A stretch of 64,000 bases of DNA, taken from Gillisia mitskevichiae. Its GTDB lineage: Bacteria > Bacteroidota > Bacteroidia > Flavobacteriales > Flavobacteriaceae. This document shows, one piece after another, positions 1 to 64,000 of the stretch. The notes beneath the pieces are model-generated. The model made no database searches. It saw only the letters and a program-made list of their open reading frames with translations, and was not told where the DNA came from. Where the stretch lies: contig NZ_RBLG01000001.1 in NCBI RefSeq assembly GCF_003634585.1, forward strand, positions 310,001 to 374,000, read 5' to 3'. How positions within the stretch are numbered: the first letter of the stretch is position 1; the number at the start of each line of letters is the position of its first letter. The position numbers were made by a program, and so were the translations under genes.

Positions 1-890
1 AGAAATCTATTGGAAACAACATTCAATTCAACAATAAATCCTTTAAAGTTATTGGGTTGGAAGAAGCGGTAAGCTTAAAACCAGATCTTGCACTCTTTTC
101 AGCAGGGGGAGATACCTCTTTAGAATGGGCTCCAAAATTTGCTGAAGTTGGAACAAAAGTGGTGGATAATTCTTCCGCTTGGAGAATGGATCCTTCAAAA
201 AAATTGGTGATCCCGGAGATCAATGCTTCAGAACTTACATCTGAAGATCTCATTATTGCAAATCCAAATTGCTCTACAATACAAATGTTGATGGCCTTAA
301 AGCCACTTCATGATACTTATAAAATAAAGCGAGTTGTTGTTTCCACCTACCAATCTATAACGGGAACCGGTGTAAAAGCAGTGCAACAGCTGGAAAATGA
401 ATATAATAATGAACAGGGGGAAATGGCTTATCCTTACCCAATTCATAAAAATGCGATTCCTCATTGTGATGTTTTTACAGATAATGGCTACACAAAGGAA
501 GAGATGAAACTTTCTAATGAAACCAAAAAGATCTTAGGAGACGATTCTGTTCAAGTTTCTGCTACGGCAATAAGGATTCCGGTTGTGGGAGGCCATAGCG
601 AATCTGTAAATATTGAATTCGAAAAAGACTTCGAAGAAAATGATGTAAGAAAATTATTAAGTGAGTTCCCCGGAATTACGGTACAAGATAACACTTCAGT
701 AAACACCTATCCAATGCCTATTTATGCTGAAGGGAAAGATGATGTTTTTGTTGGTAGAATTAGAAGAGATTATTCTCAGCCAAAAACACTAAATATGTGG
801 ATCGTTGCAGATAACTTAAGGAAAGGTGCAGCGACCAACGCAATACAAATAGCAGAATATATGCTTAAGAACGGTCTGCTACCGGCCTAA
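1..890 (+). CDS. asd: aspartate-semialdehyde dehydrogenase (5' end outside window)
   Basis: This enzyme reduces L-aspartyl-4-phosphate to L-aspartate-4-semialdehyde with NADPH, the step leading to diaminopimelate/lysine, threonine and methionine. The frame is open from base 3 to the TAA at 888-890, giving 295 residues; the family has about 330, so the start and the Rossmann glycine motif lie before the window. Visible are the SAGG and WAPKFAE segments, NSSAWRMD, the catalytic cysteine in NPNCSTIQM, and the conserved [11 protein letters not shown] stretch that carries the active-site histidine. A TTG at 57 could be mistaken for a start, but it lies inside conserved sequence and clear family residues precede it. 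The next gene follows after about 80 bases and looks separately promoted. Identification is secure. Confidence 0.95.
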
Positions 891-902
891 TTTTTCTTTA
901 AA

Positions 903-936
903 TTGCTTATTAAATGTAACTTACAGGGCATATTTG
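903..936 (+). promoter_or_regulatory. candidate flavobacterial promoter for the S9 peptidase
   Basis: TTG at 903-905 is followed after 23 bases by CATATTTG at 929-936, one base off the Bacteroidota -7 consensus TAnnTTTG. It ends 33 bases before the chosen ATG at 970. The match is imperfect, so this is suggestive only. Confidence 0.3.
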
Positions 937-969
937 TTACCTATATTATATAAATCATCTAAAGTTACT

Positions 970-3129
970 ATGAGAAAACTATTAATCGGAATTATTGCAG
1001 TGGGAAGTCTTTTTTCCTGTAAAGAAGATTCCAAACCAGAACAAGCAGAAGCATTGAAATATCCAGAAACTAAAAAAGTAGATACCATTACTAATTATTT
1101 TGGTACAGAAGTTAAAGATCCTTATCGTTGGTTAGAAGATGACAGAAGTAAAGAAACCGAGGACTGGGTAAAGGCAGAGAATGAGGTTACTTACGATTAT
1201 CTGGCAAAGATCCCTTATAGAAAGGAATTGAATGAACGTTTAACAGAACTTTGGAATTACGAGAAATTAGGAGCACCATTTACCGAGGGCGATTACGACT
1301 ATTTCTATAAAAATGATGGATTACAAGATCAATACGTTATCTATCGTAAAAAAGGGGACTCTGGAGAAGCAGAATTATTTTTAGATCCGAATAAATTCAG
1401 CAAAGATGGAACCACCTCTCTTGGCGGATTAAGTTTTTCTGAAGATGGGAAAATGGCTGCTTACAGTATTTCTGAAGGAGGGAGTGACTGGAGAAAAGTG
1501 ATCCTTATGGATACTGAAGCTAAAAAAGTAATAGAAGATACACTAATAGATGTAAAATTTAGTGGGGTTTCATGGAAAGGAAATGAAGGTTTCTATTATT
1601 CTAGTTACGAAAAGCCTAAGGGCAGTGAGCTTTCAGCAAAAACAGATCAACATAGACTTTTTTACCATAAACTAGGAACCAAACAAAGCGAGGATAAACT
1701 TGTTTTTGGTGGAACCGCAGCTCAAAAGCACAGATATGTTGGGGGTTACGTAACAGAGGATAATCACTATCTATTTATTTCTGCAAGAAATTCAACTTCC
1801 GGTGGAAAGTTATTTATGATGGATCTCACCAAAGCAAATCCAGAGTTGGTAACCTTGATAGGCAATGAGGATACAGACAGTTATGTGATAGAAAATGACG
1901 GCAGCAAGCTATTTATAGTAACCAATCTTGATGCACCGAATCAAAAAATTGTTACTGTAGATGCAGCAAACCCAAGTTCAGAAAATTGGAAAGATTTTAT
2001 TCCTGAAACAAAGAACGTATTAACTCCTTCTACAGGTGGAGGCTATTTCTTCACCGAGTACATGGTAGATGCGGTTTCTAAAGTAAAGCAATACGATTAC
2101 AACGGAAAATTAGTGAGAGAAGTAGAATTGCCTGGAGTAGGATCTGTTGGTGGTTTCAGCACTAAGAAAGAGAAGGATTATTTATATTATTCTTTTACCA
2201 ACTATGTAACTCCTGGCAGTATTTATAAATATGATATCAAGGCGGGTACATCAGAATTATATAATAAACCAACTATAGATTTTAATCCGGAGGATTACGA
2301 AAGCAAGCAAGTTTTCTTTACTTCTAAGGATGGAACAAAGGTTCCTATGATAATCACCCATAAAAAAGGGATTAAGCTTAACGGAAAGAACCCTACTATC
2401 CTTTATGGATATGGAGGCTTTAATATTAGTTTAACTCCTTCTTTTAGCATCGCAAATGCGGTTTGGATGGAACAAGGCGGTATTTATGCAGTTCCAAATT
2501 TACGAGGCGGTGGAGAATATGGAAAAGAATGGCATGATGCAGGGATCAAACTTAAAAAACAAAATGTTTTTGACGACTTTATTGCTGCTGCAGAATACCT
2601 AATCAAAGAGAAATATACTTCCAGTGACTACTTAGCAATTCTCGGCGGATCGAATGGAGGTTTATTGGTGGGTGCAACTATGACGCAGCGTCCGGAATTA
2701 ATGAAAGTTGCATTGCCTGCAGTTGGAGTGATGGATATGTTGCGTTACCACACTTTTACTGCCGGTGCAGGATGGGCTTATGATTATGGTACTTCTGAAG
2801 ATGATAAAGAAATGTTTGAATACCTATATGGATATTCCCCTGTACAAAACGTAAAAAAGGGAGTAAAATATCCTGCGACCCTTGTTACTACAGGAGATCA
2901 CGATGATCGTGTAGTACCTGCACATTCTTTTAAATTTGCAGCAGAATTACAAGAAAAACAAGCCGGAAATAATCCTGTTCTAATTAGAATCGAAACAAAA
3001 GCAGGTCATGGCGCAGGGAAACCAACTGCAATGATCATAGATGAATATGCCGACATCTTTTCTTTTACCCTTTATAATATGGGGTTTGATGTATTGCCTG
3101 AAAAGGTGAGTGACAAAGTGAAAGGATAG
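970..3129 (+). CDS. prolyl oligopeptidase family serine peptidase (S9A), lipoprotein
   Basis: A 719-residue peptidase that probably cleaves proline-containing peptides in the periplasm or at the outer membrane. The ATG at 970 is chosen because it starts a lipoprotein signal ([17 protein letters not shown], lipobox LFSC); a TTG 36 bases upstream would add an unlikely extension. The N-terminal third to half is the seven-bladed propeller, with the family N-motif [11 protein letters not shown] near residues 50-60. The alpha/beta hydrolase domain carries the catalytic serine in GGSNGG (about S561), the aspartate in DHDDRV (about 645) and the histidine in AGHG (about 680), so the triad is complete. 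Length matches the family. It appears to be a single-gene transcript closed by the terminator at 3151-3190. Confidence 0.93.
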
Positions 3130-3150
3130 TCAATCAAAATTTATAATTTT

Positions 3151-3190
3151 AACAAGGTCGGAGATGTAAACTATTTCCGACCTTGTTATT
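3151..3190 (+). terminator. intrinsic terminator after the S9 peptidase
   Basis: Perfect 12-bp inverted repeat, AACAAGGTCGGA (3151-3162) and TCCGACCTTGTT (3176-3187), with a 13-base loop and a short T/A-rich 3' flank. It lies 21 bases after the peptidase stop and just before the ABC ATPase start at 3213. The T-run is weak. Confidence 0.65.
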
Positions 3191-3212
3191 TATAAGAACC
3201 CATGTGTAAAGT

Positions 3213-4184
3213 ATGCTGAAATTAAAAAATGTCTCTTTTGGTTATAATGACAAACCAGTTTTAAAGAAAATAAACCTGAACATTGCTGTAGGAGATCATG
3301 TTTCCCTGATTGGGGAAAGCGGTTGCGGAAAAAGCACTTTGCTTCAGCTGATCTACGGACTACATCATACAGACGGTTTTGTTTCATGGAACGGAATAGA
3401 ACTGGGTGGTCCAAATCATAATCTGGTACCCGGAGAAGACTTTATAAAATATTTAGCTCAAGATTTCGATTTGATGCCACCACTTACTGTGTCAGAAAAT
3501 GTTGGAAAACACCTAAGTAATGCTTATCCCAGGAAGAAAAAGAAGCGCATAATGGAACTTCTGGAAGTTGTGGAGATGACAGAGCTTGCCGATGCTAAAG
3601 CGGGAGATCTAAGCGGTGGGCAACAGCAAAGAGTGGCTTTGGCCAGAGCTTTAGCCAATACGCCAGAATTATTATTGCTGGACGAACCTTTTAGCCATAT
3701 AGATCATTTTAGAAAAAATAATCTTCGCCGTAAACTATTTGCTTATTTAAAAGAAAATAAGATCACCTGCATAATTGCCACCCATGACAGCACCGATGCA
3801 CTATCTTTTGCAGATAAAACCATTGTACTAAAAAATGGGAAGATTTACGCAAATGATGCTCCTCAGGAAATATATAATAATCCGCCTAACAAATATATAG
3901 CTTCTCTGTTTGGAGATATAAACGAGGTAATGTTAAAGTCTATTACCCCAAATGAGACAAGTCTAAAAATGATCTTATTATATCCTCATGAGATCCGTTT
4001 AGATAAAAATTCAGGTATAAAGGTGGTGGTTTTAGCATCTTATTTTAAAGGAAGTAATTTCCTTATAAAAGCTTCCCTAAAAAATAAGATCATCTATTTT
4101 GAAAATTCTAAAGCACTTATGATTGGAGAGAGCGTATTTATTACAGTAGATAAGAACCTCATTAAATCTAGAACTAGAAACTAA
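3213..4184 (+). CDS. ABC transporter ATP-binding protein, PotA/FbpC-like
   Basis: A 323-residue ABC ATPase. Walker A is GESGCGKST (residues 34-42), the Q-loop follows in YLAQDFDLMPPLTV, the signature is LSGGQQQR, Walker B is LLLLDEP and the H-loop is IATHDS. About 85 residues follow the nucleotide-binding domain and resemble the beta-rich TOBE-type regulatory domain of PotA/FbpC/MalK-like importers, hence a guess at iron or polyamine import. No permease or binding-protein gene is adjacent, so the partner and substrate are unknown. Its TAA (4182-4184) interlocks with the stop codon of the convergent GreA-like gene. The fold is certain; the transported substrate is not. Confidence 0.85.
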   Translation: MLKLKNVSFGYNDKPVLKKINLNIAVGDHVSLIGESGCGKSTLLQLIYGLHHTDGFVSWNGIELGGPNHNLVPGEDFIKYLAQDFDLMPPLTVSENVGKHLSNAYPRKKKKRIMELLEVVEMTELADAKAGDLSGGQQQRVALARALANTPELLLLDEPFSHIDHFRKNNLRRKLFAYLKENKITCIIATHDSTDALSFADKTIVLKNGKIYANDAPQEIYNNPPNKYIASLFGDINEVMLKSITPNETSLKMILLYPHEIRLDKNSGIKVVVLASYFKGSNFLIKASLKNKIIYFENSKALMIGESVFITVDKNLIKSRTRN

Positions 4185-4624
4185 CTTATAGAAACAATAG
4201 CTCCGGATACAGCATTAAAAGTAAAAGTATCACCTACAGATTTACCTATTAAAGCCTGTGCAATAGGAGAAGCTGCGCCAATAACATATACTTTCTTGTC
4301 GCCAAGGCTTACCTCCCCGATCGGGATGCAAATAAAATAAGTTGCATTGGTTGCTTCTACTAAACTTCCCATTCTTACAATATCTCTACTTGCATTGCGC
4401 TTTGCCATTTCTAAAGTGACCTGTAATTTTTGAAACTGCTGTAATTGAGAGGAAAGCTTATGTATTTCAATATTTATCATCTCTCTACTAGTTTCGTATT
4501 TGTCGCCAGCGCTGCTTTTAGATTCATTAGTTAAGGCAGCCTCCAGATCTAAAATAGAATGAGAGATCCTGGCTATTTTTTCTTCCAAATAGCTTTCGCA
4601 GGTTTTATAAAGTTCCTCTTTCAT
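4181..4624 (-). CDS. GreA/GreB-family transcription elongation factor-like protein
   Basis: A 147-residue protein starting at the ATG complementary to 4622-4624. An in-frame start nine codons upstream would overlap mtgA, whereas this one leaves one base between the genes. The N-terminal half is a helical coiled coil (CESYLEEKIARISHSILDLE, then ESKSSAGDKYETSREM, which resembles the Gre coiled-coil tip). The C-terminal half, from about GSLVEATNATYFICIP, resembles the FKBP-like domain and ends in GKSVGDTFTFNAVSGAIVSIS. Gre factors help stalled RNA polymerase resume, but whether this divergent short form binds polymerase is untested. It is the last gene of the leftward FAD oxidoreductase-mtgA group. 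Confidence 0.7.
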   Translation of the reverse strand: MKEELYKTCESYLEEKIARISHSILDLEAALTNESKSSAGDKYETSREMINIEIHKLSSQLQQFQKLQVTLEMAKRNASRDIVRMGSLVEATNATYFICIPIGEVSLGDKKVYVIGAASPIAQALIGKSVGDTFTFNAVSGAIVSIS

Positions 4625-4625
4625 C

Positions 4626-5297
4626 TTAATTTTTGATGCTGAAAGGTCCATAATTCTGCATTTGCCTTACTATCCAGCTTTTTCTTTGAGCGATATAACT
4701 ACTTGCGGGGTTTGCCCTGTAAACTCTTGGGTTTGGAAGTATTGCTGCAATTGCAGCAGCTTCATATGCAGTTAATTTAGAGGCTGATTTTTTGAACCAA
4801 TGTTGGGAGGCGGCTTCTGCTCCATAAACTCCTTGTCCCATTTCTATACTATTTAAATACACCTCCATTATGCGTTGCTTGCTCCACATAGTTTCTATTA
4901 ATAAAGTGAAATAAGCTTCCATCCCTTTTCTAAACCAATTTCTCTGAGGCCACAAAAACACGTTTTTTGCAGTTTGCTGAGAGATCGTACTCGCTCCCCG
5001 AACACGTTTTCCTTTATTATTATTTTCAATTGCCTTTTCTATTGCTTTCATGTCGAATCCAGAATGATTCAAAAAGTTCTGATCTTCGCTAGAAAGAACT
5101 GCCAGTGGTAAATATCCCGAGATCTCATTATAGGAAACCCAATCGTGCTTAATGGGTTCTTCTGGATTTTCAAAATATCTAATCACCATTAAAGGAGTTG
5201 CAGGAACTGGTACCCATTTATAAAGCAACACTATAAAAATGCTAAAGGCAATTAGACCGAGGATTAGCTTAAAGATGAACCTGAAAAATTTCTTCAT
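4626..5297 (-). CDS. mtgA: monofunctional peptidoglycan glycosyltransferase
   Basis: Polymerises lipid II into glycan strands at the inner membrane without crosslinking them. The 223-residue protein starts at MKKFFRFIF (ATG at 5295-5297); a TTG six codons upstream is less likely. One membrane anchor (about residues 5-28) is followed by the GT51 domain: EDQNFLNHSGFD carries the catalytic glutamate, then RGASTISQQTAKN, the WSKQRIMEVYLN segment and GQGVYGAEAA. No transpeptidase domain follows, so this is MtgA rather than a class A PBP. It sits 23 bases downstream of the FAD oxidoreductase and one base upstream of the GreA-like gene. Confidence 0.93.
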   Translation of the reverse strand: MKKFFRFIFKLILGLIAFSIFIVLLYKWVPVPATPLMVIRYFENPEEPIKHDWVSYNEISGYLPLAVLSSEDQNFLNHSGFDMKAIEKAIENNNKGKRVRGASTISQQTAKNVFLWPQRNWFRKGMEAYFTLLIETMWSKQRIMEVYLNSIEMGQGVYGAEAASQHWFKKSASKLTAYEAAAIAAILPNPRVYRANPASSYIAQRKSWIVRQMQNYGPFSIKN

Positions 5298-5320
5298 ATT
5301 ATATATTATTATCAACTCCC

Positions 5321-6439
5321 TTAGTGAGGGATTAAATCTGCTAATTCTTTTCCAACCAAACTACCAATAGCAACGCCCATTCCGCCCAGTCTAACTCCGC
5401 AAAAAGTGTTGCTGGAAAGTCGCTTTACAATGGGTTTTTTTTGTACTCCTACCCCCATAATTCCACTCCATCGCCTATCGATCTCAAAATCTATATTTGG
5501 TAAAATGGTCTCTCTTAAAAGTTCTTCCAATTTATTTTGAATAAGCTCAGTTTCCCCTAGGTTGGTAGTTTCTTCGGTTTTTATATCCAGATTTCTTCCA
5601 CCACCCAACAAGATACGTTTATCTATATTTCTGAAGTAATAAAAGCCTTTATCTAAATGAAATGTACCTTGAATCTGAAGGTTTTCTATTGGTTTCGTTA
5701 TTAAAACCTGCGCTCTAGCTGGTTTTACAGAATCCATTCCTAATTGAGCTGCAAATCCGTTGGTTGCTATGAAAAGCTTTTTTGTGGAAAATTCAAATTG
5801 ATCTGTTTTTATTTTTACTCCTGAATTTACTTCAGAAAATTCTTGTACTGTTATATTATTTAGGATCTTGATTCCTGCTGATAGCGCTTTTTGAAGCAAG
5901 GCCTCCATCATTCTGCCAGTATTAATCTGACCTTCAAATTTATTGAAGATCAGCGTTTCTTCAATTTTCTTGAAATTGAATTTATCTGGCACTGAACTAA
6001 ATACGTTTTCTTTAAAAACTGGAAATAGCAGTTTATTTACATACTCCATTTTAGATTCACAGTCCTCCAATAACGCTTTATCTTGTGGAGTAAAAAGTTC
6101 ATAACCACCCCACAATTTAAAATCTATAGCTTCATTTCCTAAAGTTGTGCGTAATAAAGCCAAACCATCTACACGTTTTTGAACTAATTGCACAACTTCT
6201 TCTTCTGAGTGGGAATTAAGATCGTCCAAGATTTCTGAAAGACTACCAAAACACGCAAATCCTGCATTTTTTGTACTCGCACCATTGGGCAAGAACCCAC
6301 GTTCCAGAATTAAAATATTTGCCTTCGGGAATTTCTCTCTCAATCTAAGAGCTGTATTAAGACCAACAATTCCGCTACCAACAATAGTATGATCTACATT
6401 AGAAAGCCAGGACTGATGTTCCCAGTAGGATAAGTTCAT
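5321..6439 (-). CDS. FAD-dependent oxidoreductase, DAO/glycine-oxidase-like
   Basis: A 372-residue flavoprotein of the D-amino-acid oxidase (DAO) family. The dinucleotide-binding motif VGSGIVGLNTALRL (about residues 20-33), the acidic end of strand 2 in LILERG, the ASTKNAGFACFG segment and the C-terminal GVRLGGMGVAIGSLVGKELA, which closes the FAD site, are all visible. The family oxidises secondary or primary amines of small amino acids; the substrate cannot be read from the sequence. It is the first gene of a leftward group with mtgA and the GreA-like gene, although no functional link is evident. The upstream side (6440-6730) holds two repeats and the accC terminator. Confidence 0.82.
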   Translation of the reverse strand: MNLSYWEHQSWLSNVDHTIVGSGIVGLNTALRLREKFPKANILILERGFLPNGASTKNAGFACFGSLSEILDDLNSHSEEEVVQLVQKRVDGLALLRTTLGNEAIDFKLWGGYELFTPQDKALLEDCESKMEYVNKLLFPVFKENVFSSVPDKFNFKKIEETLIFNKFEGQINTGRMMEALLQKALSAGIKILNNITVQEFSEVNSGVKIKTDQFEFSTKKLFIATNGFAAQLGMDSVKPARAQVLITKPIENLQIQGTFHLDKGFYYFRNIDKRILLGGGRNLDIKTEETTNLGETELIQNKLEELLRETILPNIDFEIDRRWSGIMGVGVQKKPIVKRLSSNTFCGVRLGGMGVAIGSLVGKELADLIPH

Positions 6440-6520
6440 GCGATGAATTTAGGGGTGAAATTACGTAAAGTTTTGGAAAATTTTTAATGGCAAAACATGA
6501 TAGACGTTTTTTCTTATTGG

Positions 6521-6585
6521 ATGTAATCCTGAGCTTGTCTAAGGATCTCTAGTTAAATCACATTTCGACAGGCTCAATGTGACAA
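6521..6585. repeat. intergenic imperfect inverted repeat (CTGAGCTTGTC type)
   Basis: Arms GTAATCCTGAGCTTGTCT (6523-6540) and CGACAGGCTCAATGTGAC (6566-6583) form an imperfect inverted repeat around an AT-rich centre. The core CTGAGCTTGTCnAAGG resembles a short repeat that I recall as very common between genes in Flavobacteria. No coding sequence overlaps it. Together with the following repeat it fills most of the 291-base gap between accC and the FAD oxidoreductase. Confidence 0.55.
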
Positions 6586-6601
6586 CGTATTATAAATACA
6601 A

Positions 6602-6690
6602 TCGGGTTAGGGATAGCAGCGGTTAGCTCTCTAGGCACTTTTATGGCTAGAGACTAAAAGCAAATAGCCCGACCGCTTTTTTAGGAGCGG
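6602..6690. repeat. structured intergenic repeat (GATAGCAGCGG...TAGCCCGACC type)
   Basis: An outer stem pairs TCGGGTTA (6602-6609) with TAGCCCGA (6665-6672). A long inner hairpin pairs about 6623-6637 with TGGCTAGAGACTAA (6644-6657). AGCGG (6618-6622) can pair with CCGCT (6673-6677), which can alternatively pair with AGCGG at 6686-6690. The GGGATAGCAGCGG and TAGCCCGACC ends resemble a dispersed element that I recall from many Flavobacteriaceae intergenic regions. The competing stems suggest an RNA-level structure; the function is unknown. Confidence 0.55.
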
Positions 6691-6698
6691 GAACCCCA

Positions 6699-6725
6699 TA
6701 AAAAAAGCCTCGAAATTCGAGGCTT
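6699..6725 (-). terminator. intrinsic terminator of the fabH-accB-accC operon
   Basis: AAGCCTCGAA (6705-6714) and TTCGAGGCTT (6716-6725) are exact complements. Read leftward, the hairpin runs into a T-tract formed by the A-run just before 6707. It lies five bases after the accC stop. Confidence 0.85.
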
Positions 6726-6730
6726 ATAAG

Positions 6731-8083
6731 TTATTCTTCTTTAATGGCATCCATTTTCCAGTCCTCCATAAATTTGGTAGTATAGTTACCATCTATATAA
6801 TCTGGATGGTCCATTAACTGCCTATGGAATGGGATGGTTGTTTTTACACCTTCTATTACAAACTCATCCAAAGCACGTTTCATTTTACTGATAGCTTCTT
6901 CTCTGGTTTGAGCAGTAGTGATCAATTTAGCGATCATGGAATCGTAATTGGGAGGAATAGAATATCCACTATAAACGTGAGTATCTATTCTCACTCCATG
7001 ACCTCCAGGAGCGTGTAAATTGGTGATCTTCCCTGGAGAAGGTCTAAAGTCGTTATAAGGATCTTCTGCGTTGATTCTACATTCTATAGAGTGTAATTTC
7101 GGGAAATAATTTTTTCCAGAAAGCGGAATTCCAGCCGCAACCAAGATTTGTTCGCGAATAAGATCGTAATCTATTACTTGTTCTGTTATTGGGTGTTCTA
7201 CTTGGATACGAGTATTCATCTCCATAAAGTAGAAATTTCTATGCTTATCTACCAAAAACTCGACGGTTCCTGCTCCTTCATATTTAATGAACTCTGCCGC
7301 TTTAACAGCTGCATCTCCCATTTGCTTTCTCAACTTATCTGTCATGAAAGGCGAAGGTGTTTCTTCTGTAAGTTTTTGATGTCTTCTTTGGATCGAGCAA
7401 TCTCTTTCTGAAAGATGACAAGCTTTTCCTGTACTATCTCCAACAACTTGGATCTCGATATGGCGTGGCTCTAAGATGAGTTTTTCCATATACATCCCGT
7501 CATTACCAAAGGCTGCGGCAGATTCTTGACGAGCAGAGTCCCACGCGGTTTGCAGGTTCTCTTCTTTCATTACAGCACGCATTCCTTTTCCACCACCACC
7601 GGCAGTAGCTTTAAGCATTACTGGAAAGCCCATTCCTTTAGCAGTCTTCAAACAATCTGCATAATCTTTAAGCAAACCTTCAGATCCCGGGATACAAGGA
7701 ACTCCGGCAGCCATCATAGTAGCTCTGGCCGAGGCTTTATCTCCCATTTGATCTATCATTTCTGGACTTGCACCAATAAATTTGATGTTGTGCTCCTGGC
7801 AGATCTTAGAGAATTTAGAATTCTCCGCAAGGAATCCGTATCCTGGATGTATAGCATCTGCATTGGTAATCTCTGCAGCGGCAATGATATTTGATATTTT
7901 TAAATAAGAAAGGTTACTTGGTGGGGGTCCAATACAAACCGCTTCATCTGCAAATCTTACGTGAAGACTTTCAGCATCGGCAGTAGAATATACCGCTACG
8001 GTTTTTATGCCCATTTCCCTACAGGTACGGATAATTCGCAGTGCGATCTCTCCCCTGTTGGCAATTAATATTTTTTTAAACAT
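6731..8083 (-). CDS. accC: acetyl-CoA carboxylase, biotin carboxylase subunit
   Basis: Carboxylates the biotin of AccB with bicarbonate and ATP, the first half-reaction of malonyl-CoA formation for fatty acid synthesis. The 450-residue length is normal. Seen in order: [17 protein letters not shown] at the N-terminus, [10 protein letters not shown], the ATP-grasp glycine loop [12 protein letters not shown] (about 160), [26 protein letters not shown], and [14 protein letters not shown] with the catalytic Glu/Asn/Arg set. The C-terminal biotin carboxylase domain has INAEDP. It is the last gene of the cluster, 54 bases after accB, with a strong terminator beyond. The carboxyltransferase subunits AccA/AccD are not in the window. 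Confidence 0.97.
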
Positions 8084-8137
8084 ACCTTATATATTTTTTA
8101 CTGAGATAGTAAAATTAAATCTAATGAAAAGGTCAAT

Positions 8138-8638
8138 TTATGACGGATCTACCAAAAATAATGGTTGATCAAACTCTACAGGGGAAGAATCGTCTACTAA
8201 TACTTTTACTATTTTTCCTGAAACTTCACTTTCAATTTCGTTGAAAAGTTTCATAGCTTCTATAACACAAAGAACATCTCCCGTTTTAATAGTATCTCCA
8301 ACTTCAACAAAAACATCTTTGTCTGGAGAAGGCTTACGATAAAAAGTTCCAATAATTGGAGACTTTACCGTGATATATTTTGAAGATTCGTCTGAAGCAG
8401 CATCCTGAGATTCACCAGTAGCGGCTTTAGGAGCTTCTTGTCCTACAGCTGGAAGTTGTTGCTGTGGCATGGCTTGTTGCATTTGCCCTTGCATTGGCAT
8501 TTGTTGAAAATAAGTTGGCTCCTTATCTTCAGATCCTGTTTTGATGGTGATCTTAATATCATCCATTTCAAGTTTTACCTCACTAGCACCAGACTTTGCT
8601 ACAAACTTGATTAAATTTTGAATTTCTTTTATATCCAT
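8138..8638 (-). CDS. accB: acetyl-CoA carboxylase biotin carboxyl carrier protein
   Basis: Carries the biotin that AccC carboxylates and presents it to the carboxyltransferase. The protein has 166 residues: an N-terminal helix (MDIKEIQNLIKFVAKSGASE), a flexible Gln/Pro/Met-rich linker (about residues 40-75, QQMPMQGQMQQAMPQQQ), then the biotinyl domain from about residue 85 with the acceptor lysine in EAMKLFNE near residue 131. It lies 26 bases downstream of fabH and upstream of accC, the usual accBC order. Confidence 0.96.
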   Translation of the reverse strand: MDIKEIQNLIKFVAKSGASEVKLEMDDIKITIKTGSEDKEPTYFQQMPMQGQMQQAMPQQQLPAVGQEAPKAATGESQDAASDESSKYITVKSPIIGTFYRKPSPDKDVFVEVGDTIKTGDVLCVIEAMKLFNEIESEVSGKIVKVLVDDSSPVEFDQPLFLVDPS

Positions 8639-8664
8639 AATAAGAATATTAGGGTGTTGATTTG

Positions 8665-9660
8665 TTAAGAATTATACGCCCATTTAAGATAGATAGATCC
8701 CCATGTGAATCCTCCCCCAAATGTGGCAAATATTAAATTATCTCCTTTTTTAAATTGTTTCTCGAAATCGCTCAATAATAATGGCAAAGTTGCCGAGGTT
8801 GTATTTCCGTATCTCTCGATATTCATCAATACTTTCTCCTCTTCAAGATTCATTCTACTTGCGGTTGCACCAACTATGCGCTTGTTTGCTTGGTGTGCAA
8901 TTAACCAGTTAACGTCATCATTAGTAAGATTATTCTTCTTCATGATCTGTTCACTTACATCGGCCATATTGGAAACTGCATATTTAAACACTGTTTTTCC
9001 ATCTTGCTGTACAAAGTGTCTTTTACTCGCTACCGTTTCTTCTGAAGGTGGCATCAAGGATCCACCTGCTTCGATCTTTAAAGAATGTCTTCCAATCCCG
9101 TCACTGCGTAAAATTTCATCTTGAAATCCTAGACCTTCTGTATTTGGTTCAAAGAGAACAGCTCCAGCTCCATCTCCAAAGATGATACATGTAGTTCTAT
9201 CTGTATAATCTATTATGGAAGACATTTTATCTGCTCCAATCAATAAGATCTTTTTATATCTCCCAGATTCTATATAAGCACTTGCTGTGGACATTCCGTA
9301 TAGAAACCCAGAACAAGCAGCTTGCAAATCATAAGCAAAAGCATTTACTGCTCCTATTTGTGTCGCCACATAAACAGCAGTGGCTGCTACAGGCATATCT
9401 GGAGAAACAGTTGCTAGAATAACTAGATCTATTTCCTCCGGATTAATATTTGCTTTGTCTATAAGGTCTTGGGCGGCATTTATAGCCATAAAAGAAGTTC
9501 CCAAAGTAGGGTCTTTAAGGATGCGGCGCTCTTTAATTCCTGTGCGTGAAAAAATCCATTCATCATTGGTGTCCACCATTTTCTCCAATTCTTTATTGGA
9601 CAAAACATCGTTAGGGACATAGGCACCTACAGCGGTAATTGCTGCTGTGATTTTATTCAT
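8665..9660 (-). CDS. fabH: beta-ketoacyl-ACP synthase III
   Basis: Starts fatty acid synthesis by condensing acetyl- or branched-chain acyl-CoA with malonyl-ACP. The 331-residue protein has the N-terminal signature DTNDEWIFSRTGIKERR, the catalytic cysteine in QAACSGFLYG (about C116), the histidine in IAHQANKRI (about 255-260) and the asparagine in GNTTSATLPL, so the Cys-His-Asn set is complete. The C-terminal GGGFTWGS is typical. Order pdxA-yceD-rpmF-fabH-accB-accC joins lipid synthesis to the ribosomal protein L32 cluster. A terminator-like hairpin upstream (9785-9809) suggests fabH depends partly on read-through or its own promoter. Confidence 0.96.
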   Translation of the reverse strand: MNKITAAITAVGAYVPNDVLSNKELEKMVDTNDEWIFSRTGIKERRILKDPTLGTSFMAINAAQDLIDKANINPEEIDLVILATVSPDMPVAATAVYVATQIGAVNAFAYDLQAACSGFLYGMSTASAYIESGRYKKILLIGADKMSSIIDYTDRTTCIIFGDGAGAVLFEPNTEGLGFQDEILRSDGIGRHSLKIEAGGSLMPPSEETVASKRHFVQQDGKTVFKYAVSNMADVSEQIMKKNNLTNDDVNWLIAHQANKRIVGATASRMNLEEEKVLMNIERYGNTTSATLPLLLSDFEKQFKKGDNLIFATFGGGFTWGSIYLKWAYNS

Positions 9661-9780
9661 AAAAATCTAATTTTAAACTCTTTGCAATAGTAAAGAACTA
9701 TTCTTAGAGAAAGAAAAGTACTAAAAATTCTTTGAATCGGGTTGCAAATTAAGGCCTTTTTAGGACTTATTCAACTTAAA

Positions 9781-9809
9781 ACAAAAAACTCCCACAATGT
9801 GAGAGTTTG
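9781..9809 (-). terminator. hairpin terminator between rpmF and fabH
   Basis: AACTCCCACA (about 9787-9796) and TGTGAGAGTT (9798-9807) form a stem with one mismatch. Read leftward the stem is followed by TTTTTTGT and further T residues, as in an intrinsic terminator. It begins 22 bases after the rpmF stop. Confidence 0.6.
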
Positions 9810-9830
9810 TATTCTAGCAAAGCTCTATAA

Positions 9831-10028
9831 TTAGGCTTGTACCTCTTCTGTATTATCTATTAAAATCTGACCACGGTAATATAATTTACCTTCATGCCAA
9901 TGAGCTCTGTGATACACATGTGCCTCTCCTGTAGTAGGATCTTTTGCAATTTGTGGAACAGTAGCTTTATAATGTGTTCTTCTCTTATCTCTTCTCGTTT
10001 TGGAGATTTTTCTCTTAGGATGTGCCAT
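9831..10028 (-). CDS. rpmF: 50S ribosomal protein L32
   Basis: A 65-residue component of the large ribosomal subunit. The N-terminus [20 protein letters not shown] is the typical basic L32 start, followed by [15 protein letters not shown] and a short acidic tail. The paired zinc cysteines of some L32 proteins are absent (HRAH in the usual first position), which fits the zinc-independent form. It follows yceD by nine bases, an almost universal pairing, and is closed by a terminator-like hairpin before fabH. Confidence 0.96.
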
Positions 10029-10037
10029 TGCTACGTA

Positions 10038-10580
10038 TTATTTATCGTTTAATAAGTTTTTTAATTTATTCCAGCGAGGATCTATATCTTCCTCATTGTC
10101 ATTATCTTCATAAGTTCCTTTCGGACTTAATTCTTCTAGTTTATCCAGTACATCAGATTTTAATGTTCCATCTTCAATACCTGGATGAATTCTTTTATGC
10201 GGAACTGCTAATACTATGATCTCATACACATATTGTGCAATATTAATCTCGTATTCTCCATGAGGCAATATTAATAACTCCTCATTTTCATCGTTAAATT
10301 CATCTCCAAAATTCACTACCAATCTCAAGCTACTATTAATAGGCATATCAAAAGGTTCATTCGTGAGATCGCAATTAACGTTCACAGTTCCTGAAGTTTC
10401 AAAGAAAAGCTCCATCATAGTTGCTTTCTTTTCTAGTACCACATCTACATGTAGTGCAGCACTATTGAAATCTTCATATTCAAAATGTTCAAAGAACTCT
10501 TTGCCAATCTCGTACTCAAACTCGTGGCTTCCAATCTTAAGCCCAACAAATGGGATTGTATATGCCGCTAATTTCCTCAT
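10038..10580 (-). CDS. yceD: DUF177/YceD family protein
   Basis: A 180-residue cytoplasmic protein of the DUF177 (YceD) family, which sits beside rpmF in most bacteria and is linked to 23S rRNA handling. Visible features are the N-terminal LAAYTIPFVGLKIG, the central VNCDLTNEPFDMPI with the family's Cys-x-x-x-x-x-Pro-Phe pattern, an acidic segment (NFGDEFNDENEEL), and the C-terminal EEDIDPRWNKLKNLL, in which DPRW-x-x-L is the family's most conserved tail. Function is inferred from family and position. Confidence 0.88.
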   Translation of the reverse strand: MRKLAAYTIPFVGLKIGSHEFEYEIGKEFFEHFEYEDFNSAALHVDVVLEKKATMMELFFETSGTVNVNCDLTNEPFDMPINSSLRLVVNFGDEFNDENEELLILPHGEYEINIAQYVYEIIVLAVPHKRIHPGIEDGTLKSDVLDKLEELSPKGTYEDNDNEEDIDPRWNKLKNLLNDK

Positions 10581-10599
10581 AACATCATCGTTTTCACGC

Positions 10600-10625
10600 G
10601 CCCGCCCTCGAGCTAAGGCAGGTGC
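10600..10625. repeat. GC-rich imperfect hairpin between pdxA and yceD
   Basis: A 26-base GC-rich patch in AT-rich surroundings. CCCGCCCT (10601-10608) pairs imperfectly with AAGGCAGG (10615-10622) around CGAGCT, and CTCGAG is a self-complementary core. There is no following T-tract, so it is not a standard terminator. It may be a short dispersed repeat or a processing site in the yceD leader. Confidence 0.35.
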
Positions 10626-10675
10626 AAAGATATAAAATATAATGAATTAACTATTCGTTATAAACAATATTTTGT

Positions 10676-11722
10676 TTATATCTTTTTTCCTAGTTTTTTC
10701 AGGGGGTTTCGAGTGATCTTTTCGTATTCCTCTCTTGTTTTATAAATTTCTATGGCTTTAAATACCGCTTCTTTAAATGAATTTATATTAGCACAATCCT
10801 TCCCTGCAATTTCAAAAGCAGTTCCATGATCTGGAGAAGTTCTAACCTTGCTTAAACCAGCAGTATAATTTACACCTTCTCCAAAAGACAATGTTTTAAA
10901 TGGGATTAGACCTTGGTCATGATAAGATGCAATTACAGCATCAAAGTTCGCATGGTTCTTAGATCCGAAAAAACTATCTGCAGCATATGGACCATATACT
11001 AAATTCCCTTTGTCTCTAATTTTTTGAAGTGTTGGTTTTAATATCTCTTCATCCTCATTTCCAATCAAACCATTATCTCCACTATGCGGGTTAATACCTA
11101 AAACCGCTATTTTGGGTTTAGAAATTCTAAAATCTTGTTTTAAAGTTTGAGTAATTGTAGCTATCTTTTTTTCAATTAGCTCTGGGGTGATCACGTTTGC
11201 TATATCCTTTAGTGGAACATGGTCTGTTAGCAACCCAACTTTTAAATTATCGGAGATCATGAACATTAAACTATCTCCTTTTAGTTGTTTGGCTAAATAA
11301 TCGGTGTGTCCAGGAAACTTAAAATCTTCAGACTGAATGGTGTTCTTATTAATAGGAGCGGTTACCAAAACATCTATTTCATTATTGATCAATGAATTTG
11401 TAGCGGCTTCTAGAGATTTAAAAGCATATTTTCCACTTTCCGGATCTTCTTTCCCGAAGTTGATTTCTACATTTTCCTTCCAAATATTCACCACATTGAT
11501 CTTGCCTTCAATAGCCTCTGTTGCAGATTCTACCCCTTGGAAATTAAGAGAAAGCTTAAAATGTTTTTTATAAAAATTTAAAGTTTTAACCGAAGCAAAA
11601 ATTATAGGAGTGCAAAAATCAAGCATCCTAGAATCTTCAAAAGTCTTTAGAACTATTTCTCCTCCAATTCCATTTAGATCTCCAATACTAATTCCTAGTT
11701 TTATCTTTTGAACGGACTTCAT
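10676..11722 (-). CDS. pdxA: 4-hydroxythreonine-4-phosphate dehydrogenase
   Basis: Oxidises 4-phosphohydroxy-L-threonine with NAD, feeding PdxJ in the DXP-dependent route to pyridoxal phosphate. The protein has 348 residues. Visible are KLGISIGDLNGIGGEI at the N-terminus, VTAPINK, GHTDYLAKQL with a metal-binding histidine, GINPHSGDNGLIG, and ASYHDQGLIPFK followed by YTAGLSKVRTSPDHGTAFEIAGK, which supply the remaining metal and substrate ligands. It leads the leftward cluster, with a 95-base gap before yceD that holds a GC-rich hairpin. A perfect -7 box lies 36 bases upstream, and ribE is divergent. Confidence 0.95.
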   Translation of the reverse strand: MKSVQKIKLGISIGDLNGIGGEIVLKTFEDSRMLDFCTPIIFASVKTLNFYKKHFKLSLNFQGVESATEAIEGKINVVNIWKENVEINFGKEDPESGKYAFKSLEAATNSLINNEIDVLVTAPINKNTIQSEDFKFPGHTDYLAKQLKGDSLMFMISDNLKVGLLTDHVPLKDIANVITPELIEKKIATITQTLKQDFRISKPKIAVLGINPHSGDNGLIGNEDEEILKPTLQKIRDKGNLVYGPYAADSFFGSKNHANFDAVIASYHDQGLIPFKTLSFGEGVNYTAGLSKVRTSPDHGTAFEIAGKDCANINSFKEAVFKAIEIYKTREEYEKITRNPLKKLGKKI

Positions 11723-11742
11723 AATTATTACCCTTTTTTATT

Positions 11743-11765
11743 TATATTTTTACACCACAAATGTA
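11743..11765. promoter_or_regulatory. divergent -7 boxes for pdxA and ribE
   Basis: Leftward, TACATTTG (complement of 11758-11765) matches TAnnTTTG exactly, 36 bases before the pdxA ATG. Rightward, TATATTTT (11743-11750) matches seven of eight positions, 31 bases before the ribE ATG. No clear -33 TTG is present for either. The gap between the genes is only 59 bases, so the promoters would overlap. Confidence 0.4.
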
Positions 11766-11781
11766 ACAATAATCTACAACC

Positions 11782-12369
11782 ATGTTTACCGGAATTGTTG
11801 AAGAAGTAGGAGAAATACTCGAAATTAAGAAAGATAAAGGCAATCTCAATATTTATGTCGCTGCCTCGATGACTTCAGAATTAAAAATAGATCAAAGCGT
11901 CGCTCATAACGGGGTTTGCTTAACTGTAGTTGCGATAAATGATAATTCATATCTAGTCACGGCCATTCAAGAAACATTAGATAAATCTAATTTAGGAAGT
12001 TTGAGTGTTGGTGATTCTGTTAATTTAGAACGCGGAATGAAATTAGGTGCAAGATTAGATGGGCATCTAGTACAAGGACATGTAGACCAAACTGCAGAAT
12101 GTGTTGACTTAAAAGAAGAAAATGGGAGCTGGGTCTTTACTTTTAACTATGATCCCGCTTTAGGAAATATCACTATAGAAAAAGGATCTATTACAATAAA
12201 TGGGGTTAGTCTTACTGTGGTGAATTCTGAAATTCATCAATTCAGTGTTGCCATAATACCTTACACCTATGAGCACACCACCTTTAAAAGTTTAAAAGTT
12301 GGCGAAAAGGTAAACCTTGAATTTGATGTGATTGGAAAATATGTAAAGCGACTAACTCAAATGGCTTAA
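11782..12369 (+). CDS. ribE: riboflavin synthase, alpha subunit
   Basis: Dismutates two 6,7-dimethyl-8-ribityllumazine molecules to riboflavin. The 195 residues form two tandem lumazine-binding barrels: the first begins MFTGIVEEVGEI and carries NGVCLTVV (about residues 53-60), the second carries RLDGHLVQGHVD and NGVSLTVV (about 150), and a C-terminal helix region follows. Length and duplication are exactly those of the family. The TAA interlocks by four bases with the stop of the convergent PID-CTERM-like gene, with no terminator between. A near-consensus -7 box lies upstream. Confidence 0.97.
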   Translation: MFTGIVEEVGEILEIKKDKGNLNIYVAASMTSELKIDQSVAHNGVCLTVVAINDNSYLVTAIQETLDKSNLGSLSVGDSVNLERGMKLGARLDGHLVQGHVDQTAECVDLKEENGSWVFTFNYDPALGNITIEKGSITINGVSLTVVNSEIHQFSVAIIPYTYEHTTFKSLKVGEKVNLEFDVIGKYVKRLTQMA

Positions 12370-12725
12370 GCTGTTTTTTTAGACTTTAAAAAATAGATCC
12401 CCAGTCCAAGCCCCGCTATTATTAAATAAGGTAATTTAGAATCTATTGGTAATCCCGGTGGTGGTGGCACTCCTTGCCTACATTCTCTTGCTGGCATACA
12501 CTCTCCTCTACAAAATCTTTCCCCTGGATCGCAGTTTGGCCCTTTATTCTGTGCATATAATTCAAAATTATGAGAAGATAAAAGAATTACAGCAACAACG
12601 GAAGTACGCAATAGCAATTTGGATGGTTTGGAAACAAAATTCCAAAAAGCCTCACAAAAATTTATTCCGAATAAAAAAACCACTCTTATTGTTAAGAGCA
12701 TATAAACAAAGGTTTTTCTCATCAT
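12366..12725 (-). CDS. small PID-CTERM-like surface-sorted protein
   Basis: A protein of about 120 residues with no enzyme motif. The first ATG is at 12723-12725 (a second directly follows); a TTG four codons upstream is less likely. A hydrophobic segment near residues 10-30 is followed by a second, signal-like one (about 40-57, ending ELYAQ). Then comes a short Cys-rich part (NCDPGERFCRGECMPARECR, four Cys) and the tail PPPPGLPIDSKLPYLIIAG plus a hydrophobic helix ending FLKSKKTA. The GLPID-helix-basic tail matches what I recall as the PID-CTERM protein-sorting signal of Flavobacteria. Two hydrophobic segments before the mature part are unusual. The mature function is unknown. Confidence 0.65.
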   Translation of the reverse strand: MMRKTFVYMLLTIRVVFLFGINFCEAFWNFVSKPSKLLLRTSVVAVILLSSHNFELYAQNKGPNCDPGERFCRGECMPARECRQGVPPPPGLPIDSKLPYLIIAGLGLGIYFLKSKKTA

Positions 12726-12737
12726 AATTAGCTGCAA

Positions 12738-13043
12738 TTTACTTTATATATAAATTACTTAAAAACTTGTTCCGTAATATTAACGGAATAATCTCCAATA
12801 GGGTTTTAAAAAGTTAAAATTAATCTAATAAAAATAAAACTACTGAGAATCACCGATACAATATTTATTTGCTCGGCTATTTTATTAGCCAACTTTAATT
12901 AATCATAAAATTTAAGGATTCTTAAACTATTCAATTCTAAATAGATAAGTGTAATAAAGGTACATATCTTAAATTCATTCTGAAAATAAATTTTAAAAGC
13001 ACTTTACATTCATAGATACACGGAATGATCTATAAGTATTTAA
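12738..13043. other. AT-rich intergenic region
   Basis: About 300 bases without a gene, between the PID-CTERM-like gene and the terminator of the ATPase operon. It holds a small hairpin GGCTA-N6-TAGCC near 12875-12892. I found no coding sequence and no good TAnnTTTG box in either direction. Confidence 0.5.
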
Positions 13044-13079
13044 CAAAAAAAGCCTTTCAATTTCTTGAAAGGCTTTTAA
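13044..13079 (-). terminator. intrinsic terminator of the PspA-flotillin-ATPase operon
   Basis: AAAAGCCTTTCAA (13048-13060) and TTGAAAGGCTTTT (13065-13077) are exact 13-bp complements with a four-base loop. Read leftward a T-tract follows. It lies 24 bases beyond the ATPase stop. Confidence 0.88.
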
Positions 13080-13102
13080 TATCTTTTCCTAGTCTTTGAC
13101 TA

Positions 13103-16100
13103 TTACTTTTGATTAATACCTGAAATCAATACTTCTTTGATTCCCTGAAGATTTTCAGAAAACATCATCATTTGAGCAATAACTTGGGTCATTTCGTTTT
13201 GACTGCCAAAACCTTTAAGCTTATTGTTTTTTAAGAATATTTCTTTAATATCCAACCAGCGTTCTTCTTGCTCTAAGGACATATCATTCACAAGCTCTTT
13301 GTACTTAAGCAAATTGGCTTCAGCCGAAGATGTTAATGTTTGAGCTTCACTTTCGTAATGAGAAAGCAATAGTTGATCTAGTTCCTTATCATTCATGATG
13401 GGTACTATTTTCGCCACTAATTTATTCATATCCCTATAAGAACCCTGCAGTTTAAATGAAGGCTCGGTTCTATATTCATCTTCCATAGCCGCACTTTTAA
13501 TATAAGCTGAATTTACTTTAAGAATAGTGTCTCTTAACGAAATAACCTTCCTTAAAACTTCTTGATATTCCTGAACTTCTTGAACACTATGGTTCCCTTT
13601 TAATTGCTCATCCTGAGAGTTATTTTCAATTCGATTTATTAGTGTATATAGATCATCAAAATGAGTGCTTCCCAATTGTTGCAATATTGGATTTGCAGTT
13701 AGTGAGTTTTCTATAAGGCTCAGTTTAAATAGATGCTCTGTGTCGCCAATTATCTCACCTAGGTTATAAATATCAGCTCTGTTAGCGAGCATATCTGGAA
13801 TCTTGAACTTCTCACCACTTTCTGTATAAGGATTACCTGCCATAATAACGCAGAATTTCTTTCCTCGGAGATCATATGTTTTAGGCTTGCCATTATAAAC
13901 TCCTTCTATTTTACGTGTCCCATCAGATAGGGAGATGAATTTTTGTAAAAATTCTGGGTTACAGTGTTGTATATCATCTAAATATAACATCACATTATTT
14001 CCCATTTCTAGCGCAAGGTTTAACTTCTTCAATTCCTCTCTAGAGGCAGAATTGTTTGCAGCTGCTGGATCTACAGAAGTTATTTCATGACCTATCGCTG
14101 GGCCGTTTATCTTCATGAAAACTAATCCCAACCTATTGGCGATATACTCCATTAAAGTTGTTTTTCCATATCCTGGAGGAGAAATCAGCAATAATAATCC
14201 CATTCTATCTGTTCGCTTATTACCACCAACAGTTCCTAGCTGCTTAGCTAGATTGTCTCCAAATAATGGAAAGTATACTTGATCTATCAGCTTATTTCTC
14301 ACAAAAGAGGTAAGTACTCTAGGCTTGAATTCTTCCAGCTTCAAATCGGCCTTTAATTCTTCAGTTACCTGATGCTTAGCTTCACGAAAAGCATTATATG
14401 AATGTACCTCGACATTCACAAAGTTCCCCAAACGCTTAATAAATTCGTGATAGTTAAAAATATATGAGCCTTCCTTTATTATCTTATGATCACCATGAAG
14501 TCCTGTTATTTTTTCTATTGGCAAAACAGCCTTAGTTTTAGATACAGATTCGTCCTCGAATAGAATCCGACAAACTACCTCATCTAAATAGATCTTATTT
14601 AAGTCTATATCCAGGGTGTCATCTGATATTGCATTAGAATTTATAAATGCGGAAACCCATTGCTTAATTAACCTCACTTTCCCAGGATAAGTTGGGATAG
14701 CCTCAAAACTGGTTCTAAATTTAATATCTGCATTTTGCTTTTTTAAAGCACTTACAAAATCTTCCTTAAGAGATAAGGCTATATTACTTCTCGCAAAATG
14801 ATGATCTGATTGTAATTCTTCGAAAATATAGGCTGAAATTTTACCACTTAAATTAGGTTCAAATAACTGAGTTTTTTGAGCAAACTCTGTAATGTGTGTG
14901 CCCAATTCATTAATGATAAACTGATATTCTTGTGTGTCTGGAAATATCGTAAAAACCTCACCAGAGGCCTTAATTACTTGATCTAATTCTGCCATTAGCT
15001 CCGTTGAAAGGCTATTCCAAAAATATTGAGCAAACGCTCTAATCTCTGGTCTATATCTCAAGATACCCAACTCATGGTTCTTTCTTATTAGCACACCTAA
15101 AATTTTGGCAGCATCTACATCATGAACTCCTTTAATATAACCTTCTGAATAATCACCACTACTTTCCTCCTGAACAATTTTAAGTAATTGCTCTAGACTT
15201 GCATTTAACAACTTAGACTCTGGCAATTTCTTAAATATCTTATAAGCCAAATATTCTGCACGGTAAACCAGATTATTTTCTGATACAAATTCCTGATTCC
15301 AATATTCACGAGAGCTAAGTAACGTTTCATGAGTTATTTCCTCATAAAAATCGGTTCCTGTGAGGTGGTAATTTAACTTTCCTCCCTTCAATATTATGGT
15401 AAGATCTAGAGGCTGCTTATTAACTCCAAATTTATGTTTGCCAAGCTTAATTACATTTTCACCATCCTCATAAAGTTCTAACTTATCCTTTAATTTCCTT
15501 AAAGCATCTTCCCGTGACGTTTTTAGACTTGTTTCAATTTCTTCAGCTTTACCACTATCTTCAAGCTCTTTTAATTGCTCGATGATATCCCTCACTTTAT
15601 TTATCATGAGATCTGCAGCGAAATAGCCATTTATCTCTGCAGCGCTTCCTAGGCTTTCTGACTTTTTTTGAACTCCTTTTAAAATTCGTTCAGAGGCATT
15701 TTGAAGCGCTAATGCCTTTTTATTTCTTTTTTCTACCAAGGAATTTTTTCTTCCTTCAAAGGCAGTATAAACTTCTTCTCGTTTCTCTATTATTCTAGAA
15801 ACAAATTCCTCAAAATCTGCAAATTTCCCTTCCAATTCTTCTAATTGGATAGATATTTTAGATTGAAATTCATCGCATTTCTCCGGGGTAGATGCAATAT
15901 CTATATAATTGATAATACTTTGATCTATCAACTTCAATTGAGCAGCGAAATCTGCCTTAGCCTCTATGCTTCCCAAGGATTTTTTCTTATTCCTTATTGC
16001 CGACTTTAGTTGATTCAGAGTTGCAAATATTAAAGAGATATTGTCTATTATTTTAGTGGAATGGGAGGTGTCTTCAATATCTAGGTTTGATACAATATCT

Positions 16101-17998
16101 ATTAATAACTCAAGGTCTGTCGCAATTTTATTGACCTCTTCTTCCATCTTTTTTGCTTGCACCACCTTCTCAATCTCCACCAATATAGCTTGCTTTTTAG
16201 CAACCTCATCATGAAAGGGCTGGAGCGCTTTCTCATTTAAAAGAAATTGAACACAGTTTTGAGATATTTTTTTGGTGTATTCTGTAATATCCAATTCCAA
16301 TTTCTCCAGATACTCACTATCCACATATCGTATATCTTTCAAACTTATTATTTCTCCACGCAAGGTTCTTAAATCTGTAAGAAGTTTTACAAATTCTTGG
16401 ATAGACTTAAAGGATGTGCTTTTTATTTTTCCGAAGAGTAAATCTGCATTTTCACGAATAGATTTCGTGAGTTTTACTGCCTGCTTCTTTAGCTGAACAA
16501 CTTTTTCAAATTCATCTATTGCAGAGTTGGCAGCCTTGTTAATCTCTATTAATGGAAGATTTAGCTTTTGCGTTTCCTCCTCTGGTAACCAATAATATGC
16601 ATCTAAAATATCTTTGGAAATTTTCGCAATTTCCTCATACAATCCATCATAATTATCTTCCTTATTTAAAAGGGTTACTAAAGCATTTACCTCTGCCATT
16701 GCCTTCACAATATCCTTATTCCCAATTTTAAACAATAGGGTTTCGTTGTGCTGAGAAGGCATTATATCTCCCTTTAAAAATGGGGTCTGCCAAATTTGAA
16801 TTATGTGGTGTTTAGTTTGCTCCTCTTCGGTTTTAAAATAACATAATTCTCCGTTTTGAAGTAAAGTAAAACCGCTGCATATGATTGGCGTTTTTGTTTC
16901 CTGAGAAATAATATTGTAAGCCATTAGATTATAAAGTCCCTTTTTAGAAGAATAAAATACATAAAGAAAATCTTCTCCATTAGGAGAAACTATCTTTTGC
17001 TGAAATTTTACATTTGGAATACTATTATCAAAAATATTATAGGAACCCGATTGTAAATAATAACCAGTTGAAAAAATAATCCCTTGATCATCTGGTAATA
17101 GAACACAAGCATCCTTTATACTTTCAATTTTTTGAACATCTTTAATCTTATGATTATAAACAAAATAACGTGGCACCTCTTGAAACGGTTTTATTTCTAA
17201 GGCGATTAAATTACCTAGATTGGCATATTTAAATTGTCCATCGTCTAAGGTTTGATCTGTATGTTCTACAGGTTCAGACAAAATTCCTTTACCATCCTCT
17301 GTATTATCCTCAATTTTAATGGTAAGATCTCCTCCTATAGTCTCTACAAAAATTCGATCTAAAATTGAAACATGAGAGTGGATACCATGACGATGCATTT
17401 CTCTTGTTACTTCTAGCCATTTAAATTCGTGCTGCGGAGGAAATTTAAATTCGTGATCACTCCTATTATCAACATATGTTAGCGAACTATCCTTTATAAG
17501 CCATTTAAATGTTTTAATATCTGAGGTGCTTTCGCTTAATTGAAATACCATGTGCAGATAATTTCCAATTATCGCGAACTTGGTAAAAACGGTGTTTCTA
17601 TAATACTTGTAAAGGTTGGTGAAATCTGTTTGAAAAACCTCATCGTTAATTAAATCTAAGGACCTTGGCTCAAACTTATTTTCTTTGAATTCATAAATGC
17701 TAAATACATCAGACAAATTTATATTAGTTCGTAGGCCGAAATGCACATTATAACCAAATAGGCAAATATTTTTCAGCGAAACTATATCGCTAGCAATGCA
17801 ATTGTTCTCTGTATTAATTCTATCATTTGCAATAAGTTTAGTCTCAATGGACCCAAACACATCCTTTCGATCTTTATTTAATAAGGCAACTCTTTCTTGA
17901 AGTTCTGCTTTTTGCTTTCTTAAACGGTTCTGTATGATCTCATAGGTGCCACCATCAAGTGATTGTGCTTTCTTATCTGGAATAGATTGCTCTGCCAT
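13103..17998 (-). CDS. giant AAA+ ATPase with DUF3686-type N-terminal region and long coiled coil
   Basis: A 1631-residue cytoplasmic ATPase, often annotated as 'DNA repair ATPase' on weak grounds. Residues about 1-430 are beta-rich, in a pattern recalling a propeller (repeated FxxF/YxxY blades, for example LFGYNVHFGLR and GIIFSTGYY), and fit the DUF3686 family. Residues about 440-870 are helical and heptad-rich with many Lys/Glu. The AAA domain starts near 1262 with Walker A PPGYGKTT (1274-1281), Walker B VMLYLDDIQ (Asp-Asp rather than Asp-Glu), sensor-1-like CVIMAGNPYTES and ANRADIYNLGE. There is no signal or membrane helix. It is the last gene of the operon, 120 bases after the flotillin gene, with a hairpin in that gap. 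Partnership with flotillin and PspA is inferred from the operon. Confidence 0.8.
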   Translation of the reverse strand: MAEQSIPDKKAQSLDGGTYEIIQNRLRKQKAELQERVALLNKDRKDVFGSIETKLIANDRINTENNCIASDIVSLKNICLFGYNVHFGLRTNINLSDVFSIYEFKENKFEPRSLDLINDEVFQTDFTNLYKYYRNTVFTKFAIIGNYLHMVFQLSESTSDIKTFKWLIKDSSLTYVDNRSDHEFKFPPQHEFKWLEVTREMHRHGIHSHVSILDRIFVETIGGDLTIKIEDNTEDGKGILSEPVEHTDQTLDDGQFKYANLGNLIALEIKPFQEVPRYFVYNHKIKDVQKIESIKDACVLLPDDQGIIFSTGYYLQSGSYNIFDNSIPNVKFQQKIVSPNGEDFLYVFYSSKKGLYNLMAYNIISQETKTPIICSGFTLLQNGELCYFKTEEEQTKHHIIQIWQTPFLKGDIMPSQHNETLLFKIGNKDIVKAMAEVNALVTLLNKEDNYDGLYEEIAKISKDILDAYYWLPEEETQKLNLPLIEINKAANSAIDEFEKVVQLKKQAVKLTKSIRENADLLFGKIKSTSFKSIQEFVKLLTDLRTLRGEIISLKDIRYVDSEYLEKLELDITEYTKKISQNCVQFLLNEKALQPFHDEVAKKQAILVEIEKVVQAKKMEEEVNKIATDLELLIDIVSNLDIEDTSHSTKIIDNISLIFATLNQLKSAIRNKKKSLGSIEAKADFAAQLKLIDQSIINYIDIASTPEKCDEFQSKISIQLEELEGKFADFEEFVSRIIEKREEVYTAFEGRKNSLVEKRNKKALALQNASERILKGVQKKSESLGSAAEINGYFAADLMINKVRDIIEQLKELEDSGKAEEIETSLKTSREDALRKLKDKLELYEDGENVIKLGKHKFGVNKQPLDLTIILKGGKLNYHLTGTDFYEEITHETLLSSREYWNQEFVSENNLVYRAEYLAYKIFKKLPESKLLNASLEQLLKIVQEESSGDYSEGYIKGVHDVDAAKILGVLIRKNHELGILRYRPEIRAFAQYFWNSLSTELMAELDQVIKASGEVFTIFPDTQEYQFIINELGTHITEFAQKTQLFEPNLSGKISAYIFEELQSDHHFARSNIALSLKEDFVSALKKQNADIKFRTSFEAIPTYPGKVRLIKQWVSAFINSNAISDDTLDIDLNKIYLDEVVCRILFEDESVSKTKAVLPIEKITGLHGDHKIIKEGSYIFNYHEFIKRLGNFVNVEVHSYNAFREAKHQVTEELKADLKLEEFKPRVLTSFVRNKLIDQVYFPLFGDNLAKQLGTVGGNKRTDRMGLLLLISPPGYGKTTLMEYIANRLGLVFMKINGPAIGHEITSVDPAAANNSASREELKKLNLALEMGNNVMLYLDDIQHCNPEFLQKFISLSDGTRKIEGVYNGKPKTYDLRGKKFCVIMAGNPYTESGEKFKIPDMLANRADIYNLGEIIGDTEHLFKLSLIENSLTANPILQQLGSTHFDDLYTLINRIENNSQDEQLKGNHSVQEVQEYQEVLRKVISLRDTILKVNSAYIKSAAMEDEYRTEPSFKLQGSYRDMNKLVAKIVPIMNDKELDQLLLSHYESEAQTLTSSAEANLLKYKELVNDMSLEQEERWLDIKEIFLKNNKLKGFGSQNEMTQVIAQMMMFSENLQGIKEVLISGINQK

Positions 17999-18015
17999 TA
18001 TATTTTTGCTGATTT

Positions 18016-18023
18016 CAAACTTA
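18016..18023 (-). promoter_or_regulatory. candidate internal -7 box before the giant ATPase
   Basis: TAAGTTTG on the minus strand (CAAACTTA at 18016-18023) matches TAnnTTTG exactly and ends 18 bases before the ATPase ATG. No -33 TTG is seen at normal spacing, so it may be chance in AT-rich sequence. Confidence 0.3.
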
Positions 18024-18044
18024 AATTATATTGATGTTGTAATA

Positions 18045-18084
18045 CTTAGAGAATCGCCGAAAACTACTTTCGGCGAACTCTAAG
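18045..18084 (-). promoter_or_regulatory. strong intra-operon RNA hairpin between flotillin and ATPase genes
   Basis: CTTAGAG (18045-18051) pairs with CTCTAAG (18078-18084), and TCGCCGAAA (18054-18062) pairs with TTTCGGCGA (18068-18076), separated by a small asymmetric internal bulge and a five-base loop. That makes 16 base pairs in a 40-base element. No T-tract follows in the transcribed direction. It therefore looks like a processing, stability or attenuation element within the operon rather than an ordinary terminator. Confidence 0.7.
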
Positions 18085-18118
18085 GCTGTATTTAGAAGTA
18101 TTCTGTGAAATTGATTTG

Positions 18119-20185
18119 CTATTTCAACTTTTTATCTGAAAGACCTAGGCTTTTTGCCATATCTAATAATCCGCTAAAAACAGAATGTTCTTCAGCATCA
18201 TTAGATTTCTGTTTTAGATCCATAATAAGTTTAGAAATAGTTAGGTTTTTAATGTCCTCAGAAGATATTCCATATTTATCTGCAAAGTCTTTTACTCTTT
18301 CTAACAAATTTGCATGTACATCTCCATTACCAAGAACAGCATCCTTTACTTGTTGGATGTTCGTACTGTTTTCAACCAATCTATCATATCCTTTTGCTTT
18401 CGTGATCTGACCTATAATTTGATCGAAGAACATAGTCTCACCACCAACAATATCTATTTTAGCAGCTTTAAGTGCATCTCCTATCACTTGAGCTTGTGCA
18501 TCTGCAATATCTTTTTGAATATTGATATGTGCTAAGTCTACCTGAAGATCTTTATCTAATCTTAACTTGAATTCTTCGTGTTCTTTTCCAACACCATCAA
18601 GTTTCTTCATAGCATTTGCTTTCTCCTCTATACCAGCAGCATCAGCAAGTGCTTTCTCCTTAATTACAGCAGCTTCAGCTAGACCATCCTTACGTTTTGC
18701 ATCGGCTTTGGCTTCCATTCCTGAAGCTTCAGCTTTAGCTTTCTTTTCAATAATGCTTGCTTCCACAATTCCTTGTCGCTCATTAGCATCTGCTTTCGCA
18801 TGCATTACTTGGGCCTCAGACATACCAACGGTAGCCTCTTCCTTCGCTTGTGCTTCTGCCAATATTTTACGTGCATCTGCTTGCTTCTCACTAGCTTCTT
18901 TATGTGCTAAGGCTTCAATATTAATTTCTTCTGCCTTTTGTTTTGCAGCCTCTTTTTGTGCTTCAGCAGCTTTAATAGTAGTGATTAAACTTTCTTCAGC
19001 ATTCGCTTCAGCAATAGTTATTTTCACTTGCTTATCTCTATCTGCAGTTTTGAAAGCTTGAATATCTTTCATATTCTCTTGCTCTTCTACCACTCCTTTT
19101 TCCAAAGTAACGCGATCTCTAATTACATCCTGAATATTCTTCTTTTCTACTTCAACTACTTTCTCCTTTTCAATTTGAGCAAGGGTCACAACTCTTTCTC
19201 TTTCCGTTGCCTCTAACAATCGGTCCTTTTCTACTCGTTCTGTTTCAACTGCTTCAGTTCGCTCTTTATTCTTAGCTGCCACAATTATTTGACGCTCCAT
19301 ATTCTCTTCTGCAACTTTTACTTTTTCCTGAGTAAAAATTCTAGCAGTTTCAGATTTCAGAAGTTCTTCTTCTGCAACTTTAAGAGTCTCTGCTTGTTCA
19401 CGAGACATGATATTAGCAATTTCCCTTTTTTGTTGCTCCTCTTTTTCGGCTAATTGCTTATCTAATTCTAGAATAGCTTCTCTTGCTTCTACATCTTGCT
19501 TACGAATAGTCTTTTCTTCATCTCGCTTAATTAGATTAGCTTTTACATTTTGAATTGCAGTTAACTCGGTGATCTTTTTGATACCTTCTGCATCTAGAAT
19601 GTTGTCTGGCTTTAATTCTGTAACAGATGTTTGTTCAAGGAAGTCTATTGCACAATCTTCCAAGGTATATCCATTTAGATCTGTTCCAATAATATCTACG
19701 ATCTCATCTCTAAATTCACGACGAGCTTCATAAAGCTCAATAAACTCGAATTTCTTACCAACCGTTTTTAAAGCTTCAGAAAATTTAGCTTCAAAAAGAT
19801 CTTCTAAAGTTTCAATCTTTGATGCTCGCTCTACACCTATAGTCTGAGCTACCTTTTTAATGTATTCTACATCGTTATTAACTCTTACAAAAAAAGCAAC
19901 CTTGATATCTGCACGCATGTTATCCTTACAAATAAGACCTTCATGTGCGATTCTCTCTATCTGTATCTTTTTAACCGATACATCCATAATTTCTACTTTA
20001 TGGAAAACCGGTACCACATACATTCCTTTATCGGTTGCTACTTTGGTTCCTCCAAAGCCAGTACGAATAAGGGCTTGTCCTTGAGGAACTTTTCTATAGA
20101 ACATCGCAATAATTGCGAAATACACTATAATTAGAAATAATAAGACACCTAGACCGATGCCAATAATTGGTAAAATTGAATTCAT
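18119..20185 (-). CDS. flotillin-like SPFH/Band-7 membrane protein (YqiK type)
   Basis: A 688-residue membrane-scaffold protein. An N-terminal membrane helix (about residues 5-28, GIGLGVLLFLIIVYFAIIAM) is followed by YRKVPQGQALIRTGFGG, the classic flotillin start, and the SPFH domain to about residue 190. Residues about 200-530 are an Ala/Glu/Lys-rich coiled coil with near-repeats such as EASGMEAKADAKRKDGLAEAA. A smaller C-terminal region (about 560-688) contains KAAKIDIVGGETMFFDQII. Flotillins form oligomeric membrane rings and order lipid domains. The YqiJ-like gene lies 12 bases upstream, as yqiJ precedes yqiK in E. coli. Family assignment is firm; the task here is inferred from the PspA neighbour. 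Confidence 0.88.
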   Translation of the reverse strand: MNSILPIIGIGLGVLLFLIIVYFAIIAMFYRKVPQGQALIRTGFGGTKVATDKGMYVVPVFHKVEIMDVSVKKIQIERIAHEGLICKDNMRADIKVAFFVRVNNDVEYIKKVAQTIGVERASKIETLEDLFEAKFSEALKTVGKKFEFIELYEARREFRDEIVDIIGTDLNGYTLEDCAIDFLEQTSVTELKPDNILDAEGIKKITELTAIQNVKANLIKRDEEKTIRKQDVEAREAILELDKQLAEKEEQQKREIANIMSREQAETLKVAEEELLKSETARIFTQEKVKVAEENMERQIIVAAKNKERTEAVETERVEKDRLLEATERERVVTLAQIEKEKVVEVEKKNIQDVIRDRVTLEKGVVEEQENMKDIQAFKTADRDKQVKITIAEANAEESLITTIKAAEAQKEAAKQKAEEINIEALAHKEASEKQADARKILAEAQAKEEATVGMSEAQVMHAKADANERQGIVEASIIEKKAKAEASGMEAKADAKRKDGLAEAAVIKEKALADAAGIEEKANAMKKLDGVGKEHEEFKLRLDKDLQVDLAHINIQKDIADAQAQVIGDALKAAKIDIVGGETMFFDQIIGQITKAKGYDRLVENSTNIQQVKDAVLGNGDVHANLLERVKDFADKYGISSEDIKNLTISKLIMDLKQKSNDAEEHSVFSGLLDMAKSLGLSDKKLK

Positions 20186-20197
20186 AAAATTGGTTAT

Positions 20198-20908
20198 TTA
20201 ATCGTTATATGATTGAACTAAGTAATAATTAGAGTCTGAGGATCTTTTAATTATTAAAATATTAGACCCGTAGGTTATAGGTTTGCCTGTTAAAGATTTT
20301 ACATAGATAGACATAGAATTTCCATCTACTTTCACCTCTGCATTTCCCATTTTATTTTTTGAAATTGATGACATTAATATGCCTTGTCTACCAAGAAAAT
20401 CTATTGCAACATCTCCGTCTTTATTAAGGTTTTTAAAGAATCCCTTAAATGGAGTCGTAAAGATTTTATTAATAAATAATGCGGGAAAAAAAGCTAACAG
20501 CATAATAATAAATCCGAATACATTATCATACGAGTAAGTTATAGCAGTAGTGATTGCGGTAATAAACCACCATATAAAAATCCAGCAGGTAAATGTGAAC
20601 ATAAAAGGAAGCCCAACAAAGTTGAAATAAATTAGAAATAGCTGCCACCACTTTAAAGGTTTTCTGCGCTTCCCTAAAACATCTTCTTGATTGATTTCTG
20701 CATTAGAGATATCTTCAAAATCCATGTTCCCGCCTTCTATGCCAGTATCCACCTCTAGATCTGCATCAAGGTCTACGTCTATATCAAAATCAAGATCGAA
20801 ATCTAATCCTCCTATCATTGTAACTATCCAATACAAGATAAGCACAATTAGAAGGATACTGAGAACCATATTGACTTCAGAAAATAATATGTTTAATAAA
20901 TCTGTCAA
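20198..20908 (-). CDS. YqiJ/NfeD-like OB-fold membrane protein with alternating Asp tract
   Basis: A 236-residue inner-membrane partner of the flotillin. The first membrane helix spans about residues 14-32. It is followed by a remarkable tract in which every second residue from 36 to 54 is Asp or Glu (DFDLDFDIDVDLDADLEVD). Two to three further helices lie between about 80 and 150 (the WWQLFLIYFNFVGLPFMFTF region), and a C-terminal OB-fold-like domain (about 165-236, with FLGRQGILMSS and AEVKVDGNSMSIYVK) fits the NfeD/YqiJ type. The longest frame starts at TTG two bases after the pspA stop; the ATG at codon 14 (20867-20869) is an alternative and would keep the first helix. Confidence 0.78.
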   Translation of the reverse strand: MTDLLNILFSEVNMVLSILLIVLILYWIVTMIGGLDFDLDFDIDVDLDADLEVDTGIEGGNMDFEDISNAEINQEDVLGKRRKPLKWWQLFLIYFNFVGLPFMFTFTCWIFIWWFITAITTAITYSYDNVFGFIIMLLAFFPALFINKIFTTPFKGFFKNLNKDGDVAIDFLGRQGILMSSISKNKMGNAEVKVDGNSMSIYVKSLTGKPITYGSNILIIKRSSDSNYYLVQSYND

Positions 20909-20910
20909 TA

Positions 20911-21627
20911 TTACGAGTCTTTAGAATTACTAAGACCTAATTGGCTTTTTAGCTTTTCTAGATCTTCATCTGCCTTAGCTTTGCTGGTATCGGCAGCCTT
21001 ATCAATCTCGTCATCTATAGATTTAGATGCATTTGCGATATCGCCATAGGCCTCTGCCAAAGCTTCTTCTTGAGCAACTTTTTCTTTCATACGCTCCAAC
21101 ATAGAAACAGTTCCCGTGCTGTCCAGCTCTGCCATTTGTTTGTTCAAGCTTTTGGTTGCATTACTTACTTTAACCCGAGCTTTCAAGGTTTTTAACTCAT
21201 TCTCCCAATTACCAATATTGGCTTTTATGGTTTGAATATTCTTTTGAAGTTGAGCGACGTTATTATCAAATTTAGCCGATTCTTCCTTAGCTCGAATCAT
21301 TTGCTGATCTGCCATTTCCTTCTGAACTAAGGCTTCCTTAGCTAGTCTATCTGCTTCTGAAGCCTCCATCTCTTTAGAATGACCTTTCTTTAAAATAATA
21401 ATGGCTTTATTCTGATATTCTTCAGCCTTATTTTGAAATTCATCTTGATCGTTTTTAGCTCGTATTGCTAAGGCCTTAACTTGAGCTAATGCTTCTAGAC
21501 TTTTGTCAAGATCAAGTTTCATATCTCGAATTCCTTGCTCGGTCATCTTAATTGGATCTTCCATATTATCTATGGCTGAATTTGTTTCAGCTTGACCAAT
21601 TTTAAATAATCTTTTGAATAAGTTCAT
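20911..21627 (-). CDS. PspA/IM30 family membrane-stress protein
   Basis: A 238-residue all-helical protein of the ESCRT-III-like PspA/IM30/Vipp1 family, which binds and stabilises damaged inner membranes. The N-terminus MNLFKRLFKIGQAETNSAID is the amphipathic helix plus start of helix 1, with the family's EDPIKMTEQGIRDM. Long heptad-rich helices follow (ALAQVKALAIRAKNDQDEF to about residue 175), then a Gly/Thr turn (DSTGTVSMLERM) and an acidic tail to SKDS. Length is normal. It follows the YbjN-like gene by 12 bases and precedes the YqiJ-like gene by two. There is no PspF-type activator nearby; the divergent XRE gene is the obvious candidate regulator. Confidence 0.88.
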   Translation of the reverse strand: MNLFKRLFKIGQAETNSAIDNMEDPIKMTEQGIRDMKLDLDKSLEALAQVKALAIRAKNDQDEFQNKAEEYQNKAIIILKKGHSKEMEASEADRLAKEALVQKEMADQQMIRAKEESAKFDNNVAQLQKNIQTIKANIGNWENELKTLKARVKVSNATKSLNKQMAELDSTGTVSMLERMKEKVAQEEALAEAYGDIANASKSIDDEIDKAADTSKAKADEDLEKLKSQLGLSNSKDS

Positions 21628-21639
21628 AATTGTAAGTTT

Positions 21640-22035
21640 TTAATATTTAGAAAATTCGATGATTTGCTCTGAGTATTCACTCATTAATAAACTCAAAGAG
21701 TTTAAACTACCTTCGAGTTCGTTTAAATCCATGTTCTCTATTTGAAGAGTATCCCTAAAGATAACTTTCTCTCCACTTTCGTCCAGAACAAATGCACCGT
21801 GAATAATATCTCTGTTCTTTTGTAACAAGTCTTTAAAAATACGCTCCGATTGATTGTTAATTTTAAAGATAAATTGTTCCATGATTAAAATTGGAGGCGC
21901 TATTCCTAAAATTAAATTTCTAATTCCAGCGTCTTGTTTCTGTACTACAAGAATTCCATCTTCAGGGTTTTCCCTTGTGATATTAAAGTTTAATTCCAGT
22001 AAAAAGTCTCGTGTGATGGTTAGGTGATTCTTCAT
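21640..22035 (-). CDS. YbjN/CesT-like small protein
   Basis: A 131-residue soluble protein and the first gene of the leftward operon. The pattern of an N-terminal helix (LTITRDFLLELNFNITREN), strands (DGILVVQKQD), a central hydrophobic region (LILGIAPPILIMEQFIF), and a long C-terminal helix after the VIFRDTLQIENMDLNELEG segment resembles the type III secretion chaperone (CesT/YbjN) fold. Bacteroidota relatives are often called 'molecular chaperone Tir'. In Proteobacteria a comparable small protein (YjfI) neighbours a PspA paralogue, which supports a PspA-adaptor role. That role is inference. There is no signal peptide. Confidence 0.6.
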   Translation of the reverse strand: MKNHLTITRDFLLELNFNITRENPEDGILVVQKQDAGIRNLILGIAPPILIMEQFIFKINNQSERIFKDLLQKNRDIIHGAFVLDESGEKVIFRDTLQIENMDLNELEGSLNSLSLLMSEYSEQIIEFSKY

Positions 22036-22378
22036 GTAAAATTTATAACGGTTAAAGGTAAATAATTACAAAGGTTAATAATACGAAAAAGAATAGTCTT
22101 AGGCTATAAAATTGAAATAGCGAATGACACGATGTGAAAAATTAAAACTATCATAATGTTAAGTTAGTTGGTTAATAATTGATTTTTTGATATCTAAATA
22201 ATAATATTGGCTATTATAATTCCATTTTTTCAAGAAATTTCTTGCAACAAAATTTTTTAAAACTGAGAATAGAATCACACAAACCGCTAAAAAGATTAGC
22301 TATAAATGATTTTTTTAGCTAATTTCGTTAGACTAATATACAATTAATTTTTATTGTTGCAAATATAATTAGCAAAAT
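22036..22378. promoter_or_regulatory. divergent control region between PspA operon and XRE regulator
   Basis: This 343-base gap holds a perfect 14-bp palindrome CAAGAAATTTCTTG (22231-22244). It also holds a group of TTAGC/GCTAA boxes: GCTAA at 22286-22290 facing TTAGC at 22296-22300, TTAGCTA at 22296-22302 facing TAGCTAA at 22316-22322, and TTAGC again at 22369-22373 beside the regulator ATG (22379). A leftward TATATTTG box (complement of 22360-22367) is the only exact -7 match, but it would give a leader of over 300 bases. These are plausible operators for the XRE protein; none is proven. Confidence 0.45.
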
Positions 22379-23146
22379 ATGTCATTTTTTGGAAAAAATA
22401 TTCGAAAGATAAGAACGGTTAAAACTTTAAGCCAACAGGCATTTGCCGACTTATTCGACTTAAAACGAGGAACCTTGGGGGCTTACGAAGAAGGAAGAAG
22501 CGAACCTAAGATTGAAACAATTATCAAAATTGCTAATTATTTTAGCATACCAATTGACGATTTACTAACCAAGGAACTAACTGTAAATAAGTTATTAAAA
22601 TTTAAAGGAGATATCGCCGCAGATCATGAGGAGCTTATAAAAGAGCAATTTGCAACTATACCCTGCATCACTCAAAAAAATAGTGCCGACTATATAACAC
22701 ACTATGATAAAGAACAATTTATTAAGGATATGCCTTGTTTGCAATTGCCTATTAATACTGAAAAAACATTTAGGGGTTATACGGTAGACAGCTTAGAGAT
22801 GAGCAGCAACGATAAGGGACTATATCCCAAAGATATTGTTGTTGGAGAATTTGTGCCAAAGAAAGTCTATAAAAAAATCAATAATGGGGTTTTAGTTATT
22901 GTTCTGGTAGATAAGCAACTAATTTTAAGAAGATTATTTATAACCAACGAAACCCTAGTACTAAGAGCAGATCATAAAAATATTGAGGATCTTAAAATAA
23001 ACCTGAAAGATATAAAGGAGATGTGGCGAATCCGTTATGTCTTCTATCATAGACTCCCTGAAGTTGCAGATGGAATTGAAGAGAAGTTATTATTCTTAGA
23101 ACAAGAGTTCGCAAAACTTAAATCTAAAAAGGAAGGTAATCCATAA
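22379..23146 (+). CDS. XRE-family regulator with S24/LexA-like C-terminal fold
   Basis: A 255-residue DNA-binding regulator. The N-terminal helix-turn-helix (residues about 8-65) includes LSQQAFADLFDLKRGTLGAY and EGRSEPKIETIIKIANYFSI. From about residue 120 the sequence resembles the S24 repressor fold (GYTVDSLEMSSN, LYPKDIVVGEFV, INNGVLVIVLVDKQLILRRLF). The Ser and Lys of the self-cleavage dyad are not evident: the DSMxP-like segment is altered, and Arg-Arg stands where VKR usually lies. It probably senses something without autoproteolysis. A C-terminal coiled coil (EEKLLFLEQEFAKLKSKKE) may aid dimerisation. It is divergent from the YbjN-PspA-flotillin operon, which it likely controls. Confidence 0.8.
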   Translation: MSFFGKNIRKIRTVKTLSQQAFADLFDLKRGTLGAYEEGRSEPKIETIIKIANYFSIPIDDLLTKELTVNKLLKFKGDIAADHEELIKEQFATIPCITQKNSADYITHYDKEQFIKDMPCLQLPINTEKTFRGYTVDSLEMSSNDKGLYPKDIVVGEFVPKKVYKKINNGVLVIVLVDKQLILRRLFITNETLVLRADHKNIEDLKINLKDIKEMWRIRYVFYHRLPEVADGIEEKLLFLEQEFAKLKSKKEGNP

Positions 23147-23180
23147 AAAAAGCCTCTCACAAAGTGAAAGGCTTTTAATT
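23147..23180. terminator. bidirectional terminator between the regulator and the tRNA
   Basis: AAGCCTCTCAC and GTGAAAGGCTT form an 11-bp stem with one mismatch and an AAA loop. It is flanked by an A-run on the left and TTTTAATT on the right, so it can serve both the XRE gene and the convergent tRNA gene. Confidence 0.8.
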
Positions 23181-23186
23181 ATTACG

Positions 23187-23260
23187 TGGTCCCACCTGGA
23201 CTCGAACCAGGGACCACCTGATTATGAGTCAGGTGCTCTAACCAGCTGAGCTATAGGACC
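23187..23260 (-). tRNA. tRNA with CAT anticodon (tRNA-Met, or lysidine-type tRNA-Ile)
   Basis: Read on the minus strand the gene begins GGTCCTATAGCTCAGCTGG and ends GGTGGGACC plus discriminator A. The seven-base acceptor stem GGTCCTA/TGGGACC, the D arm, the anticodon arm CCTGA-CTCATAA-TCAGG (anticodon CAT) and the T arm with TTCGAGT are all intact. The G1-C72 pair rules out initiator tRNA. CCA is not encoded (the next bases are CGT). Elongator Met is most likely; the k2C-modified Ile tRNA also has a CAT anticodon and cannot be excluded by eye. A good promoter lies 25 bases upstream. Confidence 0.93.
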
Positions 23261-23284
23261 GGCTCAATAGGTATAATGAGGGCG

Positions 23285-23315
23285 CAAATTTATGTAATTG
23301 CTTTTTAGTGAACAA
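23285..23315 (-). promoter_or_regulatory. promoter of the CAT-anticodon tRNA
   Basis: On the minus strand TTG (complement of 23313-23315) is followed after 20 bases by TAAATTTG (complement of 23285-23292), an exact TAnnTTTG box. The box ends 24 bases before the tRNA 5' end. Both elements and their spacing fit the Bacteroidota housekeeping promoter. Confidence 0.65.
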
Positions 23316-23420
23316 GCATTTTTTAAAGAATGTTTACAGCAAGACTCACGAAACCTACTAATACATTTAGGTTCAGCATCAAACCAAGAAAATCAGCATC
23401 TCTTTTTCAGTTTTCAACTG

Positions 23421-23828
23421 CTATTCGGCAACCTTTTCCTGACACAACTCCACCAATACTCCGTTAGCAGATTTAGGATGCATAAAGGCAACCAACTTAT
23501 TATCTGCTCCCGATTTCGGGAAATCATTAAGTAATATAAAGCCTTCGCCCTTTAAACGTTCAATTTCAGTCTGGATGTCTTCCACATTAAATGCAATATG
23601 ATGTATTCCTTCTCCCCTTTTCTCTAAGAACTTGGCAATTGGGCTTTCTGGATTTGTAGCTGCCAGCAATTCGATTTTACTATCTCCAACTTTAAAAAAA
23701 GAGGTGTCCACGCCTTCACTTTCTACTTTTTCTGTCTTATAACTGTCTACTCCCAGAATCGCTTTATAGGTTTTATTGGCCTCTTCCAAGTTTCTAACGG
23801 CAATACCAATATGTTCTATCTTATTCAT
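23421..23828 (-). CDS. mce: methylmalonyl-CoA epimerase
   Basis: Interconverts the R and S forms of methylmalonyl-CoA in the propionyl-CoA/succinyl-CoA route. The 135-residue VOC-superfamily protein contains two beta-alpha-beta-beta-beta halves. Metal-binding residues are seen in HIGIAVRNLEEA, SKIELLAATNPESPIAKFLEKR, GIHHIAFNVEDI and GVLVELCQ. The KRGEGIHHIAF stretch is diagnostic. It stands alone between the tRNA and rbfA; the mutase genes are not in the window. Confidence 0.93.
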   Translation of the reverse strand: MNKIEHIGIAVRNLEEANKTYKAILGVDSYKTEKVESEGVDTSFFKVGDSKIELLAATNPESPIAKFLEKRGEGIHHIAFNVEDIQTEIERLKGEGFILLNDFPKSGADNKLVAFMHPKSANGVLVELCQEKVAE

Positions 23829-23953
23829 TCTTTGTGTTTTATTATTGATTCAGGTCTAAGAATTACCATGGAAAAACGATTGACCCGTCTTATACTTTTT
23901 TGTAACTTCTTTCATATTTCCGATTATAAAAATACTATAATCTTTAAATATGC

Positions 23954-23961
23954 TACTTTTG
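23954..23961 (+). promoter_or_regulatory. -7 box directly before rbfA (possible leaderless mRNA)
   Basis: TACTTTTG matches TAnnTTTG exactly and ends four bases before the rbfA ATG at 23966. Transcription starting five to seven bases downstream of the box would begin at or within a few bases of the ATG. No -33 TTG is seen at normal spacing. Confidence 0.42.
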
Positions 23962-23965
23962 CAAG

Positions 23966-24358
23966 ATGGAAACAAATAGACAAAAAAAAATAGGTGGGGT
24001 TTTGCAACAGGATTTAGCTGAAATCCTTCAAAATCACTTGAGAGATTCTGGGGTAACGGGTATTTTGATCTCGGTTTCTAAAGTAAAAGTAACTACAGAT
24101 CTTTCTATAGCTAAAGCATATTTAAGCGTATTTCCTTCAAAACATGGAGAAGAGATCTTGAATGACCTTAATGAGATAAAATATAAAATAAAGCATGAAC
24201 TGGCACAACGCACCAAACATCAGCTGCGTAGAATGCCGGATCTTACGTTTTACGTAGACGATTCTTTAGAGTATATAGATCAGATAGAAAAATCTATGAA
24301 AGGGGAAGATAATCCCATTTCTAAACCGGATCTATTAGACAAAAGGAAAAAATCTTAA
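23966..24358 (+). CDS. rbfA: ribosome-binding factor A
   Basis: Binds the 30S subunit and helps mature the 5' end of 16S rRNA. The 130-residue protein starts METNRQKKIGGVLQQDLAEIL and has the KH-like core ISVSKVKVTTDLSIAKAYLSVFP, the LRRMPDLTFYVDDSLEYIDQIE signature and a basic tail. The TAA ends one base before the TTG start of the permease gene, so the two are co-transcribed, an arrangement common in Flavobacteria. Confidence 0.95.
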   Translation: METNRQKKIGGVLQQDLAEILQNHLRDSGVTGILISVSKVKVTTDLSIAKAYLSVFPSKHGEEILNDLNEIKYKIKHELAQRTKHQLRRMPDLTFYVDDSLEYIDQIEKSMKGEDNPISKPDLLDKRKKS

Positions 24359-24359
24359 T

Positions 24360-25559
24360 TTGAATTTCCCCTTTTATATCGCTAGACGTTATTTGTTCAC
24401 CAAAAGTTCGAATAATGCCATAAATATTATTACCATAATTGCTGCGATTGGGGTTTTTGCGGGAGCTTTCTCTTTATTCATCGTTCTTTCAGGCTTTTCA
24501 GGATTAAAAGATTTCAGTCTTTCTTTTACTAATGAATTTGATCCTGATCTTAAAATTCTCCCGGAAAGTGGAAAAAATTTCTCTTTTACTGAAGCTGAAA
24601 AAGGAAAGTTATTAGCAATTGATGGAGTTCTGTCAACTTCAGAAATTATTGAAGAAAGAGTCTTTCTAGATTATAAATCTAAAAATCATACCGCCTTTAT
24701 TAAAGGAGTCGATGCCAATTATAGAAAAGTGAATTCTATTGATAGTACCATTGTCTTTGGTACTTGGCTAACTCAAAGTGAATTCCAGGTGGTTGCGGGA
24801 AATGGAATTTCCAGATTGCTTTCCTTAAACACCTTCGACTATAATAATCTTCTGGATATTATGGTTCCACGTCCCGGAAAAGGACAAATTACTAATGCCT
24901 CTCAAGCTTTTAATAAGGAAAGTGTAATAGTTACAGGTATATACAGTGTTAATGAAGAATTAGATAGCAAATATATTTTCACCAATATTCAATTTGCAAG
25001 AAACTTACTGGAAATAGAAGAAGGACAAGTTTCAGCAATCGAACTTAAGGTAGACCCAACAATGGATCTAGAAGTAATTCGCAATGAGATAGCATCGGTT
25101 TTTGGGAATGAAGTGATAATAAAAGATCGAGCGCAGCTAAATGAAACGCTTTACAAAATGCTAAATACCGAAAACCTTGCGGTATATCTTATTTTCACTT
25201 TAGTGCTTATAATAGCCTTATTTAATGTAATTGGATCTATAATCATGGTGATCTTGGATAAACGTGAGAATATTAAAACCCTTCATAACCTTGGCGCTAC
25301 CAAAAAATCTATTAGAAATATTTTCTTTTTACAAGGTTCGCTAATGACAATTGTTGGTGGAATGCTAGGTTTAGTTTGTGGGTTAATCCTGATCTACCTT
25401 CAGCTACAGTATAATTTTGTAATGATAACTCCCAGCCTCCCTTATCCTGTAAAGATAAAAGCTGAAAATATTATACTGGTATTCTTAACTATTAGCATTT
25501 TGGGGATATCTGCCTCTTATATTGCAGCTAGTAGAAGTAAAAGCGCTTTAAATTCTTAA
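24360..25559 (+). CDS. ABC transporter permease, LolC/LolE/FtsX family
   Basis: A 399-residue inner-membrane permease of the lipoprotein-releasing (LolC/E) type. The start is TTG at 24360-24362, one base after rbfA, because the family N-terminus NFPFYIARRYLFTKSSNNAI begins there and no ATG is available. Membrane helices lie at about 25-50, 275-300, 320-350 and 365-390, with a large periplasmic MacB-like domain between the first two. ALFNVIGSIIMVILDKR and TLHNLGATKKSIRNIF form the FtsX-domain core with the coupling helix. LolD and LolA genes are not adjacent. The stop codon interlocks with that of dusB. Confidence 0.87.
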   Translation: MNFPFYIARRYLFTKSSNNAINIITIIAAIGVFAGAFSLFIVLSGFSGLKDFSLSFTNEFDPDLKILPESGKNFSFTEAEKGKLLAIDGVLSTSEIIEERVFLDYKSKNHTAFIKGVDANYRKVNSIDSTIVFGTWLTQSEFQVVAGNGISRLLSLNTFDYNNLLDIMVPRPGKGQITNASQAFNKESVIVTGIYSVNEELDSKYIFTNIQFARNLLEIEEGQVSAIELKVDPTMDLEVIRNEIASVFGNEVIIKDRAQLNETLYKMLNTENLAVYLIFTLVLIIALFNVIGSIIMVILDKRENIKTLHNLGATKKSIRNIFFLQGSLMTIVGGMLGLVCGLILIYLQLQYNFVMITPSLPYPVKIKAENIILVFLTISILGISASYIAASRSKSALNS

Positions 25560-26548
25560 GCAAATTCGAAGCCAGAGAATTCTCTTTCTACCTCATTAAA
25601 AGCTTCAAAAACATCTACAGAATGATCACTTGTTACCATTTTCATTCGGTATTCCTTGAAATGTGGAATCCCTTTGAAGTAATTGGTATAGTGTCTTCTA
25701 GTTTCAAAAACTCCTAATTTTTCGCCTTTCCAGTCTATAGCCATCTGTAAATGACGTCTTGCAGCATCTACACGTTCCTCCAAAGTTGGTGGATTTAAAT
25801 GTTGACCAGTCTCAAAGAAATGTTTCACTTCTCTAAAAAACCAAGGATAACCAATACTTGCTCTCCCGATCATAGCTCCGTCCAAACCGAATTTATCGCG
25901 CATTTCCATAGCTTTCTCAGGCGTATCTACATCTCCATTCCCAAATACCGGAATATGCATTCTTGGATTCTCCTTTACTCTAGAAATTGGAGCCCAATCT
26001 GCTTCTCCTTTATACATTTGAACTCTGGTACGTCCATGAATGGAAATAGCCGCGCAACCCACATCTTGTAAGCGTTCTGCAACTTCAACTATTTTAATAG
26101 AGTCGTTGTCCCAGCCTAATCTGGTTTTAACGGTAATTGGCAAATTGGTATGTTCTACCATTGCTTTAGTTAAAGAGACCATAAGATCTATATCCTTTAG
26201 AATCCCTGCACCTGCTCCTTTTGACACTACCTTTTTAACAGGGCACCCAAAATTTATATCTATTATATCTGGACCAGATTTTTCAACTATTTCTACAGAT
26301 TGTAGCATAGATTCTAAGTTAGCACCAAAGATCTGGATGCCAACCGGACGTTCTTTTTCGTAGATATCTAGTTTCATCATGCTTTTTGCAGCATCACGAA
26401 TAAGGCCTTCCGAAGAAATAAACTCTGTATATACCACATCTGCTCCCTGCTCTTTGCAAAGTGCACGAAACGGTGGATCACTCACATCTTCCATTGGTGC
26501 AAGCAACAAGGGAAACTCTCCTACATCTATATTTCCAATTTTAGCCAC
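25556..26548 (-). CDS. dusB: tRNA-dihydrouridine synthase (DusB type)
   Basis: An FMN enzyme that reduces specific uridines of tRNA to dihydrouridine. The 330-residue protein starts at GTG (complement of 26546-26548). The barrel shows LLAPMEDVSDPPFRALC near the N-terminus, IDINFGCPVKKVVSKGAGAGI with the catalytic cysteine, KTRLGWDND, ISIHGRTRVQMYKGEADW, FGNGDVDTPEKA and DGAMIGRASIGYPWFF, all Dus signatures. The C-terminal helical domain is normal. Family is certain; the DusB subfamily is the usual Bacteroidota assignment. Confidence 0.92.
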   Translation of the reverse strand: MAKIGNIDVGEFPLLLAPMEDVSDPPFRALCKEQGADVVYTEFISSEGLIRDAAKSMMKLDIYEKERPVGIQIFGANLESMLQSVEIVEKSGPDIIDINFGCPVKKVVSKGAGAGILKDIDLMVSLTKAMVEHTNLPITVKTRLGWDNDSIKIVEVAERLQDVGCAAISIHGRTRVQMYKGEADWAPISRVKENPRMHIPVFGNGDVDTPEKAMEMRDKFGLDGAMIGRASIGYPWFFREVKHFFETGQHLNPPTLEERVDAARRHLQMAIDWKGEKLGVFETRRHYTNYFKGIPHFKEYRMKMVTSDHSVDVFEAFNEVEREFSGFEFA

Positions 26549-26568
26549 TACTTTTTATTTAAGTGCTG

Positions 26569-26576
26569 CAAAATTA
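26569..26576 (-). promoter_or_regulatory. candidate -7 box for dusB
   Basis: TAATTTTG on the minus strand (CAAAATTA at 26569-26576) fits TAnnTTTG and lies 20 bases before the GTG start. No -33 element is evident. Confidence 0.3.
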
Positions 26577-26643
26577 AGAAATTAGATCGAGTTTGCCAGT
26601 AACTAAAGTTTAAGATAGGAATGTCTTATAGAATTAAGAATTT

Positions 26644-29079
26644 CTATAGCATCTGTTGAGCTTCTAAACGTTCTTTTTCAACTGCTTCTAATGCTCGCTG
26701 ATTATCCCTTAACTTGAAATTTCCAAATTTATAAAGTAAGCCGAAACGGATACTTCTGGACTCTGGCATTGCGAAAAATGAATTATCCTGATTTAAATAA
26801 TTAGAACGTAAAGGGATATTATAAGTGTCAAAAAGATCTTCCACATTTACTGTAGCGCTTAATCTATCATTAAGGAAAGTTTTTCTTAAACCTAGTGAAA
26901 CTCCATATTGCGGCTCATCAAAATCGTACGATCCCGCAATGAAGTCTGGGGAATATGTTGCTGTCAAATTTCCAGAGAATGTACCATCCTTTGATAAGGT
27001 AAGATAATTAGACGCGCTTAAATAAACACTAGTCACCTCATTATTTACTTTCTGGTTTTCACTTTCAAAAGCTATAAACTCATTTTTCATTTTAAATATA
27101 GAGCTATATATGTACAAGTAATACCAATCTGTAACATAGTCATAATAAGAAATATCTAAACTAAATTGCTGCTCGTAAATTAAATTATCGGCTACAGATC
27201 TTAATGTTCGGTTTTGATTATTTTGAAACGGTAATATTGCCGGGGCATCATTTATCTTATCGTAATATAAATCAAATGAAAGCTTATTTTTATAGGTGTA
27301 ATTCAATAAAACTTTATTGGATATCCCTGGCTGTAGGTTTGGATTTCCAACTTGAAAATTATTTTCATTCAAAAAATACCGGTAAGGATTCAAGCTTTGG
27401 AATCTCGGTCTTGTAATCCTTCTGCTATAATCTAAACCAAAAGAATGATTGTCACCCACGGTATGCATTAAATAGACTGTTGGAAATAATTCGAAATACT
27501 CCTGAGTATTTACCGCTCCAAAAGAAGCAGAATTTCCTTCAATATCTGTATACTCTCCACGAAGACCTGCTTTTATACTCCAAGTATCCCAGTCTTTGGC
27601 AACACTTAAATATCCAGCGAAGATGTTTTCATTGTAATTAAATTCATCTGAAAGAGAATTTACAAACTGTCTGGATTCAGAATTAGTATCAAAAAAATCC
27701 AATCCACTCTGAGAGTCTATTCCAGAATATTTAGCTCCATATTCTGAAGCAAGTCCGGCGATAGTAGATGTGAAATCTAGCTGACCTGTATAAATATCTG
27801 TGTCTTGATTTGCTACTGTATAAAATGAATTGTTATTCAATAAGTTTCCTGAGTTCGAAAAATACTGAGTTAAAAGATCCTGAGTTTGATCGTCGTTATA
27901 TTTGATATAATTGGCCTGAGCGCTAAATGTAGATCCGTTCTCTCCGATGGAAGTTGAATAATTAGCGTTGAACAATAAATTGTCACCTTCATTTTCTAAT
28001 CTACTATCTGTTGTGTAAAGAGAGTCCAACTGCATTTGCGGATTATAAATTTCAGTTCTCCCATCAATATCAGAATCAGCTTTTGGAGTGTACAAAATAT
28101 TTGCACTCAAACTTAATTTACTTTTCTCTGAAAGAGTGAAATCCAGAATTGTACTTAAACTATGAGACTCCCTTTTAGTTTCCTTATTAAACTCATCGTC
28201 CCATATAGAAGCTACGTTCCCCATTGGATCAAAATAAGTGATGTTTCCAAGATCTGTTTTTATATCTTTTCTAGTATTGTAGTTGTAGCTAGCAAAAGCA
28301 TTTAAATTATCTGTTTTATAATAATGGCTAGTCCCTACAGAATATTTTGGTTTAATAGCTATTGTATTAGATGCATTAAGGCTTCCTTTATATCCAACAG
28401 CTAAGTTTTTGGAAGTGATTATATTCAAAATGGATCCGCCTTCAGCATTATATTTTGCTGGTGGATTGGTGATCACCTCAACAGATTTTACATTTTCTCC
28501 TGAAAAGCCTTCAAGCAATTGCTGAAGTTCTTGTGCGGTTAAATAAACCTTATTATCATTAATATAAACATCTGCAGGCCTATTCTTGATTAGAAGTTGA
28601 CCCTGACTTACAATGACTCCAGGAGTTCTTTTTAAGATTTCATAAGAGTTTCCTGAAGAAAGCACAGAGTTTTCCACGTTGAAGGTAATTCTATCTACAC
28701 TCCGGGAAATGGTGGGTTTTTTGGCAGTAACAGTAACCTCATCTAGATTTGAAGCAGATTCTATAAGTACTAATTTTCTAAGATTTGTATTTCCTTTTAC
28801 CTCAATTTTTTTAACGAAATTTTCATAACCAACAAATCTAATTTCCAAAATATAGCTATTATCTTCTATATCGTCAATTAAAAATCCGCCGTCTTCTTCA
28901 GAGACAGAACCTCTGTACAGGGTTGTAGAATCATTTGCTTGCAACAGGATCACATTGGCAAACGAAACGGTATTTTGGTTTTCATCTATTATAACTCCTT
29001 TTAAGGAATTCTGTGCGTAGGTAGTGAATGATAGTAGGGAGATCAAACAAAGAAAGGCAGGGGAATAATTACTTTTCAT
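26644..29079 (-). CDS. TonB-dependent receptor-like outer-membrane beta-barrel protein
   Basis: An 811-residue outer-membrane protein of the OMP_b-brl_3 type. A signal peptide (MKSNYSPAFLCLISLLSFTTYAQ) is followed by a carboxypeptidase-regulatory-like domain (about 25-105: LKGVIIDENQNTVSFANVIL), a plug domain (about 120-220: LKRTPGVIVSQGQLLIKNRP, VEVITNPPAKYNAEGGSIL), and a long barrel rich in alternating aromatic strands. It ends with a charged tail ALEAVEKERLEAQQML rather than the usual terminal aromatic, which is slightly odd. The ligand is unknown. It lies downstream of the NagZ-AmiE-like gene but has its own good promoter, so a link to murein uptake is only possible. Confidence 0.85.
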   Translation of the reverse strand: MKSNYSPAFLCLISLLSFTTYAQNSLKGVIIDENQNTVSFANVILLQANDSTTLYRGSVSEEDGGFLIDDIEDNSYILEIRFVGYENFVKKIEVKGNTNLRKLVLIESASNLDEVTVTAKKPTISRSVDRITFNVENSVLSSGNSYEILKRTPGVIVSQGQLLIKNRPADVYINDNKVYLTAQELQQLLEGFSGENVKSVEVITNPPAKYNAEGGSILNIITSKNLAVGYKGSLNASNTIAIKPKYSVGTSHYYKTDNLNAFASYNYNTRKDIKTDLGNITYFDPMGNVASIWDDEFNKETKRESHSLSTILDFTLSEKSKLSLSANILYTPKADSDIDGRTEIYNPQMQLDSLYTTDSRLENEGDNLLFNANYSTSIGENGSTFSAQANYIKYNDDQTQDLLTQYFSNSGNLLNNNSFYTVANQDTDIYTGQLDFTSTIAGLASEYGAKYSGIDSQSGLDFFDTNSESRQFVNSLSDEFNYNENIFAGYLSVAKDWDTWSIKAGLRGEYTDIEGNSASFGAVNTQEYFELFPTVYLMHTVGDNHSFGLDYSRRITRPRFQSLNPYRYFLNENNFQVGNPNLQPGISNKVLLNYTYKNKLSFDLYYDKINDAPAILPFQNNQNRTLRSVADNLIYEQQFSLDISYYDYVTDWYYLYIYSSIFKMKNEFIAFESENQKVNNEVTSVYLSASNYLTLSKDGTFSGNLTATYSPDFIAGSYDFDEPQYGVSLGLRKTFLNDRLSATVNVEDLFDTYNIPLRSNYLNQDNSFFAMPESRSIRFGLLYKFGNFKLRDNQRALEAVEKERLEAQQML

Positions 29080-29126
29080 TATTAAAATTTGGTGATTTTC
29101 TTTGAGAATTTGGTTGATTTAGCTAA

Positions 29127-29160
29127 CAAATATAACATTTCCTATAACATACATGCCAAA
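29127..29160 (-). promoter_or_regulatory. promoter of the TonB-dependent receptor gene
   Basis: On the minus strand TTTG (complement of 29157-29160) is followed after 22 bases by TATATTTG (complement of 29127-29134), an exact flavobacterial -33/-7 pair. The box ends 47 bases before the receptor ATG. Confidence 0.62.
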
Positions 29161-29218
29161 TTCCAAATGGATTACACCAAAATTTCAAAAGTGAAATTTT
29201 TATCCTAAAAACTAAATT

Positions 29219-32170
29219 CTAATCTCGCATTGCCTCATATAATACCTGCTGGATTTTAGTTCTAGTATTACTTTTATATAACAATGTATTGTCTCTTGTT
29301 GGCAGGACCCTGTTAGATAAAAATATGTATAAAAGGTTGGTCTCAGGGTCCATCCATACCATAGTTCCCGTAAAACCAGTATGTCCAAAACTGGAATTAC
29401 TAGCAGAAATTGCTGTGTTTCCATTTATAGAACGTTCTCCTAAAGAGGGTTTATCAAAACCTAAACCTCTTCTATTATTATTATCAGGAAATTGATATTT
29501 GGTAAATTCCTCCATTGTAGCTTCGGTAATATATTGCTCTTCTCCATAAGTACCTTTATTAAGATACATCTGCATTAATTTTGCAATGTCGTTTGCATTA
29601 GAAAAAAGTCCTGCATTGGCAGAAACACCGCTCATCATAATAGCTCCTTCATCATGCACAGTTCCACGAATTGCTTCTTTTCTAAAAAGAAAATCATTTT
29701 CCGTAGGCATAATTCTGTCAAGCTTATACTCTCGGTTAGGATTATATGTAAGAGTGCTTGCTCCTAATTTATCGTAGAATTTAGCATCTAAATAACTTGC
29801 GAAATCTTCTTTAGTCAAGTTTTCCACAAGACTTGGGAATAAATAAAAAGCTAAGCCAGAATAAAGATATTTCTGCTCTTTTTCTAATTTAGATTTTTTG
29901 ATCTGTTTAAAGATCTCTTTCTGATAATCTTTAAACAGCCACATATTCTCCGCGATCTTTATAGGAAATCTTGCTGAAGAATCCTTTTTAATGGTTTTCC
30001 ATTTATATGTTCCATTTTTTCTAAGTGTGGTTTTCCAATAAGGGATCCAAGGTTTAAAACCTGCTTGATGTGCCAAGATCTTCCTCATAGAAACACCTGC
30101 TTTATTAGAGTTTTTAAAATAAGGGAGATAGGTCTCTATTCCTTCTTCTAAACTGAACTTATTATCATCCTTCAGTTTCATTAAAGCTGGTAATGCTGAA
30201 GATATCTTAGTAACCGAAGCCAGATCATACAGGTCTGTCAATTTCACTTTTGTAGTGTCTGAATAACTTTGGTAGCCGTAAGCTTTATGAAATACCACCT
30301 TTTGATTCTTAGCAATCAAAATTTGTCCACCAGGAATAGCTTTTAGATCTATTGCTTGCTGCATCAAAGAATCAACTTTTCTATTTAAAAGTTCGGCATT
30401 CATATTTGCATCTTCTGGAAGGGTGTATTTAAATCTCATTCCTCCAGAAATATCTAAACCATCTCCTTCTTTAAATTTATCTCCAATACTTACCGGTAGT
30501 TTTCCATTTGCTCCTACTCCTCCAAAAATTAGTTGTGCTGCAAGGTCTTCAGAATTTTTACTGTCTTGGTAAGTGAGTATCAAGGACGAAACACTTTCGG
30601 CAACACCAAGGTTGTCCAACGAATATGGGTTCTTAAAAAATGTAAGTATGCTCTTCTTTTCTTTCGAAATTGATTTTAGGAAAGACTGTACATCTGCCGT
30701 GAGCTTCATGTTATTTCTAGGAAATTTGCTATCATCATGAATCCCAAGAATTACAAGATTGAAAGTAGAAAGTTGTTCTTTCACCGAATCCAATTCAGCA
30801 ATTGAAGCTTCATAGGGAATACTGAAATGCGCTATTTTTGTATATAGATCTAAGCTCTTCTGAAATTGATTGTCTTTATCGCCACCTATTGAAATAGCCG
30901 CAATTTTTAAAGTGTCTAGTTGCTGTAATGGCAATAAATCTGACTGATTTCTCAACACGGTTAAGGAAGCTTCCGTAAGATTTCTGTTTAAAAGTTCTGT
31001 TGAAGAGGAATTAAGATCCTTATCTATATTTTTTATATCGATTACTTTATACTTATCTAGACCCGCCCATTGTTTTATAGCGAGGATCTTTCTGCAACGT
31101 GCATCGATCTCTTTTTGAGAAATTAATCCTTGCTTGATCGCTTTTTTAATTTCTTCTATTGCTTTAGGAACTGCTACTGTAAATTCTAAAAGATCGTTCC
31201 CCGCGAGTATAGCATCCTTATCTACTTCTCCCGGAGTATGACCCTCAGTAACCCCTTTCATATTCATAGCATCGGTAACAATTAATCCCCGAAAGCCAAG
31301 TTCTTCTTTTAAAAGTCCAGAAATTATAGGTTTAGAAAGTGTAGATGGAACTCCTGTAGAATCTAATGCTGGAATATCTAAGTGAGCTACCATAACTCCT
31401 CCAATTCCTGCTTTTATTATCTCTCTAAAAGGGTACAACTCTGTTTCGTCTAGTCTTGCTCTAGAATGAGTTATTCTAGGTAAGGCATAATGAGAATCTG
31501 TATCTGTATCTCCATGCCCAGGGAAATGTTTTGCTGTTGGTAAAACTCCGGCATCCTGTAATCCAAGCATATAGGCGATTCCCTTTTCGGCTACATTTAT
31601 TTTATTCTCTCCAAAGGATCTAAAATTAATAACAGGATTTGCTGCATTGTTATTTACATCTACTACAGGCGCAAAGTTTAAATGTAATCCAACACGTTTT
31701 ATCTGTTTGGCAACTTCTACACCCATAGCATAGATCAAACTATCATTTTGAATAGCTCCCAAACTCATCTGGAATGGGTAGCTAATAGTACTATCTAAAC
31801 GCATTCCAAGTCCCCATTCCGCATCTATAGCCCCTAATAATGGCACTTTTGAAGCTTCTTGATATTCATTCATTTGGGTTACTTGGCGCACAGGTCCTCC
31901 TTGAAAAAAGATTAGTCCGCCAATCTTTTGTTCTTTAATCTGTTTTAGAATTTCTTGTTTATGTTCTTCTCCTCTATTAGAATAGGCAGCTACCATAATT
32001 AGTTGCGCGATCCTTTCTTCCTGAGATAAAGTTGCCATCACAGAGTCCACCCAAACACTATGTTCATATTGAACAAATTCTGGAACTTTCGCCTTAGTTT
32101 CCTGGGCAAAAATGTTAGCGCAAATATTGGTAATAAGAAAAAGTGTGGTGTAAAATTTAATAAATTTCAT
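29219..32170 (-). CDS. GH3 beta-N-acetylglucosaminidase fused to a serine beta-lactamase-fold domain (NagZ-AmiE-like)
   Basis: A 983-residue two-domain enzyme. The start is placed at MKFIKFYTTLFLITNICANIFAQ, a clear signal peptide; upstream in-frame codons add no signal. Residues about 40-390 are a NagZ-type GH3 barrel: KHFPGHGDTDTDSH (about 212-225) holds the histidine-containing catalytic loop of NagZ, and VTDAMNMKG (about 299) the aspartate nucleophile. A GH3 C-terminal-like alpha/beta region follows to about 580. Residues about 600-983 are a penicillin-binding/beta-lactamase fold with SVTK (about 652), YSG (about 770, usually YxN) and HTG (about 929). In B. subtilis separate NagZ and AmiE split GlcNAc and stem peptide from muropeptides; here one polypeptide could do both. 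The NagX-like gene is 43 bases upstream. Confidence 0.85.
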   Translation of the reverse strand: MKFIKFYTTLFLITNICANIFAQETKAKVPEFVQYEHSVWVDSVMATLSQEERIAQLIMVAAYSNRGEEHKQEILKQIKEQKIGGLIFFQGGPVRQVTQMNEYQEASKVPLLGAIDAEWGLGMRLDSTISYPFQMSLGAIQNDSLIYAMGVEVAKQIKRVGLHLNFAPVVDVNNNAANPVINFRSFGENKINVAEKGIAYMLGLQDAGVLPTAKHFPGHGDTDTDSHYALPRITHSRARLDETELYPFREIIKAGIGGVMVAHLDIPALDSTGVPSTLSKPIISGLLKEELGFRGLIVTDAMNMKGVTEGHTPGEVDKDAILAGNDLLEFTVAVPKAIEEIKKAIKQGLISQKEIDARCRKILAIKQWAGLDKYKVIDIKNIDKDLNSSSTELLNRNLTEASLTVLRNQSDLLPLQQLDTLKIAAISIGGDKDNQFQKSLDLYTKIAHFSIPYEASIAELDSVKEQLSTFNLVILGIHDDSKFPRNNMKLTADVQSFLKSISKEKKSILTFFKNPYSLDNLGVAESVSSLILTYQDSKNSEDLAAQLIFGGVGANGKLPVSIGDKFKEGDGLDISGGMRFKYTLPEDANMNAELLNRKVDSLMQQAIDLKAIPGGQILIAKNQKVVFHKAYGYQSYSDTTKVKLTDLYDLASVTKISSALPALMKLKDDNKFSLEEGIETYLPYFKNSNKAGVSMRKILAHQAGFKPWIPYWKTTLRKNGTYKWKTIKKDSSARFPIKIAENMWLFKDYQKEIFKQIKKSKLEKEQKYLYSGLAFYLFPSLVENLTKEDFASYLDAKFYDKLGASTLTYNPNREYKLDRIMPTENDFLFRKEAIRGTVHDEGAIMMSGVSANAGLFSNANDIAKLMQMYLNKGTYGEEQYITEATMEEFTKYQFPDNNNRRGLGFDKPSLGERSINGNTAISASNSSFGHTGFTGTMVWMDPETNLLYIFLSNRVLPTRDNTLLYKSNTRTKIQQVLYEAMRD

Positions 32171-32213
32171 ATTCAATAATAGGTTATAATAGTAAACCAT
32201 AGGTTTACCCAAT

Positions 32214-33341
32214 TTAAACTTTTATATAGATCTTCTTTTTGTCTAGCACATAACCAATAATCCACATGAGCAGCATAAAGCAAACGGCAAAAGCTATGGA
32301 TGCATTGTATTTGGAAAGCCAGCTTAAAAAAGCATTATTATAAATCCAAGGTTTTATGGAACCTCCATCTATCCATATAATGCTCATTAACATAGCTATT
32401 AAGCCAGACAGAACAAAAATGAAAAGAGGATTTCTTCCGAAAACCACAAAGAAATAGGTCCATTTTTTAAATTTCCAAATTTCAATAAGCAAGATCAAAG
32501 CTGCTATAAGAAGCAGATCCCAACCAATTGAGTATAGCACATAAGAGCTGGTCCAGATCCCTTTTATAATTGGGAAATATAGATCCCAGAATTTTGCAAC
32601 GATAAGTAATAAAAATCCGCTTAAGGCTAATTTCCATACGGTGGGAATTGTATTTCCGGAACGCTGAATGAAAATTCCGGCAATATACCCAGCCACCACA
32701 TTCACTATGGCTGGCAAAGTACTTAATAGTCCTTCTGGGTCAAAAGTTATTCCGAAACCTTTCCATAAATTATCCGGGTGGAATATTAAAAGGTCGAACT
32801 TTAGTGCTGCATTCCCTGCTAAACTAAATGGATCTGGAGGAGTTCCAAACCTATACATAAACCACCAATAAAGTAATAATATGTTTATACTTATAATAAG
32901 TGTTGCCTTAGTTTTTATATAATGAAGCATTAAACCAGCAATTAAATAACATATTGCAATTCTTTGTAATACGCCCATGATCCTCATTTGGGAAAGGTCT
33001 TTAAAAATGAATTCCCCAACTTCGTTTCTATAAACAAAAGGAAAAGCACTCATAAAAAGGCCAATAAAAAATATAAGAAGACTTCTGGTAAATATTTTCT
33101 TTAGAAAATCTTCTTCAGATTTCTCATCATATTTTCTAAGACTAAAGCTCATAGCATTGCCAATAACAAATAAAAATGTCGGAAAAACTAGATCTGTAGG
33201 TGTAAACCCTTGCCAAGCAGCATGTTTAAAAGGAGCATAAATATTAGACCAGCTACCAGGATTGTTAACTAATACCATTAAAGCAATAGTTAATCCTCGT
33301 AATACATCTAAGGCTAAATACCTTTGGGACCTTTTTATCAT
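32214..33341 (-). CDS. NagX/DUF5009-type multispan membrane protein (acyltransferase or MurNAc transporter)
   Basis: A 375-residue membrane protein with about ten hydrophobic segments. The N-terminus LALDVLRGLTIALMVLVNN, then GFTPTDLVFPTFLFVIGNAM, identifies the family variously called heparan-alpha-glucosaminide N-acetyltransferase-like, NagX or DUF5009. Members have been proposed to acetylate glucosamine across the membrane. I also recall a DUF5009 protein in Tannerella forsythia (MurT) reported as an inner-membrane MurNAc transporter beside murQ. With murQ, a NagZ-AmiE fusion and nagB nearby, the transporter reading is attractive here. Sequence alone cannot decide. It heads a two-gene leftward unit and is divergent from the ROK regulator. 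Confidence 0.75.
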   Translation of the reverse strand: MIKRSQRYLALDVLRGLTIALMVLVNNPGSWSNIYAPFKHAAWQGFTPTDLVFPTFLFVIGNAMSFSLRKYDEKSEEDFLKKIFTRSLLIFFIGLFMSAFPFVYRNEVGEFIFKDLSQMRIMGVLQRIAICYLIAGLMLHYIKTKATLIISINILLLYWWFMYRFGTPPDPFSLAGNAALKFDLLIFHPDNLWKGFGITFDPEGLLSTLPAIVNVVAGYIAGIFIQRSGNTIPTVWKLALSGFLLLIVAKFWDLYFPIIKGIWTSSYVLYSIGWDLLLIAALILLIEIWKFKKWTYFFVVFGRNPLFIFVLSGLIAMLMSIIWIDGGSIKPWIYNNAFLSWLSKYNASIAFAVCFMLLMWIIGYVLDKKKIYIKV

Positions 33342-33640
33342 AGAATAACTATCATGGCATTAAAAGTTCTATTCAAATTATTTTTTTAACTCCAAATAAA
33401 AAGAGAATCAACGTTTACTTATATTGAGCAAACCTAAGACGGATATTATTTGGTTTATTTTTAAAACGAATGCTTAAAAATATAAATTTTAATTAAATAA
33501 TCAATCTTTCATAAAAATTTTAATAAAGTCTTTTTTGAAATTAATTTTTTGCATATTTTTAATGAAAATTAATTCTTCCTTTTTTAAATTCAAAAGGACT
33601 CATCTTAATGACAAATTAAATTCAACTTTAAATTTTATTT
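33342..33640. promoter_or_regulatory. divergent control region of the nagX-like and ROK genes
   Basis: In this 299-base AT-rich gap, AATTAATTTT (33539-33548) and AAAATTAATT (33565-33574) form a perfect 10-bp inverted repeat about 66 bases before the ROK ATG, a candidate operator. A leftward TAGGTTTG box (complement of 33429-33436) matches TAnnTTTG 87 bases before the nagX-like ATG. Confidence 0.4.
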
Positions 33641-34912
33641 ATGTCGAAAGAATTACAGGAATTTTTCATCAATCATAATCCTACTCCAGGATTAAGTAAT
33701 GTTGAAAGAAAAAAATACCTTCAGAAAATAAGGATCATCAAACATCTTTATTTTAATGGAGCCAATACCAATGCCGATATATGCAATACTTTTAATGTGA
33801 GTCTTCCAACGACTATGTCTTTACTAAACCAATTGGTAGAAGATGGAATCGTTGCAAAACAAGGCCGAGGAGAATCTGTAGGTGGCAGAAAACCAGATCT
33901 TTTTGGTTTAAAGGAAAACACCTTTTTTGTGCTAAGTATTCATATTGAACGTTTCCAGATACAACTAGCAATTTTAGATAATACACATCAAATCCTATTC
34001 GAGAAAAATATTAGCACCATTATTTCTAAAGATTTTGATATTGTAAACATTTTACATCAGCATGCATCCGAGCTTATAGCTGAGTCTAAGATCAATTCAG
34101 ATAAATTAATGGGTATTGGAATTAGTATGCCCGGATTGGTTTCTTCAGAAAATGGTAAAAACTTCACTTATTTCCTAAAAGATCATCAACCTCAAGATCT
34201 GCAAAGTGAGTTTGAAAAAATATTCAATAAACCAGTAGCAATTTTAAATGATGCAAAAAGTGCCTGTTTAGCAGAATTTCGTTTAGGTCTTGCTAAGAAT
34301 AAGAATAACGTTTTGGTGCTTTCTATGGACTGGGGAATTGGTCTAGGAATTATAATGGGTGGAAAATTACATATGGGATCCTCTGGTTTTGCTGGAGAAT
34401 TTGGTCATATCCCATTAGTAGAAGATGGAGCATTATGCCATTGTGGGAAAAGAGGCTGTTTAGAAACTGTTGCCTCTGGAATTGCCTTGGTTAAAAAAGC
34501 GAAAGTGGGAATTGAAGCTGGGCAACATTCTATTTTAAAGGAAATGGTAAATGATGTGCTTGACGATCTAGAGCCTTCAATTATTATAGAGGCAGCCAAT
34601 CGCGGAGATCAGTTTGCAATAAATGTGCTCTCAGAAATTGGGATAAACCTTGGGAAAGGAATCGCAATTCTAATACAGATCTTTAACCCAGAACTTATAA
34701 TCTTAGAAGGAAAAATAGCTGAAGCCAAGCAGTTTATAACTACTCCCATACAGCAGTCTATAAATACATATTGTATGATTCAGCTAAAAGAACGTACAGA
34801 AATTTCACTATCTAAATTAGGTAAGAATTCAAGTTTATTAGGAGCTACTGTTGCTATTATGGATCATATTTTCAAACAACAAATTACAATGGCCAAGGCG
34901 CAACTTAAATAA
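33641..34912 (+). CDS. ROK-family transcriptional regulator (NagC-like)
   Basis: A 423-residue repressor-type ROK protein. An N-terminal winged helix (about residues 25-90: IRIIKHLYFNGANTNADICN, then VSLPTTMSLLNQLVEDGIV and GGRKPDLFGL) precedes the sugar-binding ROK domain. FAGEFGHIPL and the zinc motif CHCGKRGCLET (about 265-275) are intact. Where kinases have DxGGTK the sequence reads LSIHIERFQIQLAILD, so the phosphate-binding motif is lost and this is a regulator, not a sugar kinase. The likely inducer is an amino-sugar phosphate such as GlcNAc-6-P or GlcN-6-P, inferred from nagB 42 bases downstream and the divergent nagX-like/nagZ unit. Confidence 0.88.
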   Translation: MSKELQEFFINHNPTPGLSNVERKKYLQKIRIIKHLYFNGANTNADICNTFNVSLPTTMSLLNQLVEDGIVAKQGRGESVGGRKPDLFGLKENTFFVLSIHIERFQIQLAILDNTHQILFEKNISTIISKDFDIVNILHQHASELIAESKINSDKLMGIGISMPGLVSSENGKNFTYFLKDHQPQDLQSEFEKIFNKPVAILNDAKSACLAEFRLGLAKNKNNVLVLSMDWGIGLGIIMGGKLHMGSSGFAGEFGHIPLVEDGALCHCGKRGCLETVASGIALVKKAKVGIEAGQHSILKEMVNDVLDDLEPSIIIEAANRGDQFAINVLSEIGINLGKGIAILIQIFNPELIILEGKIAEAKQFITTPIQQSINTYCMIQLKERTEISLSKLGKNSSLLGATVAIMDHIFKQQITMAKAQLK

Positions 34913-34954
34913 CCACTTTACACTTTATTACCCAACATCCCGCAAAAACTTATT

Positions 34955-36874
34955 ATGGCAAGATTAAATCTACTTGAAGCAACACGTTATGAAAAATTAC
35001 CAGTAACGGTATTTGATAACGAAAAAGAAGCATCCAAAAGTGTTGCTAAAAGAATTTCAGCCCTTATTATAAAAAAACAAGAGCAAGGAGTTTCTGCTAT
35101 TTTAGGACTTGCTACAGGTGCAAGCCCGGTGGAAGTTTATAAAGAGCTGGTTAGAATGCATAAAGAAGAAGGTTTAAGTTTTAAAAATGTGATCACCTTT
35201 AATCTTGATGAATATTACCCAATGCAGCCCACAGCAGCTCAGAGCTATGTGACGTTTATGGAAGAAAATCTATTTAATCATATAGATATTCCAAAAGAGA
35301 ACATACATATTCCAGATGGGACATTACCAAAAGAAGATATTGCTGCTTTCTGCCTAGATTATGAAAATAAAATTGAAGAATTAGGTGGTTTAGATCTCCA
35401 AATCTTAGGTATTGGTAGAACAGGACATATTGGTTTTAACGAGCCGGGATCTGCTCCTAACTCTGGTACCAGGCTGGTAACTTTGGACGATCTTACCAGA
35501 AGAGATGCTTCCAGAGATTTTGGAGGTAAAGAAAATGTGCCCACCAAGGCTATAACCATGGGAATTGGTACCATTTTTAAGGCTAGAGAAATTATATTAT
35601 TGGCTTGGAGTAAGAAAAAAGCCAGTATTATTAAAAAAGCAGTAGAAGGAGAAATTTCAGGGAGTGTTCCCGCTACTTACTTACAACATTCAGATCAGGT
35701 TGAATTTATTCTGGATACAGATGCAGCTTCAGAATTAACGAGATTTAATACTCCTTGGTTAGTTAAAGATTGTATTTGGGATAACAGACTAATAAAAAAA
35801 GCTGTTATCTGGCTATCTTCTGAAGTTAACAAACCTATTCTAAAACTTACAGACGAGGATTACAATACCAACGGGATGGCACAATTAGTCACCGAGAAAG
35901 GGCCCGCGTACAATATAAACATCGAAGTTTTTAATACCCTACAACATAGTATAACTGGATGGCCCGGAGGAAAACCGAATTCCGATGAATCCCAAAGACC
36001 AGAACGAGCCGCACCTGCTCATAAAAGATCCCTTATTTTTTCACCGCATCCAGATGATGATGTTATTTCTATGGGAGGAACTTTTATAAGATTGGTAGAT
36101 CAAGGACATGATGTTCATGTTGCATATCAAACCTCTGGAAATACTGCAGTTTGGGATACAGATGTGCTTAGATATATGGAATTTGCTATAGACTTTAATA
36201 AAAGTATAGGAGACGATTCAAAAAAACTGGAAGGTATTTATGAAGAGATGCGAAGCTTTTTAAAGTCCAAACAACCCAATGAGATCGACTTGCCAGAGAT
36301 TAGAGAAGTTAAAGGTTTTATAAGAAAATCTGAAGCCTTTGCTGGAGCTAGGTTTGCAGGATTGGATGACAAAAACATTCATTTTATGGCCTTGCCTTTC
36401 TACGAAACAGGAAAGACCGTAAAAAATCCGGTTACAGAAAAAGATGTTCTTCTAACCATGGAACTTTTACAGAAGATAAAACCACATCAGATTTTTGCAG
36501 CAGGAGATTTTGCAGATCCTCATGGAACTCATATTGTATGCTTTAGAATTATTATCGAGGCCATGAACCGTCTAAGAAAAACCGAAGAGTGGACAAAAGA
36601 TTGTTGGCTTTGGATGTACAGAGGAGCTTGGCAAGAATTTGAAACCCATGAAATTGAGATGGCAGTACCGCTTTCTCCACAAGAAGTGGGTCGTAAAAGA
36701 AAAGCCATATTTCAGCATCAATCACAAAAAGATCATCCTGTATTCCCTGGCGATGATGAGCGGGAATTTTGGGTACGTGCACAGGAACGAAATAGTGAAA
36801 CCGCAATTAATTATCACAAATTAGGGCTGGCAGATTATGAAGCTATGGAAGCCTTTGTTCGCTGGAAATTTTAA
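34955..36874 (+). CDS. nagB: glucosamine-6-phosphate deaminase fused to a PIG-L/LmbE deacetylase domain
   Basis: A 639-residue two-domain protein. Residues about 1-270 are NagB, converting glucosamine-6-P to fructose-6-P and ammonia: GLATGASPVEVYKEL, FNLDEYY with the catalytic aspartate, and GIGRTGHIGFNEPGSAPNSG. A linker (about 270-355) leads to a C-terminal LmbE/PIG-L domain with SPHPDDDVISMGG (about 365-377, zinc-binding HPDD with Asp replacing the usual Glu) and DPHGTH (about 516-521) as the third metal site. PIG-L enzymes remove acetyl from GlcNAc derivatives, so the fusion could deacetylate and then deaminate GlcNAc-6-P. Such fusions occur in Bacteroidota; the second activity here is inference. 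No separate nagA is in the window. Confidence 0.93.
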   Translation: MARLNLLEATRYEKLPVTVFDNEKEASKSVAKRISALIIKKQEQGVSAILGLATGASPVEVYKELVRMHKEEGLSFKNVITFNLDEYYPMQPTAAQSYVTFMEENLFNHIDIPKENIHIPDGTLPKEDIAAFCLDYENKIEELGGLDLQILGIGRTGHIGFNEPGSAPNSGTRLVTLDDLTRRDASRDFGGKENVPTKAITMGIGTIFKAREIILLAWSKKKASIIKKAVEGEISGSVPATYLQHSDQVEFILDTDAASELTRFNTPWLVKDCIWDNRLIKKAVIWLSSEVNKPILKLTDEDYNTNGMAQLVTEKGPAYNINIEVFNTLQHSITGWPGGKPNSDESQRPERAAPAHKRSLIFSPHPDDDVISMGGTFIRLVDQGHDVHVAYQTSGNTAVWDTDVLRYMEFAIDFNKSIGDDSKKLEGIYEEMRSFLKSKQPNEIDLPEIREVKGFIRKSEAFAGARFAGLDDKNIHFMALPFYETGKTVKNPVTEKDVLLTMELLQKIKPHQIFAAGDFADPHGTHIVCFRIIIEAMNRLRKTEEWTKDCWLWMYRGAWQEFETHEIEMAVPLSPQEVGRKRKAIFQHQSQKDHPVFPGDDEREFWVRAQERNSETAINYHKLGLADYEAMEAFVRWKF

Positions 36875-36887
36875 ATAATCTCAGGAA

Positions 36888-37832
36888 ATGAAAAGTATTA
36901 ATAATACGATAACCATAATTGCTGCAGCTTGTATGATAGTTTCGTGCGCAAGCAATCCCTATGCTCCTACTAATAAGGTTCATAAAAAACACAGTAAAGA
37001 ACTTAGCAAAGAGTTAAAAATATTACCTCCTCCATATCCAGGTTCTGCAAGTGCTTTAAATGTTGCTGAAGATTGGGTGGGAACTACCAATTTTAATCTT
37101 AGAAAGCCCAATATTGTGGTAATTCATCATACTGCACAAGACTCGGTAGGGCAAACTTTAAAAACATTCACTTTAAAGAGAACTCAAGTGAGCTCGCATT
37201 ATGTAATTGGAAAAAACGGAGAGATCTATCACATGCTTAACGACCTTTATCGAGCATGGCATGGTGGAACAGGACAATGGGGCTCTAATACAGACCTAAA
37301 TTCCTCTTCTATTGGAATTGAATTAGATAATAATGGGAGAGATGATTTTTCTCCTCTTCAAATTAATAGTTTACTGGAATTATTAAAAGATCTAAAAGAG
37401 AAATATAAGATCCCCGCAGCTAATTTTATTGGTCATTCAGACATCGCTCCAACCAGAAAAAATGATCCGAATAAGACTTTTCCTTGGGAAGAATTAGCGA
37501 AAGAAGGATTTGGGCTTTGGTATGATGAAATACCTGAAACAGAAAAACTTCAGGATTTGGACAAAGGTAATATCCTTACTACAGAAATACCTCAAGAAAT
37601 TAAAACAGAAGTAAACGACTCTGTTATTGTGGCCAAAGTAAAGGCTCCAGAGTTAATCCCTCTTTTAGATGTGACTCCAAAAGTTGCTCTTAAAGTGATT
37701 GGGTACGATGTAAGTGATATGCCTGCAGCTATCAAAGCTTTTAAACTGCATTTTATTCAAACAGAAGTAAATTCCACTTTAACAGATCATGATCTAAAAG
37801 TCTTGAATAATCTTTACAAGAAGTATTTGTAA
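36888..37832 (+). CDS. N-acetylmuramoyl-L-alanine amidase (AmpD/Amidase_2 type), lipoprotein
   Basis: A 314-residue zinc amidase that cuts the bond between MurNAc and the stem peptide. A lipoprotein signal (MKSINNTITIIAAACMIVSC, cysteine at 20) places it in the outer membrane or periplasm. The Amidase_2 domain spans about residues 70-210: VVIHHTAQDS carries the first zinc histidine, SSHYVIGKNGEIYHM and WHGGTGQWG follow, and FIGHSDIAPTRKNDP supplies the second histidine and third ligand. The C-terminal 100 residues contain a DVTPKVALKVIGYDVSD region resembling a peptidoglycan-binding helical domain. It is 13 bases after nagB and ends the rightward ROK-nagB unit. Confidence 0.9.
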   Translation: MKSINNTITIIAAACMIVSCASNPYAPTNKVHKKHSKELSKELKILPPPYPGSASALNVAEDWVGTTNFNLRKPNIVVIHHTAQDSVGQTLKTFTLKRTQVSSHYVIGKNGEIYHMLNDLYRAWHGGTGQWGSNTDLNSSSIGIELDNNGRDDFSPLQINSLLELLKDLKEKYKIPAANFIGHSDIAPTRKNDPNKTFPWEELAKEGFGLWYDEIPETEKLQDLDKGNILTTEIPQEIKTEVNDSVIVAKVKAPELIPLLDVTPKVALKVIGYDVSDMPAAIKAFKLHFIQTEVNSTLTDHDLKVLNNLYKKYL

Positions 37833-37848
37833 GAGATTAGTGGTTAAA

Positions 37849-37891
37849 AAATAAAAAAGCTCCTCTAAATTTTAGATGAGCTTTTTTATTT
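37849..37891. terminator. bidirectional terminator between the amidase and NlpC/P60 genes
   Basis: AAATAAAAAAGCTC (37849-37862) and GAGCTTTTTTATTT (37878-37891) are exact 14-base complements, with additional inner pairing CTAAA/TTTAG. A-runs and T-runs on the two sides allow use in both directions between these convergent genes. Confidence 0.82.
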
Positions 37892-37907
37892 GAACAATTT
37901 TGAAAGC

Positions 37908-39137
37908 TTATTCTTTTACCGAAGTAGAGTCTTTCTTGGTCATGAAAATATCCTTTTTAGATAGATATAGTAGCCCATTCCCTTCCTGATCGATTATTCG
38001 TTTTGTTCTTAAGTATCTATTGTAATTATATTCATCAAAATCTGCAGCAGTAGTATCCATAGTACTTATATGAACATTCCCCATAGAATGAATGAATTTT
38101 TGATCTCCAATCCACATTCCTACATGTATCACTCTTTCTGAAGTAGAGTCTGTAGCTTTTCTTCCGAAGAATAAAAGATCTCCGGCAACAAGATCTGTAA
38201 AGTTCTTAGTAGAATCTATTAATTTACCAGTATGTACTTGTTGTGAAGCATCTCTTGGAATTATCAATCCATTCAAGAAAAATATCGTTTTGGTAAAACC
38301 GCTACAATCTACTCCTTTTGGAGAAGTGCCTCCCCATAAATAAGGTAATCCCATCATTTTTTTTGCCGTAGCTACCAAATCTTCACCAGATTGATCTACG
38401 GAAGCCACCCAATCAAGATAAGACATCGCATCTGCCTTGTCTACAAAAGCTTTTTTACCATCGGGATACATTACCTCAAAAAATCCATTTTTATCGCTTA
38501 AAAGCTCTAAAATGTCTCCAGCCACAAGATCTGATACAACTTGACTCTTGGTATCTGCATTTTCATATGATTTCCCATAAGGATTTAAGTAAATGATCTT
38601 ATCTGCAGCTTTCCATTTAGAAAATTCAGCATCGGTTAATCCTATAACTCCACCATTGTCTACCCAGGAAATATATCCTTCTGGGGTTTGAATTAGACTC
38701 CATCCACCATTATTTTTTAGCATCTTCACTGGAGTTCCCATGGTAGCTTGTGTGACAAGCTCTGCGGAATGTTTTCCTTCTCCTCTTAAATTGGCTACAG
38801 ATATTTTTATAAGTCCGTTGGTCTTTCCTTCTACACTTGCTTCAGGAAGCAAAAGAATGCTATCTGTAAAAGTGATTCCTTCAGAATTTAATTTTTCCTT
38901 TAAAGCTTTTACTGCATCTGGTAAATTAGATTCTCCTTTTAAGGTATACATATCATTAGATTGCGTGGCTTCCACATCGAATAAAGCCACTCTTTTATCT
39001 GGAGCATATTCCTGTTTTACATCTTTAATATAAGCTTCCGCTTTATTGTCTTTTTTTTCTTCTACTTTCTCATTACAGGAAGTAATTGATAAAAGCCCTA
39101 CTAAGGCTAATAAATTGATCTTTTTAAATATGTTCAT
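37908..39137 (-). CDS. NlpC/P60 (C40) cysteine peptidase with SH3b domains, YkfC-like lipoprotein
   Basis: A 409-residue lipoprotein (MNIFKKINLLALVGLLSITSC, cysteine at 21). Bacterial SH3-like domains occupy about residues 120-265 (VTQATMGTPVKMLKNNGGWS, VVSDLVAGDILELLSDKNGF). The C-terminal NlpC/P60 domain has the catalytic cysteine in GVDCSGFTKTIF (about 285) and the histidine in RVIHVGMWIGDQKFIHS (about 345). The SH3b plus NlpC/P60 layout is that of YkfC, a gamma-D-glutamyl-diamino acid endopeptidase that frees L-Ala-D-Glu from murein peptides. The adjacent upstream gene encodes an L-Ala-D/L-Glu epimerase, the same pairing as ykfB-ykfC, which strengthens the call. Confidence 0.9.
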   Translation of the reverse strand: MNIFKKINLLALVGLLSITSCNEKVEEKKDNKAEAYIKDVKQEYAPDKRVALFDVEATQSNDMYTLKGESNLPDAVKALKEKLNSEGITFTDSILLLPEASVEGKTNGLIKISVANLRGEGKHSAELVTQATMGTPVKMLKNNGGWSLIQTPEGYISWVDNGGVIGLTDAEFSKWKAADKIIYLNPYGKSYENADTKSQVVSDLVAGDILELLSDKNGFFEVMYPDGKKAFVDKADAMSYLDWVASVDQSGEDLVATAKKMMGLPYLWGGTSPKGVDCSGFTKTIFFLNGLIIPRDASQQVHTGKLIDSTKNFTDLVAGDLLFFGRKATDSTSERVIHVGMWIGDQKFIHSMGNVHISTMDTTAADFDEYNYNRYLRTKRIIDQEGNGLLYLSKKDIFMTKKDSTSVKE

Positions 39138-39153
39138 ATCATTAAGTTTTATT

Positions 39154-40173
39154 TTATTCAGGGATTAATAATTTTGCACCAGTTCCATTTCTATCCGGAA
39201 AATGCACTTTTTCATCGTATACTTTTACCCCATCTGCAATATCAGATTTCAATAAAAGCGCGCCGTCCATATCTACATAATCTAACAAAGGTAATAATTG
39301 AGCAATTGCTGAAATACCAACTGTAGATTCTGTCATACATCCAACCATCACCTTCATATTCAGTTTCTTGGCTTCAGTGATCATTCGCCTTGCTGGTGTT
39401 AGTCCTGCACACTTAGTTAATTTAATATTGACCCCATGAAAATAGTCTTTGCATTTTGCAACATCAGTTTCAACAATACAACTTTCATCTGCAATTATTG
39501 GCAAAGCAGAATTTTTGTACACTTCTGCCATTCCATCCAGATCTTTTGGGTTTAAAGGTTGCTCTAAAAATTCTACATTTAGATCCTTCAATAATTCAGA
39601 ATTCTTGATGGTTTGCTCTGCCGTCCAAGCGCCGTTAGCATCTACCCTAAAAACCGAATTCGTATGTTTTCTAAGTTCTTTAACTATTTGTACATCTTCA
39701 TTGGTTCCCAACTTGATCTTATACAAAGGCCAAGGAAATTCCTTTATCTTTTCTACCATCTTTTCAACAGTATCTATTCCGATGGTATAGTTAGTAAGCG
39801 GGATATTCTGAAGATTTAAACCCCATAATTTATAAAGTGGTTGTTTATTTCTTTTTCCATGAAGATCATGCATTGCAATATCCAGTGCACATTGGGCAAA
39901 TGGATTATCTTGTAAGTGTGGAAAGGTAAGTTCCCAAAGTTCTTCGGGCTTTAAGTGAATGTTTTCTGCAACGATAGTTTCTACAGATTTAATAGAAGCT
40001 ATCATAGCTTCAGTTGTTACTCCATAATAAACTGTAGCTGCCGCTTCTCCATAGCCGGTAAATTCACCTTCAGATAAAGCGACTATCAAAGTCTCTTGAA
40101 AATCTCTTGAACCATGACTAATTGTAAAAGTGTTCTTTAGTTCCAGATTATATGTGTAGAATTCAATTTTCAT
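39154..40173 (-). CDS. L-Ala-D/L-Glu (dipeptide) epimerase, enolase superfamily
   Basis: A 339-residue enzyme that converts L-Ala-D-Glu from murein stem peptides to L-Ala-L-Glu for catabolism. The N-terminal capping domain (GHSRDFQ-type loop seen as SHGSRDFQETL, GYGEAAATVYYG) is followed by the barrel, with the catalytic lysine in LYKIKLGTNED (KxK motif), metal ligands in FRVDANGAW, EFLEQPL and IIADESCI, and the second lysine in GVNIKLTKCAG. The DMDGALLL motif near the C-terminus is typical of dipeptide epimerases. It lies 16 bases upstream of the YkfC-like gene and 21 bases downstream of the symporter gene, in one transcript. Confidence 0.9.
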   Translation of the reverse strand: MKIEFYTYNLELKNTFTISHGSRDFQETLIVALSEGEFTGYGEAAATVYYGVTTEAMIASIKSVETIVAENIHLKPEELWELTFPHLQDNPFAQCALDIAMHDLHGKRNKQPLYKLWGLNLQNIPLTNYTIGIDTVEKMVEKIKEFPWPLYKIKLGTNEDVQIVKELRKHTNSVFRVDANGAWTAEQTIKNSELLKDLNVEFLEQPLNPKDLDGMAEVYKNSALPIIADESCIVETDVAKCKDYFHGVNIKLTKCAGLTPARRMITEAKKLNMKVMVGCMTESTVGISAIAQLLPLLDYVDMDGALLLKSDIADGVKVYDEKVHFPDRNGTGAKLLIPE

Positions 40174-40194
40174 AAAATCACATTCAGTTTAAAA

Positions 40195-41643
40195 TTACAA
40201 AAATCCAGGTTTTCTCTGGTATAAAAGCGCCAGACCCAAACACGTGATTGCGGCGTTTACCAATAATATTTCAAATCCGAATTTATAGCCGTAAAACCAA
40301 CTTTCCGAATTTTGGTCTAGTATAAAAGAAAGGATCGGTGAAAACACGCATACAAGTGGCACCCATTTATCCTTTACTCCTCGCTTAGATAATAATCCAA
40401 AAGCAAACAATCCTAATAAGGGCCCATATGTAAAACCAGCAACTTTAAAAACTGCACTTACTACACTACTATCATTTAAGGAATTAAAAATGATGATCAC
40501 CACGAACATCAATAATGAAAAACCTATGTGCACTAAAAATCTTGTTTTTTTCTGATTGGTTTTACGCTTTGATATATCTAAAATATCTACACAAAAAGAG
40601 GTTGTTAAAGCCGTTAAGGCAGAATCTGCGCTAGAAAAAGCAGCTGCTACAATACCTATTAAGAATACAATTCCAGCGAATGTGCCAAAATAATTAAGAG
40701 CAAGAGTTGGATATAGGTCATCTGTTCTTTCAGGTAATAATATATTTTGATCTAGGGCATATTGATATAGCAATACTCCTAAGGCTAAAAACAATAAGGT
40801 TGAAAAAAAGAATACGATAGAGAACCAAAAGATGTTTTTCTGAGCATCTTTCTTGTTTTTACAGGTTAGGTTTTTCTGCATCACGTTTTGATCCAGACCA
40901 TTCATAGCAATTGTAATAAATATTCCTGCTAAAAAGGTTTTAAAGAAGTTGCGATTAGATCTCCAATCCCAATCAAAAATTGTAGACATTTTGTTTTTGG
41001 ATACCAAGCTAAAAGCATCTCCTACATTAAGATCCATATGACTAATTATCACAATGATACTAATAACAACAGCAGCTAATAAAAATGTGGTTTGAAGTGT
41101 ATCTGTCCAAACAATGGTTTTAATTCCTCCTCTAAAAGTATACAACCAGATTAATAAAATAGTTGTTAGCACCGTGACGTAAAATGGAATCCCAAAGGCA
41201 TCAAAAAATGCGATCTGTAATACTACAGCTGCAAGGAACAACCTAAAAGAAGCACCGATGGTTTGTGAGATCAGAAAGAAGGATGCACCCGCTAAATAGG
41301 ATTTTTCACCAAATCTATCTCTTAGATATTCATAAATAGAAACCAGTTGAAGTCTATAAAATAAAGGGATAAGTACAAAAGCGATCACAGCATATCCCAC
41401 CATATTCCCCATTACGAACTGTAAATAGGTCCAATTTGAATTACCAACTTCTCCAGGCACCGAAATAAAAGTTACTCCAGATAAAGAGGCACCAACCATT
41501 CCGTAGGCTACCAGAAACCATGGGGATCTTCTATTGGCTGTAAAAAATGTAGTATTATCTGCCTTTTGAGAAGTAAAGTGGCTAATTATAAGCAATAAAA
41601 CAAAGTAACCGGCTATTACGCCAAAAACTAATAATGGGGTCAT
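40195..41643 (-). CDS. sodium:solute symporter (SSS family)
   Basis: A 482-residue inner-membrane symporter with about 13 hydrophobic helices. Family features are FFTANRRSPWFLVAYGMVGASLSGVTFISVPG near the N-terminus (substrate and sodium site), EYLRDRFGEKSYL, FRGGIKTIVWTDTLQ and FSSADSALTALTTSF, in which the serines of helix 8 bind sodium. The substrate is not readable. Position between the GHL10 hydrolase and the dipeptide epimerase suggests a murein fragment or amino sugar. Confidence 0.88.
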   Translation of the reverse strand: MTPLLVFGVIAGYFVLLLIISHFTSQKADNTTFFTANRRSPWFLVAYGMVGASLSGVTFISVPGEVGNSNWTYLQFVMGNMVGYAVIAFVLIPLFYRLQLVSIYEYLRDRFGEKSYLAGASFFLISQTIGASFRLFLAAVVLQIAFFDAFGIPFYVTVLTTILLIWLYTFRGGIKTIVWTDTLQTTFLLAAVVISIIVIISHMDLNVGDAFSLVSKNKMSTIFDWDWRSNRNFFKTFLAGIFITIAMNGLDQNVMQKNLTCKNKKDAQKNIFWFSIVFFFSTLLFLALGVLLYQYALDQNILLPERTDDLYPTLALNYFGTFAGIVFLIGIVAAAFSSADSALTALTTSFCVDILDISKRKTNQKKTRFLVHIGFSLLMFVVIIIFNSLNDSSVVSAVFKVAGFTYGPLLGLFAFGLLSKRGVKDKWVPLVCVFSPILSFILDQNSESWFYGYKFGFEILLVNAAITCLGLALLYQRKPGFL

Positions 41644-41662
41644 ACTGTAAAAATTTTCTTAG

Positions 41663-43294
41663 CTATTTAGCATCAATCTTAATTTCGTTGAAAGTGCTCT
41701 GATTTCCTGTTTTATCTACAGAAGTAACACCAATAAAGGTTAAGGGATCCTTTTTCTCTTTTTCCTTTAAGTAATGAGAGAATTCAATAGAATTTTTGGT
41801 TCTGTCCAGGATCTTATAATCCCAATTATTTCCATATTTATAGAAAACTACCCAATTAGACACATCTCCAATTTGTTGATGATCCCAAGATACTTTTACA
41901 CTATTTCCCTCGATTTTTGTGGAAATAGAAGGAGCTTCTGGCAAGACTTCATCTAACCATGGGCTCGCTGGAACTAGGGCCTGTTTTTTATATGGACCAT
42001 CTACCAAAGCCTTAGCTAGATTTGGATATTTTAATAAAGGACTAATACTCCAATGTACTGTTCCCTTACTTTCTGAAACCATACCACGAGTTAACATGAT
42101 CTGATTGATAGTTTCATCTACATTAGCGGCATCTCCACCAAAATCTATATTAATTCCAGGCCATAAATGGCGATCCTGAGAATTTTCACCTTCCCACCAA
42201 CCTAATAATACAGGAAAACTTTGTGCAGTTTGATTGATCTTCCAATACAATTGTGGAGTAAAATAATCTATCCAGCCTTTATTCAGCCAAAGCTTAGCGT
42301 CTGCATACAACTCATTGTACTGGTCCATTCCTGAAATGGATTTTGGGTAGCCCGGTCTCCAGATCCCAAACGGACTGATACCAAATTTTACTTCTGGTTT
42401 TTCTGCTTTAATTTCATTGTAAATACGCTCCACAAAACCATTTACTTCATCTCTTCGCCAGTCTGGTTTAGTAAGCTTTCCTCCTGTTTTTAAATAGGCT
42501 TGATAACTTTCTGAATCTGGAAAATCCTGCCCTTTGTTATAAGACGCATAAGGATAGAAATAATCGTCGAAATGAATTCCGTCTATATCATATCTTTTTA
42601 CTAAATCCATAACAACAGCAGAAGAATGATCTTGGGTTGCCTGTTTAGAAGGATCCATCCACCACATACCGTTCTTTAAACCTACCATAAATTCTGGATG
42701 CTTTTTTACCATAGATTTTGGTGATACCGCGCCTCCTGTAGAATGATGTGCTCTATAAGGATTTAACCATACATGCAATTCCATACCTCTGTCATGGGCC
42801 GCTTCTATCCAAAAATTTAAAGGGTCGTAATAAGGGTTTGGAGCTTTGCCCACCTCTCCAGATAAAAAGAAAGACCATGGCTCTAACTCGCTTTGATATA
42901 AGGCATCTGCTTGAGGCCTTGCCTGGAAGATCACCGCATTATAATTATGATCTTTTAAAAAATCCAATAATTTTATTGCTTCATCCTGTTGTTGTTGTGT
43001 AGACAAACCAGATTTACTTGGCCAATTGATATTTGCTACAGTGGCAATCCAAGCTGCACGAAATTCGCGCATTAGATAAGGACTAGGTTTAAATGGCTGC
43101 GCAGTTGATGTGTCTTCTCCTGCTTCAATTTCCTTTATTATTTCGGGAGAAGAAGGATTAGGTTTCTCTACAGCCTGTGGCAACTCCTTTTTTGGAGCGC
43201 TAGGTTTTGAAACCGCAGGTTTAGTAGATTTACAAGAATTTAATGCTACAGTACATAGCAACAACACCAAAATAGATTTAATTTTTAGGGACAT
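41663..43294 (-). CDS. GHL10/DUF187 glycosyl hydrolase-like lipoprotein (DigH/YngK-like)
   Basis: A 543-residue lipoprotein starting MSLKIKSILVLLLCTVALNSC; an in-frame start 16 codons upstream precedes the signal and is rejected. After a Pro/Lys-rich linker, the GHL10 barrel runs from about residue 75 to 400: MREFRAAWIATVANINWPSK, ALYQSELEPWSFFLSG, GMELHVWLNPYRAHH, DIDGIHFDDYFYPY with the acidic active-site cluster, and FGISPFGIWRPG. A C-terminal fibronectin-III-like domain follows (about 440-543). E. coli DigH of this family cuts peptide-free (denuded) murein glycan, a fitting role beside an amidase and MurQ. It heads a leftward unit with the symporter, epimerase and YkfC-like genes. Confidence 0.87.
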   Translation of the reverse strand: MSLKIKSILVLLLCTVALNSCKSTKPAVSKPSAPKKELPQAVEKPNPSSPEIIKEIEAGEDTSTAQPFKPSPYLMREFRAAWIATVANINWPSKSGLSTQQQQDEAIKLLDFLKDHNYNAVIFQARPQADALYQSELEPWSFFLSGEVGKAPNPYYDPLNFWIEAAHDRGMELHVWLNPYRAHHSTGGAVSPKSMVKKHPEFMVGLKNGMWWMDPSKQATQDHSSAVVMDLVKRYDIDGIHFDDYFYPYASYNKGQDFPDSESYQAYLKTGGKLTKPDWRRDEVNGFVERIYNEIKAEKPEVKFGISPFGIWRPGYPKSISGMDQYNELYADAKLWLNKGWIDYFTPQLYWKINQTAQSFPVLLGWWEGENSQDRHLWPGINIDFGGDAANVDETINQIMLTRGMVSESKGTVHWSISPLLKYPNLAKALVDGPYKKQALVPASPWLDEVLPEAPSISTKIEGNSVKVSWDHQQIGDVSNWVVFYKYGNNWDYKILDRTKNSIEFSHYLKEKEKKDPLTFIGVTSVDKTGNQSTFNEIKIDAK

Positions 43295-43356
43295 ATAGTA
43301 ATTGATAATTATGAAACAAATTTTAAAATTAAAATCCAACAACCAAATAGTATTGG

Positions 43357-43398
43357 TAAAAAAGAAAGAGCCACAATATGTGTCTCTTTCTTTTTTTA
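43357..43398 (-). terminator. intrinsic terminator after the susC-susD-DUF4397 unit
   Basis: GAAAGAG (43364-43370) pairs with CTCTTTC (43384-43390), extended by A/T pairs outside and CACA/TGTG inside. Read leftward it ends in a T-run. It lies about 20 bases after the DUF4397 stop and separates that unit from the GHL10 gene. Confidence 0.75.
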
Positions 43399-43418
43399 TA
43401 AGGGTTTCTAATTAAAGC

Positions 43419-44210
43419 TTAGCGCTCCCTCCAGTAATCCATATTACTTGAACTTGGAGATTCTGCATATGTACCTCTAATTTGAGTAGAGTAAACCCTT
43501 CCCTTACTGGCTACATTCACTGTATTTTGAATATATGGTGTGGATGTTTCCACATCATATTCTGTTCCCGATTCGAAAACTTTAAAAGTATAATTCCCAG
43601 GATCCAGTTCTTTATATTCTCCTGCTTCTTTAAATCCTAAAGCCTCACCCAGTGAAATCACTTGAACTTCTTGAGCCGGAGAATCGTCTGTGGCAGGAAC
43701 TGCTTTCTTAATTGCAAAAACATCTACTGAAAATGGCATATTTGCCATGGTATTTACAAATCTCCAGTAAATCTTTACGTTATCTAATGCTGGAAGTTGA
43801 TCTTCCATTGCAAAAATCTCATAGCTTTCTGTAGTACCTACTAAATATGCTGAATAATTCTTATCAGCATCAAAAGAAGCATTAGTAGAAGCTATTACAT
43901 TTCCATCAAGATCTCTTGCGTTCACATTGAAAGATCCAGATGGGATTAAAGCATATGCATTAGATGGATATACAGAACCGTAAGATTTCCCTTGTTCTTC
44001 ATCTGAACTGGTTGATCCTACTGCACTAACTTTTAGATCATCAAAATAAATATTTACATCTGGTGCGTCTTCTACATGAAAGAAGAATTTAACAAACGTG
44101 GCGTCATCAGACACTGGCTCTGTTACTACAGGGATAGCATTTTCGTCACATGCGTTAAAAAGGAGACCTACTGTAAATAATATTAGTAATTTATTGAATG
44201 TCTTTCTCAT
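43419..44210 (-). CDS. DUF4397-domain surface lipoprotein
   Basis: A 263-residue lipoprotein beginning MRKTFNKLLILFTVGLLFNAC (cysteine at 21); in-frame codons upstream run into susD and are rejected. The mature part is beta-rich, with DAPDVNIYFDDLKVSA and SVYPSNAYALIPSGSFNVNA, the DUF4397 pattern of an immunoglobulin-like repeat, then a second similar half (NVKIYWRFVNTMANMPFSVDV, LDPGNYTFKVFESG). It is ten bases downstream of susD and probably forms a third surface component of the SusCD complex, perhaps a surface glycan-binding protein. This role is inferred from position only. Confidence 0.75.
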   Translation of the reverse strand: MRKTFNKLLILFTVGLLFNACDENAIPVVTEPVSDDATFVKFFFHVEDAPDVNIYFDDLKVSAVGSTSSDEEQGKSYGSVYPSNAYALIPSGSFNVNARDLDGNVIASTNASFDADKNYSAYLVGTTESYEIFAMEDQLPALDNVKIYWRFVNTMANMPFSVDVFAIKKAVPATDDSPAQEVQVISLGEALGFKEAGEYKELDPGNYTFKVFESGTEYDVETSTPYIQNTVNVASKGRVYSTQIRGTYAESPSSSNMDYWRER

Positions 44211-44220
44211 AATTTTATAG

Positions 44221-45837
44221 TTATTCAGGTTTGCTAAACCAAGTTTCGTAAGTGTGATAATCTTCTTCAAATGCTCCAAGAACTTCTAATGCATCCTTGT
44301 TCCACATATATTCTGAATTATACCTTGGTCTTGCACGATATGCAGGTTTGTCATTATTGGTAAGGTATAACGGATCTGGTAATTCAAAGCCTTTATAAAC
44401 AGGATCAGCTGCATCAATATCATAATGATATCTTCTCATATCAGACCAAGTTTCAAAGAATGCCCATCCCCAAGTTGCAATATATTTTTGCAACATGATC
44501 TTAGACAAGGTTAACTCTGCAGTTGTTACCGGATATAATTCTTCGCTAGTTAAATAAGTAGCTTTTCTTTCTTCAAATAACGCAGGATCTGGCGCATATT
44601 GCTTAGCAAAATCCATATGTGCATTTACACCAGCTTGATAAGCCGTAAGTGCTACATCATTTTTATTAGAGATAAATGCAGCTTCTGCTTTAATAAATTG
44701 AAGTTGTGCATAAGTCATTAATGGAAATCTTGCATCATTATTGAAGAAATAGATCTGTGGAGATGGAGTCTCTCCTGAATAACCTTCTTCGTTCCAGAAA
44801 TTCTTAGGAACAAGATCCGATTCTGCTGCAGACCATTCGTTAATTCCAACAACTGGAGAAATCCCTCTATATTTCCCATCTGGAGATGGTGCCATCATTG
44901 CAGTTATTCTTGGATCTTTTAAGTGCTCTTCACTGTTTTCTACAAGTGGATCTGCCCCTATTAAACTAGGATCTGTTAGCTCTGGATTTGTACCATCAAG
45001 TAAACCAATCATAAATTTTGTTTGTCGGTAACGCCCGATATTTCCTCTACGTGGGCCAAAGAAATTCGTATTGGAACTAACTGTTCCATCAAAAGATATA
45101 CTAGCATCGTCTTGATTTCCAGATAAAGCCATATCTACATAACCAATTACTTCATCGGCATTATAAGAACTCTTATTTGTAAGTCTGTGTGCATTAATTG
45201 CAAGTAATCCATAAGCGAATTTCTTCCATTTATCACGATCTCCGTTATAAATAAGATCTGCTTGACTTAGGCCAGAATCCTGAGGACTTAATCCATCTGT
45301 TCTTTCTAAGTTTTCAATACCTAAAGCTAAAAGTCTCTGAATTTCTGCATAAACTTCTTCTTGATCGTCATAGTTAAAAACTCGTTGATCTGAATTAAAT
45401 GCTTCAGAAACAATAACTGGTCCATGATAATCTGTTAGCATTTGCCATCCATATGCTCTTAGAATATAACCAACTCCTACAAAATCGTATTTTTCATTGA
45501 TCATTCCACTCTCTATCATATCAGATAGATTGTATCCCATACTCCAGTATACTGCTCTCCATAATTGAGCATAAGAATCTGATAATGGATTACTATGTAA
45601 ATTCAAAGAATAAGACTCTCCTGAGGAATAAGCCCAGTTTTGAGTATAAAATCCTGTGAACCTTCCATCCCATTGTATTGCCACAGCCAATTCCGACTGA
45701 ATTTGTGGGAGAAATAGATCTGGCTGCAAAAGGGCATCCGGACCATTTGGGTTTGTGTTTACGTCTATATAATCGTCACAACCAGAAAAGGTAAGTGTGC
45801 CGGCTATCATTAAACATGTGTATAATATTTTTTTCAT
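44221..45837 (-). CDS. SusD/RagB family nutrient-binding outer-membrane lipoprotein
   Basis: A 538-residue lipoprotein (MKKILYTCLMIAGTLTFSGC, cysteine at 20) that forms the lid of the SusC channel and binds ligand outside the cell. DDYIDVNTNPNGPD after the signal, TPR-like helices (LWRAVYWSMGYNLSDMIE, VGVGYILRAYGWQMLTDYHG, FAYGLLAINAHRLTNKSSYN), PLMTYAQLQFIKAEAAFIS and the C-terminal ARPRYNSEYMWNKD are typical of the RagB/SusD class. It is 12 bases downstream of susC. Ligand unknown; the flanking genes point to murein glycan or amino-sugar oligomers. Confidence 0.92.
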   Translation of the reverse strand: MKKILYTCLMIAGTLTFSGCDDYIDVNTNPNGPDALLQPDLFLPQIQSELAVAIQWDGRFTGFYTQNWAYSSGESYSLNLHSNPLSDSYAQLWRAVYWSMGYNLSDMIESGMINEKYDFVGVGYILRAYGWQMLTDYHGPVIVSEAFNSDQRVFNYDDQEEVYAEIQRLLALGIENLERTDGLSPQDSGLSQADLIYNGDRDKWKKFAYGLLAINAHRLTNKSSYNADEVIGYVDMALSGNQDDASISFDGTVSSNTNFFGPRRGNIGRYRQTKFMIGLLDGTNPELTDPSLIGADPLVENSEEHLKDPRITAMMAPSPDGKYRGISPVVGINEWSAAESDLVPKNFWNEEGYSGETPSPQIYFFNNDARFPLMTYAQLQFIKAEAAFISNKNDVALTAYQAGVNAHMDFAKQYAPDPALFEERKATYLTSEELYPVTTAELTLSKIMLQKYIATWGWAFFETWSDMRRYHYDIDAADPVYKGFELPDPLYLTNNDKPAYRARPRYNSEYMWNKDALEVLGAFEEDYHTYETWFSKPE

Positions 45838-45849
45838 TTCTCGTTTTAT

Positions 45850-48800
45850 TTAAAATCCAACTCTCATTCCAATATTCAATCCTCTTGGTAACGGGAAGTT
45901 ACCATAATCCAGTCCAGCTCCTCCTGCTCCACCAACTGCAGCAGAATTTCCACTTGCTACTGGGTCTAGACCAGAATAATTAGTCCACAAAAATAGATCT
46001 GTTCCAGTTACAAATACGCTAGCTGATCTAATAAATTTAGCTCTTTCTAAAGCACTTGCAGGGAAGTTATAACTAAGTGTTACATCTCTTAAACGCATCC
46101 AGTTTATATCCTTCTCTATGAAACTTTGGTGAGGATAAATAGAAGACCAATAAGTTGAGTTTCTATACAAATCTATTGGAATATTGTTCTCTGTAGGAGT
46201 TCCAGTATTCTCGTTTCCGTCTTTTAAAACTCCTGTTACAATTCTTGGAGTTTCTCTATCTAAAGTTCTTTTACTTAAACCTCTAGTTGTTAAATAATGT
46301 TCGGTAGCATTATATACATCTCCTCCTACACGAAAATCCAATAAGAAATTTAGTGAAAGATTCTTATATCTCAAAGAGTTGGTAACTCCCATTGTAAAAT
46401 CTGGGTTTCTGTCTCCAACCACTATCCATTCACTAGTATCTAATAATGGTAATCCATTAGAAGGATTAATTAATACATCCCCCTGCTCGTTTCTTTCATA
46501 ATCGTATCCAGTAAATGTTGTTAAAGATCCTCCAACTCTAGATCCTACACGTACATTCCCGTATAACCAAGTATCGGAATTATAGAATTCTGATACATCT
46601 CCAGGAAGGCTTACAAGTTCACTCCAGTTTTTAGTGTAGTTTGCTAAAACATCCCAAGAAAAGTTTTCAGTTTCTACAGGAGTCGCATTTAATTGAAGTT
46701 CGATTCCCTCATTTTGGATCTCCCCTGCATTAAAAGTCATAAGTACAAATCCAGTTGCATAACTAAGTCTAAGGTTTTGTACAATTTGATCTACAGAATT
46801 CTTATTGAAATAAGTTGCATCTATACCTAATTTATTATTAAATAATTTCAACTCTATTCCATATTCATAAGAAGTTGTCATCTCTGGTTTTAAATCTAAA
46901 CTAGGTCCTGTAAATCCATAACGGAAACCACCACCTGTGGTTAGCGCGTTGGTGTAGAAAGGACGAATACTATAAGGTCTTGCATCTTTTCCTACCTGTG
47001 CTACAGAGGCTCTTAACTTTCCATAAGTTAAAACATCTTTAAATGGTTTAAGAGCTTCAAGTTCTGTAAAAATAAAACTTAGACCTGCTGAAGGGTAGAA
47101 GAAAGAGTTGTTCTTTTTAGGCAATGTAGAACTCCAGTCATTTCTACCTGTTAAAGTAAGGTAAAGCATGTTATCGTAACTAGCATTTAAACTAGCAAAT
47201 GCTCCTACTAGACGACGTTCAGTTAAATTATTAAAAGCTCTATGCGTATCTAGATCTGTATTGTTGATAGACCATAGATCTGGCGCCTGAAAGTCTTGAC
47301 CACCAGCCGCTGCACTAAAGGTATTGTAATCGTAAACCGCACTACCAATTTTTATATCTGTTTTAAGCTTATCGTTAAAAAGATTTGGAGGAGTGATCTG
47401 GGTATAGTACTGGAAAGTAAGGTTTCTCGTAGTAACCAATGCTTGATCGAAAATTCCTCCATAATCTTTACCTGTATTAGATTCTGGATGTCTTACTATG
47501 GTGTTTTTTGTTGTGAAATAATCTACTCCCACCTGTCCAACAAATTTTAACCACTTTAATGGAGTTGCAGTAACTTGTGTATTCAGTTTATATCTATCTG
47601 TTAATGAGTTGAAAATATTCTTGTTTACATTGAAGAAAGGATTTTCTACTGCATTCGAGTAATCTGCATAATCTCTTCTAGCTCCACCAGGAGTTAAATA
47701 ATTACTTGCATCATCTGTAGAAGGCCAAAGTAATAAGTGTAATAATGGTCCTCCAGACCCTCTAAAGGTTTGATCATTATCAGATCGTGTATAATCGAAA
47801 GTTACATCTGCCGAAAGAAAGTCGTTAAACTCTGCAGTGATCGCAGTAGAAAGATTCAACTTCTCCAATCCTGTAGTAGGAACAAATCCTTCTGCATCTG
47901 TATGAGAAGCAGAAATTCTATATTGACTCTTCTCATTACCACCAGAAATGGAAAGGTTATGTTTTTGAGTGTATGCATCTTGAAAGAAATTCTTTACATT
48001 ATCGTAGAATTTCGTTCCTTCAGGATAAGGTTCTCCAAAATAATACAATTCCTCATTTCCTTCGTTGGTATAACCACCTGCACCTCTATCATAGGTTTGT
48101 TGAATATCAGGGTATTCAACAATTCTGTCTATTCTAAAGCTATTGCTATAATCTATACGAGTTTTACCCGCTTTTCCTCTTTTTGTTGTAATAACTATTG
48201 CTCCAGATGCCGCTTCAATACCATATAATGCTGCTGCTTCTGGCCCTTTTAAGATAGTTACAGATTCTATATCTTCTGGATTAATATCTGCTGCTCTGTT
48301 TGTAAAATCTACCCCTCTATTGTCAAATGAAGTTCCAGAAACAGAAGATGCGAATATCGCCGTAGAGGTTGTGTTATTACTAATTGGCAAACCATCTACC
48401 ACAAATAATGGCTGGTTACTACCACTTAAGGAACTTATCCCTCTAATTACGATAGAAGTAGATGCTCCAGGAAGCCCAGAAGTACTATTAACTTCTACCC
48501 CTGCAACTCTACCTGCTAGACCATTCACAAAGTTTTCACGTTGTGTTTCGGCAATAGCTTCACCTTTAATTTCGGTAACAGAGTATCCAAGAGCTTTTTT
48601 CTCTCTCTTAATCCCCAAGGCAGTTACCACCACTTCATCTAATCCTTCTAGATTTTCTACTAGAGTAACATTAAATGTTGTTTGAGTTCCTAGCTTGAGT
48701 TCTTGCGTATCAAATCCCAAAGAAGAGATCACTAATATAGCATCAATATTTTCTGGAGCATTCAAGGTGAATTTTCCGTCCATGTTTGTTACGGTACCTT

Positions 48801-48942
48801 TATTTGTATCTTTTATATATACTGAAGCACCAGTAACCGGCAAACCTTTCCCATCCATGACTGTACCAGTCAACATCCGCTCTTGGGCAAATGCCTGCAT
48901 TCCAATAAAGCAGAGTAAAATTAAGAGTAATCGTTTTTCCAT
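45850..48942 (-). CDS. SusC/RagA family TonB-linked outer-membrane transporter
   Basis: A 1030-residue TonB-dependent transporter. Signal peptide (MEKRLLLILLCFIGMQAFAQ), carboxypeptidase-regulatory-like domain (about 22-105: LTGTVMDGKGLPVTGASVYI), TonB-box-like segment (LDEVVVTALGIKREKKALGY), plug domain (about 115-235: LAGRVAGVEVNSTSGLPGAS, PLFVVDGLPISN, AALYGIEAASGAIVITTKRG) and a 22-strand-type barrel ending in NIGMRVGF with terminal Phe. It begins a unit with susD and DUF4397. The murQ stop is 171 bases upstream, with no obvious terminator or exact -7 box between, so read-through from murQ is possible. Confidence 0.94.
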   Translation of the reverse strand: MEKRLLLILLCFIGMQAFAQERMLTGTVMDGKGLPVTGASVYIKDTNKGTVTNMDGKFTLNAPENIDAILVISSLGFDTQELKLGTQTTFNVTLVENLEGLDEVVVTALGIKREKKALGYSVTEIKGEAIAETQRENFVNGLAGRVAGVEVNSTSGLPGASTSIVIRGISSLSGSNQPLFVVDGLPISNNTTSTAIFASSVSGTSFDNRGVDFTNRAADINPEDIESVTILKGPEAAALYGIEAASGAIVITTKRGKAGKTRIDYSNSFRIDRIVEYPDIQQTYDRGAGGYTNEGNEELYYFGEPYPEGTKFYDNVKNFFQDAYTQKHNLSISGGNEKSQYRISASHTDAEGFVPTTGLEKLNLSTAITAEFNDFLSADVTFDYTRSDNDQTFRGSGGPLLHLLLWPSTDDASNYLTPGGARRDYADYSNAVENPFFNVNKNIFNSLTDRYKLNTQVTATPLKWLKFVGQVGVDYFTTKNTIVRHPESNTGKDYGGIFDQALVTTRNLTFQYYTQITPPNLFNDKLKTDIKIGSAVYDYNTFSAAAGGQDFQAPDLWSINNTDLDTHRAFNNLTERRLVGAFASLNASYDNMLYLTLTGRNDWSSTLPKKNNSFFYPSAGLSFIFTELEALKPFKDVLTYGKLRASVAQVGKDARPYSIRPFYTNALTTGGGFRYGFTGPSLDLKPEMTTSYEYGIELKLFNNKLGIDATYFNKNSVDQIVQNLRLSYATGFVLMTFNAGEIQNEGIELQLNATPVETENFSWDVLANYTKNWSELVSLPGDVSEFYNSDTWLYGNVRVGSRVGGSLTTFTGYDYERNEQGDVLINPSNGLPLLDTSEWIVVGDRNPDFTMGVTNSLRYKNLSLNFLLDFRVGGDVYNATEHYLTTRGLSKRTLDRETPRIVTGVLKDGNENTGTPTENNIPIDLYRNSTYWSSIYPHQSFIEKDINWMRLRDVTLSYNFPASALERAKFIRSASVFVTGTDLFLWTNYSGLDPVASGNSAAVGGAGGAGLDYGNFPLPRGLNIGMRVGF

Positions 48943-49113
48943 AATTTGAATCTATTTAATAAACTGTTATTGATTTTTATTTAAATACACACTTAATTCC
49001 TAAAATATTAGACTTAATAATTTTAGATTTATAATATTAGTAAAAAAAACACAATTAACGTTAAAATTTCAAAGTAATAGTTAAACTTCTTTAAAATTTT
49101 TAGTTAAGTGGTC

Positions 49114-49926
49114 TTATTTTTTATGATTTTGGATCGCTAAACGCACATTTTTGTACTTCTCCAGTAATTTTGAGGCTTCATCTTCTTCTATATTTAATTC
49201 CTCCATGATCATTTTAATTCCACGATCTACCAGTTTATTATTAGATAGCTGCATGTCTACCATTTTGTTCCCTTTTACTCTTCCTAATTTGATCATTACT
49301 GCTGTAGAGATCATATTAAGTACCAATTTTTGAGCAGTCCCAGATTTCATCCTTGTGCTCCCAGTAACAAATTCTGGCCCTACTACTATTTCTATAGGGA
49401 ATTCTACAGCTTCTGAAAGTGGTGAATCTGCGTTATTGGTGATACAACCTGTAATTAACCCGTTCTCTCTTGCCCTCTTAACTCCTCCAATTACATAAGG
49501 AGTTGTCCCGGAAGCTGCTATTCCTATTACAACATCGTTTTCCGTGATATTATATTCTTTAAGATCTTCCCACGCCTGATTCTTATTATCCTCCGCATTT
49601 TCTACCGCCTTCCTTAAAGCTACATCTCCCCCAGCAATCAAACCTATTATCACATTGTCTGATACTCCAAAAGTAGGTGGACATTCAGATGCATCTAACA
49701 CACCTAATCTTCCGCTAGTTCCTGCACCTATATAAAAAAGCCTTCCTTGACTGCTTGAAATTTTTGAGGCTATTACATCTACCAGCTTTTCAATATTTGG
49801 TAATATTTTCTCTATTGCTTCCGCTACTTTTTTATCTTCATTATTAATATTGGTTAATAATTGAAGGGTGTCCATCTTTTCCAGATCATTATAAAGGGAG
49901 CCTTGCTCTGTTGTTCTTTTATTCAT
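49114..49926 (-). CDS. murQ: N-acetylmuramic acid 6-phosphate etherase
   Basis: Cleaves the D-lactyl ether of MurNAc-6-P to give GlcNAc-6-P and lactate, the step specific to murein sugar catabolism. The 270-residue SIS-domain protein has YIGAGTSGRLGVLDASECPP (about 62-81) and IGIAASGTTPYVIGGV with the phosphate-binding serines, then GPEFVTGSTRMKSGTAQKLV, the diagnostic MurQ signature, and a C-terminal helical part. Its presence is the strongest anchor for the murein-scavenging reading of the region. It lies 56 bases downstream of the GH20 gene. The MurNAc kinase needed upstream of it was not found in the window. Confidence 0.96.
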   Translation of the reverse strand: MNKRTTEQGSLYNDLEKMDTLQLLTNINNEDKKVAEAIEKILPNIEKLVDVIASKISSSQGRLFYIGAGTSGRLGVLDASECPPTFGVSDNVIIGLIAGGDVALRKAVENAEDNKNQAWEDLKEYNITENDVVIGIAASGTTPYVIGGVKRARENGLITGCITNNADSPLSEAVEFPIEIVVGPEFVTGSTRMKSGTAQKLVLNMISTAVMIKLGRVKGNKMVDMQLSNNKLVDRGIKMIMEELNIEEDEASKLLEKYKNVRLAIQNHKK

Positions 49927-49982
49927 AGATGTGAATTATATTCATTGTAGATAATAATTTTAATTGTTTTTTATTGAACTTA

Positions 49983-51536
49983 TTAGTTCATAGTATCGTT
50001 CCAATTTAATTCTAGCGAAGGATAATAATTAATTCCTAAGGCTTCCAATCTTGACTTGTGTTGTTTCAAACGTTGCGTAAATTCCTTAAAGTCATTATGA
50101 GATTGAGACCAGCCAATTTCTGCAACCGCAATTAACCTTGGCCATAGTCGATTATCTAGCATAGCATCTGTTACTACCAATTCTGTCCAAACAGGAGCTT
50201 CTACCCCGATAATCTCTTCTTCCTTATCTTTAAAATTGTAAACATCTTCTAAAGAAACTCCTGTTTTCTTGCACCAATTATTTGTATTCTCCTGGCCTGT
50301 TACATTTGCATGGTCCAAATAAAAACTCGTGCAAATAGATTCAATGACTTTAGATTTATTTAAGGGAGCGGTTTTTCCATTCCACCGCTGACTAATAAGT
50401 TCTTTACTAACTTTTGCCTTAGAAACTTCTTCCCAGCCAATAGGTGTTTTTCCATTGCTTCTAACAATAGAATCTGCTTTAACAACAAAGGTTTTATAGA
50501 GATCATCTTTAATTTCGTCGCCACCAATATGTATCCATGGACCATCAGTTAATTCTGATACTTCTTGAAGAACATCTGCTACAAAATTATAAGTCTCTGG
50601 ATTTGTTAAACATAATTTGCTCCAACCCACCTTATAACCATCAAACAATTCTGGTGGTGAAACCATTTTCGGGTTGAGATTACTAAGTGCTTCACAGTTA
50701 AGTTCTGGATATGAAACTAGAGCTGCATAAATATGCCCCGGAAGATCTATTTCTGGAATAATAACAATATGGTTTTGCTTTGCATAAACTTGTAATTCCT
50801 TATATTCTTCAATAGATAAATACCCTGATCTTCCATTTTTAACCGAACCTTTTGCTCCAATTTCAGTTAGCCGTGGTTTGCTTTTTAATTGCAATCTCCA
50901 GCCTTGATCATCTGTTAAATGTAGATGAAGACGGTTCATTTTATAAAGAGCCATTCTATCCAAATGAGCTTTGAGATACTCAACTCCAAAATAACTACGT
51001 GCAATATCAATCATGCTTCCTCTCCAAGTATACTTTGGAGAATCTTGAAGATGAAGCTTTGGAAGCGTGATTTTTCTAGAGTTAAAAGAACCATCTTCTA
51101 AACCTGCAGGCAAAAGCTGTCTTAGACTCTGAATTCCGTAGAAAAGTCCAGTTTCTCCTACTGCCTTAATAATTACCCCGTTTTCATTAATATCTAAAAT
51201 ATAGCCTACTGCTCCTAACTGCTTCTCTAAAGATAGATCTGCGATCAATTTAAAATTTCCACTATCTGAATTATCTTTGATAACAGTATTTAAATTAGCC
51301 TTTTGAAGTAATTCTTTGAGCAATTCCGCAGCAATTATACTAGATCCTGAAAAGGAAATATTATTGACTTTTGGTAGAACATAAGTCCCATCATTAATAG
51401 CTAAAATTTGTGGTTTTGGAATAATTGCAATCGAAGAATTACTTGTATTATTTGCGATGAATGAATTTGAGGTGGAACAGCCAAATGTAAAGACTACCAA
51501 AAATAATAATAGAATGTTTTGAATAAAGCACTTCAC
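49983..51536 (-). CDS. beta-N-acetylhexosaminidase (GH20), lipoprotein
   Basis: A 517-residue exo-enzyme that removes terminal GlcNAc or GalNAc. It starts at GTG (complement of 51534-51536) with a lipoprotein signal (MKCFIQNILLLFLVVFTFGC). The GH20b domain (about 35-165, NENGVIIKAVGETGLFYGIQ) precedes the GH20 barrel (about 170-500): WRGSMIDIARSYFGVEYLK, LHLHLTDDQGWRL, IIPEIDLPGHIYAAL, and the catalytic Asp-Glu pair in HIGGDEIKDD (about 335-345), with WNGKTAPLNKS later. It is shorter than enzymes carrying C-terminal binding domains. Operon order is permease-GH20-murQ, so GlcNAc released outside can be taken up by the permease. Confidence 0.94.
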   Translation of the reverse strand: MKCFIQNILLLFLVVFTFGCSTSNSFIANNTSNSSIAIIPKPQILAINDGTYVLPKVNNISFSGSSIIAAELLKELLQKANLNTVIKDNSDSGNFKLIADLSLEKQLGAVGYILDINENGVIIKAVGETGLFYGIQSLRQLLPAGLEDGSFNSRKITLPKLHLQDSPKYTWRGSMIDIARSYFGVEYLKAHLDRMALYKMNRLHLHLTDDQGWRLQLKSKPRLTEIGAKGSVKNGRSGYLSIEEYKELQVYAKQNHIVIIPEIDLPGHIYAALVSYPELNCEALSNLNPKMVSPPELFDGYKVGWSKLCLTNPETYNFVADVLQEVSELTDGPWIHIGGDEIKDDLYKTFVVKADSIVRSNGKTPIGWEEVSKAKVSKELISQRWNGKTAPLNKSKVIESICTSFYLDHANVTGQENTNNWCKKTGVSLEDVYNFKDKEEEIIGVEAPVWTELVVTDAMLDNRLWPRLIAVAEIGWSQSHNDFKEFTQRLKQHKSRLEALGINYYPSLELNWNDTMN

Positions 51537-51557
51537 CTTTTATCTATTTTAAAATTT

Positions 51558-52847
51558 TTATTTGGTTCTAATTTTATGGCCCTTACTAGCGAAAAACAAG
51601 ATATAAGCATAACAAGGGATCACGATCCAATATGCATTCTGCGGATTCACAATATCTGCAAGGTATCCGTAAAGAGGCGGTAGTACTGCTCCACCGGCAA
51701 TTGCCATAATTAAGAAGGAAGATCCTATTTTGGTAAACCTTCCTAAGCCTGCTATAGACATTGGCCAGATTGCCGGCCAAACCATGGCATTCCCTAATCC
51801 TAATAGGGAAATAAATAATACCGAAACAAAACCATCTGTAAAGATTGCTCCAAGTCCGAATATGATCCCTATAATAGCAGAGATTTTCAATGCTTTTTCT
51901 TGAGAGAGGTATTTTGGAATAGTGAGAATTCCAATTATATACCCAACCAGCATAGCGATCAAGGTGTAAGTAGTAAAGAATTTTGCATTTACAAATGAGA
52001 TGCCTTGAGCTACCCCATAACTTATTACAGTATCTCCAGCAATTACTTCTACCCCTACATACAAGAAAAGTGCAAAGGCTCCCATTAATAAGTGAGGGAA
52101 TTGAAAAATACTTGTTTTTTTACTATTTGTAGTAGCAAGTTCTTCATCTTCTTGCTCTGTGTCTACTTCTGGTAAAGTTGAAAAATAGATCATAATGGCA
52201 AGCACTATTAATACTGCCATCATTATTAAATATGGAAATACCACTCTTTCTGAAAGTAGGTCTAGTTCTGCTATTTTTTGCGCCACCGGCATTACTTTAA
52301 GATTTTCAACTAATGCGTCTACATCCTTAAGCGCTACAGCACCCAGAATTATTGGAGCAATGGCACCAGCGATCTTATTACAAATTCCCATGATGCTAAT
52401 TCGTTTAGCAGCACTTTCTATTGGTCCCAGAATGGTAACATATGGATTTGCAGCCGTTTGAAGTATCGCTAATCCGGTTCCTTGAACAAATAATCCCAAC
52501 AGGAATAATTCATAGGTTCGAGAATAAGCTGCAGGTACAAATATTAAAGATCCAGCTGCCATGACGAGCAAGCCTAAAGACATTCCCTTTTTAAAACCTG
52601 TCTTTTTCAAGATCCAGGCAGATGGCAAAGCCATAACTAAATAAGCGATATAAAATGCGAAGGCAACTAAATACGCTTCAAAGTTATTTAGCTCACATGC
52701 AATTTTTAGATATGGAATAAGTACCGAATTTAACCAGGTAACAAAACCGAAGATAAAAAAGAGTGCTCCAATTATAATTATGGAACGATTGGTTCCTGTA
52801 TTTTCATTTTTATGCGAAGCAGTATCTGAAATAGATTGATTTTTCAT
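51558..52847 (-). CDS. sugar MFS transporter (FucP/NagP type)
   Basis: A 429-residue, 12-helix inner-membrane permease. Diagnostic segments are FFIFGFVTWLNSVLIPYLK, LVMALPSAWILKKTGFKKGM and TAANPYVTILGPIESAAKRI, which are typical of the FucP/GluP/NagP group. Proteins of this type beside nag genes import N-acetylglucosamine. The gene leads the leftward permease-GH20-murQ unit; GlcNAc or MurNAc is the probable cargo, by context. An AAACGTTT palindrome lies about 125 bases upstream of its start. Confidence 0.88.
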   Translation of the reverse strand: MKNQSISDTASHKNENTGTNRSIIIIGALFFIFGFVTWLNSVLIPYLKIACELNNFEAYLVAFAFYIAYLVMALPSAWILKKTGFKKGMSLGLLVMAAGSLIFVPAAYSRTYELFLLGLFVQGTGLAILQTAANPYVTILGPIESAAKRISIMGICNKIAGAIAPIILGAVALKDVDALVENLKVMPVAQKIAELDLLSERVVFPYLIMMAVLIVLAIMIYFSTLPEVDTEQEDEELATTNSKKTSIFQFPHLLMGAFALFLYVGVEVIAGDTVISYGVAQGISFVNAKFFTTYTLIAMLVGYIIGILTIPKYLSQEKALKISAIIGIIFGLGAIFTDGFVSVLFISLLGLGNAMVWPAIWPMSIAGLGRFTKIGSSFLIMAIAGGAVLPPLYGYLADIVNPQNAYWIVIPCYAYILFFASKGHKIRTK

Positions 52848-53333
52848 AGAAGTACTCGTATGTAAGATTATTTAAAGATGATTTGATCATAACCTTAACT
52901 TCTGAAAAATTATAGATGATGATACTACACAAATATTTAAAAAATGATTAGTTAAATCAGGCTTTCCAACGAAAACGTTTGAATTAAACCTAAAAAAGAA
53001 CATTTGAAAAAGGCATAAAATACTTAAGTGTCTAACATTTAGCTTTTCTACCAACAAAGAAGAAGTCTTTTTTTAAAAGAAACAAATACTTTTATAATTT
53101 TTTTTATAATCTTTTAAATGTTGATTAAATTTTTATAATTCAACTTATTCTAATCAATCCATTTATAATTTGTTCTAGGTTTGAAATTCTGTTACAAATA
53201 GATAGATAAATCTTGTAATTATACTTCCTTAACAGCTAGTAAGAATATTTATACAAACCGTATTAAAAAAACTATATTTGTAAACTTTAATATGATGGGT
53301 ATTTATTGACCTCATCAACTCTGAAAATGACTC
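52848..53333. promoter_or_regulatory. divergent intergenic region before the NagP-type gene and lepA
   Basis: This 486-base AT-rich gap has no supported gene. It holds an AAACGTTT palindrome (52973-52980), possibly an operator for the leftward unit. Four copies of TTTATAAT lie at 53091, 53103, 53132 and 53162. An exact rightward -7 box TATATTTG lies at 53273-53280, 53 bases before the lepA ATG. No clear -33 element accompanies the box. Confidence 0.45.
53273..53280 (+). promoter_or_regulatory. -7 box of lepA
   Basis: TATATTTG matches TAnnTTTG exactly and would give a leader of roughly 45-50 bases before the ATG at 53334. A -33 TTG is not apparent. Confidence 0.48.
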
Positions 53334-55130
53334 ATGAAGAACATTCGTAACTTTTGTATAATTGCCCATATAGATCACGGAAAGAGTACTCTTGCAGATA
53401 GATTGCTAGAGTTTACTGGATCTGTGACCGATCGTGAAAGTCAGGCTCAATTGCTTGACAGTATGGATCTAGAACGTGAACGTGGTATCACTATCAAGAG
53501 TCACGCGATCCAAATGAATTATACATATAAGGGTGAGGAATATGTTTTAAACCTTATAGACACTCCTGGACATGTGGATTTCTCTTATGAGGTTTCTCGA
53601 TCTATCGCAGCTTGCGAAGGTGCGTTACTAATTGTAGATGCCGCACAAAGTATCCAAGCCCAAACAATTTCAAATTTATATTTGGCTTTAGAAAACGACC
53701 TGGAAATAATCCCCGTTCTTAACAAAGTGGATCTTCCAAGCGCAAATGTGGATGTAGTAACTGATGATATCGTTGAATTATTAGGATGTGAGATAGAAGA
53801 TGTAATTCCTGCCAGTGCTAAAACTGGGATAGGTATAGAAGAAATTCTTTCAGCAATTATAGAGCGAATTCCACCACCAACAGGAAAAATAGATGCTCCA
53901 CTAAGGGCTCTGATCTTTGACTCTGTTTATAATCCTTTTAGAGGAGTAGAAACTTACTTTAGAGTTATAAATGGAAGTATTAAAAAAGGACAACATATAA
54001 AATTCGTTGCAACCGGAAAGGATTATTTTGCAGATGAAGTGGGTACTTTAAGATTGAAACAAGAACCAAAGAAAGAAATAAAAGCAGGGGATGTAGGTTA
54101 TTTAATTACTGGAATTAAAGAAGCTCGGGAAATTAAAGTAGGAGATACAATTACTGATGCAAAAAATCCAACTACTGAAGCTGTTGCAGGATTTGAAGAT
54201 GTAAAACCTATGGTTTTTGCTGGAATTTATCCTGTAGATACCGAAGATTATGAAGATTTGCGTTCTTCGATGGAAAAACTGCAATTAAACGATGCGTCCT
54301 TAGTATTTATTCCAGAAAGCTCTGCTGCTTTAGGTTTTGGGTTTAGATGTGGATTCTTAGGAATGCTTCACCTGGAAATTATTCAAGAAAGACTAGAACG
54401 AGAGTTCGATATGACAGTTATAACAACTGTTCCTAACGTTTCTTATCATGCTTTTACTCATAAAAACCCGGATACAAAGATCTTAGTAAACAATCCTACA
54501 GATCTTCCAGATCCATCAAGTTTAAATAGGGTAGAAGAACCGTATATAAAAGCAAGCATCATTACAAAATCTGACTTTGTTGGATCTGTAATGTCTTTAT
54601 GTATTGAAAAAAGAGGGCAGATCACCAATCAAAATTATCTTACTCCAGAAAGAGTAGAATTAACCTTTGATATGCCTTTAGCAGAGATCGTTTTTGATTT
54701 CTATGATAGATTAAAAACTGTTTCTAAAGGGTATGCATCCTTCGATTATTCTCCAATAGGAATGAGAGCATCTAAACTTGTTAAAGTAGATGTTTTACTT
54801 AATGGAAGTATTGTAGATGCACTTTCCGCCTTATTACACGCAGATAATGCTTATGATATTGGTAAGAAAATGTGTGAAAAGCTAAGAGAATTAATACCAA
54901 GACAACAATTTGATATTCCAATACAAGCAGCTATTGGTGCTAAGATCATTTCAAGAGAAACGGTTAAGGCTTTAAGAAAAGATGTTACCGCAAAATGTTA
55001 TGGTGGGGATATTTCACGTAAACGTAAGTTACTTGAAAAGCAGAAAAAAGGTAAAAAACGTATGAGATTAGTAGGAAATGTAGAGATTCCGCAAGAAGCC
55101 TTTATGGCCGTTCTTAAACTTAACGATTAG
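53334..55130 (+). CDS. lepA: translation elongation factor 4 (LepA)
   Basis: A ribosomal GTPase linked to 30S biogenesis and tuning of elongation. The 598-residue protein has the G1 loop [10 protein letters not shown] (about 10-19), the G2 region [15 protein letters not shown]3 [13 protein letters not shown]4 NKVDLPSA and the [13 protein letters not shown]5 segment. The EF4-specific C-terminal domain is present, with [40 protein letters not shown] and the basic tail [17 protein letters not shown]. It appears monocistronic, ending at a long bidirectional terminator. Confidence 0.98.
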
Positions 55131-55151
55131 GGAATTTATCTAATTATACAA

Positions 55152-55195
55152 AATCAAAAAGGTCCCAAACTATGTAGTTTGGGACCTTTTTGATT
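55152..55195. terminator. long perfect bidirectional terminator
   Basis: AATCAAAAAGGTCCCAAAC (55152-55170) and GTTTGGGACCTTTTTGATT (55177-55195) are exact 19-base complements with a six-base loop. It separates the convergent lepA and antiporter genes. Confidence 0.92.
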
Positions 55196-55218
55196 ATATA
55201 AATAATACTAGAAATCAC

Positions 55219-57081
55219 TTACTCTTCCGTGCGTTCTACATCCTCTTTTTTCTGTTCTTCCTTGTTTGGAATCTCCTTACCTAGATATACTAAAGCAAAA
55301 CCTTCCTTGATTTCTACTTCCTGGCTATGAGATGGGATTATCTTAAGATCTCCCGTATCGGACTTTACGAATAAGGGAACCATTTCAGATTCAGTCTTAG
55401 AGATCTCAATGATTCCTTCATAATGTTCTCTACTGTTTAAAACGATCTCATGAATTGTTGGATACCTTCTAGAAACCTCTGTAAGCTTAATAAAGTCGTC
55501 TGTATGAGAGAATAAACCTTGTTCCGGATTTCTCTCTGGATCGCTCATTTCATCTGTTGAGATCAGCCTAAAAGAGCCTTGTTCTCCAAATTGCTTCTGA
55601 AATTTATCTATCGCAGTTCTATTAATATCACTGTTACCAGTAATTGCCATTAAATAGCCGATATCACTTAATTCTATATTATTTAAAAGATCATCTGAAT
55701 ATACACTTCCTTCCAAGGCTTCAATTCCTAAAGCCTTAGCCTTTCTAATGTTTGAAAAGTTGTTATCTACTAATACCACATGTCTATTATTATCCTTCAG
55801 GTATTTGGCTATTATTCTGGAAACTGAAGATGCTCCAATAATTAAGATCCCTTCAGAATTTTTTATAAATACTCCAACCAGTTTTGCGAATAATCTCGCA
55901 GTAGTAGCATTTAGTAATACAGAACATAGTACGATCATGAAGACCAAAGGAGTAATATATTCTGCCCCTTCAACTCCTTCACTAGCCAGTTTTAATCCGA
56001 ATAAGGAAGCAATACCTGCAGCAACGATCCCTCTTGGACCAACCCAACTAATAAAAGCTATTTCATTAACCTTTAAGCCGGCTCCAATAGAGCTTAAGAT
56101 CACTCCTAAAGGACGAATTACTAGAACTACAGCTCCAAATAACATTAACGCTTTAAAATTGTAAACCAATAATAGGTCTTCGATTTCCATATTTGCTGCG
56201 AGTAATATGAAAAGAATGGATATAAGCAGTACGCTCAATGATTCTTTGAAATAAAGCAGCTCCTTAAGATTGGGTAATTTGGTATTTCCCATCACCATTC
56301 CCATAACCACTACTGCCAATAATCCGCTTTCGTGTGCAAACATGTCCGACAACACAAACACTCCTAAAACAGTAGCAAGCGTAAACACATTAAGTAGGTA
56401 ATGTGGGATTACATCTTTCTTTATTGCAAACGCTAAAACATGAGCAAATGTAAATCCGAAAGTAAATCCGAAGAGAACGATCTTCCCAAATTCTATAAGT
56501 GCCGTTTGGGTGAAATCTGCACCACTTTCTACTCGAATAAATTCATAAACCAATACAGCCACTAAAGCTCCAATTGGATCTATTAAAATACCCTCCCATT
56601 TTAAAATGGAAGAAACATGCTTTTTAAGGGGTATATTTCTAAGAATAGGAGTTATTACTGTAGGTCCTGTGACAATTATTAAAGAGGAGAAAAGGAAGGA
56701 AATCTCCCATGAGAAATCATAAATAAAGTGGGCAGCTAAACCTGCACCAAAAAAAGTAACTACAACTCCTACACTAATTAGCTTTAATATCACTGGTCCC
56801 ACGTTACCAATCTCACTTTTTCTAAGAGTAAGTCCCCCTTCAAATAGAATAATTGCAATGGCAAGAGAAACAAAATAGAACAAACTTTCTCCAGGAAATA
56901 AACCTTCTTCCCCATTCCAAATAGGTTCTAACCATTTGGTACCATCCTCAGAAATCAATGTAGAGATAGGTCCTACAAAAAGACCAATTAAAATAAGTGG
57001 AAGAATAGCTGGTATTTTTAATTTCCAGGCCATCCATTGAGCCAATATTCCTAATATTATTAAACCTGCAAGTTCTAGCAT
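55219..57081 (-). CDS. cation:proton antiporter (CPA1-type) with C-terminal RCK/TrkA domains
   Basis: A 620-residue inner-membrane antiporter. The first about 390 residues hold 12 or so helices with the exchanger segments IIVTGPTVITPILRNIPLKK and WEGILIDPIGALVAVLVYEF, where the Asp in IDPIGA is the usual ion-binding position. A cytoplasmic Rossmann-type TrkA-N domain follows (about 405-520: ILIIGASSVSRIIAKYL, HVVLVDNNFSNIRKA, ALEGSVYSDDLL), then a TrkA-C-like domain (about 545-600) and an acidic tail. Such regulatory domains bind NAD or cyclic nucleotides. Exchange of sodium or potassium for protons is expected; the ion cannot be read. Confidence 0.88.
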   Translation of the reverse strand: MLELAGLIILGILAQWMAWKLKIPAILPLILIGLFVGPISTLISEDGTKWLEPIWNGEEGLFPGESLFYFVSLAIAIILFEGGLTLRKSEIGNVGPVILKLISVGVVVTFFGAGLAAHFIYDFSWEISFLFSSLIIVTGPTVITPILRNIPLKKHVSSILKWEGILIDPIGALVAVLVYEFIRVESGADFTQTALIEFGKIVLFGFTFGFTFAHVLAFAIKKDVIPHYLLNVFTLATVLGVFVLSDMFAHESGLLAVVVMGMVMGNTKLPNLKELLYFKESLSVLLISILFILLAANMEIEDLLLVYNFKALMLFGAVVLVIRPLGVILSSIGAGLKVNEIAFISWVGPRGIVAAGIASLFGLKLASEGVEGAEYITPLVFMIVLCSVLLNATTARLFAKLVGVFIKNSEGILIIGASSVSRIIAKYLKDNNRHVVLVDNNFSNIRKAKALGIEALEGSVYSDDLLNNIELSDIGYLMAITGNSDINRTAIDKFQKQFGEQGSFRLISTDEMSDPERNPEQGLFSHTDDFIKLTEVSRRYPTIHEIVLNSREHYEGIIEISKTESEMVPLFVKSDTGDLKIIPSHSQEVEIKEGFALVYLGKEIPNKEEQKKEDVERTEE

Positions 57082-57381
57082 TAAAAAAATATTTTTTTGA
57101 AGACGGCACTTGCCATCCTTGTTTTATTCAAAATTTAGTGTTTCCAACGCCCGAAAAAATGAAAATTGGTAGGGCTTTAATTTTAATTTAAAGTAAAATA
57201 GAATTAAAAATGCAAAAATAGGATGTTTCTGTTAATTAAATACAGAAGAATTTATCCTAGATAAAAGTTTTGCTTTATAATTATACGAATCCTCAATGTT
57301 TTGTTAAAAAATTTAAATTCTGAAGTAGAGCCATAAAGTAAGTATAGCGGTTTTAGTACTTTGCAACTCAAATACCGAGTT
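57082..57381. other. divergent intergenic region between antiporter and MBL genes
   Basis: Three hundred AT-rich bases without a supported gene. Leftward TATTTTTG (complement of 57213-57220) fits TAnnTTTG but is far from the antiporter ATG. Rightward TAGTACTTTG just before 57365 is only a near match, about 18 bases before the MBL-fold gene. Confidence 0.35.
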
Positions 57382-58245
57382 ATGAAATTATATCCAATAG
57401 AAGCAGGAAATTTTAAATTAGATGGAGGTGCCATGTTTGGCGTAGTTCCCAAATCTTTATGGAATAAAACCAATCCCGCAGATAATAACAATATGATTGA
57501 TATTGCTGCTCGCTGTTTATTAATTGAAGAAGGGGATAAACTTATCCTTATAGACACGGGCATGGGAGATAAACAAAGTGAAAAATTCTTTGGTTACTAT
57601 TATCAATGGGGAGATCATTCTATAGACAAATCATTAAAACAGCACGGGTTTCATAGAGACGATATTACCGATGTTTTTATGACTCATCTACATTTTGATC
57701 ATTGTGGTGGAAGCGTGCAATGGAATAAAGATAGAACCGGATATGAACCTGCCTTTAAAAATGCACGGTTTTGGAGTAATAAGGATCATTGGTTATGGGC
57801 AACTCAGCCCAATGCTAGGGAAAAAGCTTCATTTTTAAAAGAGAACATCATCCCCATGGAACAAAGCGGAAGGCTTCATTTCCTTGAAAAAGAGGCTAAT
57901 AAAACTTTTACAATTTCAGAAGAACTAGGCTTTGGTGTGTTTTTTGCAGATGGACATACAGATAAACAAATGATCCCACATATCTCATATCAAGGAAAGA
58001 CTTTAGTTTTTATGGCAGATTTACTGCCAACAGCTGGACATATTCCTTTACCATTTGTAATGGGTTATGATACCAGACCTCTACTAACTCTTAACGAAAA
58101 AGAACTTTTTCTGAATAAGGCTGCAGATGAGGAACTTTATCTTTTTCTAGAACATGATGCTCACAATGAGATCATTACCCTAAAACATACCGAAAAAGGT
58201 GTGCGACTAAATAAAACATTCACTTTTAAAGAACTATTTAACTAA
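57382..58245 (+). CDS. MBL-fold metallo-hydrolase
   Basis: A 287-residue metallo-beta-lactamase-fold enzyme. The ATG at 57382 is chosen over a TTG seven codons upstream because conserved sequence begins MKLYPIEAGNFKLDGGAMFG. Metal ligands are seen in MTHLHFDHCGG (HxHxDH, about 104-111), in the FADGHTDKQMIPH segment and in the late histidine of FLEHDAHNEI. It resembles lactonase or small-ester hydrolases such as the AiiA-like group; the substrate is not known. There is no signal peptide. The S8 protease starts eight bases later, so they are probably co-transcribed. Confidence 0.85.
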   Translation: MKLYPIEAGNFKLDGGAMFGVVPKSLWNKTNPADNNNMIDIAARCLLIEEGDKLILIDTGMGDKQSEKFFGYYYQWGDHSIDKSLKQHGFHRDDITDVFMTHLHFDHCGGSVQWNKDRTGYEPAFKNARFWSNKDHWLWATQPNAREKASFLKENIIPMEQSGRLHFLEKEANKTFTISEELGFGVFFADGHTDKQMIPHISYQGKTLVFMADLLPTAGHIPLPFVMGYDTRPLLTLNEKELFLNKAADEELYLFLEHDAHNEIITLKHTEKGVRLNKTFTFKELFN

Positions 58246-58253
58246 AATCAAAT

Positions 58254-59930
58254 ATGAAAATACCCTTTTTTAAACCCTTATTTATTGCAGGAATTGCATT
58301 AACATTCTCTGCTTGTGGTACAACAAATCCAGTTCTGGTCTCTACACCAATAGAGAATATAGATGAGATTCCTTTAAAAGTAACACCCCTAACAGATATT
58401 CAATTAAAAAACTGGGGACAATATGATCTGGTAACAGATACCATCCCAGGAATGAGTATAAACAAGGCATATAACCAGATCATTAAAAATAAATCTGGAA
58501 ATCAAGTGATCGTGGCTGTTGTGGATAGCGGAGTAGATATTGCTCATGAAGATTTAAAAAGCGTTGTTTGGATCAATAAAGGAGAAGTAGCCAATAATGG
58601 AAAGGATGATGATAACAATGGTTATATAGATGATGTGAACGGATGGAATTTTCTTGGAGATGCCGTAAAGGAAAATCTAGAATATACCCGTATTTATAAA
58701 CGATTAAAGTCTAAATACGATGGTAAACCTGCAAGCTCAATAAGCTCTGGTGATAAAGCAGGGTATGATGTGTATGTTAGCGCGAAAGCTGAATATGAAA
58801 AAGAATATAATGAGACGGTTCAAAATAAGAATCAGTACGATCAAATAAAGCAACAACTTACAACTGCTCATAAAGCAGTTTCCGCTAAACTTGGAAAAGA
58901 GGATTATACCAAGAAAGAACTAGCTGCAATGACTGCGGATACTCCAGAAATGCAACAGTATAAAGCAATGTTAGGTCAAATTCAGAATAATGTAGATGAA
59001 AACATTCCCACTGCATTAACTCAATTAAATGATGCGATAGAATATTTTGGAAATAGATTAGAAACTCACTTCAATCTAAATCTTGATGGTAGAGCAATCG
59101 TAGGAGACGATCCTTACGATATTAAAGACAATAAATATGGAAATAATAAAGTGTCTGGACCAACAAAAGATAAAGAAGATGTAAAACACGGGACTCATGT
59201 TGCCGGAATTATCGCTGCAAAAAGAGATAACAACATCGGAATAGATGGAGTAGCAAATAATGTGAAAATAATGGTAGTGCGCGCTGTGCCAGATGGAGAT
59301 GAATATGATAAAGACATTGCCTTAGGAATTCGTTATGCAGTAGATAATGGTGCAAAAGTTATTAATACCAGTTTTGGTAAATACTTTTCTCCAAATCCTG
59401 AATTTGTGATAGACGCCTTAAAATATGCCGCTTCTAAAGATGTTTTAATTGTAAATGCAGCTGGAAACGAAGGGTTGGATCTAGACACTAAAATGGTATA
59501 TCCAAACGATCAAACTCCACAAAATTCAACTGAAATTGTTGATAACGTATTAACCGTGGGAGCTTTAAATTATGAGTATGGTTCTGGTTTAGTTGCAGGT
59601 TTTTCTAACTTCGGAAAAACGAATGTAGATGTTTTTGCTCCTGGAACTAAGATCTGGTCTACAACTCCAAATAATACTTACGAATTTTTACAAGGAACTT
59701 CTATGGCAGCACCTGCAGTAGCTGGAGTAGCTGCAATTATCCGTTCTCAGTATCCAAAATTAACCGCTGCCCAGGTTAAGAACATTATAATGAACAGTGG
59801 TGTGTCTACAAAAGCATCGGTTGTGGTTAGTGAAAATACTATGAACAAAAAGTTTACAGAACTTTCTGTTTCTGGGAAGATGGTAAATTTATATAATGCG
59901 CTTATTTTAGCAGAAAGAGAATCTAAATAA
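58254..59930 (+). CDS. subtilisin-like S8 serine protease with large helical insertion, lipoprotein
   Basis: A 558-residue lipoprotein protease (signal ending LTFSAC, cysteine at about 21). The triad is complete: Asp in AVVDSGVDIAHED (D91), His in KHGTHVAGIIA (H312) and Ser in GTSMAAPAVAG (S483). About 220 residues separate Asp and His, against about 32 in subtilisin. The extra segment (about 130-285) is lysine/glutamate/glutamine-rich and helical, with EYEKEYNETVQNKNQYDQIK and AMLGQIQNNVDENIPTALTQ. There is no separate propeptide domain, and sequence after the serine region is short. It lies between the MBL and M1 peptidase genes on one transcript. The substrate is unknown. Confidence 0.92.
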   Translation: MKIPFFKPLFIAGIALTFSACGTTNPVLVSTPIENIDEIPLKVTPLTDIQLKNWGQYDLVTDTIPGMSINKAYNQIIKNKSGNQVIVAVVDSGVDIAHEDLKSVVWINKGEVANNGKDDDNNGYIDDVNGWNFLGDAVKENLEYTRIYKRLKSKYDGKPASSISSGDKAGYDVYVSAKAEYEKEYNETVQNKNQYDQIKQQLTTAHKAVSAKLGKEDYTKKELAAMTADTPEMQQYKAMLGQIQNNVDENIPTALTQLNDAIEYFGNRLETHFNLNLDGRAIVGDDPYDIKDNKYGNNKVSGPTKDKEDVKHGTHVAGIIAAKRDNNIGIDGVANNVKIMVVRAVPDGDEYDKDIALGIRYAVDNGAKVINTSFGKYFSPNPEFVIDALKYAASKDVLIVNAAGNEGLDLDTKMVYPNDQTPQNSTEIVDNVLTVGALNYEYGSGLVAGFSNFGKTNVDVFAPGTKIWSTTPNNTYEFLQGTSMAAPAVAGVAAIIRSQYPKLTAAQVKNIIMNSGVSTKASVVVSENTMNKKFTELSVSGKMVNLYNALILAERESK

Positions 59931-59936
59931 CAAATT

Positions 59937-61787
59937 ATGAAGAGAATATTTTTAGTAATAACAATTTTTACAAGCATTTGGGCACAAGCTCAAAACAGCA
60001 CTTCTTATTGGCAACAAAATGTTGACTATAAGATGGAAGTGGATATGAATGTAAAGAATTACCAATATACCGGAAAGCAAGAATTGGTATATACCAACAA
60101 TTCTCCAGATACTTTAAATCGTGTGTTTTATCATTTATTCTTTAATGCTTTTCAGCCGGGAAGCGAAATGGATGTTAGATCAAGAACCATTAAAGATCCA
60201 GATAGCAGAGTTGGGGACCGAATCTCTAAATTAACCGAAGCAGAACAAGGATATTTAAAAGTGAATTCCTTAACCCAAGATGGAGCTAATCTTTCTTTTG
60301 AAGAGGTTGGAACTGTATTAGAAGTGGAACTTAGTAAACCACTTTTACCTGGGAAGAAAGCAACTTTTAAAATGGATTTTAAAGGACAAGTGCCTCAGCA
60401 AATTAGAAGATCTGGTAGAAATAATGCAGAAGGAGTTGCGCTTTCTATGACGCAATGGTATCCTAAAATGGCAGAATATGATTTCCAAGGTTGGCATGCA
60501 GATCCTTATATAGGTCGTGAATTTCACGGAGTTTGGGGAGATTTTGATGTAAAAATTTCTATAGACAAGAAATTTGTGATTGGTGGTACTGGATACTTGC
60601 AAAACCCACAAGAAATTGGATATGGTTATGAAGCAGAAGGAACTAAAGTAAAACAAGCAAAAGGGGAAAAGCTAACTTGGCATTTTGTAGCACCAATGGT
60701 ACACGATTTCGCTTGGGCTGCAGATCCAGAATTTGTTCATGATAAAAGAACCGCTGCAGATGGAACTGTTTTGCACTTCTTTTACAAAAACACTCCTGAG
60801 ATTAAAGAAAACTGGAAGAATCTTCAGCCTAAAACTGAAGAATTATTGATGTTTTTCAACGAACATATCGGGGCTTATCCATGGGAGCAGTATTCTGTGA
60901 TCCAAGGTGGAGATGGTGGAATGGAATATGCTATGGCTACCTTAATTACTGGAAAACGTAGCTTTGGAAGTTTAGTGGGAGTTACTGCACATGAAATGGC
61001 ACATGCTTGGTTTCAGCATTTAATGGCAACCAATGAAAGCGTGAATGAATGGATGGATGAAGGATTTACCTCTTACATTTCAACTTTAGCAGAAAATGAG
61101 ATAAGTGATTCTAAAAAAGAGAATGTTTTTGCTGGATCTTTTAGAGGATATGTTGGTTTGGCAAAATCTGGAGTAGAGCAACCACAAAGTACACATGCAG
61201 ATAGATATAATCTTAATGGTGCTTATGGAGCGGCAGCTTATACAAAAGGTTCTGTTTTCTTAGCTCAATTAGGTTATATAATTGGTCAAGAAAATCTTCA
61301 GAAAACCTTAAATAGATATTATGATGTTTGGAAATTTAAACATCCTACTCCAAATGATTTTATTAGAATTGCTGAAAAAGTTTCTGGAGCAGAACTAGAC
61401 TGGTATTTAATAGATTGGACACAAACTACAAATACAATAGATTATGCAGTTACTGGTCTTACTGAAGAAGGCGAAACTACAGATGTGAATCTTGAACGTA
61501 TAGGTTTAATGCCAATGCCATTAGATGTGAAGGTAACTTATACTGATGGAACCTCAGAAATGATATATATTCCATTACAAATGATGCGTTGGAATAAACC
61601 AGCTGAAGGAGAAATGGAAAGAACAGTTGCCAAAGACTGGGCTTGGGCATATCCAACTTATAAATTAAGTATAGCTAAGCCAAAAAGCACAATTTCTAAT
61701 GTGCAAATAGATCCTGCTGGGTTAATGGCAGATATCAATAGAGAGAATAATGAATTAAACAAAGCTGTTACAGTAGAAGTGGAGTAG
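59937..61787 (+). CDS. M1 family zinc aminopeptidase
   Basis: A 616-residue exported peptidase. The signal peptide MKRIFLVITIFTSIWAQAQ is followed by the beta-sandwich N-terminal domain with VKNYQYTGKQELVYTNNSPD. The catalytic domain has the substrate motif GGMEYAM (in place of GAMEN), zinc-binding HEMAHAW (352-358) and the third ligand in NEWMDEGF (about E375), then a helical C-terminal part with YTKGSVFLAQLGYIIG. It probably trims peptides in the periplasm alongside the S8 and S41 proteases. It is six bases after the S8 gene and ends at a terminator. Confidence 0.93.
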   Translation: MKRIFLVITIFTSIWAQAQNSTSYWQQNVDYKMEVDMNVKNYQYTGKQELVYTNNSPDTLNRVFYHLFFNAFQPGSEMDVRSRTIKDPDSRVGDRISKLTEAEQGYLKVNSLTQDGANLSFEEVGTVLEVELSKPLLPGKKATFKMDFKGQVPQQIRRSGRNNAEGVALSMTQWYPKMAEYDFQGWHADPYIGREFHGVWGDFDVKISIDKKFVIGGTGYLQNPQEIGYGYEAEGTKVKQAKGEKLTWHFVAPMVHDFAWAADPEFVHDKRTAADGTVLHFFYKNTPEIKENWKNLQPKTEELLMFFNEHIGAYPWEQYSVIQGGDGGMEYAMATLITGKRSFGSLVGVTAHEMAHAWFQHLMATNESVNEWMDEGFTSYISTLAENEISDSKKENVFAGSFRGYVGLAKSGVEQPQSTHADRYNLNGAYGAAAYTKGSVFLAQLGYIIGQENLQKTLNRYYDVWKFKHPTPNDFIRIAEKVSGAELDWYLIDWTQTTNTIDYAVTGLTEEGETTDVNLERIGLMPMPLDVKVTYTDGTSEMIYIPLQMMRWNKPAEGEMERTVAKDWAWAYPTYKLSIAKPKSTISNVQIDPAGLMADINRENNELNKAVTVEVE

Positions 61788-61822
61788 TTTTCCTAAACTA
61801 TTTTAAGCTTTGTATTCAAAAG

Positions 61823-61860
61823 AAAATCCGTTTTGGGAATTCCCAAAGCGGATTTTTTTA
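61823..61860 (+). terminator. intrinsic terminator after the M1 peptidase gene
   Basis: AAAATCCGTTTTGGGA (61823-61838) pairs with TCCCAAAGCGGATTTT (61841-61856) through one G-T wobble, with a very small loop and a following T-run. It lies 36 bases after the stop and 25 before rnpA. Confidence 0.88.
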
Positions 61861-61884
61861 ATTTAGCCAAATCAACTGGTAATA

Positions 61885-62277
61885 ATGAGTGAAACCTTTC
61901 CTGCATCAGAGAAACTGAAAAGCAAAATTTTAATAGATATCCTATTTACGGAAGGAAATTCCATTAAACAGTTTCCCATTAAACTACTCTACCATCCAAT
62001 TAAAAACCCAGATATCACCACTTGTAAAACTGGGGTTTCAGTTCCTAAAAGGAATTTTAAGAAAGCTGTGCATCGCAATTATTTGAAAAGGCTCATGCGT
62101 GAGGCTTTCAGGAAAAATAAGTATCTTGTAGAAAGCAACTTAAACCATAAATACGCGTTAATGTTCATATTTACAGCGCGTAAAAATTATGATATTCAAG
62201 AGATCTCAGATTGCATTATTCTGCTTTTGAAGAAATTAAAAGAAAAGGAATTGGCTCATGAAAAACAGGATCGTTAA
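61885..62277 (+). CDS. rnpA: ribonuclease P protein component
   Basis: Protein subunit of RNase P, which trims tRNA 5' leaders. The 130-residue basic protein has the conserved N-terminal LKSKILIDILFTEGNSIKQF, then GVSVPKRNFKKAVHRNYLKR and LMREAFRKNK, which contain the RNA-binding RNR-like motif, and a C-terminal helix rich in lysine. rpmH is not adjacent, as is common in Bacteroidota. The last 20 bases overlap the S41 gene in another frame, indicating translational coupling. Confidence 0.93.
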   Translation: MSETFPASEKLKSKILIDILFTEGNSIKQFPIKLLYHPIKNPDITTCKTGVSVPKRNFKKAVHRNYLKRLMREAFRKNKYLVESNLNHKYALMFIFTARKNYDIQEISDCIILLLKKLKEKELAHEKQDR

Positions 62278-63892
62278 AAGAATTTCAGTAGTATTTATTG
62301 CCGGTATCCTCTTTATTGGAGCTAGCTCATTTAGAACCGATTTTTTTGAAATAGCGAAACAATTAGAAATATTCACTACACTTTTTAAGGAACTTAATAT
62401 GAATTATGTAGATGAAACCAATCCTGCAGAGCTCATGGATACTGCTATTAAAGCAATGTTAGAAGATCTGGATCCTTATACCAATTACTATAACGAACAA
62501 GATGTAGAAGCTGCAAGAATGAACACTGCCGGAGAATATCAAGGAATTGGTGCTTCCGTAAGAATTCAGAAAAACAGCTTTGTGATTGTTGAAACATATA
62601 AAGATTTTCCTGCGGATAAAGCGGGTTTAAAGCCCGGAGACGAAATAACAGAGATTGGCGGACTCTCTGTAGCCGATTTTACAGATAATGCTTCAGATTT
62701 GCTTAATGGCGCTCCAAATTCACAAATATCACTTACTTATTTAAGACAAGGAAAAAAACTATCTACTACCTTAACTAGAGGCTTGGTTACTTTAAAAGCT
62801 GTTCCTTTTTATGAATTGTTACCTGATAATACGGGGTATATTGTATTGTCGAGATTCAATGAAAATGCCTCTTCAGAAACTATTAAAGCATTAAAAGATC
62901 TTGAGGCTAAAGGAGCAACAAAAATAATTTTAGATCTTCGTGGAAATCCTGGAGGCTTGCTTAGTGAAGCCATTAATGTTAGTAATATCTTTTTAGATAA
63001 AGGCCAATTAATAACCACTACTAAATCTGTAATAGAAAAGTACAACCGAGAGTATTTTACACAGAAAGAACCAATAAACACCAAGATTCCGTTGGTGGTC
63101 ATTATAAACGGGCGCAGTGCTTCAGCTAGTGAAATTGTTGCGGGTTCTATTCAAGATCTAGATAGAGGTGTTATCGTAGGTGCCAGAAGTTTTGGAAAAG
63201 GACTTGTACAACGCCCAAAGGAGTTAGCCTACGGCACTCAATTAAAACTCACTATTTCTAGGTATTACACACCAAGCGGTCGCTGCATTCAAGCCTTAAA
63301 TTATAGAGAGCGTGATAAAGATGGCAAAGCTATTCGTACTAAAATGGAGGATTATAACGAATTTAAAACCAAGAATGGAAGAAGCGTTTTTGATGGAGGA
63401 GGAGTACTACCAGACATCACTTTAGAAACTTCAGAATTTAGTGCAGTTACTAATGCGTTGCTAGCTAACAATGCTATTTTTGACTTTGCTACCCAATATT
63501 ATTATTCTCATAAGCTCGAAAGTCCACAAGCTTTTAAATTTACAGAGGAGGATTATAATTCCTTTAAAACATATTTAAATAAAAGCGATTTTAGCTATCA
63601 AACTAGAACTGAAAAAGATTTAGAAGAAGCACTTTTTACTGCAGAAGAAGAAGGCTTTAGTGCAGATATATTAGATAATTATAAACAGACTTTAGCTGAA
63701 ATTAAAATTGCTAAAAAAGCAGATCTAGATATTAAGAAAGCAGAGATCACTACTTTATTAACAGATGAAATTATTAAACGATATTTTTTTCAAGAAGGAT
63801 TATATCAGCATTACATTCTTGAAAATCCAGAAATAGCTGAAGCTCAAGAGATTTTAAATAATACAACAAGATACCAAGGAATATTAAAATAA
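62258..63892 (+). CDS. S41 C-terminal processing peptidase (CtpA type)
   Basis: A 544-residue exported protease that degrades or trims proteins from their C-terminal ends. The N-terminal helix KRISVVFIAGILFIGASSF is a signal or anchor. A helical region (ELNMNYVDETNPAELMDTAI, MLEDLDPYTNYYNEQD) precedes the PDZ domain (about 85-170: GIGASVRIQKNSFVIVET, AGLKPGDEITEIGG). The S41 domain has ILDLRGNPGGLLSEAI, the catalytic serine in NGRSASASEIVAG (about 290) and the lysine in GARSFGKGLVQ (about 315). A C-terminal helical extension to 544 is usual in Bacteroidota. The start overlaps rnpA by 20 bases, and the stop abuts the convergent GNAT gene. Confidence 0.94.
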   Translation: MKNRIVKRISVVFIAGILFIGASSFRTDFFEIAKQLEIFTTLFKELNMNYVDETNPAELMDTAIKAMLEDLDPYTNYYNEQDVEAARMNTAGEYQGIGASVRIQKNSFVIVETYKDFPADKAGLKPGDEITEIGGLSVADFTDNASDLLNGAPNSQISLTYLRQGKKLSTTLTRGLVTLKAVPFYELLPDNTGYIVLSRFNENASSETIKALKDLEAKGATKIILDLRGNPGGLLSEAINVSNIFLDKGQLITTTKSVIEKYNREYFTQKEPINTKIPLVVIINGRSASASEIVAGSIQDLDRGVIVGARSFGKGLVQRPKELAYGTQLKLTISRYYTPSGRCIQALNYRERDKDGKAIRTKMEDYNEFKTKNGRSVFDGGGVLPDITLETSEFSAVTNALLANNAIFDFATQYYYSHKLESPQAFKFTEEDYNSFKTYLNKSDFSYQTRTEKDLEEALFTAEEEGFSADILDNYKQTLAEIKIAKKADLDIKKAEITTLLTDEIIKRYFFQEGLYQHYILENPEIAEAQEILNNTTRYQGILK

Positions 63893-64000
63893 CTAATCCT
63901 TGATCATTGCAATATGTGGTATTCCATCTTCTAAATATCCTTCTCCAATTTGTTTAAAACCATGACTTTCGTAAAATCTAGTTAGGTATTTTTGAGCTGA
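63893..64000 (-). CDS. GNAT-family N-acetyltransferase, ElaA-like (3' part only)
   Basis: The minus strand is open from the window edge to a TAG complementary to 63893-63895, giving the last 35 residues of a protein. SAQKYLTRFYESHGFKQIGE and YLEDGIPHIAMIKD match the C-terminus of ElaA-type GNAT acetyltransferases (FYESxGF and the DGIPHI motif). The stop directly abuts the S41 stop with no bases between. Too short for a substrate assignment. Confidence 0.75.
   Translation of the reverse strand, partial: SAQKYLTRFYESHGFKQIGEGYLEDGIPHIAMIKD

Follow-up and report, generated by a model that had tools for sequence, protein, structure and literature searches.

Can a Sus-type outer-membrane importer be part of a system that salvages murein? 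The question is raised by an island at positions 29219-52847 of a 64,000-nt stretch of Gillisia mitskevichiae DNA (GCF_003634585.1, NZ_RBLG01000001.1, 310,001-374,000), the whole of which is called the window here. An earlier note on this DNA had described murein genes together with a Sus-type importer. Profile searches (Pfam, NCBIfam/TIGR) found every gene that it had named, from murQ to SusC-SusD-DUF4397 (Table 1). The association is conserved and, judged by predicted operators, partly co-regulated, but the genes are not one unit and SusCD is separable. The island has two layers, a murein-recycling core and a SusC-SusD-DUF4397 cassette. We consider it probable that core and optional Sus-type import cassette make up a PUL-like locus for peptidoglycan fragments. 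The cassette probably lets the bacterium take up pieces of cell wall from outside, a cargo that we infer from the neighboring genes.

Gene content of the island

Table 1. Features of the island (positions in the window).
Feature	Position	Strand	Evidence
GH3 (NagZ-type) + beta-lactamase-fold fusion, probably exported	29219..32212	-	Pfam GH3 255 bits, beta-lactamase 146
NagX/DUF5009-like membrane protein	32214..33341	-	NF046061 160.6 bits, below 480 cut-off
Predicted ROK operator, 25-bp dyad, between nagX and ROK	33505..33529	.	Motif matrices
ROK-family repressor (NagC-like), probable local regulator	33641..34912	+	ROK 203 bits, HTH_24
NagB-PIG-L(LmbE) fusion, GlcN-6-P deaminase + putative deacetylase	34955..36874	+	NF002557 1059 bits, above cut-off
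Amidase_2 lipoprotein, predicted periplasmic face	36888..37832	+	PF01510 113 bits
YkfC/DPP-VI-type NlpC/P60 + SH3 lipoprotein	37908..39137	-	3npf 275 bits, 3h41 100 bits; VDCSG motif
MR_MLE epimerase, probable L-Ala-D/L-Glu epimerase	39154..40173	-	NCBIfam DgcA 224, YcjG-type 150 bits, both below cut-off
SSF sodium symporter, MurT candidate (MurNAc uptake)	40195..41643	-	SSF 104 bits
GHL10 glycanase lipoprotein, predicted periplasmic	41663..43342	-	PF02638 216 bits
Terminator-like hairpin + U-run, 3' of SusCD cassette	43358..43396	-	-20.5 kcal/mol, z -5.5
DUF4397 lipoprotein, SusE-like position, predicted surface	43419..44279	-	PF14344 51.7 bits; C-DENAI
SusD (SusD-like_2), predicted surface lid	44221..45837	-	PF12771 139.6 bits; C-DDYID after lipobox
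SusC TonB-dependent channel	45850..48942	-	TIGR04056 670 bits
Predicted ROK operator, susC promoter	49085..49109	.	Motif matrices
MurQ, MurNAc-6-P etherase	49114..49926	-	TIGR00274 330.7 bits, above 302 cut-off
GH20 beta-N-acetylhexosaminidase lipoprotein	49983..51536	-	PF00728 265 bits; lipobox without LES
NagP/GluP-type MFS, probable GlcNAc permease	51558..52847	-	NagP model 407 bits, below 625

The GH3 fusion combines N- and C-terminal GH3 domains with a beta-lactamase domain, and translation probably begins at an ATG inside the called frame (MKFIKFY). The solved N-acetylglucosaminidases nearest to the GH3 part are 6k5j and 3bmx. The fusion contains the motifs KHFPGHGDTDTDSH, SVTK and YLN; the beta-lactamase domain has SxxK, YxN and HTG. 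The best NCBIfam match of this domain is PBP4B, below cut-off, and AmiE is a plausible but putative label for it. The amidase had been called AmpD-like. An Amidase_2 gene is indeed present, but because of its lipobox the product is probably an exported protein rather than a cytoplasmic AmpD. The sole PDB sequence match of the GHL10 protein was Cwp19 (237 bits), for which the account in PMC6016235 gives lytic transglycosylase activity on murein.

The NagX-like protein had no Pfam match at 0.001. The NagP-like protein, which also scores above the cut-off of the gluP subfamily model, is the sole MFS in the island; AmpG is not in the cluster, and a search of the genome with the L025 permease, a query without a positive control, gave no match. 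No MurK kinase was found among the island proteins; elsewhere the genome encodes one PF01869 protein (G000:C3:292378) and AnmK (C4:1832). Homologs of susC and susD are adjacent, as in a Sus-type PUL, and linked degrading enzymes are present (GHL10, amidase, GH3, GH20 and NlpC). No gene of the SusR, HTCS or ECF type was seen among the island proteins, the island has no clear surface endo-hydrolase, and an Rfam scan of 26000-55000 gave no matches.

The import cassette and its operators

In the window the cassette, followed by the terminator-like hairpin, occupies the murQ-ghl10 junction. A single operon from SusC to NlpC was considered and dropped, since the hairpin lies between cassette and ghl10, which therefore need not share an operon. 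Similar stems occur at 7/9 other folded junctions, and a pattern scan for terminators did not include this hairpin among its calls.

The predicted SusD model has a mean pLDDT of 63.8 with long stretches below 50 and was therefore not used to name a substrate; Foldseek matched glucan-, chitin- and peptide-type SusDs without distinction. The lipobox of the window SusD and the DDYID after it are close to the F. johnsoniae LES consensus SDDFE given in PMC5080379, a prediction from sequence only. LES-like residues were found in 12 of 16 DUF4397 rows, 11 of 17 NlpC/P60 rows and, all types together, 20 of 37 SusD rows; the Pontibacter SusDs (C-KDYLD) fail the simple LES rule. None were found in 13 amidase rows (two of whose lipobox calls look doubtful) or in 23 lipobox-bearing GHL10 rows, nine more GHL10 rows having no lipobox. 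The post-lipobox residues suggest that SusD and DUF4397 face outside and that glycanase and amidase face the periplasm. These predicted sides would place import first and cutting after.

A matrix built from the ROK/nagX sites of four other genomes picked the window susC promoter with a score of 17.6 (next elsewhere, 13.4). Conversely, a matrix from three susC-promoter sites picked the ROK/nagX region (20.7; next, 11.2). The sites for both were chosen in one joint EM run with the window left out, and the run total of 300 was modestly above the 250-290 of 12 shuffles, which ran fewer rounds. The susC-promoter operator is strong in four of eight islands with ROK and SusCD, weak in L013 and absent from G584, G111 and Zunongwangia; an unrelated match in G581 scored 17.4. 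The shared dyad suggests that the ROK/nagX and susC promoters are one predicted regulon. A third operator at nagP was rejected, its window score of 13.3 lying inside the control range (8.3-15.9).

Linkage to murein genes and alternative readings

SusDs of type A, the cassette type, formed one clade (SH-aLRT 100) in a quick tree of 93 SusD rows, built without short hit-only loci and without G584, whose locus is divided between two stretches. Type A was counted in 16 genomes (15 tree rows plus G584; L026 and L077 are one contig and were counted once), several of them close relatives, including four Gelidibacter and three Pontibacter. It lies near at least one murein gene in all 16, which belong to Flavobacteriaceae and Hymenobacteraceae. 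GHL10 was in the fetched stretch of 15/16 type A loci versus 1/20 control loci (Fisher p 4e-8), although some type A stretches, at up to 37 kb, exceed the control stretches, which reach at most 20 kb. Nineteen of the 20 random SusD-like_2 control loci had none of seven murein markers, and the remaining one is this island as it occurs in a second species. Scattering of the genes in relatives, which the earlier note had named as evidence against its reading, was seen in part: MurQ was in the fetched stretch in 10 of the 16 genomes; it was missing from that of L013, L020 and the four Gelidibacter, and the one listed for G013 sits on another contig. The branches nearest to type A are an eight-row clade and L074, its closest outgroup, and none of their nine loci had murein markers; this kind of SusC-SusD-DUF4397 set is thus not intrinsically linked to murein.

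Murein genes also lie near other SusD lineages. The Bacteroidales-type clade is murein-linked in six of ten genomes, with no markers in four. Its SusDs lie near MurQ, an MFS permease, NamZ and SSF in the MAG locus L025, near NamZ, GHL10 and SSF in L028, and near NamZ, NlpC and epimerase in L027. Different SusDs are near MurQ, NamZ and SSF in L121 and L129; as in L025, these symporters are homologs of that in the island. The Bacteroidales-type and L121/L129 arrangements suggest convergence. In L078 and L086 the island holds type B SusCD and no type A. GH9 and DUF6259 proteins recur in murein-linked SusCD loci and could be undescribed murein glycanases. For the FAD/FeS proteins of L121 and L027, D-lactate dehydrogenase is no more than a lead, NCBIfam giving only D-2-hydroxyglutarate dehydrogenase- or GlcD-type matches below cut-off.

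One alternative, which we regard as unlikely, is a GlcNAc-glycan locus beside the core, in which ROK, NagP, NagB-LmbE, GH20, NagX and SusCD serve GlcNAc polymers (chitin oligosaccharides or N-glycans) and the murein genes are bystanders. The ROK, NagP, NagB, GH20 and NagX genes are of GlcNAc type, the operator motif is common to ROK/nagX and susC, and distant SusD relatives (Niastella and others) also lie near GH20. GH20 was left out as a murein marker because it is present in two of the 20 control loci (L084 and L090), one with NagB-LmbE. Nevertheless, the stretches fetched for Pontibacter (L016-L018) and for the murein-linked Bacteroidales-type loci keep SusCD with GHL10, NamZ, MurQ or SSF, and searches of them found no GH20, ROK, NagX or NagP. 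In addition, G584 has the cassette and no GH20 in its fetched stretch, Pfam searches found no GH18 among the island proteins, and the chitin-binding SusDs in the PDB are distant relatives (~20% identity).

The arrangement within Gillisia bears on pure recycling, in which SusCD would just regain turnover fragments leaked by the cell itself. The core lies next to lepA and comprises murQ, GHL10, epimerase, NlpC/P60, GH3 and NagP. The cassette is at the murQ-ghl10 junction in the window genome (G000) and three other Gillisia (G111, G582 and G584), and other SusCDs occupy it in G586. In five more (G580, G581, G583, G585 and G599) murQ and ghl10 are direct neighbors, without an intervening SusCD. 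SusCD is thus a module that can be absent, and in most cases a terminator-like hairpin goes with it. What remains without it is a recycling core, and the island MurQ is the only match in the genome at E 1e-40 or better, as pure recycling would have it. However, the five sister genomes make SusCD unnecessary for recycling, and the cassette is patchy, as a niche trait would be, with a SusD match in 6/199 family genomes (a close one in four, counting the window genome). We hold this explanation to be quite improbable. MurQ was dropped as a stand-alone marker: 169 of the 199 family genomes pass its cut-off, so that MurQ alone is uninformative, and in 18 of 20 MurQ loci chosen by hand, several of whose stretches end at contig ends, none of the other island genes scored strongly; SSF or SusC matched weakly in L116, L120, L126 and L128.

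Import of peptides or another compound, with an accidental position in the island, is very improbable: the closest solved SusC by sequence is the peptide-type BT_2264 (442 bits) and the closest other SusD branches lack murein markers, but type A recurs near murein genes in two families, Bacteroidales-type relatives also lie near such genes, L078 and L086 carry type B in the island, and ROK/nagX and susC have an operator motif in common.

Proposed route and known systems

If the locus handles peptidoglycan fragments, SusD as a lid and DUF4397 would catch soluble muropeptides or short glycans at the surface, and SusC, coupled to TonB, would bring them in. Once they are in the periplasm, stem peptides may be removed by the lipoprotein amidase, glycan cleaved by GHL10, and GlcNAc released by the NagZ-type GH3 fusion and GH20; the YkfC-type peptidase would trim peptides there or at the surface. 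The MurT-like symporter would move MurNAc inward and NagP GlcNAc. A kinase encoded outside the island, together with MurQ, would yield GlcNAc-6-P, which the NagB-LmbE fusion would convert towards fructose-6-P, and the epimerase would recover L-Ala-D-Glu. The ROK repressor, presumably freed from the dyad operator by an amino-sugar signal, would control the nagX/ROK units; in roughly half of the islands examined its control would extend to the SusCD cassette.

A broader proposal, to which we give somewhat less than even weight, is that murein ranks among the true PUL substrate classes throughout Bacteroidota. Several different SusCD lineages (type A, type B, Bacteroidales type, L121 and L129) would have separately joined the murein-salvage core as swappable promoter-SusC-SusD-DUF4397-terminator cassettes, partly ROK-tuned, giving a widespread outer-membrane route for foreign fragments. 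Among the matches listed in the open-licence full-text literature, no description of a SusCD for murein was recognised. Linked as it is to MurQ, GHL10 and a MurT-like symporter, the conserved cassette is a concrete candidate for how murein fragments cross the Bacteroidota outer membrane. If so, cell-wall material would be one more nutrient that Sus-type systems handle, which would bear on how dead bacterial biomass is turned over, and the Gillisia genomes that have or lack the cassette between murQ and ghl10 would offer a natural comparison inside one genus.

Shewanella NagP and NagX are GlcNAc genes; the island has similar genes, scoring below the family cut-offs, and adds murein genes. RmNag3 of Rhodothermus marinus, as described in PMC6987092, shares the GH3 and beta-lactamase-domain architecture, a signal peptide and a proposed murein role; unlike the island, it is a single enzyme, active on acetyl-chitooligosaccharides. 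Muropeptide rescue by Bacillus subtilis NagZ-AmiE (in the same account) likewise has an external NagZ-type step and a beta-lactamase-fold domain, but in a Gram-positive with PTS uptake and no SusCD. Among Sus-type PULs, BT2261-2264 is described as a complex with a peptide ligand (PMC7782687) and NanOU as a sialic-acid system (PMC3969230), from which a Sus-type pair can evidently serve an acidic amino sugar. The island shares with them the SusC/SusD pair, predicted surface lipoproteins and linked hydrolases; it differs in its ROK regulator and in linked genes that point to murein.

The MurNAc salvage cluster of Tannerella forsythia consists, in the accounts of PMC5790795 and PMC7670621, of MurT, MurK, MurQ and AmpG, with MurT placed in the sodium symporter superfamily (PMC5790795). 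The portions of these accounts available name inner-membrane importers and no outer-membrane importer; T. forsythia is a MurNAc auxotroph, and the origin of its MurNAc is stated to be unclear (PMC7670621). A similar cluster, in the MAG locus L025, includes a SusCD. The island shares MurQ, a candidate MurNAc transporter of the sodium-symporter type and the MurNAc-6-P route; it lacks MurK and AmpG, and adds an outer-membrane SusCD step, a ROK regulator, GlcNAc genes and murein hydrolases.

Gene content of the island

The genes assigned to the island in the earlier note were all recovered in place with Pfam and NCBIfam profiles. MurQ, SusC and NagB-LmbE passed the curated NCBIfam cut-offs, and the NagX, NagP and epimerase models scored under theirs. 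The amidase previously described as AmpD-like carries a lipobox and is therefore unlikely to be a cytoplasmic AmpD. The source genome is 3.59 Mb, and its genus, Gillisia, belongs to Flavobacteriaceae.

In a PDB sequence search the NlpC protein matched DPP-VI and YkfC-type structures, the latter being 3h41. The sole PDB sequence match of GHL10 was Cwp19, for which lytic transglycosylase activity on murein is reported (PMC6016235). The GH3 plus beta-lactamase architecture is already known from RmNag3 (PMC6987092).

The SusC-SusD-DUF4397 cassette and its SusD clade

MurQ and GHL10 were each found in 14 of 16 Gillisia genomes. In G580, G581, G583, G585 and G599, murQ adjoins ghl10 without intervening SusCD, leaving gaps of about 60-300 bp. 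The SusC-SusD-DUF4397 cassette lies between these genes in the window's genome, Gillisia lutea (G111), G582 and G584, and is followed in G. lutea by a pair of another SusD type (type B). G586 (locus L086) carries two other SusCD pairs there, one of them type B, and in G598, G589 and G590 the region is rearranged or on broken contigs. LepA is on the murQ side of the island in most stretches. On the far side dusB was seen in the window, G. lutea, G580, G583, G585, G589, G598 and Salegentibacter, with none in the G581 stretch.

Folding predicted a terminator-like hairpin 3' of DUF4397 (-20.5 kcal/mol, z -5.5). Among the 10 junctions folded, stems were also seen in G584, G. lutea, L010, L011, L014, L015 and L016, with none at G582 and L013. 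The sodium symporter (SSF) of the island is present in all five Gillisia with SusCD at the murQ-ghl10 junction and also in G581, G589 and G590; the fetched stretches from G580, G583, G585, G598 and G599 yielded no SSF, G599 being represented by a 7-kb contig.

Of 199 family genomes, 6 gave a match in a SusD search; four of the matches, including that in the window's own genome, were close. A search of a named collection gave 41 loci. Loci were annotated with profiles made in this analysis, in part from the annotated loci themselves. SusD of the window's type (type A) occurs in 16 genomes (Gillisia 4, Gelidibacter 4, Leeuwenhoekiella MAG 1, Salegentibacter 1, Zunongwangia 2, and the Hymenobacteraceae Pontibacter 3 and Rufibacter 1), with GHL10 within the fetched stretch in 15 and MurQ in 10. 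In a quick tree of 93 rows, 15 of them type A (G584 omitted), type A formed a single clade (SH-aLRT 100) with L074 as its closest outgroup. A murein link was also seen in 6 of the 10 genomes of a related clade of Bacteroidales type, which consists largely of MAGs. Of the remaining branches, those closest to type A are L074 and an eight-row clade (L021, L069-L073, L075 and L076), and none of their loci is murein-linked (0/9); seven proteins near SusCD in four of these loci included a DeoR regulator and a DUF4397 protein, the rest being unrelated or unnamed. At L069, which lacks murein markers, a DeoR-family regulator precedes the SusC-SusD pair. Five of the six type-B loci are murein-linked; because L009, L018 and L019 also carry type A, the evidence for type B alone comes from L078 and L086.

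The controls were a random sample of 20 out of 49 other SusD-like_2 loci in the genus and its relatives. Murein markers (MurQ, GHL10, NamZ, epimerase, NlpC, amidase and MurT-like SSF) were absent from 19; the sole exception, L086, is the G586 version of this island, which carries different SusCDs. MurQ is common to the whole family (169/199 genomes above cut-off), and 18 of 20 MurQ loci, hand-picked on long contigs, were without any other island gene at strong score. L121 and L129 within this set are other murein clusters, with SusDs of different kinds.

Among the proteins seen in such loci (see table), the recurrent GH9 proteins possibly have murein or glucosaminide activity instead of cellulase activity. 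The FAD and Fe-S proteins could oxidize the D-lactate released by MurQ, and the GH18 protein is a candidate secreted glycanase.

Proteins observed in murein loci of relatives and elsewhere in the window's genome
Feature	Location	Observation
GH9 proteins	L080:17654-19468, L016:14209-16068, L028:14746-16632	Gillisia lutea, Pontibacter, Prevotella MAG; recurrent in murein-SusCD loci
Protein combining metallophosphoesterase and BamB-like beta-propeller	L080:13450-15288, L016:17718-19604	Recurrent in two murein-SusCD loci
DUF6259 proteins	L121:7225-9600, L129:13134-15416	Near MurQ/SSF/NamZ with different SusDs; two other family genomes
FAD and Fe-S 2-hydroxyacid dehydrogenase-type proteins	L121:14921-17839, L027:13347-16379	Murein loci
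GH18 with T9SS sorting tail	L121:12170-13633	Inside MurQ/NamZ/SusCD cluster
Second SSF of the window's genome (L057)	G000:C2:984181-985614	53% identical to island SSF; no murein gene nearby with the profiles used

Predicted operator of the ROK repressor

Expectation maximization on promoters of other genomes, with the window excluded, yielded a 25-bp dyad, nCTTTnnTAAAAnTTTTAnnAAAGn, with a total of 300 versus 250-290 in 12 shuffles run for fewer rounds, a modest margin. A matrix from the ROK/nagX sites of four other genomes scored 25.1 in the window's ROK/nagX region, 17.6 in its susC promoter and 13.4 at the next site. With a matrix from the susC-promoter sites of three other genomes, the window gave 25.6 for susC, 20.7 for ROK/nagX and 11.2 for the next; the sites behind both matrices come from one joint run. 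Best matrix scores in 17 control loci were 8.3-15.9.

A strong susC site was present in four of the eight islands with ROK and SusCD (the window's genome, G582, G586 and Salegentibacter), a weak one in L013 and none in G584, G. lutea and Zunongwangia atlantica. The G586 site, upstream of the first susC, is of ROK type and scored 18.3. G598 and G589, which have ROK and no type-A cassette, scored 21.7 and 22.6. Of the ROK-less stretches, G581 gave an unrelated match of 17.4, and G580, G583, G585 and G599 gave 8.9-13.8. The window's whole genome held no additional site with fewer than two mismatches to the pattern derived from the two window sites, at 33505-33529 and 49085-49109.

Membrane side, uptake and substrate

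After the lipobox, SusD reads C-DDYID and DUF4397 reads C-DENAI, both resembling the Flavobacterium lipoprotein export signal (PMC5080379). Acidic residues follow the lipobox in 12 of 16 DUF4397 rows. A simple rule for this signal is passed by 20 of 37 rows in the full SusD set, which contains sister clades and duplicates. NlpC may be at the surface, since 11 of its 17 rows pass. No row of GHL10 (23 with lipobox, 9 without) or of the amidase (0/13) does so, and the main glycanase and the amidase therefore probably act after import.

The MurT transporter of T. forsythia belongs to the sodium symporter superfamily (PMC5790795). This family membership, together with SSF homologs found close to MurQ and NamZ at L025, L121 and L129, makes the island SSF a MurT candidate. 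NamZ is unlinked to the island in the window's genome and lies in or near it in G582, Salegentibacter and Pontibacter. The window's genome encodes AnmK and a candidate kinase with PF01869, the latter at C3:292378, outside the island.

The assignment of murein as the substrate of SusCD is the most tentative step. By sequence, the nearest solved relative of SusC is BT_2264, of a peptide-type complex; this likeness would fit a glycopeptide ligand and also a plain peptide. The SusD structure model is too weak for a ligand to be assigned. Among the matches listed in an open-licence library, no paper was recognised as a description of a murein SusCD. The parts of the island are of known kinds; their combination and the proposed substrate assignment make a new variation on them.
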